A stretch of 64,000 bases of DNA from Labia minor (Eukaryota; Arthropoda; Insecta; Dermaptera; Spongiphoridae). The position numbers and the translations under genes were made by a program. The DNA lies in the NCBI GenBank assembly GCA_963082975.1, contig OY720345.1, forward strand, positions 33,550,611-33,614,610, in the 5' to 3' direction. How positions within the stretch are numbered: the stretch's first letter is position 1; every line of letters begins with the position of its first letter. Below are positions 1-64,000 of this stretch, in pieces. Under the pieces are notes generated by a model. The model was not told where the DNA came from. It worked only from the letters and a program-made list of their open reading frames with translations, and ran no database searches.

Positions 1-61
1 TATTTAATCTATAGAAATTAAACTTATTATTATTATTATATGTATGAATTAAATATTTAAA

Positions 62-644
62 AAAATCTGGAGTGTCTCCACTCTCATAAATTTGAATTGG
101 ATTAAATAACATAAGTATATATTATATATTTAAATTAAATTATAAATTAAAATTAATAAATAATGATTATTAAACCAGCGCGTATTTGACTTTTTGTTGA
201 TGGCACCACGATACGTGCTGGCGCGTGATTTGCAGTGTTAAAAAAATTAATTCCGGTTCTTTCAGCGACTCAATCAAGCTGAAATTCTATATGTAGCAGT
301 TTTATACAATTGTTAATCAAATGTGAAAAACTATCAAAAATTTTTCTTATTTTTATGGTCACTTTAGAGGACAAAAAATGAAAACGTGGTAGGTAATGAC
401 CCTCTTCCGGATTTCTCAAAAGTTGATAGAAAACTACAAATTTTGAATAATGCCCGTGTACCAAATTTCATTATTCTAGCTCAAACCGCTTTTGCGTAAT
501 CTTGTCTACATACACACATAAACACACATTTTTCTCAACCTTAATGAAAATAACTCAGGGACCTTCAAAACGTAAAAAAACATCAAAATCTCGACATCGA
601 AAATTTTCGTGATCGCAACACTATCTATGGCGAGATATTAAAAA
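62..644 (+). repeat. Rep-1 copy 1
   Basis: First of nine or more copies of an interspersed family of about 570-690 bp. Family features in order: a 5' mini-hairpin CTGGAGTGTCTCCA; GACTATCTCGC; an AT-rich block; the conserved motif GGCACCACGTCACGTG; CTCTTCCGGTTGAGC; a (CA)n tract; and a 3' hairpin CTATCTCTGGCGAGATAG followed by TAAAA. This copy has a short CA tract and a mutated 3' loop. It has no coding capacity. Confidence 0.85.
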
Positions 645-1724
645 TATTTTAATGATATACATCTAGTATTATTATTAATAAGTTTTTGACCATAAAAATA
701 AAAATAAATATACAAAATATTATTATATTTCTATTTAATCAATTAAAGATTAAAGACGAGATTGGTATTATATACATAAATAATATTAGATATAAACTAA
801 TGTAATTTTTATTTAACAATAATTATTGTAATATCTGCTAATTCAGTCTGATTGAAAGAAAGAATTGCTCCTGAGGCTAGTTTAGGTCAATGTTAAGCGG
901 TTGATTGTATTATTATACTTTTATCTCTATAAATGTATATTTCCAATAGAAAATACACTATTATAATTGAATTTATTTTGTCCACGAGGCTGAGTTCCTA
1001 GACCCTTATAAGTTAATGTTGTGAGTGTCCTTCCAAGGTCATCAAAACATTAGTTCTATTAGGTATTAGGATATTTATATATATATATATATATATATAT
1101 AAGATTTTAATTCTTTTAGTCTACTATAAATTACGCCCTTCCACTCAAGATAATATTTTATTTTCATCTCACTCTTTTAAAGCACTCCAAAGATAATTTA
1201 GAACGGGATTCAAAACATCAATTCCATTAATTAATACATGAAATAGTATTTTAATACAACATTGGCATCATCAAAGAGTCTCATACCAACCTATCACTGA
1301 TGTAAAGATTTATTATTTCAAAGATATTTTAATTACACTTTAAAAGAAAATTGGCTTAGATGTAAACATCGACAAATCTAGTAACAAAAAAAAAATACTG
1401 TTGTGTTATTTTTTTTTTTTTTTTTTGATTAATAACTTAATTTGTATACAAAAATTGGTAAAGAAAAAAAAACAGTATTATGATTTGATTATCGATAAGG
1501 GAAATAAAAATCTTATGAAACATTCGTATAAAAAATATTATTTATGAACTTTGAATATTATTTGAAGAATGGCATGGGTTAGTTTGGGAATATTAATAAA
1601 TTGGGGTTGGAGCGTTTATAATGAATAACCTCTCTAATAAAATAATTATTATCTTATAATCACATCTATTTGTACATAGATAGAAACAGTCAAAATTTAT
1701 TTTTACGAAAATACAGAAATTATG

Positions 1725-1926
1725 TTTTTACTATCTCACCAGAGATAGTAATGCGATCACGAAATTTTCGGTGAAGAGATTTTGATGTTTTTTTACGTTT
1801 TGAAGGTCCCTGAGTCATTTTCACTAAGGCTGAGAAAAATGCCTGTCTGAGTGCCTGTATGTAGACAAGATTACGCAAAAATGGTTTGAGCTAGAATAAT
1901 GAAATTTGGTACACCGGCATTCAATT
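1725..1926 (-). repeat. Rep-1 copy 2, truncated 3' part
   Basis: Only the 3' third of Rep-1 is present: terminal hairpin TACTATCTCACCAGAGATAGTA, the downstream block, and the GTAGACAAGATTACGC segment without a long microsatellite. The similarity stops at about 1926. Confidence 0.8.
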
Positions 1927-2435
1927 TCTCCTATCTCGGAAATAAATACAATATTAATATTAATTGTAGCAAGTCACACAGCAAATTATTCAAATATTTA
2001 AATTTTTATTGCTTACGAATAAATATTATTTAAATTATTGTAAAAGTTCTCTTTTCAATTAAAACTTATAATTTAATATTAATAGATCATTATTATTGAA
2101 TAATTTTAATTTGAAATATAAGATATTCTTCATTTTTTTTTTAATCATATTATAATATACTTAATATCATTGCCAATCTCTAGACTAAGAATTAATGAAT
2201 AACTCTTCTCGTTTAAAATAATTTTATAAAAATTAAAACCCCTAATAGAGATTCTAAATAACAATTATGGTGATATTCTTAAATGATTATATTAAATAAA
2301 AATATGAATTAGAGAAATTGTTTTTAAAAAATCATATATAATATGACGTGTTGTTTCAAGATTTATAAAATTTTTACTAGTATAAGTTAAATTTTAAATT
2401 AATATAAATATATTAAAAGACATATTATTTAGTTC

Positions 2436-2830
2436 GTACTGAGCATCGATAGGAAGGAAAGGTATTGTTTTCACACCAAATTTCACATGTGGAGATTTTT
2501 ACATATCTCCATGAATCATTGGATTTTGTTAACAGAAAAAGGTATTTTTAGCATGATGTCTTTCCATTATAACTTCAACAGCTCAACGGATTTTGATAAA
2601 ATTTGATACTTTTACTTAACGCACCAGTAGCATGAATTCATCAACTTTTTGTGTATATCCGGAAACCGGAAGTGCTATTTTTCAAAGTATTAATTTTATA
2701 TTCACTGTCGGAAATTTTTTACTTTAAAATATAGTATTAATTAATAATTGAGTAATTAAATTAAAAATAAAAACCAAGATAATATAATTTTGTCATTTTA
2801 TTTAATTCAAGTTTTAAAAATATTTTTTTT
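2436..2830 (+). repeat. Rep-2 fragment
   Basis: Starts at ATCGATAGGAAGGAAAGG and contains CACACCAAATTTCACATGTG, TCAACGGATTTTGATAAAATT and CCGGAAACCGGAAG, then the tail module AAAAACCAAGATAATATAA also seen at 44.9 kb. The right-hand terminus is missing. Confidence 0.7.
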
Positions 2831-3967
2831 TTATAGTTTCTACACAAAAATTATTTTTACTAAAAAATCGATATATATAATATTTCTAATTACACTCATG
2901 AAATACTAGCGCTCAGTTTTAAATCAATTCAAAGAAAAAAATAAAGAATTTAAAAATTTTAAACTCACGCAAAATACCTAATTCTCCCGGCCCAATGACG
3001 TAGCCAGTGTATGAGCTGCGACTATGTACCTGGCGTTTTCTTCCAATGCGTTCGGCCGAGGCTCAAATATAATAATAATTATATATATATATATTATTAC
3101 CTATAGGTCGAAATAAAAATGATATAAAATTTAATTCGACCCCAATCCAATATTATTATATTAAACTAACTGGCAAAATAAAAAATACATATATATATAT
3201 ATATATATAATGTTATTTTTAATTATTCGGTTCTGTTCCTGACCACTTTCAATTAAAATGCATCGTTTGTATAATTATGTTTCTAACTTCTTGAATATTT
3301 TTTTATCTTTAACTTATCCCCGCATAATTACATACAAATCAAAATAATTTTTTTTTTTAAATCAGATAAATAATTAATATTTATATAGATAGAGATTTAG
3401 ATAGATAGATTAGATAATTGAAAACAAACATAACAGTTTGATAAATCCCCTCTTCCCCCTCAGGTGTGATATGGACACAGACAACGACTAGTCTCTCAAA
3501 CACTTTATTTATTTTTTAAATTATATATATTTTTAATTTATAAATTTATCTATAGACTATATAAATTTACTTTATAGGTTAATTTTGAAATAAACTAGAG
3601 GATATAGATTGATATATAAGAATAAAAAAAACAAAGTCCTAGTTTCTCTTATAAATAATTTATTTGCCTTTAATTGATTAAATATTCTTTCTAAGAAAAG
3701 GTTCATCCAAAAAAAAACCTACCTGAAGATAAACCAATATCAAATACATAAATAAACAAAATGTTTCGATAATAAATAAACTTTAAACAAGAGAAAATCT
3801 TTAACACGGCGTTGATTGCTTTCCATTAGACGTTGATAACCTTCTCTAGATATTTATTTTATAGAAAAGACAAGATCTAGTGTAAAAAAAATACTCTTTC
3901 TAGTTCAAACAAATGTAAGTTAATGTCAATTTATTCAAATTAACTATTCTTAATTGGGTTTCTCTTT

Positions 3968-4032
3968 TTACGATCCAGGACCTTCTTGCACCTTTGATGG
4001 ATAATTGACTTCAAAAGGTAATCTCACACTTT
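3968..4032 (-). CDS. Candidate terminal exon (orphan)
   Basis: On the minus strand a pyrimidine-rich tract (TTTTTTTTCTTCTTATTAAAG) is followed by an open frame reading SVRLPFEVNYPSKVQEGPGS and a stop. Composition is more even than its surroundings. No upstream exon was found and the peptide is not recognised. It may be a last exon of an unseen gene or chance. Confidence 0.25.
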
Positions 4033-4699
4033 CTTTAATAAGAAGAAAAAAAATATCAAAATAAGAACATAATGAGAGGATTTAATTTAATGGAATAATC
4101 TTTATCTAATTTATGTGGTTATATAATATTATCTTAATTCACCTCGTTAAAATAAAAAATTATTATGATAAATAATAGTATAACGTTCATATTAATAAAA
4201 ATGTCATTTATTTCAGTGAATGTTAAAAAATATCTATTTTATTTATTTTTTTAACTACACCTTTAACTACACCTTTTTAAATAAACGCTCTTCGATTAAT
4301 TTAATTTAATTTTATTATATAACTAACTTGTCTGTCCGTTTACACCGGTCTTCTCATCTATCCGGAGGTCTGGACTCTCCTTTCTATTATATTAATTAAA
4401 CATTCACTTTTCTGACCTTTTTGAGGTTTGAATCTTCAACTTAAGTTCAGTATTTCATCAATTCTTAACTGAGTTGACTTCATGAATTTATTTATTTATT
4501 TATTTATTGCCTTTATTTGGTTACAAATATTTATTTACAAAAAAAAAAAATTCATGAATTAATATAATTTAAATATATAGATTGATTAAATTATTTAAAA
4601 ATTTTTTCATAATTAAAGCAATTTCATATTGTATTTACAAAATTATATTGATTATTAATAACTTAAGAATAGAGAATGTTTTAATGTTTAATATATAGT

Positions 4700-5390
4700 A
4701 AGTACCTGGTTCACCGAGCCGCCGCTCGGTCATTAAAAAAAGTTATTCCTTATTACTGGGTTTAGCTGGCAATATTTTTAACTGATCCATCGAGCCACCG
4801 TTGAAATAAGTTAAAAGAACATAAAATAGTCTTAAGACATATACACCTTAAACGTGCTTAATGCTCTGAAAGACAGAAAAGTATGGTCTCTGTTGATATA
4901 ACATAATATATATTTCGTAATTTGATTTAATATAATATATTTTATATTTACGGAAGCGCCGTCGGACGAAGTTGATAACATCATTTAAATTTCCAATTTT
5001 AAATTAAGAAAAAACTAATAAACGTTCTGAAACGATTTCAAATAATTTAAATATATGTATTAATGCAATAAAAAACAGATATGGATATAACATAAGTATT
5101 TTTAATTTTATTTTATTTATAATATATTATAATTATATATTTATAAAATATTATAAGGAAACGCTGTATGACGTAGTTGCTGACGTCATATAAATTTAAA
5201 TTAAGAAAAAAACTAATGAAGATGATTTTTTCCGAGGCTGAAATCAATACAGAGCGATTTTTCTTTATAAAAATTATCTATTGTGTGAATTTCAACAAAA
5301 TCCTTAGAGCGGCTTAATATATCCAAAATACAAATATATATACAATTTTAGCTAGTATAATAAGTTAAGTTTAAGATAAGATAAGATATA
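4700..5390 (-). repeat. Rep-3 element, minus orientation
   Basis: Rep-3 in this orientation starts AGTACCTGGTTCACCGAGCC, a hairpin with CGGCTCGGT. It continues with ATAACATAATATATATTTCG, a GGAAGCGCCGTCGGACG module, TAAGAAAAAACTAAT and AGAGCGGTTTAATAT, and ends near TTTTAGCTAGTATAATAAG followed by (GATAA)n. This copy is composite, with parts of the middle duplicated. Confidence 0.7.
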
Positions 5391-6537
5391 TAAATTATTA
5401 TTTTAAAGTTAAAAAATTACGCTTGTTGATTTGAATTAATTACTATGTAATTAATTAATTAATATTCTTTTCATATTTTTTTTCAAAATATCTAAATGGA
5501 TAACAACTTAAGAGTTGGTTGTCCATGTGTTTGGCATGCCTGATGCTATATGACTTATCTTCATAGTAATTAAAATCTATTAGTTTCACAAAAAGTCTAA
5601 ACCTGTTGTCGATGTGTTTAACACTCATGTCTATAATAAAATAATAATTTTGCAAATTGAAAGGAGAAGGAAGTTGGGATGGATAGCATGATATGAAACA
5701 ATATCCAATTCATAATAATAATAAAATTTAAATTTGTTTTTGAAATAAAAATAATTAAATTATAATTGATTAATCTCTCTAACTAATTTAAACTAATTGT
5801 AAGTAGTGTTTTTATTTGAAAATTATCCACTCAATAAATCAATTTTAATTTTTTTTTTTATTTTTTTTTAAATCTTAAGATAAAAATTAAAATATAAATG
5901 AAGTTATATAAAAAAGAAAATAAAGAATCTCAAATATAATTCCAGGTCAAATAAAATCTATAAAAAATTTATTTTAATTATTTTTATTTATTGATATATT
6001 AATATTTAATCATTTTAAATATTTATAAAGCAACTCAAAGAATATTTTTTTAAATTTTTTTATATATGATTAAAATAACGCCTTTTGCCAATCACAAGAG
6101 TAATTACTTAAACATTTCTACAACATATATTTTTTTATTAACTTAGAAAAGAGTTGGAATTAACAATTAAAAGGTATATCATCAAACAATTTATTGTAAA
6201 ACTGATTAATTCGACTTTGATTTGTTTATATTTTTTTAGAATATACAATGTATTATAAGATTTCACGAATGTGATCAAAATCTTCATAATTTTCTCCTGG
6301 GACTCCGGAGTATAATATATGAGATTTTTTAAATAAAAGCAAGATTTATGGCCTAAATATACCATTTTTGTATTGTTTTTAAAATGAATAAATTATGAAA
6401 AGTATACTATATTAGAATTGAATAAAATTAATCTTCAAAGGTAAGTTTTTTAATAAATAAAATAAAATATTTCACCTAAGCAACGAAATGACAGAGAAAG
6501 CCTTTTTAATTCTACAATTTTAACAAACTTAACTTTA

Positions 6538-7329
6538 CGAGGTTTGCTCAAAAGAAAATGTGAATTTTGAATTATTTCGAAAAGCATTTATTTATTCATC
6601 AATATCTATTTTGTCCCCTTCAAAGTAATTCCCCTCAGATATAATGCACTTATTCCAGCGCTTCTTCCAATCGTGGAAGCACTTCTCAAATTTGCTTTTC
6701 AGACTTTATCTGGCAAAAAGCTTTCCTTTCATTGGTCTCTTCAGTTTTGGGAATAAGAAAAAGAACAGGGAGCTACATCTGGTGAATATGGTGTTTGAAG
6801 CATGATTACAGTGTTGTTTTTGGCCAAAAAATCACGAACAAGCAGCTGGTGCATTATTGTGATGCAGAATCCATTATTTGTTTTTCACGCAAACTTTGCA
6901 TAACTTCCTTGTAGTATTCCTTTTTAACAGTACGACCTGTAGGCAAGAACTGATGATGCACCACGAGATTGTAATCGAAGAAAACAGTGAATAAAACCTT
7001 TATATTTGATCGAACTTGGCGTGCTACTTATAAACATTTTTTTGAGACAAAGTAGACAAGTAGCCGAATGCTACAGTCAACATTTTAAGTGCGTTGGAAC
7101 AAAATTTAATACACATTCTTTTATCCATTTTTTTAAGTAAACAAGCAAATAACACACAAAAACGTGTCTAACTTTTTCAGTAGTCAAAAACAAACTACTA
7201 ATCCAAAATGGCTGATAATGTCAACATATGAGAAATATATGTGTACCAATATAACAAAAAAATATCGATAATCGAATGTACACATCCCGCGAAAATTCAA
7301 TATTCACCTTTTCTTTTGAACAGATCTCG
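6538..7329 (-). mobile_element. Mariner-like element, decayed transposase (GVQW3-like)
   Basis: Inverted ends CGAGGTTTGCTCAAAAG / CGAGATCTGTTCAAAAG, each bordered by TA. The minus strand starts near 7130 with a Met-Asp-Lys-Arg-Met-Cys-Ile-Lys-Phe-Cys motif. It then has WILHHNNAPAA (catalytic Asp region), FFLFPKLK, and a C-terminus near 6620-6690 (FEKCFHDWKKRWNKCI, EGNYFEGD). Frameshifts, stops and a large central deletion leave it inactive. Confidence 0.82.
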
Positions 7330-7916
7330 TAAAATCTTTATTCAAAAGAGGAGAATACCCAAATAACTTTTTTAATTTCTTCTAAATTATCTCTTTTTAT
7401 CTTTCATTATAAGTATAATAAAAATTAATTAATTAAATAAATTGCAAAGGACAATTTAAAATTATAGATATAACATTTTTTTTTTTTAATTATTAATTTA
7501 TTTTCATTAAGTTTATAATTTTTAAATATTATTTTTTTCATTTGAAAGTGCACATTAAATTCGAAAATTTATTCCATTTAGTTTTCACTGAAAAATTAAT
7601 AAGATATTATATTTCTAATTTGTGTGAAGCGAGGAAGTGAAATTTGTATTTCTTTATATAAATATATTTAAAAATTGATCATTATGAGATGAGGTCGTTA
7701 TTCTAAATGATTTATATTATTTTAGATATCATTCAGTTGATAATTTGTATAATCGAGTTTAAGTTTAAATTCTCTCTCTCATCATTCCTTTCTTGCTAGA
7801 AGTGAAAAGAGTTATGATGAATGAATACTGATTAAGTTTTATATTTATTTCCTCGAGGATGTTTCTACTCTACTATTAGATAGTTAATTGGTCGTGTGTG
7901 CAGTTGGAGGGTCAAT

Positions 7917-8036
7917 ATGGCCATTGCCAGGAGGAAATCGTCGGCTGCGTCATCTGCAGCCGCAGTCACAGCGGTTCTTTTATTTGTCTTTTCCTTGGGC
8001 CAGCTCCTCTTGTCAGCACCAGGCATGTGTAGAGGA
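7917..8036 (+). CDS. Candidate first coding exon with signal peptide (orphan)
   Basis: From the ATG at 7917 the frame encodes a basic start (MAIARRK), an Ala/Ser run, then a hydrophobic core (AVLLFVFSLGQLLL) and SAPGMCRG, which looks like a secretory signal peptide. Its GC content is far above the surroundings and falls sharply after 8036, where GGA is followed by the possible donor GTAACG. The frame continues to a stop at 8201, but that part is AT-rich and looks like intron. A GTG codon at 7896 would add seven residues. I found no downstream exon that I can link to it, so the product is unknown. Confidence 0.4.
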
Positions 8037-8536
8037 GTAACGGGTTTCTATTTCTCTGTCCACTTCCAACTATTTCGAATCTTTTCAGTCTCACAACCCA
8101 TCTTGCTTTTTTCTCCAGTTTCAACAGAATACAACATTCACTTGACATTGCCTAAACTAATAATTTTTAGCGATAAGCCAAAATGGACAGACACATTATG
8201 ATTCGAGGTAGATTAGAGATGCAAATTGGCCATAAACTAAACCATAAGCTCAACGAAAAGAATTTTACGGAAATAAATGTCACTATTAAAGGTTTTTATA
8301 ACATATAAAAAGATAAATATCAATACAAAACAACTTACTGAATGTTTGCTTTTTTAACTTCTTGAGGTACAAATTAATATAATTCTTTAAAATAATACTC
8401 ATAAATTAAATTGAATAAATGTCTTTTGAAATAAATGTGCATATTTTTTCGAATTAATATTAAAAAAAATTAATACTAATTATATCAGTATAATTTTATA
8501 GAAAATACCCGGTTTATTGAGCACAGCAGCTCATTA

Positions 8537-9713
8537 CTTATCTTATCTTATTATACTAGAAATAAGCTGGAGTGTCTCCACTCGACTATCACGCAATTTG
8601 AATTGGATTAAATAACATATATTATATAAAAATTAAATTTAATTAATTAAATTATAAATTATAAATTTAATTATTAGACCAGAGCGCGTTTGGCTCTTTA
8701 TTGATGGCACCACGCGCGTGATTTGCAGTGTTAAAAAATTAATTCCGGTACACTTTCAGTGAATTAATCAAGCTAAAATTCCATATATATAGCAGTTTTA
8801 TAAAATTTTTATTCATGTGAAAAACTATCAAACATATCAAACATATATCTATATTTTTACGGTCACTTTAAAAGGAAAAAAAAATCAAAACGTGGTAGGT
8901 AATGACCCGCTTCTGGTTGAGCAACATTTCTCAAAAGATGTTAGAAAACTACGAATTTTGAATAATGCCCGTATACCAAATTTTACGATTCTACCTAAAA
9001 CCGTTTTTGCATAATCTTACACACATACATACATAGACAGATATTTTTCTCAACCTTAGTGAAAATGGTTCAGGAACCTTCAAAACGTATAAAAACATCA
9101 AAATCCCGACATCGAAAATTTTCCTGATCGCAATACTATCTCTGGCGAGATAGTAAAACTTATATATATGTATTTTTGAAATATTAAACCGCCCTAAGGA
9201 TTTTTTTAAATTCACACCATAGATAATTTTTATAAAGAAAAATCGATCTGTTTCAGCCTCGTGAAATATCATCTTTGTTAGATTTTTCTTAATTTAAAAT
9301 AGGAATTTTAATAATAAAAAAATGGCGCCGGGTAACGCCGGACAGCGCTTCCTTAAATACAAAATATTATAAATAAAATAAAATTAATAATACCTTCCTT
9401 ACTATCGTAGGTCGGTAAAAATATTTATTTTAATAATATATATTTGTAATCAAATTACGAAATATATATTATGTTATATCCACAGACCATACTTTTCTGT
9501 CGTTTGTTGCATTAATACGTACGTTTAAGGGCTGTATGTTTTATGACTATTTTTTTTTCTAATTTATATTCTTTTAAATTATTTATAATTGTTTAATATA
9601 TTTTATCGTTTATTTATTTTAAATAATAAATCTTAATCTTAAATATTCATAGCTCATAAAGAATATTTTTTTTAAATACCTGCTCCGTGAACCAGGTACT
9701 TATTATTATTAAA
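8537..9713 (+). repeat. Rep-3 element interrupted by Rep-1
   Basis: Left part 8537-8562 (CTTATCTTATTATACTAG), then the Rep-1 copy, then 9159-9713 with ATGGCGCCGGGTAACGCC at about 9320 and the hairpin-associated end TGAACCAGGTACTT. The uninterrupted part at 9290-9330 is the empty site for the Rep-1 insertion at 24.3 kb. Confidence 0.78.
8563..9158 (+). repeat. Rep-1 copy 3, inserted in a Rep-3 element
   Basis: Complete copy running from TAAGCTGGAGTGTCTCC to GGCGAGATAGTAAAA. The Rep-3 sequence TTATACTAG...TTTGAAATATTAAACCGCC continues on both sides, so Rep-1 inserted into Rep-3. Confidence 0.88.
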
Positions 9714-10727
9714 CAATTTACAATTTACATTCTATGAACTGGTAAATCCAATTATTTACTTTATATGTTTGAATTCTTTGTTAATATTTGTGTTTATATT
9801 GATAAAAGCTTCTATAATTCATTCGCTTAATTGTTTAATAATAAAAAATAATATGAGATAATTTTCAAATCCCTGAAAATCCATAATAACTTACAAAGAA
9901 TAAAAACTATATTTAGTATCAAGAAAGAGGTCAGAAGGTATGGATTTTGATTAATATTTCTTGGATAAAAGAGAGCTCTCCATGAGGCTGATTACTAGAA
10001 TAAACAATTACAATATGATTTTATTAGAGTAACAGCAATTCTTTCTTCTTTTGGATGTTTATAACCCGCGGCGATTATTTCCATAAATTGTATCTTTCAC
10101 ATTAGCATTTAGATTTAGCAAAAGATATTTGTAATTAAAATAGTTATGTGTTTTTTTTCTATTATTTTCACAACATTCATTTATACTTTAATCTTAAAAG
10201 CTTACATGATTTTTTAAATTTCTTAAACATGACTCCCATCCTATGAACAATAAGAATGAATTAAGCTTTATATAAATTAAAATAATAAATTATGATTTAT
10301 ATATAGGTATATGATAAAGTAATGAAGTCAAATAAATTATATAATATAAAAAAAGTTAATTAATAGTTCTAATTAAAATGATCAAATTCATTTTTTAATT
10401 TATTTTAAAATTCTAAATATCATTTTATACAAATCACAATTGTTTAGGAGTTTGGATAATTAAATATAATAATAATAATAATAATGGTCAACTTTTAAAA
10501 ATAATACATTAATATATGGAGTATTTGTGATATTATCATTTTCATCATTTTTATTATCATTTCCCACTATTTTATTCACGTCTAATGTTGAGAGTAAATT
10601 CAAACCTAAACTAAATTAAAAATATCTAATGGGTTATGCACGACCATTACAAAATATATACAGGATACAAACTAACATCAAAATATCTTTTAGAATTTAT
10701 TTTATATTATGAATGTATGAGGAGATA

Positions 10728-11137
10728 GGTCAATAAGGCTCCTGTCAGCAGGCAACTATCAACTGACTCCTGTCGAAATTTGAACCAGCTGGGTCTTTTA
10801 GTTTTTGTTTGACATTCATTGATAGCAGACTATTTCGTGATTGAAGAAGAAAATGGAAAAAGTGAATTTCTATGAAAATCCATGAATGGGATACGAATTG
10901 CTTCCTCATCCGCTCTATTCTCCGGAATTAGCCCCCGGTGACTATTTCTTGTTTCCAAACCTGAAGAAATGGCTCGGCGGAAAGAGATTTGACTTCAAAG
11001 ATGAAATCATCTCACAAACAAATACTTGCTTATTTTGATGTCCTCGACAAATCTTACATTTTAGAAGAGATAGGATTCAAAGGAGACTACGTTGAAAAAT
11101 AAAATAATTTTTTATCAAAAAACCTGTCTTATTCACC
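10728..11137 (+). mobile_element. Internally deleted mariner copy
   Basis: Terminal inverted repeats GGTCAATAAGGC / inverse of GGTGAATAAGAC. At 10896-10995 it encodes the mariner C-terminal catalytic block LPHPLYSPELAPGDYFLFPN, then KKWLGGKRF. After a frameshift come YFDVLDKSYILEEIGFKGDY and a stop. The N-terminal two thirds is missing. Unlike the copy at 6.5 kb in sequence and termini, so a different mariner lineage. Confidence 0.78.
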
Positions 11138-12111
11138 TGCACTTGTATGTGAATATGAATATATTTTTTTATTGAGTTCATTCTCTCAAAATGAATAGAA
11201 ACTAAATGAAATAATTTATTATACCTTTTATTACGAATATATTATTTTCAGCTATTGAAAACAGTCAGTTGTTATCGTTTATTATAATTTATTTATAAGT
11301 TTATTTATTTATTTAAAAGAAGTTTTAAAATTAAATAAGTTTAATTAATAATTATGAAATGATTATCACTTAAATATCTGTTTAGAAAAATATCATATTC
11401 TATTTTTCGTTTATTTTGGCTTATTGTTAGTCTAGTTTTTCAGATGTATACAAGTATTTCTCTATATATATAAAATATAAAATAATAATATAAAATATAA
11501 AATCCAATAAAAATATTGTTTATAAAAATGAACACAAATAAACAGGTATTTTTTACGTGTAAATTTTTTTTTTTTGTGTACAAATAATTTCCCTATTCCG
11601 CTCAATAGATTTATTCAAGTAACACATCTGATTTTTTTTTTAAATCATAATTTATGCATAGAACATCTTTTTAAATATTCTTAATTTCTCCTTGAATAAT
11701 TTATTTTTCTTTCCCGTAAATTACTTACTTTAGAAAATAATAAATTAAAAAATAATTAATATTTTAACTAGTTATTCTAAATGAATTGAACAATAAAATC
11801 GATTATTAAGTTTAATAATAATAAATAATGAAAAATATAAATAAATTAATTTCTCTAATGCATTGTATGATACGATATTTAATTAATTCTTTTAATTATT
11901 TAATATGAATAAAAGATTTGCAATTAATTTTTTTTTTTTTTTATAATTTCACCTTAAAATGATAGGCATAGAAGCGTGAATTGAGAATTTTTTTCTCAAG
12001 GAAATATTAAAAAGTGATTGATTCCAAAAAAAAGGTCCATTGCTAACTATACATTTTCGTTTTTTAAGTAATTTGTTGATAAAAATATTTCCTTTTTTAA
12101 CGATTCATTAT

Positions 12112-12802
12112 TTTTACTATCTCGCCAGAGATAGTTTTGCGATCATGAAAATTTTCGATTTTGAGATTTTGATGTTTTTATACGTTTTGAAGGTTCCTGA
12201 ATCATTTTCACTAAGGTTGAGAAAAATGTCTGTGTGTGTGTATGTGTGTGTGTGTATGTGTGTGTATGTGTGTGTGTGTGTATGTGTGTATGTGTGTGTG
12301 TGTATGTGTGTGTGTATGTGTATGTGTGTGTGTGTGTGTGTATGTAGACAAGATTACGCAAAAACGGTTTGAGCTAGAATGATGAAATTTGGTACATGGA
12401 CATTATTCAAAATTCATAGTTTTCTATCAACTTTTGAGAAATGTAGCTCAACCGGAAGAGGGTCATTACCTACAACGTTTTGATTTTTTTTCCTCTAAAG
12501 TGACCGTAAAAATAAAAATATATGTTTGATAATTTTTTACATAATTAATAATTGTATAAAACTGCTATATATAGAATTTCAGTTTGATTGAATCGCTGAA
12601 AGTACCAGAATTAATTTTTTAGCACTGCAAATCTCACGCGCCAACACGTGCCATGGTGCCATCAATAAAAAGCCAAACATGCGCTGGTTTAATATTTATT
12701 ATTTATAATTTATAATTAATTAAATTTAATTTAAATATAATATATTATGTTATTTAATCCAATTCAAATGCGAGATAGTCGAGTGGAGACACTCCAGCTA
12801 AT
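12112..12802 (-). repeat. Rep-1 copy 4 with long (TG)n tract
   Basis: Complete minus-orientation copy, from TTTTACTATCTCGCC to CTCCAGCTAA. The microsatellite (about 12230-12345) is expanded to over 100 bp of TG with interspersed TATG. Long open frames of Val/Cys or His/Thr repeats over it are artefacts of the tract. Confidence 0.88.
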
Positions 12803-13497
12803 TTTTAACTTCGAATGACCGTAAGTGTTACTCAGTAAGGCCATCGATGCAAACAGCTAATCAGAAAAAATCTCGTCTGGTGAGTAAAGCACATGGAATA
12901 GTACTTCCCAAATGAGTGCTTTCAGCATCATCCAATTCATCCGATAAATCAAATTAATCCTATTATCAAATCTGGGTCATCTTGATTCAAATCAAATAAT
13001 TAAATTAATTATTAAACAATACAAATAAACAAATAAAAATTATAACTAGATAAATTTGAAAGCAGAAATAAGGCTCTCAGAGAAATAAATAAATTTAAAT
13101 TTCATCAGATTCAGTAGTGGGTGGCGTTCTCGACTGAAGATAATATCAATAACATATATCATGTCTGCACACAGTTCAATTCTAAACATTACGTAAATTC
13201 GTTCTTTAACTTGCTTTGAGTACTTGAATATTGAATGATATTAATATCTCTGTTAAAGATCCAAAGATTCAAAAAATATTCTTTTCCAGATTCCTTACAA
13301 TTTCGGGAAATTGTTTAGCCTAATAGATGTATCATGGATTTGGATAAAACTTTACCAGTAGATTCCTTTTTTTATTCAAAATAAACTTTGTTTAAGAAGT
13401 ATATGGAGGTCGTTTCTAGTTTACGAAATAAAAATTGCATATATTCGATTTAGCTACAATGTTTTACCAGAGGGCTCTACTAATTTTCTGTGTTTTT

Positions 13498-14127
13498 ACC
13501 GACCGACGATAGTAAGGGAGGTATTGTTTTCACACCAAATTTCACATGTGGAGATTTTTACATAATTCCACGAATCATGCATTTTCTTAACAGAAAAAAG
13601 TATTTTTAGCATGATGTCTGTCCGTCCGTCCGTCCGTCTGTCCGTATAGATGTGTACAGCCTGAACGGCTCAACCGATTTTGATGAAATTTGGTATATTT
13701 ACTTAATGCTTCAGTGGGATGAATTGATCAACATTTGGTGCAAATCCGGAAACCGGAAGTGGTAGTATTAGCGATCGACGATAGGAAGGGAAGGGTTATT
13801 TTCACACCAAAGGAGATTTTTTTAATATATCACCACGAACATGCACTTTGTATTGGTTTTATCCTCGAGAAAAATCATATTTATTAGTTTTTTCTTGATT
13901 TAAAATTATATGACGTCATCCAGCCATTCATGACGTCACAGCCTGATCTTGCATATATATTATAAATAAAATACAATTAAAAACGTTTATTTTTATTATT
14001 TATGTATCCATATCTGTTTTTTATTACATTAATAGATATATTAAAATTATTTGAAATTGTTTCTATAGCTGCTAATTAATTTACTTCAAACCGTCGGTCG
14101 GTTCGGACCTGGCCACAGGTCAACTTA
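13498..14127 (+). repeat. Rep-2 element with ACCGACCGACGAT ends
   Basis: The left end TACCGACCGACGATAGTAAGG is mirrored near the right end by CCGTCGGTCGGTTCGG. Inside are CACACCAAATTTCACATGTG, a (GTCC)n run, GGCTCAACCGATTTTGATG and CCGGAAACCGGAAG. A second internal start-like module (GATCGACGATAGGAAGGG) follows, then a module shared with Rep-3 (CTCGAGAAAAATCAT, TGACGTCATC). A near-identical inverted copy lies at 46206-46832. Confidence 0.78.
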
Positions 14128-14753
14128 TTTAATAAGTTCGGTTTGAATATAAGATTAAAAAATTAATTAATTAAATAATTTTCCTATATCTAAACCAAAC
14201 TTATTAAGTCCGAAAATTAGTGAATAAGTTAACAATTAGCGAATTAGTCAATAAAACATTATTAAATGTCAGCTCTTTAGTAAATAGTTTATATGCAAAA
14301 TTTAATAATTTTTATCTCGTAAACTAGAAGCGACCGCCACATACTTCTTATAGAAAGTTTGTTGAATACAGAATATATGTTTGTTTAGTCTAACCGAAAA
14401 CAAAAAAAAAAATTTAAAAACATCGTTTTCTTGGTCAGGCCGGAAACTTTTCACCCCACCCTCGTATTGTAAAATAAATATATTGCAAAAAGAATTAAAA
14501 GACTTAAAAGATAACTGTTTATTTATTTTAAATCAAAAAACAAATTTATATACCTAATCCTAATCAATTACCATAATATTGAAATATAAATGTTAATGAT
14601 TCTTTAAAAATTTGGAAATTTTGTAAATTGTAATTTCTTGCTCTTAAGTCTAAAAATGTTGCCGACTCTTGTTCAAGACTCATCTTAATCTCATGATTAT
14701 ACAGTTCTAAAAGAGGTCATGCAATTATTATTTTCATCTATTTTGTATTACAT

Positions 14754-15505
14754 CAGGGATGGGCAAACTTTTTTAGGATGCGGTCTACTTCTAATTTTTT
14801 TACAATAAGTCGGTCCACCAGATATTTATTAAAATAATAATAATAAACAATGTGGTATAAATGTACATAGGTAACTAAAAAAATAGAATAAGAAAGGAAC
14901 TTAGGTATATATTTTCAAACAAAATTTAAAGATTATAAAAGTATAAAAATATCAAGTTCATAAGAAATATTCTGATTCGAATTATTATTTAAGATAAAGT
15001 CATGTGAAATTGTCCGCATTAGAAGATTTACACTGCATATCCTCTGCTAATTTAGTAAATCTTGGTGTATAATTACTAACTGCCAGTCTTGTACTGCATT
15101 CGAGGTGATTGTCTGTAAGACGGGAGCGATATTTTGATTTAATTATATTCATCGTAGAAAATGCAGATTCACATAGGTAGGTAGAGCCAAAGAACGATGT
15201 TAAATTTAATGCGAGACCTTTTAAATTAGGATACTTAACTTCGTCCATTAAATTCCAAAAAATATTTGTAGGATCTGAATTATGTGCTTTTAAAATTATG
15301 TCATTTTGAAGAAGAAGAACTTCATCTTCCTCAATAGTTATAGAAAACAATTCGTTTATATTTTTGGTTATTTCTTCCCCGAGTAATGGAATTTTTTATA
15401 TGCTAAGGAGTAGTTTAAGTAAAAAAGGCAATGAGTAAAGGCGATCACTTTAAAATGACTCGGCGGTCCACCAGTCGATCGCGATCGACTTAATGCCCAT
15501 CTCCG
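14754..15505 (-). mobile_element. hAT element remnant with transposase C-terminus
   Basis: Ends CAGGGATGGGC and inverse of CGGAGATGGGC, flanked by perfect 8-bp duplications TATTACAT (14746-14753, 15506-15513). Subterminal motifs GGTCCACCAG/GGTCTACTTC are present at both sides. At 752 bp it is an internally deleted copy. On the minus strand, 15350-15000 encodes 116 residues of a hAT C-terminal dimerisation region (FFGSTYLCESAFSTMNIIKS...), similar to GTF2IRD2/SCAND3-type domesticated hAT proteins. No catalytic core is present. Confidence 0.88.
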
Positions 15506-15513
15506 TATTACAT

Positions 15514-18500
15514 TATATATACCTATATAAAAATATTGTAATATATTATAAAATATTTATGTTTTTAGAATTTTTGATATTTTTATAGAGCGTTTATTAT
15601 ATTTATTATAATAAACGTTAAAATTGATGCATAAAAAATATTTATTTTGTATACTGAATTCTCATCTCGTTAAGTTACAAATTTTAATAAAAACATCGTG
15701 AATATGGCATATTTTTAATAGTGTTTGGCAATCAATTGAAATATCATTTAATAAAAATTTATAGATTTCTGTTGCGTTTATCAAGATTACCATAAATGAC
15801 AAATCACCGGTTGGTTAAAGAAATGCTAATGCAATTTGAGACAGAGACAAAATCAAGATATATATTTCTATAGGGATATTAGAAATGTTGTATATAATAG
15901 TTGATTTGTTGAATAGCGATCTGAGCTATGTTTTATTCCTTCGTTTGAATCTCTAATTAGTGATGAGAACATTAACGAACTGTTGAATTAAAGGTCCCTA
16001 CGGTATCGAAAAATTCTCGTTAATCATTTCGGCGATCCCTTTTCATTGGATTTCAACATATCCGCATCCGATGGTTTCAGATTGATCATTAATTTTCAAT
16101 GTTTGTTTGAAATTTAAGTAGAATGAAAGCTTAAATAAAGAATGACAGGTTAGAAACTAATAATTTTTAATATACATCCTAATAATTTTATATTGCTTAA
16201 AAATATATATGTATTATATATATTGTTTTGTTTTTTTTTTGTACATAATTATTGATTTCGATTTTTTTAATAGGTAAAAATAAATGAATAAAAAAAAATA
16301 AAATTAAAATATTTTTCATAAAAATAAAATTCGACTATCTCGCAAATTTGAATTGGATTAATTAACATATATTATATTTAAATAAAATTTAATTATATAT
16401 ATATATATTATAAATTAAAATTAATAAATAATATTTATTACACCAGAGCGCGTTTGGCTCTTTGTTGATGGCACCACGTCACGTGCTGGAGCGTGATTGG
16501 CAGTTAACGTGTTAAAAAATTTACTTTAAGCCATTTAATCAAGCTGAAATTCTATATATAACACTTTTATACAATTTTTAATCATTTGAAAAACTATCAA
16601 ACGTATATCTTTATTTTTATGGTCAGTTTAGAGGAAATAATGAAAACGTTGTGGTAATGGTCCTCTTCCGAATGAGCTACATTTCTCAAAGGTTGATAGA
16701 AAACTACGAATTTTGAATAATTCCCAAATTTCATTATTCTAGCTCAAACCGTTTTTGCTTAATCTTGTCTATTTACATACACATACACACACACACACAC
16801 ACGCACACACACAGAGAGAGACATTTTCCCCAACCTTAGTGAAAATGACTCAGGAACCTTCAAAACGTATAAAAACATCAAAATCTCGACATGGAAAATT
16901 TTCATGATCACAATACTATCTTTGGCGAGATGGAAAATGACAATATAATTAATATATATAGTAACTATAATCTTTGTAATTGAAATTTCAAATTAAATCT
17001 TAAAGTCAAACAATTTTATTTTAATATCATATGGTTAAAAAATATATTTTTTTGTTTATGTAGAATTTTTAAGGTTTATTGGATGTTAGATAAAACACAA
17101 GTAATACCTCACTATTAAATAAATTATTATTTATTAAGATAAATATATTTTTTTTAATCAATCTTTTGAAGAGTAGAGGTACTTTGTTGAAGCAAGATGA
17201 TCTAGTCGTATTTCTTGTACCGAGAATGCTCGTTAAGATTAGAATAAGAGATTTATTTGATTTAGGAGTTGAACTCGAATAGCCTAATTGACAAATAAAC
17301 TCTCAATCAGTTAAACAAGCAACGCCCTGATGTCATTTAAAGAAACTAGTTGGAATTTATATATCAAAATTTATAAAATGTATAAATATTTGTAACAAAA
17401 GCGATATATTTTTGCTATGGTAACTTGAACACGTTGGGGATTCCCTTGAACAAAAGGATAATAAATATAATATATATACATATATATATAATGTATACCT
17501 ATACCTTTCTAATATTTTTAATTTTATTATTTGTACACATTTTGTGTTCTTATTGTAAATTTTCTGTTTTAATTTTATTAATTAAGTTGAAAAAAATGTG
17601 CTTTAAATTTAAAAAAAGCATCACTTATAAAATTTCAGATTTCTTAATTATTTAAACCATAAGTATTATTATTGTAAACAATTTTTAATAAATATTTTTA
17701 CAATTTTTAAATAAATATTTTGATTGATTTTACTTATTCTAATAAATTTTGAAAAATAAAAAAATAACTCTCATTTTAGGTAACTTGAATGGTCGCAGTT
17801 ATTTAATAGCAATTTTATTAACAAGTTTATTCATGAATTCCGGCTTCGATGCTTATTTCTTTCGTTTATTAGTTCATAAATAATATTTTTTACAATTATC
17901 TATATATCTTTCAAACTCTCCTACCTAGTAACATTTTATAAAAGGTTTGACAAATCAACAACATATGTACTCAATTTACAATTTTTAAAAAATCTTACTT
18001 AAACATTTTAAGGAAATGAAGAAGATTAATTTGATATATTAGAAATAAAAATTTAATCAATATCAATATTTATTTAAAATTTAATTATCTAATCCAGCCC
18101 TAGATAAATATAAATATTAATTTATATAAATATATATATATTCTTAATATTAGGCTTCCCAGATATCTTCTTTTGTCCGGGACGGTCGGGGTTTGCCATT
18201 TTATTCAAGTCAATTGATAAAGATTGCAGAATTTAGGTCTTAAACAGAGAAAAACTTGAAAAAAATATAGCGTCCAACACTCGCCTTTTTAAAAAAATAA
18301 CAAGGAATTTTTGTAAAGAAATCACTCTAATGAGAAATATTAAATCAATATAATAATATAAAAAATAAATATCAAAAATAGATCAATAAATAGTTTTGTA
18401 GATTTAACTCTCACTTAATAATATGTAATAATATATGATTATGAGTTAGCAGGTTGTGCATTCTCTATTTTGAACAAATCCCCAAATTAGTCCCAATTTA

Positions 18501-19635
18501 AGGAAACAAAATTATGGTAAGTCTTTACTTATTATAATAATTTTTTATTATAATAATTTTACTTATTATAATAATATATTACTTTTTTATAATAAATACA
18601 AATAAAATTATAAAAATAAAGAAGTAGAAAGAATAAATATTTTGATGAACATTTGAATAATTATTAAAAGACCACATTATGTTATAGAACAAACAATTTT
18701 GCATCTCTTTTTAATAAAATAAAGCAATCATCCTATCATCAAATAATAAAAGATGACATCAATTAATTAACAAAGTTCAAACAAGGCTTAATCAAAGTTT
18801 ATTCATAAACGTATGCAGTTCTAAAGAATTTATTCAAATTAAAATAACATGTTATGCATTAATCAGCGAAAGGTCCAATTGAATTATAAATTTATTATGC
18901 AGAGAACTGACAGAAATAACGAACGGATGGACATAGTAAACACCTCCCTATGCCTTTCCTTATTATATTATTTATCTTTCTCTCTCTTTCTTGCTACTCA
19001 CGAATGTTTAAATTCCAAAATAATAAAAAAAAAAATAAAAACAACATTCCTTCCCAAGTTTGTTTCGTATTTTATTTTATATATATATATAAATGTATAT
19101 ATCACAATAGTTAATTTTTTTAAAAGAATTCAAAAATTCATATTAGTTTTTATGTTGTTTTTTTTTATTTTATTTTCTAGATTATTTTTGTTTTTTTTTG
19201 TTTTTAATAAATATAAAAAAAGTTTTGTTTCTCTATTCATATATAATTATGTATGAAGATTGTTATTTAAGGAATTTTAAAAATGTTTATATAGATCTCC
19301 TTTTAGATTCCAAGAAAATAAACTTGAACGCAGCTAAACAATTTACAATTTAGACAAATCATTATCTCTTTTGGAGCTACTGAACTTAATTGATCATGAC
19401 TGAAATAACTTAACACGGTAGTTATCTCTTTTAAAAATTCAACTTCAATTCTCTTCAATCTCCACTATTTCTTTTGTTTTTTTCTTTATTTTTCATTATT
19501 TGTTTTTCTTAACATAAATTGTTCTTATTTAATAAAATATTTGTTATTGGTTTAAATAATTTTTAAAAAAAAAATTTAGAATAAGAATAGAATAAAGGTG
19601 AGTAAATGAAAAAATTTAAATGATAATAACCATAT
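15514..19635. other. AT-rich intergenic sequence
   Basis: Other than Rep-1 copy 5, no gene is visible. The frames at 17425-17655 and 18849-19256 encode Ile/Phe/Leu/Lys-rich low-complexity strings set by base composition. 17255-17335 has a minus-strand tRNA-like box B (GTTCAACTCC) but no credible fold. Confidence 0.6.
16331..16936 (+). repeat. Rep-1 copy 5
   Basis: Begins at TCGACTATCTCGC, lacking the terminal GGAGTGTCTCC hairpin, and ends at a mutated 3' hairpin (GGCGAGATGG). Contains CA and CAGA tracts at 16780-16825. Confidence 0.83.
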
Positions 19636-20160
19636 AAATATCTTATCTTATCATACTAGGAAAAATTGTATATATATAGTTATATTTTTGAAATATTAAA
19701 CCGCTCGAAGGATTTTTTTGAAATCCACCCCATAGGAAATATTTATAAAGTAAAATCGATCTGTATTGGTTTCGAGAAAAATCATCTTCATTAGTATTTT
19801 CTTAATTTAAATTTATATGACGCCACCAACTACGTCAGCCTGCGCTTCATCATATATAAAATATATTATAAATAAAATAAAATTAAAAATATGTATTTTA
19901 ATAATATTTTGTAATCAAATTACGAAATATATATTATGTTATATCCACAGGCCATACTTTTCTATTTTTCGGTGCATTAATACGTAAGTTTAAGGGCTGT
20001 ATGTTTTATGAGTATTTTTTTAATTTATGTATTATTTAAATAATTTGAAATTATTTCATATATTTTGTCGTTTATTTATTTTAAATAATAATCTTAATTT
20101 TAAATATTCATAGTTCATAAAGAATATTTTTTTTCAAATACCGCGAGCCGCGATACTTAA
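19636..20160 (+). repeat. Rep-3 element, uninterrupted
   Basis: From ATCTTATCTTATCATACTAGG through TTGAAATATTAAACCGCTCG, GACGCCACCAACTACGTCAG and CATACTTTTCTATTTTTCGG to a degraded end hairpin (ACCGCGAGCCGCG). It gives the simplest view of the family, about 525 bp, with no coding potential. Confidence 0.78.
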
Positions 20161-23100
20161 TATTAAATTTTAAAAAATCAATAATCTTCTTTAAATGATT
20201 CAAGCAAGTTGATAACAATACGTTATAATCACTTTTAGTTTAATTAAAAAAAAATAATAAATCATCTTCATGAACATCAATTATAATGATTATGAAACGG
20301 GTCCGCCTGTTCCGGTTAATGAAACAACCAAACCAAGACAATGAATGGAGACCCACAAAAAGTCAGAAATTAAAAACATTGTAAATAAATAAATATAAAA
20401 ACTAAGGCGGCAGTAATTACTAGAGCACACAATATTGATGCAACATTCATTTTTATTCTTTATTCATTTTTTTTCAAAATAAATATTTTATTTATAGTTC
20501 ATAGTAAATTAAAAAGTAAAACTAAATTCTATTCTTTCATAAAAATATTTCGAAATTGTATGTGAATTGCAATTTTTATTATTATCATTTTTTTTTTATT
20601 TTTTGTATTGAAGCATTAATATGGTTGTTTGTAAGTAATTTTAATATTTTTATTTAAAATACTATCAATATATTAATATTTTATTAAAATTCTAATTGAC
20701 AAAAATAAAAATATAATACTTAAAATTCTTTTTATAATAAAAGGAGGAGGTTTTAAGCTAATCCATTTATACACACCTAAAGCATATATTTAAAGTAATT
20801 GTGAACTTTTTTTTGAAAGCTATGTTTCGGCGATGATCTTAATTATCATAAACAGTTTATAATTAATTATATATTCTAAATCTTGCGTAATGAGTTCCTT
20901 GAATTCATTTCTTGAAAGTAGAGAACACACTTTTCCTATTTCTTATGTATTTTATTTTAATCTAACAGAAAATATAATAAATAAAAAAAATAACATAAAA
21001 GAAGAGCATCTTTCTATAATATTTCAGAAATATTTTGATTAGAAATTTTTTTCAAGTTATAGGTAAATATATCTGTTTCATATTCCATCATCACTGAGAG
21101 AGAGAGGATTTTTATATATATAAAAAACCTCATTTACATATTTATTAAATTAACTATATAGCAATTATATATATTTATAATATGTATATCCAACTGTAAA
21201 ATAAGATATATGATAATATTTATCTTTGATATTTTTTTAATTCTTTATTTACCTTTTGATAGTTTCTATATTATTTAACTGGATACATATTCTGGTTTAT
21301 CAACCACATTAATCTAAGTTGCACTTCATTCAAATTCAAAATAGTTGCCAAGTTCTTTTAATTTGATTCGACATATTAGATAAATTATTTTATGAGATTT
21401 AACAAAGAAACAAAGAATCTTTGAAATATCCAATTATAATATATTAATGTAATCAAAATAAATTATATATAGTGCAATTATACCTAATAATAATTACTGA
21501 TCATTAATTCATAAGAAATATGAAAGTTGATAATTAAGTTATCTTCTAGGAATAAATCTAAAGTGATCCGTGATCAAACATCATAATATACTTATATATA
21601 AATTCACCCCTTAAGTATAATTTCATCTTTTATGAAATTCGAAAAATTATTAATATCTTAAATTTATAGAAATTTTCATTCATGTTCATAACATGCTTCA
21701 TGAATTTAAGGACATAAAGAAGATAGAAGTTCCCTGTTTATATTTATTATGTATAAATAAATATTGTACCTGATACAGGTATACATCTACATCTTCATCT
21801 ATATATACATAGTTAAAATATATTCATAGTTTAAAAGTTCAAGGTGCATTGAGTAGTAAAATGTGAGATTTGAAAATATATCCGAGTACTTTACTAAAAT
21901 ACAAAAAAATTATATAATTATATCAAAAATTGAGAAGAAAAAATAAAGAAAAATAACAATATTAAATTATAATTGATATATTTATTTCTATATAATTAAA
22001 CGACAACGCAATCCTAAACTCCTTCTAAATGGTTCGGGTATTATTAGAACTGTGATGACCCAAGGATAAGATATAAGGTTGAAAATTTCAAAAAAGATGA
22101 TACGTTCCAAAGTTGTGAACAAAAAACCGACCCAACCTACATAAACAATGCTCCATGTAGCGCTCTGGTGGCTCAGTTAAGAGGTTGACACTTAACATAA
22201 AATTAATAATTCTAGAAATTTATATAAAGAATGTTTATAATATTTAAATTTTTATCTTAAGTTCTAATATTCTATATTATTAAAAATAAAATAAAATTAA
22301 ATTAAATTGAATATTACTCCTAAATGATTAATATTTTCTAATACAAAGTAATATTTTTTATATTTAAAATTATATTTTGAAAAATTGTTAAATTTGCAAA
22401 TTTGAGTGAAAACGAACATCCAAATGAGAGAAAACGTCAATTGGCTAAAGAAAGAAGGGCAAGATGGTTATTTCGGAAAAAAAGTAAAATAAGTCTGTGT
22501 TTATTTTTGTTGATAATATTGAATTGCTATTTTCTTTATACATATATCTTATAGAATTATTTATTTCTTGACATATTATGTTACTTTAAATTCGTTATAA
22601 ATATCACTGAACATTTATAAGGTAGTCCATTTTATTTATTTTTAATTCATATTTTTTTTAGCAAAGATGTCCTATGATGATATAAATTAAACATTGGTTT
22701 ATTAAACCATGTTCATTTGTCTGAGGACATCTATGCAGAAATTTTCATAAAATAAAAGAACGTGTTATCATTATTAATATAGTAAATAAACAATATAAAA
22801 GTCAAAAGTAATCAACAAAGGAGTTATATACCCAGAACCCCGTCGTGGATATGAATATTTTAATATACTGATTGAATTAAAATGAATTAAAACCTTTTGC
22901 ATACAGACTTCCAACAAATTACAATGTATTACATCGGGGGTAAAAGAGGCAGAGCCCCCTGCACAGGTGCGAAGAGTGCCGAAGGCGCTCTGAGAAGCTA
23001 GTATCTTTTAAAATTGTTACCGTCTTTTATTTTTAAGACTAGATAGAACAAAATTGTGATCCCGTATTCTTAGAGCATTTTTTCTATCAAATTAACTAAA

Positions 23101-24092
23101 TCATCTTTTAAGAGTCATTATAGAAAAAATCTTTTCAAAAAATTCTTATTCTCTTGTCAAATATTTAAATTATTTAATTTATTTCTTAATTTAGATAAAA
23201 AAAAATTGAATTAATAATTAAAAAGAAAATTATTATTATAATCTAAAATACATCAAATGCATTATTATTAATATATCATATATGTATAATTACCACGTCT
23301 AAAATGAAAATAATTAATGATAATTCCATTCAGAAAAATCAGAGCAATCTTTTCTGTAAAAAAAAATCAAGAATGCTTCATATTTGTAAATAATAAACCT
23401 CTTTTTACATCTTTATCTTATTTCTAACACTTAAATAGATACTTGCACTAAAATTTATAAGAATAAGATTGACATCACTTTAGCAAGTGGAATGTCGAAA
23501 GGAGATAGTTGAGAACTCGTTGCTCTCGAGTTCAAATGAATTGCAATGCCTGAACTAATCCATTTAAAGAATGAGAGCAGACCGGGATCATCTTAAACAC
23601 ATCCTCGGGCTTGAAATTTTAAATTTCACATTAGTTTCAATATTTATTGCTTAACGTAGAATAGTACATTAGTATGTTAATGCTTACTTTAAATAATATT
23701 TTATACTTGGTTTGATAAAAATATAGAATTGAAATTATTGAGGAATAATGTTATTAGGTTAGTGTAAATTAATATGATTAAATGGGTGAGAGAATTTGAT
23801 CAAAGATTAGGAGGAAATTTTATTATATATACTATTTAATACTATTAATTTGCAATCCTTTATCTGAAAGAAAGATGGTGAGGGGATGAAAATAAGAAAT
23901 AGATGCTGAGAGATTGTTGATGGTAAAGATTAATAAATTAAAGGTATATACTTATATATACCTATATATATATATATAAACGTATAGAAAAAAGCGAGAT
24001 AGTAAGAGATCCAGGAAATGGACCTTATAACTCAAGCAAAATAGTGTTTAAAGTTGTATGTCTAAAATATATATATATAGATATTTAAAGTA
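20161..24092. other. AT-rich intergenic sequence
   Basis: No gene seen. Besides the 21.9-23.3 kb duplicated locus it has a GC-richer spot at 20295-20360 and an unassigned patch at 23500-23600. Confidence 0.6.
21873..23292. repeat. Partner locus of the 28-kb insert, with extra 1 kb
   Basis: Blocks 21873-21984 and 23007-23292 are near-identical to the 28.0-28.4 kb insert. The 1.0 kb between them (about 21985-23006) is absent there. That middle part holds a lysine/arginine-rich broken frame near 22390-22500 (NERKRQLAKERRARW), a tRNA-box-A-like stretch near 22160 and a GC-richer end at 22930-23000. Its nature is unknown; it could be an inserted element. Confidence 0.7.
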
Positions 24093-25240
24093 ATTATCTT
24101 ATCTTATCTTATTTTATTATATTATACTAGCAAAAATTGTATATATATATTTGTTTTTTTGAAATATTAAACCGCTCTAAGGAGTTTTATGAAATTCACA
24201 CCATATATAATATTTATAAAGAAAAATCGATCTGTATTGGTTTCAGGAAAAATCAACTTTATTAGTTTTTTCTTAATTTAAAATAGGAATTTTAATAATA
24301 AAATTAGCTGAAGTGATTCCACCCGACTATTTCGCAATTTGAATTGGATTAAATAACATAATATATTATATTAAAATTCAATTTAATTAATTATAAATTA
24401 TAAATTAAAATTAATAGATAATATTTATTAAACCAGCGCATGTTTAGCTCTTTGTTGATGGCACCACATCACGCGCGTGAGATTTGTAGTGTTAAAAAAT
24501 TAATTCTGCTACTTTCAGCGATTCAATCAAGCTGAAATTCTATATATAGCAGTTTTATTCAATTTTTAATCATGTGAAAAATTATCAAACATATATTTTT
24601 ATTTTTACGGTCACTTTAGAGGTTAAGCTAAGTTTCTCAAAAGGTGATAGAAAACTACGAATTTTGAATAATGCCCATGTACCAAATTTCATGATTCTAG
24701 CTCAAACCGTTTTTGCGTAATCTTGTCTACTTACATACACACATACACACACAGACAGACATTTTTCTCAACCTTAGTGAAAATAGTTCAAGAACCTTCA
24801 AAACGTATAAAAACATCAAAATCTCAACATCGAAAATATTCGTGATCGCAATACTATCTCTGGCGAGATAGTAAAAATGGCGCCGGGCAACGCCGGACAG
24901 CTCTACCATATATACAAAATATATTATAAATAAAATAAAATTAAAAATATTTATTTTAATAATATTTTGTAATCAAATTAAGAAATATATATTATGTTAT
25001 ATCCACAGGCCATACTTTTCTATTTTTCGGTGCATTAATTCGTACGTTTAAGGGGTGTATGTTTTATGACTATTTTTTTTTTTTTTTTTTGTAATTTATG
25101 TTCTTTTAAACAATTTGAAATTTTTTAATATATTTTGTCGTTTATTTATTTTAAATAAATAATCATCTTAATCTTAAATATTCTTAGTTCATAAGGAAAT
25201 TTTTTTTTAAAATACCGAGCCACGGCTCGGTGAACCAGGT
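24093..25240 (+). repeat. Rep-3 element interrupted by Rep-1
   Basis: 24093-24303 and 24877-25240 are the two halves of one Rep-3 copy. The right half starts ATGGCGCCGGGCAACGCC and ends with the intact hairpin ACCGAGCCACGGCTCGGT followed by GAACCAGGTACT. Confidence 0.82.
24304..24876 (+). repeat. Rep-1 copy 6, inserted in a Rep-3 element
   Basis: Runs from TTAGCTGAAGTGATTCC to GGCGAGATAGTAAAA. The flanks AATTTTAATAATAAAA and ATGGCGCCGGG are contiguous in the uninterrupted Rep-3 copy near 9310, which gives the empty site. It lacks the CTCTTCCGG segment. Confidence 0.9.
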
Positions 25241-25973
25241 ACTTCTATCTAAATTTTCTATTCATTCAATTCATTCACTAAATAACAAATTATTTTTGTA
25301 ATATTTAAAAAAAAAACGATTATAATTTAATACAAAAATATAATTTCTAAATATTTATATAAATATATTATTATTATTATTAAATATAGATTGTACTTTA
25401 ATCATATTGCAATGAAATTTGATTCTATTTCCTTGTCTATTTAATCTTTCTATGTTGTATATCCTCGAGGTATGTTTTTCAACGCCTTCTTTTTAAGACA
25501 ACACACCTTAAGTGGATAAACATCGGAAGATTCACTAGATCTCCTTGTTATTGATGCTTAACTCTTTTCACTTTACCGCTTCTCTTATTTTTTTTATTTC
25601 ATTTTTATATTTCTTTGAGAAGAGAAAGAGAATTCCATTATAATTCTTGTTCTCTTTCTTGACAAGTAGGTATTCTTCAATGTCACTAGTTAAGGTAACC
25701 ATTTGACATTCATTTACTATTTGATAGTGATACTAAGACATTGGAATTTATTTATTTATTTCTGTTTTATATGTATAGAAATTTTCTAGTTATTCTTTTA
25801 TTCAGATATTTGATAATTCTTAGAAATTTAGAGAATATAAAAGAAATTGCATGGTTTAGTGACATTATGGTAAAATATTATAATTTTTTCAAGAGAATTG
25901 AAATTTCTGTTATTAAAAAACTGTTCTTTTAATTGAAAGATTTATAATTTCATTTATGTTTAAAAGTTTTTTA

Positions 25974-26590
25974 TTTTTACTATCTCGCCAGAGATAGTAT
26001 TGCTATCATGAAAATATTCGATGTCGAGATTTTGATGTTTTTATACGTTTTGAAGGTCCTTGAGTCATTTTCACTAACAATAAGGTTGAGAAAAATGTCT
26101 GTGTGTGTGTGTATGTGTGTTTGTAGACATAATTACGCAAAAACGGTTTGAGCTAGAATGATGAAATTTGGTACACGGACATTATTCAAAATTCGTTGTT
26201 TTCTATCAACTTTTGAGAAATGTAGCTCATTCGGAAGAGGAACATTGCCTACCACGTTTTCATTTTTTCCCTCTTAAACTGTCCGTAAAAATAAAGATAT
26301 ATGTTTGATAGTTTTTCACATGATTAAAAATTGTATAAAACTGCTATATATACACAATTTCAGCTTTATTGAATTGCTGAAAGTACCAAAATTAATTTTT
26401 TAACACTACAAATCACGCGCCAGCACGTGACATGGTGCCACCAACAAAGAGCCAAAGACGCGCTGGTTTAATAAATATAATTTATTAATTTTAATTAATA
26501 ATTTATAATTAATTGAATTTAATTTAAATATAATATATGTCAATTTACCCAATTCAAATTTGCTAGATAGTCGAGTGGAGACACTTCAGA
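25974..26590 (-). repeat. Rep-1 copy 7
   Basis: Complete minus-orientation copy, from TTTTTACTATCTCGCC to GTGGAGACACTTCAGA, with a short (TG)n tract at about 26100. Confidence 0.88.
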
Positions 26591-27927
26591 TTTTTTTTTT
26601 TTATTTATTTGATGTGGAAGTATAAAGTTTTTATCTAATGCTAATGTAACAATACAATCACGATTTAGATTAATTTATGTATATTCAAATTTCTATTTTT
26701 ATTTAGAATAAAGCGTGTGATCTGTATTAATTACTTTGACAACTAAACTATATATATATAATACAATATGTATATATATATATATAATCGATTTTACAAT
26801 AAGTGCTGGTCTATTAAGAAAATTTCTTATATAATTTAAATTTCATTCTATGTAAGAATTACTTTTTATAATCAATTGTTCTCAGATGATCATAATCTTT
26901 TAAAATTTTTTTACTTGTATAGATCTTTCATCATGTCATAAATAAGTATTTCTATTTAAATTTCCAAAATAAATAAATTTATATAAATATTTTAAATTAA
27001 CTATTATTATTATACTCTTGAAGGTTTAAATATAATTCATAAGTATAATCAGTAGCTAATATAGTGATTATGTATTTAATAAGCTAAGCAACGGATTTGA
27101 TTATAGAAAAGAAAACCTAACTAATTTTATATACTATATTTATCGACTACTGAACCTCTCTTATGAGAGACATTAATATCACAGACAAGTATAATAATAT
27201 TTATTTTTCTGTTTCAATAGCAATTTCTGTTTTTCCGTCATTCTAAAATTGAATTTATTATAGAGCTTTCAAATTCTTATAAATAATTTAACAGAATAAT
27301 TAAATGATACTAAGATATAATTTCAATTTGAAAATAAAATAAATGAAGCATGTATTTTTATTGATATTTCATTAGAAGATAACAAGCACAATTATCGTTA
27401 TTTTTCAATGTATTTCTGTATTATAAATACGATTTTAATTAAAAGAAGTATCTATAAATTAAGTAGTAACCAAGAGTATGGATATAGGATCACATAAATA
27501 GTATTTTAAAATTGTACTCCTGACTGACCGAATTGATTGATTAGTACCGTTTTTTTCTCTATTAAGTCTAATTAAAATAGAAAAAAATACTGTTTCTATA
27601 ATCACGTCTAAAATACATCTATTTCTTGTAGATTACTATAATTATTAAATTTGTCGGGTTTTAAATTTTCAAATTTTATAAAAATTAAAGATTCCACAGG
27701 TTATTTTTTAACTTTAAAAAGGAAGAGATTTATATATTTTTGAAATGTTGTATGTATCTATGTATATAATATATTGAACGAGGCCCAATCATTGAAAGAA
27801 AGAGGTCACCAAACATTATTTTGTTTGCTCATCCTCTGTACATTAGTACGGCAATGGAATGCATTGATAGACGAGAGTCAATTCAACACACAATTCTGTT
27901 AGTTGATAATAAGAGGACATTTAGATA

Positions 27928-28457
27928 AATTCAGAGATTAGCATATAGCATATACTAAATAAATTTATTTAATTTTTTTATTTTTTTTTATTTTTAAACT
28001 TTAAATATAATTTTATTATTAAATTAGGTTGAAAATATATCCGAGTATTTTACTAAAATATAAAAAAATGATATAATTATATCAAAAATTGAGATGAAAA
28101 AATTAAGAAAAATAACATTATTAGATTATAATTGATATATATATCTTTTAAAATTGTTACCGTCTTTTATTTTTACGATAAGAACCATTAAACAGAACAA
28201 AATTGTGATCCCATATTCTTAAGGCATATTTTTAGCAATTTAACTAAATCATCTTTTAAGATTCATTATAGAAAATCTTTTCAAAAAAAATCTTATTCTC
28301 CTGCCAAATATTTAAATTATTTAATTTATTTCTTAATTTAGATAAAAAAAAATTGAATTAATAATTAAAAAGAAAATTAAAATTAATCAAATGCATTATT
28401 ATTAATATATCATATATGTATAATTAAATTCAGAGATTAGCATATAGCATATACTAA
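27928..28457. repeat. 466-bp insert between perfect 32-bp direct repeats
   Basis: The 32-bp sequence starting AAATTCAGAGATTAGC occurs at 27928-27959 and again at 28426-28457. Between them, 28032-28140 matches 21873-21984 and 28143-28424 matches 23007-23292. The two matching blocks are adjacent here but about 1.0 kb apart at the other locus. Confidence 0.85.
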
Positions 28458-28759
28458 CCTATATACTACTGAAATTAATTATTTATTAATATTATTATTA
28501 TTATTATCATTATTATTGAGTCTGTAATCTTGAAAAAATAATAATATTTGGAATCTTCAATCTGTTTTTTCTGAGTTCATTAATAATAAAAGGCAAATAA
28601 AAATTAAAAATAATTATTTAATCGATTTTATTAGTGTATATAGAGTAGTCAAGCAATTAGAAAACAAGATTGGTTCCTGTATTTTTGGAAATAGGATTTT
28701 TCAAAGATTCCTGGCGGAAATGAGAAATTATGTAAAATTTATGCATCTCCAAACATAGT

Positions 28760-28990
28760 TATAAAATGGAGGAGTTTTTGATGGACAGGACGCATGACTA
28801 ATGTATGAAAAATGGCTAGAAAAAAATGTATTTATATCAAATAGGGTAAACGACCAGTGAATAGACTAAGGATGTGATAAATTGACAATATTGTATAAAA
28901 AAAAAATTGAGAAAAGATAGGAATTTAAAAAAGATGGTTGGAGGAATGTGGTTGCTGAAAAACTTTCAAATATGAACTACCGAAATAGAA
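28760..28990 (+). pseudogene. Possible LINE ORF2 C-terminal relic
   Basis: Broken frames contain GRPVNR-like sequence followed about 30 codons later by WRNVVAE. This pairing recalls the GRP...W...A tail found at the end of several LINE ORF2 proteins. No domain can be traced. Low-confidence relic directly beside the Rep-1 copy at 29039. Confidence 0.3.
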
Positions 28991-29038
28991 AGAAAGATAA
29001 TTATTATTCAATTTCTGAATGTAGCAAAGGAATAAGTT

Positions 29039-29155
29039 ATTTTTACTATCTCGCCAGAGATAGTATTGCGATCACGAAAATTTTCGATGTTGAGATTTTG
29101 ATGTTTTTATACGTTTTGAAGGTTCCTGAATAATTTTCACTAAGGTTGAGAAAAA

Positions 29156-29195
<40 letters not shown>

Positions 29196-29657
29196 GGCAA
29201 GATTAAGCAAAAACGGTTTGAGCTAGAATGATGAAATTTGGTACATGGCCATTATTCAAAATTCATAGTTTTCTATCAACTTTTGAGAAATGTAGCTCAA
29301 CCGGAAGAGGGTCATTACCTACAACGTTTTGATTTTTTTCCCTCTAAAGTGACCGTAAAAATAAAGATATATGTTTGATAATTTTTCACATGATTAATAA
29401 TTGTATAAAACTGCTATATATAGAATTTCAGCTTGATTGATTCGCTGAAATTACCAGAATTAATTTTTTAACACTGCAAATCTCACGCGCCAACACGTGA
29501 CGTGGTGCCATCAACAAAAAGCCAAACATGCGCTGGTTTAATATTTATTATTTATTATTTATAATTTATAATTAATTAAATTTATTTAAATATAATATAT
29601 TATGTTATTTAATCCAATTCAAATTGCGAGATAGTCGAGTGGAGACACTCCAGCTAA
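29039..29657 (-). repeat. Rep-1 copy 8
   Basis: Complete minus-orientation copy bounded by TTTTACTATCTCGCC and CACTCCAGCTAA, with a perfect (TG)n tract around 29160-29185. One of the least degraded copies. Confidence 0.9.
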
Positions 29658-31072
29658 TTTAATTTTGAAATTATACTTGCAAGTAAATTAAAAATAATTA
29701 TTGATTTTTAATTAAATATTTTAATTGAATTTATAATTCAAGTAATCCGTCTGTCATCTTCATTTTATCAACATTTTAGACTTAAAGCTATAATAAATTC
29801 ATAATGGTAAGCAACAGAGCAATTAAATCTTTTAATACCCCTAACAAGTAATATAATATCAATTCATCCCTTTGTAAAATAATCAATTATTATTATTAAT
29901 ATAAATGTGATTTATTTAATTTCTTCATTCCACTCTTAGGAGTTTGGGTTTGTGTAATACCAAATGAAAATAATTATATATAAAATATATGAGTTAATAT
30001 AAACAAATAGAATACATAATTTATTATTTCTATCTACAAATAATATATAAATTTTATGTTCATGGTCTAATGAAATTACATACAGTAGGAATTTTAATAT
30101 AATTTTTTATTTAGGTCGAGGATTATTAAACAAAGAAAAAATAGTTTCATCAAAGAATGTTAACTAAAGTTTAAAAAAAAAATCAAAATCGACTTAATGA
30201 ATAAGTTTATCCAAAGGCGTTTAAGAGAAAAATTTAATATCATAGTGTTGATTAAGTATTTAATTTATCGAAAATTGATTAATTTATAATTCAAAATAAG
30301 ATTATATTTTTTCATGAAAAATTTTTTATTTATATTGATTTGTGTTATATAAAATATTTAATACCCAAATTCTTCACTGATAAATAAATACTTGATATTT
30401 ACAATTAAAAAACATTTTATTATAATAATTATAATATATTTTTTTAAAATATAAACAAACTTATATTCTGCCTCAATATTGATTTTGACTGTTTTGATAT
30501 TTTAGATATGTAAGTAAATATATATATATATAATTATTTTTTTTTAATTAAATACAAACTTGAAAAAAATACTATGATTTCCTCAAATTATATATTTTCA
30601 AAACTGACCAAAACATAAAAGTAGATTATTTTCTATAAAATAACAATTAAAAGCTCCAATTAGTACAAAAAAAAATCAAGAAAGAATATTTAATTAATAT
30701 TTTACTTTAACTTTTAGTTTTTATTAGTATTTTTTTAATTTTTAATAATATTTATTTTTATAGTAAAAATAATTTTGGTAGGGTGTGATCACTCAATTTT
30801 GAATATATATTAATGTTAAATAAAAAGAAAGTTAAATCACGGATTGATAAGTACATCATTTATGTGATGAGTTATATTTATTAAAATAAAATAATTTAGA
30901 GATTCATTTATATAGTCAAAAGGTCTTTTTTTAAGAACCGGCGTATTGCAAAAGACAAATTGTATTACAATAATATGTGATAAAATATTAGCTCTAAATA
31001 TATTTATATTATATAAATATAATAAATTTATGTGGAAAGGGTAAATACTCACTATTTAATATGAGAGCCTGC

Positions 31073-31300
31073 AGGAGTTGATGTCATTCAAGGAACATGA
31101 TGCAGAACTGGAGCACTAACTAGAGAGATCAAGATAAGACAGATGAAGGGTAACAGAACGAATAACAAACACCCATACTCGTCAGCCACCGCGAAGAGAA
31201 CTGACCAGACCTGAGAAGGAATCGGGGAACAGGTATGGCACGCTTCGCGCATGCGCATCTCAACAACAGCTACCTGGCTTCTTTTTTTATTCTTACTCAA
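31073..31300. promoter_or_regulatory. GC-rich patch with NRF1-like and CRE-like motifs
   Basis: An unusually GC-rich 230 bp in AT-rich DNA. 31246-31257 reads CGCGCATGCGCA, a perfect NRF1-type palindrome. 31079-31086 is TGATGTCA, a CRE/AP-1-like octamer. A good donor (GGAACAG then GTATGG, near 31232) on the plus strand could end a 5' untranslated exon. The nearest plus gene, the CARP, starts coding 2.0 kb downstream. An antisense frame of 70 codons also covers it, but its peptide is not recognised. Confidence 0.4.
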
Positions 31301-31471
31301 TTAATTAATTCGTTGCCATCTCTATTCATCCCTCCAGATTATAAAAAATAAAAATGAATATCACGCGAAAAAGTAAGAGTTTTTCATAATTTAATTGGAA
31401 GTTTTAATTCACCTATTTTTAAATAGAATAAATAAATTATTTTTTTAATATTTATAAATTATATATAAAAA

Positions 31472-32278
31472 AATCTGGAATGTCTCCACTCGACTATCTC
31501 GCAAATTTGCATTGGATAATCAAGCTTTTTTCTAGATTTGAAAATTAATTAAAATTTTATTTTATCCGATTATAGGATTCAATGGATTTAACATAATTTT
31601 CAATGATAAGATTTTATTATAATAAGAAGGCAATCAAATAATATCAACATTGTTTTGATTTTTTTTCAACGTAAATAAAATACGGTTGGGACGCGGTAAA
31701 ACATAGTCTAGCCTAGTCTAAAGATAGATCTTAATAATTAAATTTTTTAAATTATTTAATAATTTAATTTTAATTTAATTAAAAGTTCATTAAACTAATA
31801 ATTTAATTAAATTTAATTAATAAATAATTAAAATTAATTTAATTCAATTCAATTCAAAAACATAATATATTATATTTAAATTAAATTTAATTAATTATAA
31901 ATTATAAATTAAAATTAATAAATAATATTTATTAAACCAGCGCATCTTTGACTCTTTGTTCATGGCACCACTTCACGTGTTGGCGCGTGAGATTTGCAGT
32001 GTTAAAAAATTAATTCTGGTACTTTCAGCGATTCAATCAAGCTGAAATTCTATATATAGCAGTTTTATACAATTTTTAATCATGTGAAAAATTATCAAAC
32101 ATATATCTTTATTTTTACGGTCACTTTAGAGGAAAAAAATCAAAACATTGTAGGTAATGACCCTCTTTCGGTTGAGCTACATTTCTCAAAAGTTGATAGA
32201 AAACTACGAATTTTGAATAATGCTCATGTACCAAATTTCATGATTCTAGCTCAAACCCGTTTTTGCGTAATCTTGTCT

Positions 32279-32351
<73 letters not shown>

Positions 32352-32467
32352 TTTTTCTCAACCTTAGTGAAAATGATTCACGAACCTTCAAAACGTATAA
32401 AAACATCAAAAACTCGACATCGAAAATTTTCGTGATCGCAATACTATCTCTGGCGAGATAGTAAAAA
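31472..32467 (+). repeat. Rep-1 copy 9, interrupted
   Basis: The 5' part (31472-31518) and the remainder (31860-32467) are separated by about 340 bp of unrelated AT-rich sequence with TTAATTTAATT runs. The microsatellite is (CA)n(GA)n(CAGA)n at 32285-32350. Confidence 0.85.
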
Positions 32468-32690
32468 TGAAAACCTGGTAGGTAATGGTCCTCTTCCGAA
32501 AGAGCTACATTTCTTAAAAGTTGATAGAAAACTACGAAATTTGAATAATGCCCGTATACCATATTTTATTATTCTAGCTCAAACCTTTTTTACGTAATCT
32601 TGTCTACATACACACACACAACACACTCATTTTTTTCAACCTTTAGTGAAAATAACTCAGGAACCTTCAAAACGTGTTAAAACACCAAAA
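32468..32690 (+). repeat. Rep-1 3'-half in tandem behind copy 9
   Basis: Immediately after the 3' end of copy 9 comes a second partial unit, beginning at the GGTAGGTAATGGTCCTCTTCCG segment and running through a (CA)n tract to about 32690. It lacks the 3' hairpin. Confidence 0.8.
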
Positions 32691-33318
32691 TATATATAAT
32701 AATATAAATTTATAATATAAATTTTCAAAATCTTTTACATCAATGATAAGGCAGAGCTGGTAGGGGAAATATTAAAATTTAAATTTTCTAAAACAATCCT
32801 TTCTTTTTTTGTATTTTTTTTTATAGTATATTTTAATATTATAAATAATTAAATATTTTAAGTTTTTCATTAAAATTCCTCTCCTTGTGACTATACCCTA
32901 TTTCATTAACAAAAATATTTTAATAAGAATATATTTAAAACTTATTAATTAAATCATTATGTGTTTTTGTTATTGAATATTCATTTTAAATCATAAATAG
33001 ACTACCTGTTAGGCGTTTTTATTTTTTGTGTTTATTTTTTTTTTAATTTAAATAAACAAAATGTTTACTTGGATTAAAATGACAGAAAGGATATGATTCC
33101 CTGGTAAATAGACAACTAAGTTTGTTATAATTAAAACGCTTAATTATTTTTATTATTATTTTTTCTTATTTTCTTCTTTTTAGTTTATGTTTTTTTATTC
33201 AATATGGAATACTTTTCGTTATTGTTGTAACTATTAGTAAGTATTGATATTATTTTTATTATTTATTAATATTAATATTAATTATATTTCTATAATTTCA
33301 GTATTTTTCATTTTTGAA

Positions 33319-36300
33319 ATGAAAAACATTTTTGGATGGAATAATTCTCCTGAAGAATGCAATCATTTGGATTTTAATTATGGCTATACTTCATATAATG
33401 GTATAAAATTTAACATTTTTATTTATTGTTTTTACTTTTATAGAATACCTATTTCAAATATTTGTTTAAATCGAACAGATCGAAGGAGATTGGATAGAAA
33501 TAATGTTTTCAGAGTTAATGAAGTATTTCTGGTTCTCTTGAAATATATATGCCCAATTTTCTTCAAAATTTAATATCAAATCTTAAAATCAGAAGCTTTT
33601 TACATAAAATAAAGTCTTACCTTTTTAAAAACTGGTTTCTTATTTTTTCTCTACAGCCTAAATAGGTTCCTATTTTTTTTTTAATTAAAACCTACTTTTT
33701 TAACGAATAACTCAATACCAACCCTCTTCTAAGTTCATTATATTATTAAATTCATATATAGGTATATTAAAAATCATTTTATTTTAAATTTCTATTTAAA
33801 TTCTTAATTTTAATGGTAAAAAAGACAACTTTTGGCTATATCTCGTTTGGTTTGTTTCAGGTCCGCCCACCTGGTCTCGCTATGACCCTCAAGGTTGCCG
33901 TCAATCTCCTATAAATATTTCATTGAATCATATCAAAGTCAGGTGTTTGGATGAACCAATTGGCTGGTGTTCCTATACGAATATCCCTCAAAGGATGACC
34001 TTACTTAATACAGGACATACACGTTGGTGTTCTATTTAATTAAATATAATCTATCGTAAATATACCGTAAATGTAATCCTCAAACATAAATTCATGAAGT
34101 TGGTTTGATTATTATTAAAGATATTATATAATATTGCAGGAGTGGTCAAAAGATCTAATATCAATTTCCTGTTTTATTTTTCTTTTCTAAAAGTTGATTG
34201 GATGATATGATAAAATATAAATTTCTTTATTTTTTAAAAGAATGTATAAATGTATGTATGTACCTACCTACCTGTTTGTGTATTTATGTATGAATATGTA
34301 GTATACATATCTATCTGAGATAATGAATTAAATTGAATTTGAAATAGATTTATTTATTTATTACTAGAAGACGAGCAGCACTAGCATATTTTTATTTCGA
34401 AAATTGCAAAAGAAATACAAAAATATTTTGGTTACAATTTTATTTTATTTTGACATTTACGTGTATACATTTATAAGAATATGCAATATTTTATATTTTA
34501 ATCAATTAATAAAAATTCCTTAATTAATTATCATTTATAAAAGACGAGATCAATAATATTTGTTTAATTGTACATTTTTCTGTAATCAATAACCCTGAGT
34601 GCCCTACAAGCTGTGAACTTTGGGCTTCATTTTCTCAGTATCTTTAAATGTGGAGTTAATCGCTTTGGCTTTTGAGTGGCACATATATATATATTTATGT
34701 ATAACTTAACTAAAAATTCAATATATTTATATAAGTAATCTATTATCATTTACTAATTGTAAATTCCTTTTTGAACACCCTGTATATTTAATTCTTTATT
34801 CTTCATCATGAGTAGGGACACTAACGATACTTTGCTTCCGATACCATCGATTCTTGTACTCGATACTTTAACTTCCGATATTAGTAGAGCATTGATACCA
34901 GGGCGTACCTAGAACTTTTGCCGCCCTTTCTATTATAAGTCAATCAAATAGTGGTTTTTATAAATTAATACACATAAATAAATTATTAAGTTATTTAATC
35001 AATATTAATTAATACACAGAGTAAATTTTAAACCTAGGAGACCGCCTTCCGCCGGCCCTGCTTTTCAAAAGAAAAATCGATGATTTAAAAAAATATTGGT
35101 ATATCACTTCAAAGTAATCATATAAACTTTTCAAAAGAAATGACATTTATAAACTGATATCAAAAAATTTTAGTTAGGAAAAATTGCCGATCAAAATCGT
35201 AAAGATGCGTTTACGAATTCAATGAATTTTAATGAATACAATAAAATAAAATTATTATCCTATTCTTGGAATTAGAATTCAAAATTTACACTAAAATGCA
35301 TTTATATACACCGAGGAATAATATTCGAAATCATATAGTTAATCATAATTTATATAAATCAAATAGTAAACTTATAATAATCATAAAATGGGTACTCAGC
35401 GCACCTAGCAGCGTACTTTTTTTTCAAAATTTTTTCAATTTGGGTCTAAAAAAAAGGTCAAACGATTCTGCTATTTTTTTTTGATTCCGATACTTTGGAG
35501 TATCGATACTTTTGAGTTAGATACTATCGAAGAATCGATATAAGAATCGTCTTTCGATACCTACCGATATTAAGAATCGATACTTAGCTTTCGATATCGT
35601 GTCCCTAATCATGAGTACTAAATCAGAAATAAATATATTGAAAATTAAAGTTATTTTAAAATATATTAAGTTAAGCTTTAAAAAAATAAAATTAAAACCA
35701 TATTATAATATAAATTAAATAAAAAAGTACATTTTTTAAAAACCAAGCTTTTATTTAAATACTCTTAAAAAGTTAATTATCTTTATTTAGTTCAGTGGCG
35801 TACCTAGGGGGGTGCGGTGGGTGCGGGCCGCACCGGGCGGCACTTATCTGGGGGCGGCATTTTTTATATTTAGTTATAGTTGTAAAAAGCAACTTATTCA
35901 TTTCATATTTATTTTTTTTTCTTTCTTGAATAATAAATGATTATTATAAGTTAACTATTTATAGTTTATAATATTTTAATTTATTAAATCAAACTAAATA
36001 TTATTTTTTATTTCAATATTTTTAATGTTAATACAATAATTTTTATTTTATAATCTATAAAATAATTTAATTATTTTAAAAAACTGCGGTCTTCTTTACA
36101 TTTTTTTTTACTCTCACTGACTGTGAATCCCTCTGATCCCTCCTCATGCTTCTCATCTTGATAATAGTGTCGATTAGAAATAGATGATATTACTTGGAAT
36201 AATTTTTAAGATAATTAATAATTTAATTTTATCAAATAAATATCTAATTATTTTCAGGTAATTTTATATATATTTTAATATTATTGTTATAGTTTTAATT

Positions 36301-39300
36301 TTTTTAAGTAATTTCTTTTTATTTTAATTTTTATATTTTAGCTAAATATTATTTAATATTTTTTAAATTTATTAATTTAATTAAATACATTTGTTTAAAA
36401 TTGTTTTTCATAATATCAATTAATTTGAATTTCTATTTAAAGCGTTTTATTTATTTAATTTAATTTTATTTATTTTTTGATCATTTTATTTGCATTTTTA
36501 TATTAATAATTGTTTTTTTTTAGATAATTTAAAACATTTCAATTGCCTTTTTTACTTGATTAATTTTGAATTTTGATTTAATTATATTTTTATTTTTTCA
36601 TAATTTATTTATTTACTCAAAAATTTAATTTTATTACATAAATATCTAATTATTTTCAGGTAAGTTTATATATTTTTTAATATCTAATCTTATTATGCCA
36701 GCTAAAATTGTTTGTTTGTATTATTGAGGACCCCAGTTCAATTCATTTTAATCAGATTGATGCAATGATGCAAAATATTTAATAATTGTAATAAATTTCT
36801 ATCTTGAAAATTGTTACATATTATTTAGGATATTATAAAAACAATTTCTTTCTTTAATTAATATTCATTTAAAATGATAATTAAAGAATATCTTATTCAA
36901 AATAAACTATTGAATAAATATGATCTAATATTATTAAATAGAAATATTTTTCTATTTCTAAGTCAGATATATTTCCAAATATTAAATAATTTTTTAATTC
37001 CGAAAAGCTGCAAAACACGTTTTTTGTCTTTAGTTTGTTTTATAACTAATTGGGGCGCTAAACAGTTTTTCAAAAAAACACTATAGGAAAAAAATATATG
37101 TATATATTATATATTTATGTATTATTGAGGAGCACAAGTTCATTCATTTTAATCAGATTGATGCAAATGTGTAACATTTAATAATTGTAATAAATAATTA
37201 TAGAATTGTATATCAATATTTTTTAAATGGTAGAGCGAGAGCTCGGTGTCCCAGGTATTAATATTACCAGCCAAAACCAATAATAATGAATCATTTTTTT
37301 AACTTAAGTACCGAGCCGAGGCTCGGGGTCCCGGTACTATAAATTATGATTAACTATATGATTTCGAATATTATTCCTCGGTGTATATAAATGCATTTTA
37401 GTGTTAATTTTTAATTCTAATTCCAAGAACAGGATAATAATTTTAGTTTATTGTATTCATTAAAATTCGTTGAATTCGTAAACGCATCTTTACGATTTTG
37501 TTCGGCAATTTTTCCTAACTAAAATTTTTTGATATCAGTTTATAAATGTCATTTCTTTTGAAAAGTTTATATGATTACTTTGAAGTGATATACCAATATT
37601 TTTTTAAATCATCGATTTTTCTTTTGAAAAGCAGGGCCGGCGGAAGGCGGTCTGCTAGTGTTAAAGCCTCTCCCTGATTTAGATTTATTTATTTTAATAT
37701 AAATTTATTTTTATATAATTTTTTATAAGTTATAAACGAGACAAAACAAAAATACTGACGAAGTTACAATTTCGGGAATCGCAAATAGATAAATATACTC
37801 AGCCCGTTTTGAAGAATTGTATTTGGAATGATAAATTGCTTATAAACCATTTTGTTCATTCGCGATTCAATCTTTTAACAGTAAAGAGTGAAACAAATTA
37901 TTAGGGTTTCAGTGCCTTTGGAGACTTTATTATAAGTAAGTATATTATATTACGTATTAGAGATGCAACGAATATTCGGCCGAAGCCGAATATTCGGCCT
38001 ATTCGGCCTGTCTGCCGAATATTCGGATTCGGCCGAATATCAAATCAACTATTCGGCCTTAGGCCGAATAGTACCATTACAAACGTATTTATAGTTACAG
38101 GTACGTAGAAATGTATTTATTGTTAGTTAACTTGTTTTTCTTTTATGCCCTAAATGGGTTTTATCAACCATTTTCTATAAAAGAACTTATTCCTATAGAT
38201 AAAAGTTGTAAATTATGAATCCTATTACAGCATTTATCTATATGAATAAGTGCTAAAATATCTGTAATAAGCTAGCCTAATATTTAAAATTAATCCAATT
38301 CAAAACTGGTCTTCGAGCAAATTCTAATTTTTCTAAGCAAAATAGGAAGGTTAATACTTATGCCTTGTTATAATAAAAAAGAAAGCTTGCAATGATTTTT
38401 TAATTATATTTAATTCAATAGAATAAATAACTAAGATGTCAGTTTTCACATAAATATGATATATAACTCTCAAATATTTCAACCAAGTATTTCATTTCAA
38501 ATAAATATTACAACCAATTATTATAGAAATTAAAAACAATTAAATGAAGGATACTGTTTATTACAAATTAATTATTAATTAATTATTATATATATGTATA
38601 TGTAATATATCAAAATTAAGCACCTAAGATTTACTCAAAATTATCCCTTTTCCCCATTCAATTTTCTTTAATTTCCCAGTCATAAAATATAAGAAGTTTT
38701 AAGTGTATGCAGATTTTTATTTCATTTACATGTGTATATCATAAAATGTATCAGCTTAAACATTATACTGAGTACATCTTTAAGATAGCATCTTAAAGAT
38801 TCTACTGAAATGAAGCAATTCCACAATTAATTTATTAGGTTTGATTTATTTTGAATTATTTCTATCTTAATTTACTTCAGAAGTTCCATGAAATAATTAT
38901 TCTAATGAAACAGAACACTGTTTAAAAAGTTTATTTACAAAACTTTGATCATGAGGATATATTGCTATGAAAAATACTTCTTTTTTGGTCAATTTTTAGG
39001 CCGAATATAGCCGAATACTTTTTTGGAGTAAAATAATGCTTTTCAAAAATAAAAATTTGCATATTTTTTTAGAAAATGATACTTTTAATTGTGAAATGTA
39101 CTATAATTGTACATATAGTATATACAGTATTTTGTTTCTAGGCAAAAATGAGTTCACTATTCGGCGGCCGAATAGCCGAATATTCGGCCTTCATTTTGGC
39201 CGAATATTCGGTATTCGGTATTCGGCCAAATGACTATTCGTTGCATCTCTATTACGTATTATAGAAATAGATGTTATTCTAAATGCTATTCAGAGTAGTA

Positions 39301-42300
39301 AAATGACTTTGCCCTTTTCTATACTTAATATACTATTTATTTCGACAAGTTATATTTTTATTATATATCCCTAGGATGAAACGAGTAAAAGAAAGTGGTG
39401 CGACATTTAGAAAGAAAAGGAAGAGAAGGGAGGAAATACAGACTAAAAATACTGGAGCACTACTCAAATATATCTCCCATGAGTCTTCTAGTTCTTTTAG
39501 TATTGTTCCCTCAAGTACTGGCGAAGAAGCACCCCTCGAAGGCGAAAAAATATTTTCCAATGTTGTTGAAGAGGAAAGACCTGCTTCACATACTGGCGAA
39601 GAAGTAGAAAGTTCATCAAGTTCTGATGAAGAATCTGCTGCACAAATTATTCCGTCTATTTCTATGAAAGATATTGGATTATGGCCTAACAAAATTGAAG
39701 ACAATACAAGAGTATTTCTGGTACGTCAATGTCCCTTTGCAATTCAAAATTTGGACGCCGACTTCAGCGAAGGAGCAAAACGTCCTGGTAATACAATTAA
39801 AGCCAAAGGTGAAACAAGAAAACTGAGTCAGGACTGGTTTTTTCAAATTTTGCCTAATGGCGAAAAGCTCTTAAGATCGTGGATGGTATATTCACCATCG
39901 AAGAAAAGTATTTATTGTTTCTGCTGCAAACTGTTTGATAATCTTTGTCAAACAGATTTTAATACGGAAAATGGTTTTAACAAATGGTGGAAACTTAATC
40001 CCAAAATTAGTCAACACGAGGTGAACCAACTGCACATTCGATCATATTCCAAATGGAAGGAATTAGAAATAAGACTTGGACGTGGCGCAACTATTGACAA
40101 ACTACAACAACAGAATATTGATAAAGAAATAAAAAAATGGAAGGAAATTCTAACAAGAATACTTGATATAATTAGATTCTTAGCAAAACAAAATTTGGCG
40201 TTTCGAGGACATCGTGAAAGTGTTCATCAGGAAAACATCGATTCAATGGAAAATAGAGGAAATTTTCTTGAGCTTGTTGACTTATTGGCTAAGTACGACC
40301 CAGTATTACGAGAACACGTAGTAAAAATTAAGATGGGTAATAAATTTAGTATCTCTTATTTGTCGCCGAAGATTCAGAACGAATTCATAGAGCTATTGGG
40401 AGGCGCAGTCAGAAAAACAATTATGGATCAAATAAAGCAGGCTAAATACTTTTGTATTATATTTGACAGCACTCCTGACATTTCACACAAAGATCAAACC
40501 AGTCAAATTATTAGATATGTAGTTATTGATAGCAGCGAAGTTAAAGTTGTAGAATCATTTATTGACTTTGTAGAAACTAAAGGAAAAACTGCTGAGGAAA
40601 TCACAGATATGATTTTAACGAAATTAGAAAATGACGGTTTAGATATAAAAAATTGCAGAGGACAGGCTTACGATAATGCTCCCGTCATGGCAGGAAAGCA
40701 CAGTGGTGTTCAAACTCGTATTAAAGAAATAAATCCAAATGCAGAATTTGTAGCATGTACAAATCATTCTTTAAACTTGGCATGTTTACACGCAGCTTCT
40801 ACAGCTATCAATTCCATCACATTTTTTGGAACTATCGAACAGTTGTTTTCGTTGTTTTCTTCTTCCACTCATAGATGGAATGTTTTACTTTCTGTCACTG
40901 GTCAAGGTGTTAAACGCAGTGTAGAAACTCGCTGGAGCGCTAGAGCTGCAGCGGTAACTATAGTAAAAAAACATTTTTTTTACATTTTAAGCGCTTTGAA
41001 AAAATTGACATCTGAAGAAGAAAATAATAAAACGAGATCAGATGCTGGAATATTACTCAATTCTATGCAATCTTTTTCTTTTCTTTGTTACCTTCATTTA
41101 TGGGAACCCGTCTTTTTGGAAATTAATGACGCTCAAAAATACCTGCAAATAAAAGGGTTAAATGTCCACCAATGCCATATAAAACTAAATTCTTTGCAAA
41201 CACATTTCATGGAACAAAGAGATACGCTAGTACAAAACGCTGTTATAGCAGCCAAAATAATTTGTGAAGAGTTGGAGATATCGACTGAGCGTCGAGTTAG
41301 AAGGAGAAAAAATATGAGTGGGGAAAATTCGCGAGACGTGGTGCTATCCTTAGAAGAAGAAGTACGAAGAGAAATGTTTTCATCTATGGACAGAATTATA
41401 AAGGAAATAAAAGAACGCTTCGATCAGGTGCATGGCCTTGCAAGAAAATATGCGTGTATAATACCGTGTAACCTACTAAATGAAGAATTTGAATGTCAAA
41501 TAAATGACTTGATTGACATTGATAAAGAACAGTTCCATATTGAAAGAAAAAGGTTCCAGGTTTTTATGGCTGTACCTACACTAAAAGAAGAGGCAAAACA
41601 TTGGAAAAACGGGGAGAAGGGCCCTCTTGATCTGCTAAAATTTATTCAGCAGTATAGGTTGGAAAATTCTGTTCCCAACATTGTCATTTTGTTAAGAATT
41701 TTTTTAACAATTTCAATCAGTGTCGCTAGTTGCAAAAGAAGCTTCTCAAAATTGAAGTTGATAAAAAATTATCTTCGTTCTACAATGAGTCAAATAAGAC
41801 TACAAAATCTTGCAATATTATCAATAGACAAAGAAATTACAAATAATATAAATTTTGAGAGCATTATACACGATTTTTCTAGTATGAAAGCTAGAAAATT
41901 AAATATTATATAAATATGTGTAAAAAAATTTACTCTGTGAATTAATTAATATTGATTAAATAACTTAATAATTTATTTATGTGTATTAATTTATAAAAAC
42001 CACTATTTGATTGACTTATAATAGAAAGGGCGGCAAACTGGAGACCGCACCGGGCGGCAAAAGTTCTAGGTACGCCACTGATTTAGTTTAATATAATTTA
42101 ATTAACCTAAAGCCGGCTCCACACATGCGGTGTTTGTCAAATAACGAATATTTACCAAATACCGAGCCAAGCACAGGGCAAGTAACCCATCCACACATGC
42201 GATGTTTGCCAAATATCAAGGAAAACACCGCATGTGTGGAGCCGCCTTAATATCAAGTGAAATAAAATCTTGTAAAATGAGAAAAGGCCAAAATAAATGA

Positions 42301-45300
42301 TAATAGTCATAATAATAAAAGATTGTTAGAAGTATAAAAATTTTTGATTATTCATTATCTATAAAGAAAAATAAAAAGCTAATACGCTATTAAATATTAT
42401 AATGAATCCAAATTATTATTTTTTTTTTGTTTAATTTCAAAAATATTAGCTTATTTCAAAAGATTATCTGATAAAACATTAGAATAAATAACAATTATAT
42501 TACTAATAGAAAATATATTTATTTATTTTTTAAGATTATTATTTTAATATTATTCTTATTTATAATCAATTAGAAGTAATTGTTTTTATAAATTTCAATT
42601 GATAAAATTGGTTTAGTTTGCCTTCAGGCTCAATGGTTTAAGGATAATATTCCAACTATTTATGGATGTCCAATGACTAATGGAAATATGTACCGATTTG
42701 AGAAGGCCGTTTTTAGATGGGGTCCTAACGATCAAATGGGAAGCGAACATACCATAAATCATCGGCGATATGCTCTTGAGGTTAGTAATATCAGAAATAT
42801 TTTGAAGCATATTCCAGAACAAAAACTTTTCCTTTTCAACATCCGGTAATATAGAAAATAAAATAATCAACGAAAAGCATGCATAAATATTAATTTATTA
42901 TAATTATTTTGTATTATTAAATATTAGTATAATAATTTTTTTCAATAATTATTACAAATTTATATTAATTAATTATATTTATGATTTTTAGCAAATCTAG
43001 CTCTTCATTAAAATAACAAAATAAATAAAAAATATAATAAAACTATATCTATTAAATAATTTTAAAACTTATAAATAGATTTTATTTTTGAAATTTAACC
43101 CATTTTTCTATTCTCAACCAAATTTTAAATCAGTATCAGTTAATCGCCTATTTTTATAATATTATAGATAACCAAAGATATCTCAAGGCAATGCGGGTTG
43201 CTTATTCCAATCATTTAGGCGTTTTTTTCTCAAATCTGTAAAATTGTAAAAAATAAAATTGAGATTTTTCACCATAATTAGCCCTGTCTATAAATTTCAT
43301 TAAAATTTATCTTACTAATTTAATTTTATCAATTATTTTATGGGTCCTTGGAATCTAAATCAATTTTAGCCAGTTTACACCTTTATTTTGTTCATTCCTT
43401 CTAATTAATTTAAATAATATATTTTTGTGAACTTGGTAAGGTTTAAATATCCATCCTTCACAGTAGTAAAGCATTTTATTACTGTTATAATATTATATTT
43501 ATTTGTAAAAAAATTAAAAGCGTAAAATACTTATGTCCCTACACATCGGACTCAACACTTACATAGTAGGTCCTTCATAAAAACATTCTGAATATATAAT
43601 TGAATATACATTATTTTTATAAAGTTATTTCAAATAAATTGAACTTCAATTTCAAAAGAAATTTTTCATATTTATATATCAAATAAAATCTATTATTATA
43701 CATAATTTTATTTGTTAATTAAATTCAATTAAAATCATTTGTAGTTTGTTCTGATAATTTTCATTTCAAATATTAAATATACCAACCTACAACTCATCCT
43801 TTTCATTTAATAAATATTAAGTTTACTCATGTTTTTTTTTACTTTTTAGATTCAATTAATTCATAGAAATACTAATCCTAATAATTCTGATTTAGAGGAA
43901 GATGAGGAAGCTTTTTTGATAATTTCCAGCTTATTTCAGGTAATATTTCATGAATTCAAAATGAAAATATGTATAATTGATTTTCTATCTCCATTATTTT
44001 TAAATAAATTGTAATTGTTTTACATTATGAAAATTAAAAATAAGAAATGTTTCATTTTCTTACCCAGCAGGTTATTAAATGATTAATATGGTTTGGTAAT
44101 GAAAAGAAACAAAATTACGTTGTAATCAATAATATTAGTACTACTTTTTAATATCTAATTTTCTAACGTTATTTTGATTATATTCTGCTTTTCTGTTCTA
44201 ATATGTTAAAACTTGAACAACCATCGATTTTCCATTTCTCCTAGTTTTAATTCTTAGTTAAGTCCATAATAAAATGTATATTTGATGTAATTTTCTAGAT
44301 TACTTTAGCTGACAATCCTTATCTTGAAAGGATAATTGCTTTGAGTAATCAAATCAAAAAACCAGGAGCGACTTGTAATTTAGAACCATTTCCTCTTAAT
44401 TGGTTGATAGAGCCTTTATCAAAGGGTTTATTCTTCTACAAGGGCTCATTCACTGAACCACCGTGCGAAGAATGTGTGGTTTGGTTAATCAATCCCAATC
44501 CACGTGCCATCTCCTCTCGTCAGGTAAAAAGAACTTATATTATTAGGAAGGGAAGGTATTGTTTTCACACCAAATTTCACATGTAGAGATTTTTATATAT
44601 CTCCACGAATCATGCATTTTGTTAACCGAAAAAAGTATTTTTAGCATCATGTCTGTCCTTCTGTCCGTTCGTCCGTCGTGAGATCGTATAGCGTGTATAG
44701 CTTAACGGCTTAACGGATTTTGATAAAATTTGGTATATTTACTTAATGCATCAGTAGCATGAATTCATCAACTTTTGGTCTATATCCGGAAATCGGAAGT
44801 GGTAGTTTACAAAGTATTAATTTTAATACATTGTCGGAAAATATTTCACTTAGTACTTAATAATTGAGTAATTAAACTAAAATTATAAAAACCAAGATAT
44901 TATAATTTAGTCATTTTAATTCAAGTTTTAAAAATATTATTTTTTGATACTATATATAAATATAATGTTGTTTGGAAATTAATTTATTTCAAATCGTCGG
45001 TCGGTTCTGTGCCTAGCTATTTTTTATTTAAAATTAAAAAAAATGTTAAATGCTGTTTTTACTCTCAACATAATGGGAAGGAATAAAGAAAATAAATAAT
45101 AGAGATAGCAATTTATTTCAAATTATTCGGTCGGTTCTGTGCCTAGCTATAGCACATATTTTTACCGACCGACGATAGTAAGGGAGGTATTGATTCATAG
45201 GATTGTAGCTTCTTGAAATTCTCTTGATATATATTATTTCCTTGCATGTCTCTATAATTTTTATCCAAAGTTTTTCTAATTTAATGTAATTATTATTTTC

Positions 45301-45435
45301 TTAATAAATTTATAGATTTCATTTAAATTGCAGATGTCAATGCTTCGAAGGGTCCACTCCAATGATGGTTTAATGGTTGTTAATTCTCGACCAGTTCAAA
45401 AACTCAATTCAAGAGAAATTATTTATCTACAATAA
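33319..45435 (+). CDS. Carbonic anhydrase-related protein (acatalytic), six coding exons
   Basis: Exons: 33319-33400, 33861-34022, 42617-42780, 43850-43939, 44299-44523, 45334-45435. All introns are GT-AG and all phases match, giving 274 residues, about one alpha-CA domain. Visible CA motifs are GPPTW and QSPINI (exon 2), NTGHT, FRWG and GSEHTINH (exon 3), QLIHRNT (exon 4) and YKGSFTEPPCEE (exon 5). Aligned to human CA2, the zinc ligands H94, H96 and H119 are V113, R115 and Q138, so zinc binding and CO2 hydration should be lost. Such CARPs are known as binding or regulatory proteins. The start is the ATG at 33319. The frame upstream is open and hydrophobic through a candidate 5' exon ending at 33236 (donor GTAAGT), but I found no ATG there, so an N-terminal extension remains possible. 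Intron 2 (8.6 kb) holds hAT elements and intron 5 a Rep-2 fragment. No stops or frameshifts, so it looks functional. Confidence 0.88.
34813..35607. mobile_element. hAT-like MITE (TAGGGACAC ends) carrying a piece of another hAT
   Basis: TIRs TAGGGACAC / GTGTCCCTA with 8-bp duplications ATCATGAG (34805-34812, 35608-35615). Both arms contain many CGATAC/GTATCG half-sites. The centre, about 34900-35356, is unrelated. It is an inverted, internally deleted derivative of the 6.3-kb hAT family: the inverse of its right end (41925-42073) followed by the inverse of its internal segment 37340-37656. Confidence 0.82.
37958..39251. mobile_element. Non-autonomous hAT element nested in the 6.3-kb hAT
   Basis: Ends are TAGAGATGCAACGAAT and its inverse ATTCGTTGCATCTCTA, flanked by perfect 8-bp duplications TTACGTAT (37950-37957, 39252-39259). 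Both ends are packed with copies of the palindrome CCGAATATTCGG and half-sites GGCCGAATA, typical of subterminal transposase-binding repeats. The interior is AT-rich with no coding capacity. It sits upstream of the host element's transposase frame. Confidence 0.9.
39376..41913 (+). CDS. hAT-superfamily transposase, intact (845 aa, TTF-type zinc finger)
   Basis: An uninterrupted 845-codon reading frame inside a TIR-bounded hAT element. It has an acidic, serine-rich N-terminus (about 40-110). A TTF-type zinc finger follows (about 150-230; WFFQILPNGEKLLRSW, then Cys-Phe-Cys-Cys-Lys-Leu-Phe), then a DUF4371-type core from about 230. Core motifs are FDSTPDISHKDQ (first catalytic Asp), YDNAPVMAGKHSG and CTNHSLNL, with ETRWSAR further on. 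The C-terminus is the hAT dimerisation block (CKRSFSKLKLIKNYLRSTMS, LAILSI). Similar to ZMYM1-like and 52 kDa-repressor-like proteins that derive from hAT transposases. The usual CERSFS Glu is Lys here. The ATG at 39376 lies just after a possible acceptor (CCCTAG), so a 5' exon is possible. It lies in the sense direction in CARP intron 2. The open frame suggests recent activity. Confidence 0.93.
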   Translation: MKRVKESGATFRKKRKRREEIQTKNTGALLKYISHESSSSFSIVPSSTGEEAPLEGEKIFSNVVEEERPASHTGEEVESSSSSDEESAAQIIPSISMKDIGLWPNKIEDNTRVFLVRQCPFAIQNLDADFSEGAKRPGNTIKAKGETRKLSQDWFFQILPNGEKLLRSWMVYSPSKKSIYCFCCKLFDNLCQTDFNTENGFNKWWKLNPKISQHEVNQLHIRSYSKWKELEIRLGRGATIDKLQQQNIDKEIKKWKEILTRILDIIRFLAKQNLAFRGHRESVHQENIDSMENRGNFLELVDLLAKYDPVLREHVVKIKMGNKFSISYLSPKIQNEFIELLGGAVRKTIMDQIKQAKYFCIIFDSTPDISHKDQTSQIIRYVVIDSSEVKVVESFIDFVETKGKTAEEITDMILTKLENDGLDIKNCRGQAYDNAPVMAGKHSGVQTRIKEINPNAEFVACTNHSLNLACLHAASTAINSITFFGTIEQLFSLFSSSTHRWNVLLSVTGQGVKRSVETRWSARAAAVTIVKKHFFYILSALKKLTSEEENNKTRSDAGILLNSMQSFSFLCYLHLWEPVFLEINDAQKYLQIKGLNVHQCHIKLNSLQTHFMEQRDTLVQNAVIAAKIICEELEISTERRVRRRKNMSGENSRDVVLSLEEEVRREMFSSMDRIIKEIKERFDQVHGLARKYACIIPCNLLNEEFECQINDLIDIDKEQFHIERKRFQVFMAVPTLKEEAKHWKNGEKGPLDLLKFIQQYRLENSVPNIVILLRIFLTISISVASCKRSFSKLKLIKNYLRSTMSQIRLQNLAILSIDKEITNNINFESIIHDFSSMKARKLNII
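42110..42249. mobile_element. Short MITE with about 27-bp inverted termini
   Basis: Both ends read AAGCCGGCTCCACACATG... / inverse, with few mismatches, around a core of about 85 bp. The termini contain CACATGCGGTGTTT. It lies about 30 bp after the right end of the large hAT and about 370 bp before CARP exon 3. No coding capacity. Superfamily not certain; the flanks contain TTAA-like bases, but a target duplication is not clear. Confidence 0.7.
44544..45190 (+). repeat. Rep-2 fragments in CARP intron 5
   Basis: 44544-45030 runs from TAGGAAGGGAAGGTATTG through the (GTCC)n-type run to AAATCGTCGGTCGGTTCTG. 45110-45190 holds a second terminus (TTCGGTCGGTTCTG) followed by a fresh left end (ACCGACCGACGATAGTAAGG). 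The two pieces suggest recombination between copies. They sit between CARP exons 5 and 6. Confidence 0.72.
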
Positions 45436-45704
45436 AAAAAACAGACTGGGAATTACATATTTTTCACTATATATAAGATTTTCTGTTATATAAGTTATTT
45501 ATTTATGATGATAACAATTTTCTTTGTATTTATTTTAAGAAATATACAATAATTTTAATTTTTTTTTTTTTTTGTCAAATTCTTTATTTTTATAAAAATC
45601 TAATAATATACCCACCCATCTATCAGCACTATTTGTCTAGTTGTGCAAGGACGAACCTGACCTCAGTTCAATGCGATGTTGATAGTGCGACTTCGAAGTC
45701 TCAC

Positions 45705-45747
<43 letters not shown>

Positions 45748-46205
45748 TTTAGCTAGCATAATAAGATTAGATTAGATATAATATATATATTGTTTGGAAA
45801 TCAATTTTTTTCAAATCGTCGGTCGGTTCTGTGCCTGATTACGGCTCATTTCTTGGTTTTATTTTATTTTCTATTTAATCCGACACATATATACCATATA
45901 TAATATAAGGTAAAGTTGAGGAATATGCAGCACAATTCGGAATTTCTCAAATCTCAAACGATAATACCTATTATGACATGATTATTGATGTTAATGGAAT
46001 CTAGGACTATTACTCGTAGATACGTATAGAATAAAATAACATCTTTATCCTTAAAATAAGAAATACTAAATTTACAAAAATAAAAAAGTCAACTTTTCTC
46101 TATCTTTAAAGAGGTGGTGATATTGGGCAGTCGGTGTGGGGGAGATGGCTTATGGGAAAATACATGTGAAACAAATATACAAATTCATAAAGTCCGTTCC
46201 CTATA

Positions 46206-46832
46206 TAAGTTGACCTGTGGCCAGGTCCGAACCGACCGATGGTTTGAAGTAAATTAATTTTCAGCTACAGAAACAATTTCAAATAATTTTAATATATCTA
46301 TTAATGTAATAAAAAACAGATAGGCATATAACATAAATATTTTTAATTTTATTTTATTTATAATATATATGTAAGACCAGGACGTCATGAATGTCTGGAT
46401 GACGTCACATAATTTTAAATTAAGAAAAAACTAATAAAGATGATTTTTCTCGAGGATAAAACCAATACAAAGAGCATGATTCGTGGTGATAAATAAAAAA
46501 TCTCCTCATGTGAAATTTGGGGTGAAAATAACCCTTCCCTTCCTATCGTCGGTCGCTAATACTACCACTTCCGGTTTCCGGATTTGCACCAAAAGTTGAT
46601 CAATTCATCCTACTGATGCATTAAGTAAATATGCCAAATTTCATCAAAATCCGTTGAGCCGTTCAAACTGTACACATCTATAAGGACACACAGCAGACGG
46701 ACGAACAGACATCAAGCTAAAAATACTTTTTTTTTTGTTTAGAAAATGCATGATTCGTGGAGATATGTAAAAATCTCCACATGTGAAATTTGGTGTGAAA
46801 ACAATACCTCCCTTACTATCGTCGGTTGGTAA
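46206..46832 (-). repeat. Rep-2 element, complete, minus orientation
   Basis: Same module order as the 13.5-kb copy, read on the minus strand: TACCAACCGACGATAGTAAGG at 46832 down to the CGGTCGGTTCGGACCTGGCC end near 46206. It occupies the interval between the two convergent carbonic anhydrase genes. Confidence 0.78.
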
Positions 46833-47239
46833 AAAAGCATCGTAACCCTAACCGCATCATATACGTCGGTTTTACCTTATATTAGATAATATATTCATTT
46901 ATAAAAAAAATTGATGTTTAAAACAACTTCAATATTCAAATTAAAAATCTCTAATTTACAAATATCTTGTATTAATAATAATGCAATGGTTAATAGTTAA
47001 ATATTTATTTTTTCTTATTTATTTCTTTTACAGCAATAAAACTGTTTTCTAGAGTTTCAAAATTGAAGTTTACCTTCTTCTAACTTTTTCTATCTCAGAT
47101 AACATGATTAAACTTTTTAAGATTTAAATTTCGAGAGAATTGAAATGAGGGATGTCTTTTAAGTTTTGTATACTGGAACCCTGGAACATAAAGTGACAGT
47201 TTCACCAATGGCCCAATATTGAACATTGACCCAAATTTA

Positions 47240-47470
47240 TTAGTAGTTATTAGTAGAGCAGGTTAATAAATATGCTCCAATACATATAATGGCCCAGTCT
47301 GACCTTTATTGTTGTCCTCACTAAGTACGGGTGTAATAAAATCGGCAGTCACTCAGAAAAACATCACTGATGTACTCAAAATTATCAACCAAGATCGACA
47401 TGTTATATATTTTAAAAACATTGAGGCATCCATCATAGAAGATTTTAAAGACCTCAATTCAAAAGTATTT
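47240..47470 (+). pseudogene. Possible mariner transposase N-terminal fragment
   Basis: One frame reads KSAVTQKNITDVLKIINQDRHV, which resembles the helix-turn-helix linker of mariner transposases (variable, then SAVTPENI...I..DRRVT). No termini or catalytic residues are seen. It lies between the two convergent carbonic anhydrase genes. Weak, but codon-level similarity is better than its surroundings. Confidence 0.35.
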
Positions 47471-47610
47471 TCATGAGAATTTGTTAATAAAAAAATTTAA
47501 ACATTAAAATATATAATATTTATTAATTTTCTAAGAATAAAATTAATTTTAAAAACATTTTTCAATTTTTTTTTTTTTTGTAATTAAAATATAAAATTAG
47601 GATTGTTTTT

Positions 47611-50600
47611 TTATTTCCAAATTTTTTTATGTTTTTCTACCACCAAATAAACTTCTCTATCATTTCGGTCTTGAATTTCTCTGGCATTTCTTTCGTTTGA
47701 AGATAAACACAGTTCTTTAAATAAAGCTTCCTGTAAAACAAGTTCAATCTAAATGAGTGTGTGTGTTCATAATCTTATAAAATTCTTAAAATTTATTGTT
47801 TTTATAGGTAAACTCGAAAAAATGATATTAGAATAGTCTTAAAGGAAATAACAAAGCTGTAAAGATGGGGAGGGTGCAACATAATTTCTTCTGGTAAAAG
47901 AGCTAAATATTTATTTATATTTTAAACAATTTATTTATTATACAATTTTAAATAAATTTTTCTAGAAACAAATTTTAATATAAAAAAACTTGTCCTTTGA
48001 TCAAATCTATTAATAAAGAATGGATTGACTTTTTGGCGTTAACAGATGCCTAACAAAGACTATAATTGAATTAAACTCTGAAAATACAACTCGGATCAAA
48101 ACCTGAAATCAAATATCTGATCCCATCAACGTCATGAAAAGGTGATTCATTGAGTCCATGCTATTTAACTTGATAATGGACCAAATAATCGAACAACATT
48201 CCAAACACTTAGGATATATTATTTATTATTTATTTATTAAATTATTTGATAGCCCTTTGACTTTACAAAGGAATTGAATTCAATAATAAACTTTTAACTG
48301 TACTCAAAACAAAACAAAATACAAAAAAAGAAAAACAGAACACAAAGCAAAGTAAACTAAAAGTTATTAATTTAAACTTATATACACAATTTCATACGTT
48401 CATTCGATAAATGATCTAATCTTTAATACACTCTTCATAAATAAAAAAATGTCTCTCAATTTATCGCGGTTCACAATCTCCAGAATTTTTATCAAATTTT
48501 CCTCAACTGTTATATCTTCCTTCAGATAGTAGTTTCTCATTGGCTTGTATATTGGACATATGAACAACAGGTGAATCAGTCCCTTCTTTCATTAAATTGC
48601 ATAGGCTACAAATCACTGTTGTATCTATTTTATATTTAATACCTCGCTTATAAATATTTATAAACTTCGCACTCGCCACTCACGCTAACAGTTCTTATTT
48701 TGTCCAAACTAAATATGTTTCTAATACCAGGCGTGTTACTTTAAAATGCGGATTTTTTTCCAGTAGATGGTGGCGTCATAACTAGGGTTGCCATATTTTT
48801 TCGCGGACCAACCGGGACAGTTCTGTCTATTTTACTTTAGGTTTTCGGGATGTCGGTTTCGGGGGGGAGGGGGGGGGTTATGAAAACAGTAATGTAAAAA
48901 ACACTTAAAATATAGAATAGATAATAAGTATCCATACTTAGTGCAACAAAATTTGCATTTATTAAATCATTCTTTAATTTTTCCAGCGCTAAAGGTGCTA
49001 TTACATTTAATATTATAGCCTCACATTTGGTTTTTCCCAATGAAAATTTTGGTTCAAAAAATTTGTATTACTGTGTTACTTGCCAAAACGTTACTAATCA
49101 CACAAGAGCAGATTAATCATTCTCTTGATCTAATAATTTTGCTCAATTATTTCCAAGAAACTGTGCCCTGAATCGAAACCGGGACAATTTCAACAACCGG
49201 GCGGGACGCCGGGACAACCCATTATATTCGGGACTGTCCCGGCGAAACTGGGACGTATGGCAAGTCTAGTCATAACCAATATATCATTTTGTAGCTGTGA
49301 CAACAAGCTTCAAAACGCCATATTTGTTTAAACGTTTAAGACACGAGCTGATCTTGTTATTCAATCAGAAGAAAAAAGCAGCGGAGGCACATCGAATTCT
49401 TATAGAAACTTACGGTGTACATACTCTATTTGCCGACACTTGCGATCGGTGGTTTAAAAGATTCAGAAGTGGTGATTTCAATGTCAGTGACAAAAATTAA
49501 AATCGAAAAATGTGTACTTCGAGCTGCTGAAACATGGCGAAACAGTTAATATGGATCTCTACCGACAACAAATAATTAATTTGAATTATGCGTTGATCAA
49601 AAAACGACCAGAATCCAGAATGCGCTCGAAGGCATGGGAAAGTAATTTTGCTGCATGACATCGCACCTAGTCACACAGCAAGGACACTTTGGTAGCACTT
49701 GAATCGGAAATATTACCCCAACCTTCGTATTCACCGGACCTTGTTCCTTCCAACTATCATCTGTTTTTATCCATGGGACACGCACTTGTTGAGCAGTACT
49801 CCCATTCTTATGAAGTCGTCCAAAAATGACTGGTTTGACTCACGCGACGTTTAATTCTTTTGGAATGGCACTATAATTTAACTTCTAGATGGCAAAAATG
49901 TGCAGAAAGCGAGGGCCGATACTTTGAATAAAATATATCTTTCCATGTTTTCTAAATCGTTGTGTATTTTTAATGAAAAAATCCGCATTTTAAAGTTACA
50001 GACCTGGAAGATTCCTCCTCGATTTTTACTATTAAATCCTTTTAAAGTGGATTATATTTGAATTTCATTTCACGGTTGTAGTCCAATTGAAGCTTCATTT
50101 TTTTCCAATCCTCCATTATCATTGGTGAGAATTTTTTCCGTAATTTAGGATACATATTAGTCAGCATAATCAAATATTTATATTAATTTGGTGGATTGAT
50201 GTATACTTATTTTATACTTATACATGTACATAAGTGTATATTTTTACATCTAATTATAATGGCAATTATCAATTAAATCCAAGAATAGGACCTAACTTTT
50301 ATGAAATACTCATGCCATAGCTACATATTTTTTGATGTTCAGGTTACATCCTAATAATATAATTTTATTGTTGCAATGAAAATCTTACTTTTATTTATTT
50401 TATTCTTGATCCGTAATCTTTTCTTGAATAAAGAATTCCAAAAATCATCAACCCTTGTGGGAACAAACAATATTCCCATAGTATGCTAATTCGATGATGC
50501 AGTTCTGATAGCAGAAAGTGAAAATGATCTACAGACTCTTCCTTTAAAATTTGACGAAGCTGTTCTCTCCCTAAATATGAAGATCTCAATCGACAAAACC

Positions 50601-52548
50601 AAAAGCATTGTCATTTTAAAAAAAACCTATCAACTGCAGGTTAATTTTAAATAATTCTATAATCCAGCAAGTTCTAGGTTTCAACTACTTGGGAGCTGAA
50701 ATTTCGAGTAGTAGAGACTTGTATCGAGAAGTCAGAGCCCAAATAACCAAAGGGTAAAAAATATCGGGTTGACTCTACAATATGATATGGCGTAACAAGA
50801 ACATGTCTACTAAAACTAAAATTCGAATCTATAAAAGTAGTGTACGGCCAATACTCGCATACGCTACCGAAACAAGAGCAAAAACCAACCTATGCTCTGT
50901 ACATCAGAGATGAGAATAGTAAGTACAATACATGACCGAACATTGCGAGATAAAATATACGTAAAAGCCTATAATAAGATTATAAGAAGAATAAGAAGAA
51001 AATTGAAATAAATTTTAATAAACTTTACCTGTTCATCGGTTAAATATCCTGGTTTCAATGACACTAGCCAATTTATATTTTCTGTGAACGGTTTTGTTGT
51101 TAATGACCCTCCATAAAAAGCATATCCCGAAGTAAAACCCATTTCATTGTTTAGAATATCTCTTAAATAAAAAGGGAAAACTTCTATTGATAATCCAGGG
51201 TCTATTAATTCAGATAAATATTCAGTAATTTGTTCTATGTTATAATCATTTTTAATGTTTGTTTTCTATGATTAATTAAATTTAAAAATGTTAAATAAAA
51301 AAACATTATATATATATATATAACTATTTACGAGTATATATAATATTATTTTAATTCACCTGATCATAAAAAATTGCTAAAACAGTTACTCCATTTCTTT
51401 TCCCAACAGCTTGTGGAAATGACCCATATTTGGAATTATAAAACACTCCATGCATCTACAAATTTAGAAAATTGAATATTTTCATAAAAAAATATGATAT
51501 ACAAATAAATGAAATTTAATGGAAAAATCATTTGAATAAAAATTTTACTATATATTATATCAATACGAGATCAATAGATATATAATGTAATATAATCATA
51601 GCTTAGAATGACTGTTCATCTGTATAAATTTATGTAGCCGTACTTCTCTCATTCCTTTAATTCCTGTTTGATGTGATTAAAATGGAATTTAAAATTGTAA
51701 AATCATTTCGCATGGACTTGAGCAAACACTAGTATTCAAAAATCAAGTACATTGACATTCGTTGCCTATGATAAAAATAAAGTTTGCACAATAATAAGCT
51801 TTAAATATTTTGAATATGAATTTCAACAAATAAAAAATTTCAATTTTAAATTGTATATTATTTACATCTCATAGGTTTATTGATTTGCACTTATGCATTA
51901 ACAAAATTTTTATTTATAAAATAATTTGAATTTTTATTTTAATTGTAAAATTTTAAGATTATTTGTCACTATTCGTATCATGTAGCATCAGAACCTAATC
52001 CTCAACCCCAAGAATTGTCAGATCACTAGTACTCATTGTATAAATAAAAAAAAGATGGATTGATCTTTATTCTAGAAACATAGATTATATACCTCAAGTG
52101 CAAATCCATTACCATTATATTTATGTTCGCTTGGCCAATGAAAATGGAGTTTATCAAATAGATATAATTCATTTTCTAAAGGTCCTTTTGTAATTGAAGG
52201 TCGATTTAATATATGCCCCGGCCAATTACCAGATAAAACAACTAAAAATATTTTATTTACAAATGCATATAAATAAAATTTTAAATGTAAATCAATTAGA
52301 ATGTTTTAAAAATATTATAGAATAAATTATAATTAGAATATAGAATAATCACCTGTATAACCGTTGTTTTTTAATTTCAGATCAGTAGGAAATACATCAA
52401 AATTTTTGAATACTAAGGGGGAACTAAATCCTTTTGGGATTAAATCTTTAATATCTATAGGTGATTGCACCAATTTTATTGGTTTTTCAAATAATGAATA
52501 TTCTTTAGGTTTAGAGCAACAGGCTTTTGGATTTCGTTTACAACTCAT
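47611..52548 (-). CDS. Alpha-carbonic anhydrase with intact zinc site, five coding exons
   Basis: Exons on the minus strand: 52548-52353, 52241-52093, 51455-51360, 51265-51029, 47730-47611. All join in phase, giving 265 residues. The family catalyses CO2 + water to bicarbonate + proton. Landmarks are QSPIDI (28-33), KNNGYT ending at 65, LHFHW (zinc His 98 and 100), SEH with gatekeeper Glu 104, EMH (third zinc His 117), GSLTTKP (Thr 203 equals Thr199 of CA2), and a C-terminal REVYL strand. The CA2 proton-shuttle His64 is Tyr here, and the second proline-loop position carries Lys (LTTKP rather than LTTPP). The usual N-terminal segment with the GPxxW motif is absent. Either it lies on an exon I could not find in the 360 bp before HELLS, or the protein is short. 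There is no signal peptide from this start, so it is cytosolic as modelled. The last intron (3.3 kb) is full of transposons. Convergent with the CARP gene. Confidence 0.85.
48215..48720 (-). mobile_element. 5'-truncated LINE 3' end
   Basis: On the minus strand a frame ending at a stop near 48400 reads GLIHLLFICPIYKPMRNYY and continues to VLKIRSFIE. It is preceded, one frame away, by a Cys-Ser-Leu-Cys pair. This is the C-terminal CCHC-type region seen after reverse transcriptase in LINE ORF2 proteins. After a 3'UTR the element ends in an A-rich TAAA-type tail (48215-48240). Located in the last intron of the active carbonic anhydrase. Confidence 0.65.
48727..50007 (+). mobile_element. Mariner element, decayed, interrupted by a hAT insertion
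   Basis: Left terminus CCAGGCGTGTTACTTTAAAATG at 48727 after TA; right terminus is the inverse form, ending CAGACCTGG at 50007. Transposase N-terminus at about 49297-49497 (AAEAHRILIETYG, WFKRFRSGDF). After stops and a central deletion, the C-terminal part returns near 49590-49940 with VILLHDIAPSHTA-like catalytic sequence in shifted frames. It is a pseudogene in the last intron of the minus-strand carbonic anhydrase. Confidence 0.8.
48783..49268. mobile_element. Deleted hAT element nested inside a mariner
   Basis: Termini TAGGGTTGCCATA and inverse of TAGACTTGCCATA, with 8-bp duplications GTCATAAC (48775-48782, 49269-49276). GGGACAG/CTGTCCC motifs flank both sides. On the minus strand, 49040-48837 retains a short transposase-like stretch (KCEAIILNVIAPLALEKLK). 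It splits the surrounding mariner element, so it is younger than that copy. Confidence 0.85.
50483..50975 (+). mobile_element. LINE reverse transcriptase fragment
   Basis: One frame begins with the remnant of the catalytic YADD box (FDDAVLIAESENDLQ), then NMKISIDKTKSIV. After frame breaks come FNYLGAEISSSRDLYREVRA and IRIYKSSVRPILAYATETRA, the palm/thumb region of an endonuclease-type LINE reverse transcriptase. Several stops are present and no ends are identified. In the last intron of the minus-strand carbonic anhydrase. Confidence 0.8.
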
Positions 52549-52908
52549 TTCCTGATGTATTAATTTAGTATAAAATAAGTAATTTTGATCAAATTAGTAA
52601 AAACAAAAACAAATGATTTGACATATTTTCAGATCTAACTATTTATCTTATCAATGCCTTCTGGATATTCCATTTATTAAATAAAATAATTAATCAATTT
52701 ATATTTATATATAATATATTTTATATTTGAGTAATTACTGCATATAAAGTCGAAGAGAAATAGGGATGTATATTAGGACATATTAAACACTTTCATTTGG
52801 TTTATACAGATTTATTTATAAATATACATTTAGGATTTAATTAAATATATTAATATTATCACACATCAAATTATCATGTTTTAACAGCTTTAGTCAAATA
52901 ATAATTAC

Positions 52909-55900
52909 TTAATATATATTTTCTTTAAATATTTTAGTACGATCCATTAATTGATCAAATTCTTCGTCGGTATACACTAGATTATAAAAAAAAACCATAT
53001 AATTATTATTATTTAAAATAAATGATATGTCAATTAGTGAACAAAAATCAAGTAAAAGTATATTGAATTGAAATAAAAATTTCATACTTAGGCCATTGCT
53101 TTGAACAGTAATCGAATCCTCCATACTTTGCAAAAGATTTAATAGTTCCCAAGGATCATATAATTTTATGGAATTATTCAATTCGGCAAATTCCCCTATA
53201 AAAATATAAAAGTTATTTTTATTTGTCAGTTGATACATTTATTTAAACGCTTTTTCGCTTGTGATTTTGATTAGTTCCGCGCATTAATTTCAATAAATAA
53301 TCATTTTTTTGAACATTATTTTGTGTTATTATTCAGTTTTTTTAATTTTTAAAAAAGGCCCCTAAAGTAAAATTTGACCATTTTTTGTTTTTTGTATATT
53401 AAAAAAATTATATATAAAAATATTCCATATCACAATACATTTACTATTATTAATAAATAATTTATAAATTTAAATTTATTAAAATCATTTAAATACCTAT
53501 AAATAGGAAGAGAACAAAAGAAGAGATTAGAATTTCAATATAGAAAAGACAATTGCAAAACGAAGGGAAACGATTATATTATTTTTAAGAAACCAGTTTT
53601 GCCGGTCAATGTGTGCATTAGAAATTATATGAATTCTTATAAACTCACCATTTGGAATGATCAATTTATCCAATTTCTTTTTAGCATTTGAACGAGTTAA
53701 CATATGTTCATCGATTGACCCTTTCATAATTAAACGATACACAATAACTGGTTTTGTTTGTCCAATACGATGACACCTGTCTTGGGCTTGAAGATCTACT
53801 TGAGGATTCTATAAAAAATTTATTAATAAATGTTTATTCTAATCAAATTCACAGGTTTTAAAAACAAAAAGACATAACTCAGAAAAGTATAACCATTTCA
53901 ATTTTTGTTTAGGAAATGTTGAATTTTAAATTTTAAAAATTAAATCCAATCTGGTGCATCTTTTTCTTTTTTTAAATCGCTTTTTTTATGATTTAAAACT
54001 AAGTACATTAAGCGAATTGAAGAATGCAGTAAGAGCAGAATTTGATCTATTTCTGCAGAGCATTCACACAATCTTTTGGTCTATATAGAAAAGGGGATTC
54101 ACATGATTGATGTAATTGTTAACAATAATATTTACTAACCAGAAACTATAAATAAAATAACAAAGTTATGTATATCTGTTTTAGTCCTATTCCCTTAAAA
54201 ATTAAAAATTTTTGTTAGATGAAAAAGATGTAATGTATACTATTCAAAAATTAATAAAATTAGAAATAGATTTTAAAGCAAATAATTTAAAAGATAATTT
54301 AAAAACTATTAACCACGTTTTTTTTTTTAAACTTTTGTGGTTTTTTTCATAAATATTAAAAGGATTTTTATTAAAAGACCACATATTTGAATAACTTAAA
54401 TAAATGTACAACGTCAAGCAGTCCGCTTGAGTCGGAGTAAGCGTACGATTTTTGATAACGACTGCAGAATAAGCAGTCAAAACGTTGTATATTTATTTAA
54501 GTCAATAAATGTGGTCTTTTAATAAAAATCGCTTTAATAATTATTCACGAAGTAATTGCGTATTTAATTTATATTTATAAAATTAATGTCTAAATAATAA
54601 TATTATTGAGACTATTTATCTTTATTTTAGTTCATTTAATTACTTCATCCCTTTTCAAATATAGCCCACAAAAAAATTTAAATCTAAATAAGCAACAAAA
54701 TTATTCGGATTTTCGCATTTTATTTTATTTTTCTTAGTATTAAGAAATGAAGATTGAAATATTAATATAACTTTAGAAAGAGGTAAAGTAATTTGTTAAA
54801 AAAATAAAAAAAGATGTAAAAATTGTATTTACCCAGGCTATATCATAAAGGATTACTGTATCGGCCTTTGTAAGATTAATTCCTAAACCACCAGCACGAG
54901 TAGAAATTAAATAAATGAAAATATCATTATTAGAATTAAAATTAACAATATCAGTTTCTCTTTGATCCATAGGAACATTTCCATCAAGTCGAAGATAATT
55001 ATATTTTCGATATTCTAGGTACTCTTCTAAAATATCTAAAACAATCACAAATTCTGAAAATAATAATACTCGATGCCCTTGAGCCTTTAATCGATGAAGC
55101 ATAGCATCCAATAAGAGTAATTTTCCTGAAGAATTTATTAAATTTTCCTTTGAGTATTGATAAGGTTTTTGTACTAAATATGGATGATTAGCTGTTTTTC
55201 TTAGATCCATCATATGGGAATTAGTAAAATTAGTCTGAAATTCTTCAAAATCTCTAAAATAAAATAATTATTAAATTTAAATAAGGTATTTTTTTAAATA
55301 TTCCTTAAAATAAAAATAAATTTAAAAAATTATACTATGAATCACATATAATATTGGAATTCTTGATGAGAACTTACTCGGAATTATGTGTGTAATAGTT
55401 TGATGTAGTTGGAATCACATGGTGAGGATCAATATTTGCTAAAAAATAAAAATGAAATTACATATTTATAATATAAATATAATTAATTTTTTTTAAACTT
55501 ACATATCTTCATATAAATTTTTGCTTTTGCTTTAGATACTCTGATAGGTTTGTTTAATTCGTCCATATTCTTTGACTAAAACAATTTTTTAATAATAAAG
55601 AAATATACATACATATAATATCTAGAAACAAATAATACTTTTTTATGTTCTGAAGAAATATCCTTTTTCAGAATTTGAGAATAAAGAGTTTTTTGTCTTT
55701 CAGTCATATATCCATAAACATTTACAATATTTTTTGGAGGAAGATTAATATTAACATCACTTTTAACTCTTCTTAAAAGAAATGGATGAAGGACCTGGGA
55801 AAAGAATTAAAAAAATGAACTATCCAAAGAAAAAAAATCACATACAAATTTTAAAAGAATTAAAAGTGAAGAATAAATACCTCTTTCATTAAATAAAAAA

Positions 55901-58043
55901 TATGATTTTGGCTTTCTTCTTCTAATATTTTACTATCATCATTGAAATCATTAATTTCAAACCATGATTCAAACAAACTTGCATCATCAAATAAATTAGG
56001 TAACAAAAAATGTAGCATAGACCAAAGTTCTCTTAGATTATTTTGAATTGGTGTACCAGTTAAAATTATTCGAAAAGAATTTTCAAAAGCAAATAATTTT
56101 TTCCATAATAAACTATTTTCAGATCTTAATCGATGGCCTTCATCAATAAATATAGAAAGCCAGTTTATTTTTGAAAAAGCTTTATTATAGATTAATTTTT
56201 CATAATTTGCTAATATAATTGGATAATATTCAAGACCACTTTTTGTTTTGGTGGATTTCAAATTTTTTAAAATACTTGTACATTCCTCCCTATCCTTATT
56301 TAATAGAATGATTTTTAACTGAAACAAAAAACAAATTATTTATTATTAATTATGGTGCATTTACATAAATATATTTACAATAGAATTAATTATTAAAGAG
56401 AAAAATTGATGGATATTACACAACCTATGAAGTTATAAATGAAAGACTATTTTTGATACTAGATTCAAAATAAAATACTGACTAGATTTAATCACAAATT
56501 GTTACTGTATTAATACCATTAAACAAATGCATAAAAATGTCTTCTCAAGAATAGGGGCTTAAATATAATAACCAGTAATTAAGATATCCTGATTTAACAC
56601 ATGCAGTTAGTAAACTTAGCCAATAAAAACCCAAATCATTGGAATGCAGCTATATAAATTCTAAAATATTTGAAAAGAACCCAAGATATAGAATTAATTT
56701 TTAGAAAATCAAAATTTAAAAATTTAATTTCTCTTATGCAGATTGCGGATCATGTCAAGATAATTCAGGAACCTATAAATGTTTGAATTGTCGGATGCTA
56801 GCTGGAAATTGATAAAACAGAAGAGTTGCGGTTTCCAGTTGAGAAAATGAAAAATAAAGTTAAAAAAATTAATAAAATTGAAGTGTATGTTGTGATAGCT
56901 TTTTTGTTTTGGTTGGGATGGTGAGAGAGGAATTAGATGGAAATTACCTAGAATAGAAATGTGAAGAGTTAAAAGGGAAAAATTAAACCAGACGTATAAT
57001 AATTGGCTTAAATTTAATATATATACTTCTAATTTTAAGTAAAAAGGAAAAAATTGTTTGTAAACCTTTGGTGTGAATTTTTCAAATTCTTTTGACCAGT
57101 GTTGAAGAGCTGATAATGGAGCTAATATTAAAAAAGGCCCAGGGCATTTGTCTTCGATTAAACTAGCAATTAATCCGATCACTTGAATAGTTTTCCCAAG
57201 ACCCATTTCATCTCCAAGAATACCATTAACTCCAGATTCAAAAAGACTCTAGAACATTTATTATTTAGAATAAATAAAATAATAAATAGTCAATAAAATA
57301 GAATATCCTAATATAATTATTCATTAAATACCTTCATCCAATGGACACCATATAATTGGTATGGATATAAATTCCCTCCTGTTAATAATTCGATATTATG
57401 TGATTTAGGTTCACAAGTAATTTTTCTTTTTTTCTTAGGCATAGTTGAATTATTTTCATTTTTTACATTTAAAATATTCTTTTAAAAAGATAAATTATTA
57501 TAAATATTTTAAAATTTTTACATGATTAGAAATATTAAATAGCAATGGTATAGGAAATTTCTTACCGAATCTTCAATTAAATTATCCCTTTAAAAGAATT
57601 GGAATCTTTAAAGTAAATAATATATTATTAATAATTATAATTAATATTATAAATAACTTACTTCATATGTTTTGTAATTTGAGCAGTATAAACTTTGCTT
57701 TGTTTCAAAATAAAAATAAGTCTTTTATATCTTAAATTTTTTAATATATTGATATCTGGATTCTGAAATAGGTGTCAACAAAATTTTAATATATTAAAGA
57801 ACATTTTTAATTTTTAGTAAAATCATTTTAAAATAAAATTAAATTTTAACTAAAATCCAAAGTTATTTCAATAAATTAGGATTGTTAAATAAAAACTAAA
57901 ATATATATAAGAAAAGTATTTGAATGAAAATAATAAAAAATATTTATGATTACCAATTTGGCCTCTTCTTTGTTCAAAGATTCCTTAATTTCGTTTAAAT
58001 TAAGATTCTCATCAATGTAGCGAATACTTTCATTGACAGACAT
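52909..58043 (-). CDS. HELLS: HELLS/LSH-type SNF2 chromatin-remodelling ATPase, 13 exons
   Basis: Exons on the minus strand: 58043-57954, 57762-57662, 57587-57566, 57478-57332, 57248-57066, 56318-55881, 55794-55639, 55575-55503, 55438-55378, 55253-54833, 53808-53649, 53195-53088, 52976-52909. All phases agree; 675 residues, shorter than human HELLS (838) mainly at the N-terminus. RecA lobe 1 has GDEMGLGKT (132-140, Walker A), DEGHR (240-244, the LSH form of the DEAH box) and LTGTPIQNN. Lobe 2 has [25 protein letters not shown] and [14 protein letters not shown]. The tail ([15 protein letters not shown], then DPWELLNLL) follows the HELLS C-terminus rather than ISWI or CHD. LSH proteins are nuclear and promote DNA methylation and macroH2A/heterochromatin deposition over repeats, a notable role in so repeat-rich a genome. 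Exon 3 is a 22-nt microexon. The start ATG at 58043 opens a 30-codon exon ending in a consensus donor. Confidence 0.92.
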
Positions 58044-58409
58044 TTTAAAATAAATATTTGAATTTGTTATGCTGATAAAATGAGGTAGTCCCGTAAAGAA
58101 TAAAAGTCAATAAAAGTGCACAATGGAATTGTATACACAGAAAAGGTAATATAAATTTACCTCCAAAAAATGACAATGCTCATGGCTGCCTTCCATTTAT
58201 TTACTCCATTAAAAAGTTTTTTATTAAATATATATATATATATATATATGTTCGCCAGATTATTTTGGAGAATTTACATAAAAATAATTATTTCACAATT
58301 TTTTCCATTTTAATGCCATTTGGGTTCTTTTTAATAATTTTTATAGGTATAATATATTTGGTAACTCTTCTTTATAAATTGTGAACATTTTAAATAGTTT
58401 TGCGACAAA
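58044..58409. promoter_or_regulatory. Bidirectional promoter region HELLS / PRORP
   Basis: The 366 bp between two divergent start codons must contain both 5' ends unless upstream exons exist. It includes an (AT)n run at about 58227-58249. No TATA or GC box stands out. The inference rests on spacing alone. Confidence 0.55.
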
Positions 58410-60233
58410 ATGTCATTACCTATAAGAACACCTTTTCTACTTAAAAATTTAATAAAGCATAGGTTTCATTGTCCTACTCAAAATATAATTTTTAAATTTT
58501 CTAATCGTACGAGGTTTTCTCAACAAGAAGAATTTATTTCAAATGTGGTGGAAAAAAACAAACCCCTCTCTCCTGAAAATTGGACTGATTTAAAAGACCA
58601 TGTCCTAAAAATTACAAATAATCGAAATAATGTTAATTCTTTAAATTTTAATGGTGTAATTCTCAAACATTGTGTATTTCATAATACATTTACTGTAGCC
58701 AAATCTTATATCGATTTTTTAAATTCTCGAGGAGAAGAAATTAATTTACCAATAATTAGTAATTTTCTTCTTTTATGTTCTAAATCTCTTGAACCAGTTG
58801 ATGAAAATATAATTTTATCATTTTATGAAAAAATTAAAAAGTATCCCCTTTTAGATACTAAATCGAATGAAAGTATTATAGCTGCTATTTCGAAAACCAA
58901 AAAATGGAAAGATGGTTTTATTTACTTGGATCAAATATTACAAACTTCTAAACCTAACTATTTGAGCTATTCTTCCTTAATATCAGCAGCATTTAATAAC
59001 AATGAGCCAGACATTGCATGGAAATTAATTACAGAAATGTCTAATATTCACCCTGTTCATTTAATTCCTGATTCAATATATGAATCATGTTTAAAACATG
59101 CTCAATTTAATAATTCAGATTTTGTCATTAAGTTATTTCAATTTTTCTCACAAACTGGTGTATATCTATCACATAATTTTACTACATACATAATGCAATG
59201 GTTTAAAAGTAATAATATAAATGCACATTTGTGCTCTATTTCGAAAAGGTATTGAATAAATTATTAAAATAGGCTAGAATTTTAATTAAATTAAATTGTT
59301 TTTTTTTTAGTGGAGTTTGCAATAATTGTTCTGAAAAATTAGATGCGACAAATATAGATGAAGATCAATTTACAAAAATGAAATTATTTTTTTATAAAAA
59401 AATATTAATTGGTAATAATTTATTTCTTAAATCATCACCGCGAGAATTTCAAGAGTTTCAGAAATTTCTTGAAAAATATTCCCCTTTTGATATTGTTATA
59501 GATGGTTTAAATGTTTTTTATAATTTACAAAATGTACATAAAAAATTGTAATTTATATATTAATTTTAAAATAAAGAAATAAAATATTTGTTTTTTTAGA
59601 TTACAGCTGTAATTGATCATTTTCATTCACTTAATAAAAAAATTTTAATATTTGGAAGAAAACACATGTTTCATAATAAACTTTTGAAAAAAATTCAAAA
59701 TAAAGCTTCTATATTTATAACTGATAATTTGTAAGTATTTTAATTATTATTGTCATTTCGTGTTCCCAAAAGTTTTAAAACAATTATGAAAATATATTTT
59801 TGTTTTTGTTTTATGAAAAATTTAAATTTTTTAGATCACACGATGACCCATTTTTGTTATATGCTACCTTACATAGTGGTTTAGGAACTAGTTTAATATC
59901 GCAAGATTTAATGCGAAATCATGCATACCATTATATTAATGAACCCGAACTTCTTAAAACATTCAGAAAATGGCAATGCATACATCAGTTTCAAGTTATA
60001 CTTAAAAATAAAAAACATGTGGTGATAAAAGTAAGCAAAAATTTACTCTTATTTAATTAATTTCCTTTTAATAATTTTTTTCATTCTTTTAGCCACGTCT
60101 TGAATATATACCAATTGCTCAATCTTCAAATAACTATTGGCATCTACCAATTGAAGATGACCGTATTAACGAACAAAGAAGTAATATTCTTTCTTCACCT
60201 GATAAATGGATATGTATCAATATTCCTAAATAA
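58410..60233 (+). CDS. PRORP: Mitochondrial RNase P catalytic subunit (PRORP/MRPP3), five exons
   Basis: Exons: 58410-59248, 59311-59533, 59600-59730, 59835-60030, 60093-60233; all phases match; 509 residues. It is the protein-only RNase P nuclease that cleaves the 5' leader of mitochondrial tRNA precursors; in animals it works with TRMT10C and SDR5C1. The N-terminus is basic with no early acidic residues, fitting a matrix-targeting peptide. A helical PPR-like region covers about 60-275. The split zinc site is CNNC (Cys 283 and 286) with His 480 (WHLP) and Cys 504 (WICI). The NYN metallonuclease has all four catalytic aspartates: D344 (VIDGLNV), D401 and D402 (HDDPFLLYATLHSG), and D422 (QDLM), with the same 20-residue D402-D422 spacing as human. 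The exon 2 donor at GTACAT is weak but is the one that keeps the frame and the alignment. Starts 366 bp from the divergent HELLS start. Confidence 0.93.
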
Positions 60234-61050
60234 AAAACTATAAATGAATGAATTCAAGTCGAACGTCATTCTAACCAAACTTAACATTCAAAATTGATTT
60301 ACAAATTAATTTAATATTTAAAATTAATTGCCAGAAGGCCCTAAATATATAAAATTGAGATTTGTAAAGTGTATAACAATTAGTAATTTACAGGAAGTTG
60401 CTAGTTACAGATCGTTTTATCATGTCTATATCACTTTATAATTTTTTTATTAATTTAATATTTCGTGAAATTTTCACTTAATCACTTTAAATAGAACAAC
60501 TAATATTTAGCTACCCGTATTTGATCAAGAGTTTACTGTTATTTTTAGTCAGGTCATAAATTTCATTTCAAGGATATAAAAGTGCATTATAAAATTTAAT
60601 AAGAAATTTTATTATCATCTTTTTTATTTGTAATAATTAATAAGGAATACCTTTTTTTTGTTTTAAAATTGGTATTATGCTAGTAATTTTTATTTACATT
60701 TGATATAATCTGAAAAATCATTTCAACTGAAACCTCAAGCAGATTTCTTCAATAGAAACAATTTTAAGAGTCTTTAAGATTACTGACCTTTAATATTGGT
60801 ATATAAATTTCCTTATTTTATTTAGGTAAAAATATAGATATTTAATAATATCATAAATATATATTAAATAAATTGAAACTTTTTAATTCTTTTTTAATAC
60901 ATATGATATAATAGATGTAATAAAATAAGAGAGAGAGACGGATTATGAGGCATAGATAGGTTAAAACAAGTCTTCTTAAAATGAATTATGTATTTTTTTT
61001 TATTTAATATTTTCAAAATAAATAATGTTGAATAATTCTGAGTGATGGGA
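60234..61050. other. 3' intergenic region between PRORP and SEC61G
   Basis: A convergent gene boundary. AATAAA overlaps the PRORP stop region (CCTAAATAAAAAAC). No repeat or gene is recognised; AT-rich. Confidence 0.6.
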
Positions 61051-61443
<393 letters not shown>

Positions 61444-61530
61444 TATTCTAGAAAAATGCGCAATAAATAGTATTTATAGAATCAAAATATGAGTAAAAAT
61501 ACTCACAGTTTAAATAGTGATAGAAAGCTT

Positions 61531-61538
61531 CCACGTCA
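61531..61538 (-). promoter_or_regulatory. UPRE-like motif upstream of SEC61G
   Basis: CCACGTCA here is TGACGTGG on the gene's strand, the core recognised by XBP1/ATF6-type bZIP factors. It lies 88 bp above the start codon and just above the presumed 5'UTR intron. Confidence 0.5.
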
Positions 61539-61596
61539 AATGGATTGAGAATGAATCTGAGGTCAGAGGTGTTGTAGCAGTTTGGAACAACTGTCA

Positions 61597-61604
61597 TGAC
61601 GTGG
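61597..61604 (+). promoter_or_regulatory. Second UPRE-like motif upstream of SEC61G
   Basis: TGACGTGG in the opposite orientation, 66 bp further from the gene than the first motif. A TACGTCAG half-site follows at about 61608. Confidence 0.5.
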
Positions 61605-61659
61605 AACTACGTCAGAGCGCTGAACTGCAATCTCAAATAATAAACACTGCCACGTTCAA

Positions 61660-62713
61660 CTACCCGGACATTTTAAAATAATATATTAAAAGAAATAATA
61701 ATAAAATATTTATATTTATTAACTCTTAAAAATATTTGTATTTATATAATTTGAGACATATGAAAGTAAGAGAGACAATATGAAAAAATTATTTATTAAT
61801 AGACTATATTCAAAAATTACTTTAATTTAAGAATAATAGAATCTATATATATTAGCAGATTATTTTAATCATTATTCAAAAAGTAAATAATGATAATTAA
61901 TATAAATAGCTAGAAAATTTAATTGCTGAAAAAACTTTTCATTAGAGGGAGACTTGAATATGCAATTATTTAACATTTTAAACAATTCTCTAAAGTTTAA
62001 AATATATTCTACATTTTTTTCTTTAACATATCTAGAAAAATTTTTAAACATGCATATTTTATTAAAAAAAATTTTAAAAAAATTAGTGAATAAACAAATA
62101 GGTTCTTAACTAATAAGAACATTTATATTACATATTCTACTAGGATTAAAAAATTGTAGTTAACTAGATAATATACAAAATATTTTGAGGGACGGGGTCA
62201 AGAGTTAACATTTATTAAAAAAAATTCAGGTTACTTTTTTATTTATATTTTTCTTTATTCTTTCTATCTACTTTAGGATAATGAAAAATATGATTAATTT
62301 AAAAATTAAGTAAAAAAACAAAATTCAGGTTTCTTTTTTTTATTTATATTTTTCTTCATTCCTACTCTCTACTTTACGATAATTAAACATATAATTATCT
62401 TTTAAAATTAAAATTTAAATAATTTTTATTCCATTAATTATTGGATTGGTTTTATAAATTTAAGAAAAATCTCTAAAAGAATATTTTTTTAATTTTTTAA
62501 AAGATATAAATGGATCAGTAAATATATATACAGGAAGTTTGAATAGATTTGACCTCCGTAAACATAAATTTATCATACAAATGATTGTAATCAATAGAAG
62601 GGTCATTTATTGTCTATATAATCATATATGTGTGTGTAGATAAATACTTAAATAGATATATATTATATCGCGCAGTCTATACGTAATTTATTTGAAACTT
62701 GAAATTGTCTCGT
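61660..62713. other. Region between SEC61G and NPC2 starts
   Basis: AT-rich, with two similar TTCAGGTTWCTTTTTT segments near 62225 and 62325. A possible TATA-like stretch (TATATATTATATCGCGCAGTC) about 60 bp above the NPC2 start may be its promoter. Confidence 0.45.
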
Positions 62714-63582
62714 ATGACTTTAAGAATACTAAAAATGATGAAAATGAATTGGATAATTTTTGTGTTGTTCATTTTGTTTCAAACATATGAAGCTAAAGTT
62801 CAAGACTGTGGTATTTAATCATATTATTAAATCTTATTTAATGATCCTAATATTTCTCTTACTATTATTTAGGAACATCCGCTACGATAGGGAAATTTTC
62901 TAAAGTAAGTGTGTCTTCGTGTGACGATGAAGCTGATAAATGTATTTTGCATAAAGATCATAATGCTACAATAGGAATTAGCTTTACTACAAGTAAGTTA
63001 AAATTTTAAATGAAAAGGAAAGGATTCATGAAAATATAAAATAAATTTAAATAAAAGTAAATAAAGAGTATGTAAATATATATTAATTTATACAAAATAT
63101 TAATTTATTTTGTTTTAGACATATTAAATTATTTTGAATATAGATAGATGTTTTAATTAAGTAATATTTATATTTATTATATTATATAAATACATTGCAT
63201 ATAAAATTTAATCTATATATATTTTTAAAATTCCAAATCATTTTATATTCAACCATAAATTTCTCCTTTTGATTTAATTAAATAAATGATATTTTATTAT
63301 TATGATTATCATAACATATGATATTTATGTGATATACATAAAAATTTGTTTCATGCATATATAATATGCAATTAAAAATAAAATAAATTTCATAAATCTA
63401 TTTCAGACAAAAATGTTGAAAAAGTAAAAGCACAAGTTCATGGGAAAATATTAAGTGCTGAAGTTCCATTTGAATTAGATAATCCTGATGGCTGTAAAGA
63501 TTCAGGATTAGATTGTCCATTGAATGGAGGAAAAGATTATACTTATCATAATTCTATTTTTGTTAAAAAAATATATCCAAAG
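62714..63582 (+). CDS. NPC2: NPC2-like secreted sterol-binding ML-domain protein (3' end outside window)
   Basis: Exons seen: 62714-62810, 62873-62992, 63407-63582; frames join with GT-AG borders and give 131 residues, against roughly 150 for the family. Residues 1-27 form a signal peptide (hydrophobic WIIFVLFILF core ending at YEA). The ML/MD-2-related lipid-recognition fold follows, with NPC2 landmarks: DCG at the mature start, SVSSC, a Cys-Ile-Leu-His segment, then GCKDSGLDCPLNGGKDYTY and a strand ending at IYPK. The spaced cysteines match the family disulfides. NPC2 proteins carry cholesterol in lysosomes, and arthropods have expanded sets, some chemosensory or immune. The last exon, expected to encode a V-x-W-x-L strand and the final Cys, is not seen before 64000; 63583-64000 reads as intron. 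ATG 62714 gives the fullest signal peptide, but Met codons 8, 9 and 11 are alternatives. Confidence 0.85.
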
Positions 63583-64000
63583 GTATTTTTATTTCATGTT
63601 ATTATCGATAATTTTTATAAGAAAGTCAAAAATATAGAAATATTTTTAAAATGATTGAAATTATAAAAACAAAAAATAATATATAGTTTATGATGATATA
63701 AAACAAAATAAAAAAATTTGTTTTGTTTTATTTCATCTCTGGGTGTTTAGCAATCTATAAAGAAACAAAAAGAAATGATAAATATGTATAGAATAAATAA
63801 TAACACCTTTAATTAAAATGATTTTAATACTTCAATCAGTTTGTGTTAAAATTTAACATGTTATAAATTTAAATAAAATCTTTAGAAATTTCAACGATGA
63901 TTTTTTTAATATTTGTATCAATAAGAATTTTATGTTCTTTGGAAATAAAACGAGATATTAGTCTACTGCGAAAATAATAATAAGATAAAAACCTGCAAAA

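Follow-up and report, generated by a model that had tools for sequence, protein, structure and literature searches.

Rep-1, an abundant non-coding repeat of Labia minor, is very probably a HINE related to a 12-kb Helentron with a Ulp1-like protease domain

The HINE families of Metaseiulus occidentalis (Thomas, Vadnagara and Pritham 2014, PMC4067079) are, in the sections of that paper used here, non-coding deletion derivatives of a Rep/Helicase/Endonuclease element with a palindromic 5' subterminal repeat, a 3' repeat followed by a palindrome, and an unmodified T-rich target; Rep-1, the repeat analyzed here, resembles them in these points. Its subterminal repeat measures 10 bp as compared to 12-15 bp in the mite, and its 3' tail about 22 nt as compared to 38-60 nt. 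The scheme given in these sections assigns elements to one family by subTIRs identical over at least 11 bp; the two repeats within one Rep-1 element agree over 10 bp, and Rep-1 and the coding element described below agree across the whole subterminal repeats. DINE-1/INE-1 of Drosophila (Yang and Barbash 2008, PMC2374699), as far as the portion of that paper used here describes it, likewise combines subterminal inverted repeats, a microsatellite near the 5' end, a 3' stem-loop and insertion at TT, and with hundreds to thousands of copies it is abundant, as is Rep-1. The repeat sequences differ (13 bp in DINE-1, 10 bp in Rep-1), and the microsatellite is GTCY-rich in DINE-1, whereas it is mostly TG in Rep-1.

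The window comprises a stretch of 64,000 nucleotides of L. minor DNA. A BLAST search with one copy as query revealed 10 copies or pieces of Rep-1 spanning positions 67-32691 (Table 1), where strands follow the reading direction of the Helentron partner's coding sequence. Hence, the repeated family with hairpins and a CACACA tract that had been predicted from the letters of this stretch is real, and it extends to thousands of copies genome-wide. Besides the CACACA tract, Rep-1 has a hairpin at either end and a subterminal inverted repeat of 10 bp. The hairpin CTATCTC-TGGC-GAGATAG was located at nine places in the window with at most three mismatches, as compared to 0.01 expected from 100 shuffles. 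The original prediction had placed this hairpin at the 3' end and a mini-hairpin at the 5' end of each copy. Hairpins and tract exist, but the orientation has to be reversed: according to the reading direction of the coding partner, the former is the true 5' end and the latter the true 3' end. Furthermore, the mini-hairpin, that is, the 3' palindrome, is intact or recognizable in only seven of the 10 copies and is missing from those starting at 1725, 16331 and 32463.

Table 1. Positions of Rep-1 copies, landmarks of the reference copy and empty target sites in the window.
Feature	Positions	Strand	Remark
Rep-1 copy 1	67..644	-	5' hairpin ~620-639 with 2 mismatches; 3' end ATTTTT-type
Rep-1 copy 2	1725..1921	+	piece: 5' part only, 3'-truncated
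Rep-1 copy 3	8565..9158	-	in T-run opening a Rep-2 repeat (empty-site case B)
Rep-1 copy 4	12111..12801	+	long (TG)n tract 12227-12345
Rep-1 copy 5	16331..16937	-	without last ~19 nt of 3' end
Rep-1 copy 6	24304..24877	-	in T-run within Rep-2 repeat (empty-site case A)
Rep-1 copy 7	25974..26589	+	
Rep-1 copy 8	29040..29657	+	reference copy; 618 bp counting flanking T's
5' terminal hairpin of copy 8, ACTATCTC-GCCA-GAGATAGT	29045..29064	+	first 10 nt = 5' subterminal inverted repeat
Internal microsatellite TGTCTG(TG)n of copy 8	29156..29194	+	~110 bp from 5' end
3' subterminal inverted repeat GCGAGATAGT of copy 8	29626..29635	+	inverse of ACTATCTCGC
3' palindrome GAGTG-GAGA-CACTC of copy 8	29637..29650	+	followed by CAGCTAA and T-rich flank
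Rep-1 copy 9	31475..32467	-	longer variant (~990 bp), two BLAST blocks; similar ends; alternative interior 31518-31842
Rep-1 copy 10	32463..32691	-	interior piece of older copy; adjoins 5' end of copy 9 at the A-run
Empty-site A7/T7 run, case A	9316..9322	.	in Rep-2 copy 9160-9632
Empty-site A5/T5 run, case B	19661..19665	.	in Rep-2 copy 19639-20094

An inverse match between the two ends had also been predicted; it is present, and reading of the sequence showed that it covers 10 bp, ACTATCTCGC. The 3' subterminal repeat lies about 22 nt inside the element with the 3' palindrome downstream of it, and the ends as read do not make terminal inverted repeats. Folded as DNA, the 5' hairpin reached z = -5.26; for the 3' piece, many shuffles folded at least as well (z = -1.56). 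Copy 9 was suspected to be chimeric or to have captured 325 bp by read-through, but this idea was dropped as the segment recurs in the genome, with 40 loci scored from 830 candidates. Of three other loci read, L204 contains almost all of the copy 9 composite. L205 includes the 5' end and most of the composite, and L206 has the 3' end along with the 3' half. Copy 9 is therefore regarded as a longer variant of Rep-1.

The exact 18-mer of the hairpin occurs 9,995 times in the host genome (5,026 and 4,969 on the two strands), and the opposite, 3' end GCGAGATAGTCGAGTGGAGACACTCC, a pattern composed of the 3' repeat and 16 nt of tail, is present at 16,671 places (8,246 and 8,425); the reversed-pattern controls gave no match in either case. 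Multiplied by about 600 bp per full copy, the exact 3' ends give a rough share of 1-2% of the 604-Mb genome, with mutated ends uncounted. No recognizable 5' end was present at 11 of 30 sampled 3' ends. Divergence from the consensus was 0.5-2.6% in fourteen copies of the CTAATT type, and the CTAATT-ended copies sampled are thus young. Elements consisting of the ends only were found at three places with the exact pattern and at six with one mismatch allowed; two of these six, with the sequence GCGAGAGATAG, are possibly ordinary 3' ends. Outside the host, longer Rep-1 patterns had no match in viral contigs or in genome contigs of collections from which the host and its close relatives may be missing. 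A 14-base pattern had matched at least 120 stretches in viral contigs; it was too short, the matches were taken for chance, and these loci were left unused.

The original prediction had favored a DINE-1/HINE-like non-autonomous Helentron, and had proposed looking for an element that encodes Rep/Helicase and has the same terminal 40 bp. L193, an element of this kind, was found in the same genome at C1:47862609-47874777 (about 12 kb), and the prediction proved right in kind. Positions 1-500 of Rep-1 are 92.9% identical to the 5' end of L193, and positions 578-618 match its 3' end at 41 of 41 bases (100%). A portion of the Rep-1-like block (291-527) occurs twice in L193. The element contains a single stop-free open frame of 2,181 amino acids, in which DUF6570, Helitron_like_N and PIF1 exceed the Pfam cut-offs and which combines Rep, a PIF1 helicase, an AP-type endonuclease-like domain and a Ulp1-like protease. 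Within a C-terminal piece of 236 amino acids, residues 114-200 matched Exo_endo_phos_2 (PF14529) with E=8.5e-5 and 22.8 bits, which is below the cut-off of 27.4 bits. Furthermore, GDFN and TQIDIV were located in the frame, and we take them to be motifs of the AP-type endonuclease. Rep motif 2 reads VEFQMRGSPHEH, hence the GSPH and not the GLPH form; S at this position marks the Helentron type according to the rule in section 7 of PMC4067079. Near motif 2, L193 has Y-E-R where the second Helentron signature calls for F/Y, w/l/y/k, R, a partial agreement. Many Helentrons also carry a separate RPA or OTU frame; in L193, other frames of 120 amino acids or more were listed near the main frame.

Rep-1 is thus, with high probability, a DINE-1-like HINE, i.e. 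a non-autonomous Helentron consisting of the 5' ~527 bp and the last 41 bp of a 12-kb Helentron without its coding interior. The 5' part comprises the palindromic hairpin, the microsatellite and a conserved block; the last 41 bp comprise the 3' subterminal repeat and the 3' palindrome.

The insertion target was analyzed at two paralogous empty sites in Rep-2 repeats. At both sites, the flanks rejoin in a T-run with about two extra T's, and one of the two sites is clean. In case A (copy 6), T7 became T5 + T4; in case B (copy 3), T5 (or T4A) became T4 + T3, and single-base differences from the empty copies are present on both sides of the T-run. At neither site was a target duplication beyond T's found, which bears out the predicted lack of an obvious duplication. 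Flanks were listed for 24 of 36 end pairs; with three ends-only rows set aside, TT directly precedes the 5' hairpin in 19 of the 21 element rows and lies within six bases after CCAG in all 21. The TAAAA that had been described behind the hairpin does contain these A's, but they largely belong to the target, since the empty sites already contain the A-run (T-run on the opposite strand).

The 10-bp inverted repeat near both ends and the gain of about two T's at both empty sites are also what a MITE of a cut-and-paste transposon would give, with ACTATCTCGC/GCGAGATAGT as TIRs and a 2-bp TT duplication. Such an element should have TIRs at its very ends and a TSD of fixed length, features that the original prediction had named as speaking against a Helentron; neither was seen, as the 3' repeat is internal and no TSD exceeds about two T's. 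A tail with its own palindrome lies outside this repeat, and repeat and 16 nt of tail recur exactly 16,671 times. Moreover, the element sharing both ends encodes Rep and helicase, and its frame matched no DDE transposase family in Pfam. We consider a MITE very unlikely.

A SINE or a 5'-truncated LINE tail, inserted by target-primed reverse transcription with hairpin and TAAAA as the recognition end, is extremely improbable. In the orientation first proposed, the hairpin is followed by TAAAA at one end, targets are A-rich, and one strand of the scanned copy has three A-box-like matches. However, this copy contains no B box, and ARAGORN detected no tRNA in the window, so that the Pol III promoter named beforehand as a mark of a SINE did not appear. 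In addition, a duplication of several bp is absent at the two empty sites, where the A-run already exists in the target, and both ends are conserved and common to the Rep/helicase element.

The genome also contains Helitron frames of the GLPH type and other Helentron frames with GSPH, and in one Helentron, at C1:44.70 Mb, the coding part is preceded by a diverged relative (70%) of Rep-1 positions 130-284. Rep-1 might consequently belong to a canonical Helitron or to a different Helentron lineage. A canonical Helitron is contradicted by the target, a T-run instead of A/T, and by the 3' terminus, where no CTRR was read. Among 104 Rep matches in the genome, 30 loci read at about 3.5 kb each, stretches too short for most element ends, showed no Rep-1 end. 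Three Helentron loci were read at 10 kb, and a Rep-1 end was found in L193 only, L192 and L194 having been read for 267 and 1,167 bp upstream of their frames. Other autonomous copies may exist among the Rep matches, yet an origin of Rep-1 from either of these sources is very unlikely. Most likely, Rep-1 is copied by the related 12-kb Helentron, as both share ends, orientation and target site.

Each junction of L193 was observed again at one further locus. For the 5' junction this is C60, read over its 5' part only, where positions 1-527 of Rep-1 (94.2%) continue into about 101 bp of partner interior (97% over 338 bp). For the 3' junction it is C1:44.69 Mb, where the coding element occurs again with 96-99% identity over the portion read; there, homology ends at the same 3' terminus with different flanks. 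Toward its 5' side, this copy breaks off at partner position 2335, where it adjoins another Helentron, and holds partner positions 2335-2458 (96.1%) directly ahead of the coding part. As this stretch overlaps the interior piece seen at C60, the C60 piece is part of the coding element. When the 5' interior of L193 served as query in a DNA search, most matches fell on another repeat nested in it (query 195-530); beyond L193, the partner's own part matched only C60 (query 1-101) and C1:38992899 (query 12-126, 80%), and no equally oriented Rep-1 5' end was seen ahead of the latter match. A complete Rep-1 copy in the opposite direction lies near C1:38992899. A third coding copy (C10) showed no 3' end within the 2.5 kb read, and among the loci read (C1:44.69, C60, C10, C1:38992899) no second coding copy with both Rep-1 ends was found.

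By analogy with known Helentrons, the partner protein would work on Rep-1 in trans. Its Rep or endonuclease would nick at the T/T boundary of the 5' end, one strand would be peeled off by the PIF1-type helicase, the 3' palindrome would serve as end signal, and the freed strand or circle would be joined into a nicked T-rich target.

The least expected part of L193 is the in-frame Ulp1-like protease. Its residues follow the order His-Asp-Gln-Cys, presumably that of Ulp1/C48, and its best Pfam match is PF02902, just under the cut-off. Three genomic copies have endonuclease and protease regions in succession, and of these only L193 has them in a single open frame. Tentatively, the partner may represent a lineage of Helentrons in which a Ulp1/SENP8-like (C48) protease forms the end of the Rep-Helicase-Endonuclease protein. 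The Helentrons of M. occidentalis, as presented in the sections of PMC4067079 used, differ in this respect from L193 with its protease in the same frame. Helentrons with deubiquitinase domains (Erven et al. 2022, PMC9741609), according to the part of that paper used, share with L193 a Rep-Helicase-AP endonuclease protein and an extra protease, which is VTD (with a catalytic Asp-x-His motif) or OTU there and Ulp1-like here. In the literature searched, no description of an in-frame Ulp1-like protease of a Helentron was found.

An abundant orphan repeat is thus tied to its likely source via common ends, orientation and target site, and a Helentron with a Ulp1-like protease exists beside a large, apparently recent expansion of its non-coding partner. 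If active, the protease would bring a desumoylase or deneddylase into transposition, replacing the OTU/VTD deubiquitinases of other Helentrons. The role of such an accessory protease becomes testable in a system that offers both an open reading frame and thousands of substrates.

Rep-1, a repeat family with terminal hairpins and a TG/CA tract, is represented in the window by ten copies or pieces located between positions 67 and 32691. These include two pieces and a longer variant (31475-32467); each of the remaining seven measures about 570-690 bp, the size differing mainly in the length of the TG/CA tract. The longer variant has kept both ends and contains a further ~325 bp in its 3' interior, which recurs together with Rep-1 sequence at the three other loci read. 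The 18-base hairpin core matched nine times in the window at ≤3 mismatches (0.01 expected). A scan of the host genome (604,477,936 bases, 71 contigs) revealed 9,995 exact matches of this core and 16,671 of the end opposite the hairpin, with none for either reversed control; both numbers are lower bounds for the copy number, and the exact 26-base end occurs in only two window copies. Exact 3' ends outnumber exact 5' hairpins genome-wide despite the longer 3' pattern, and a 5' end could not be recognised within 1.5 kb of the 3' end at 11 of 30 loci sampled.

The original prediction had oriented Rep-1 in the reverse of its partner's coding orientation, which is used here. Folded as single-stranded DNA, the 5' hairpin was exceptional (z = -5.26, 0 of 200 shuffles as good) and the 3' piece unremarkable (z = -1.56, 16 of 200). 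A Helitron family of Lepidoptera (PMC4344730) likewise has subterminal inverted repeats, a hairpin at the 3' end and a (CTGT)n tract behind the 5' repeat, so that its microsatellite is placed as in Rep-1. DINE-1 features compared with Rep-1 were taken from the available text of PMC2374699. Three 38-nt elements were observed in which the 5' hairpin is fused directly to the 3' palindrome, each preceded by a T-run. Such elements may have arisen by deletion between the two GAGATAGT repeats in a full copy, or may themselves have transposed as minimal elements.

Features of Rep-1 (coding orientation), its coding partner L193 and the target repeat Rep-2
Feature	Position	Strand	Sequence, size or remark
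T-run	directly before Rep-1 5' hairpin		
5' hairpin			ACTATCTC-GCCA-GAGATAGT; bases 1-10 form the subterminal repeat
Conserved sequence	between 5' hairpin and microsatellite		~90 bp
Microsatellite			TGTCTG(TG)n
Interior	after microsatellite		~400 bp, mostly conserved, includes AT-rich stretch
3' subterminal repeat			GCGAGATAGT, then C
3' palindrome			GAGTG-GAGA-CACTC
Rep-1 3' terminus			CAG + CTAA, CTTA or ATTT, then T-rich flank
38-nt ends-only element L129	C4:5198454-5198488		
38-nt ends-only element L130	C6:57482924-57482958		
38-nt ends-only element L131	C10:54082576-54082610		
L193 element	C1:47862609-47874777	minus	12,169 bp, coordinate arithmetic
HW, L193 protein	from 2083		first letter is presumed catalytic His
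Asp (FDS), L193 protein	about 2098		by eye
QQN, L193 protein	from 2131		
DCG, L193 protein	from 2136		
Rep-2 copy	9160-9632		
Rep-2 copy	19639-20094		
Rep-2 copy	24110-24282 + 24890-25164		
Rep-2 copy	about 5220-5369	reverse	

A search of the host genome for Helitron_like_N yielded 104 matches. According to the available sections of PMC4067079, motif 2 reads GLPH in canonical Helitrons and GSPH in Helentrons; among the loci yielding a motif row, GSPH was found in L187-L190, L192, L193 and L194 and GLPH in all others. Of the GSPH loci, three were read over 10 kb. One of them, L193, contains the last 41 bases of Rep-1 at 100% identity, 1.2 kb after an open frame of 2,181 aa. With 5 kb added, Rep-1's first 500 bases were also found upstream of this frame, at 92.9% identity and with the same hairpin start after T's. 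Rep-1 positions 291-527 are duplicated in L193, the second set lying behind the first 500 bases, and another repeat is nested inside the element. Rep-1 combines the 5' ~527 bp of the partner with its last 41 bp, the two being separated by ~50 bp of AT-rich sequence; HINEs are related to Helentrons in the same manner, as deletion derivatives (PMC4067079). The proposed Helentron association was right in substance, and Rep-1 is tied to a coding partner, of whose protein no stretch is encoded in the window (E 1e-3).

Alternatively, the shared ends might represent Rep-1 copies that flank an unrelated gene, but three observations argue against that reading. At C1:44.69 Mb the coding element is present a second time, with 96-99% identity in the part read and without the ~1 kb that precedes the L193 3' end; its homology ends no more than 5 bases from the L193 3' terminus, and the flank beyond differs. 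On C60, where only the 5' part of a copy was read, Rep-1 1-527 passes directly into ~101 bp of interior sequence proper to the partner (97% identity across 338 bp). An overlapping interior piece (partner 2335-2458, 96.1%) directly precedes the coding part at C1:44.69 Mb and therefore belongs to the coding element. The latter copy is, however, truncated on its 5' side at partner position 2335, where a different Helentron adjoins it; a third copy on C10 showed no 3' end within the 2.5 kb read, and no 5' junction was found at C1:38992899, so L193 is the sole element with both ends. The adjoining Helentron occupies positions 1-5544 on the reverse strand of L207 (C1:44699000-44706500). Its protein is 55-58% identical to that of the partner, and upstream of its coding part lies a diverged relative (70%) of Rep-1 130-284; it is possibly an older sister lineage.

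The L193 protein scored above Pfam cut-offs for DUF6570, Helitron_like_N (residues 650-776) and PIF1 (1249-1468), and below them for Exo_endo_phos_2 (E = 8.5e-5, 22.8 bits, cut-off 27.4) and Peptidase_C48 (E = 8.3e-4, 19.7, cut-off 20.7). The best solved structure for the protease region was SENP8 (E = 0.014). HW, Asp, QQN and DCG follow in the order of Ulp1/C48 enzymes. All three genomic copies found contain this region; in L196 Asn replaces the Asp and the frame is broken, and L197 has stops. VTD proteases have an Asp-x-His motif instead (PMC9741609). Several roles in transposition have been proposed for OTU and VTD Helentron proteases (PMC9741609, PMC4067079, accessible sections). No description of a Helentron or Helitron fused to an Ulp1/C48 protease was found in titles, abstracts or selected passages of the literature searched, which mostly excludes subscription journals.

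Two Rep-1 copies interrupt Rep-2, a second AT-rich repeat family that is present uninterrupted elsewhere in the window. For the copy at 24304-24877, the empty site reads GCGCCA-T7-ATTATT and the filled site GCGCCA-T5, the element ending CTAA, then T4-ATTATT; this stretch is common to one of two other Rep-2 copies, the 19639 copy differing there. For the copy at 8565-9158, empty copies read ACAA-T5 (two) or ACAA-T4-A (one), then CTAG, and the filled site AAG-T4, the element ending CTTA, then T3-CTAG; the single-base differences flanking the T-run on both sides may be variation among Rep-2 copies. Each site gains about two T's, and no other duplication was found at either. The target preference was also seen in a survey of flanks, which found 36 end pairs, 24 of them printed after removal of duplicates and short flanks; three ends-only rows were set aside, and mutated copies in the window, 24304-24877 among them, escaped the thresholds used. 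TT directly precedes the 5' hairpin in 19 of the resulting 21 elements (exceptions L140, L160) and lies within 6 bases after CCAG in all 21.

Other elements were observed as well. A canonical Helitron family with GLPH (L168-L174, e.g. C9:43365333) is identical at seven loci over the 658 bp compared, with six frames of 1,651-1,652 aa and one of 1,537, which suggests a second rolling-circle lineage active very recently. Within the window, an open frame of 868 aa (39307-41913, +) encodes DUF4371 and a hAT dimerisation domain, and a second hAT fragment lies at 15000-15395 (-). Two arms of 328 nt (35027-35354 and 37338-37665), 97% complementary and 1,983 nt apart, form an inverted repeat that may be an independent foldback or terminal-inverted-repeat element. 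The region 54773-57248 (-) contains exons of a SNF2-type helicase gene, and 58398-59255 (+) may encode a PPR-repeat protein (match under the cut-off); by eye only, they resemble HELLS/LSH and mitochondrial RNase P, respectively.

By analogy with Helentron biology, Rep or the endonuclease would cleave at the T/T boundary, the helicase would unwind, the 3' palindrome would serve in termination, and insertion would occur into a T-rich target. Divergence was determined for 21 copies of nearly full length; 17 came from the first C1 places with one exact end and four from the window, a sample biased to young copies. Those with CTAATT after CCAG (14 of 21) deviate by 0.5-2.6% from the consensus, three with CTTATT by 5.8-9.9% and four with ATTTTT by 5.8-24.5%. 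These classes fit waves of Rep-1 activity, the last one recent, and the L193 partner, which also ends in CTAA, could plausibly have given rise to the latest wave. Rep-1 belongs to a known kind of element and has undergone strong expansion in this genome.
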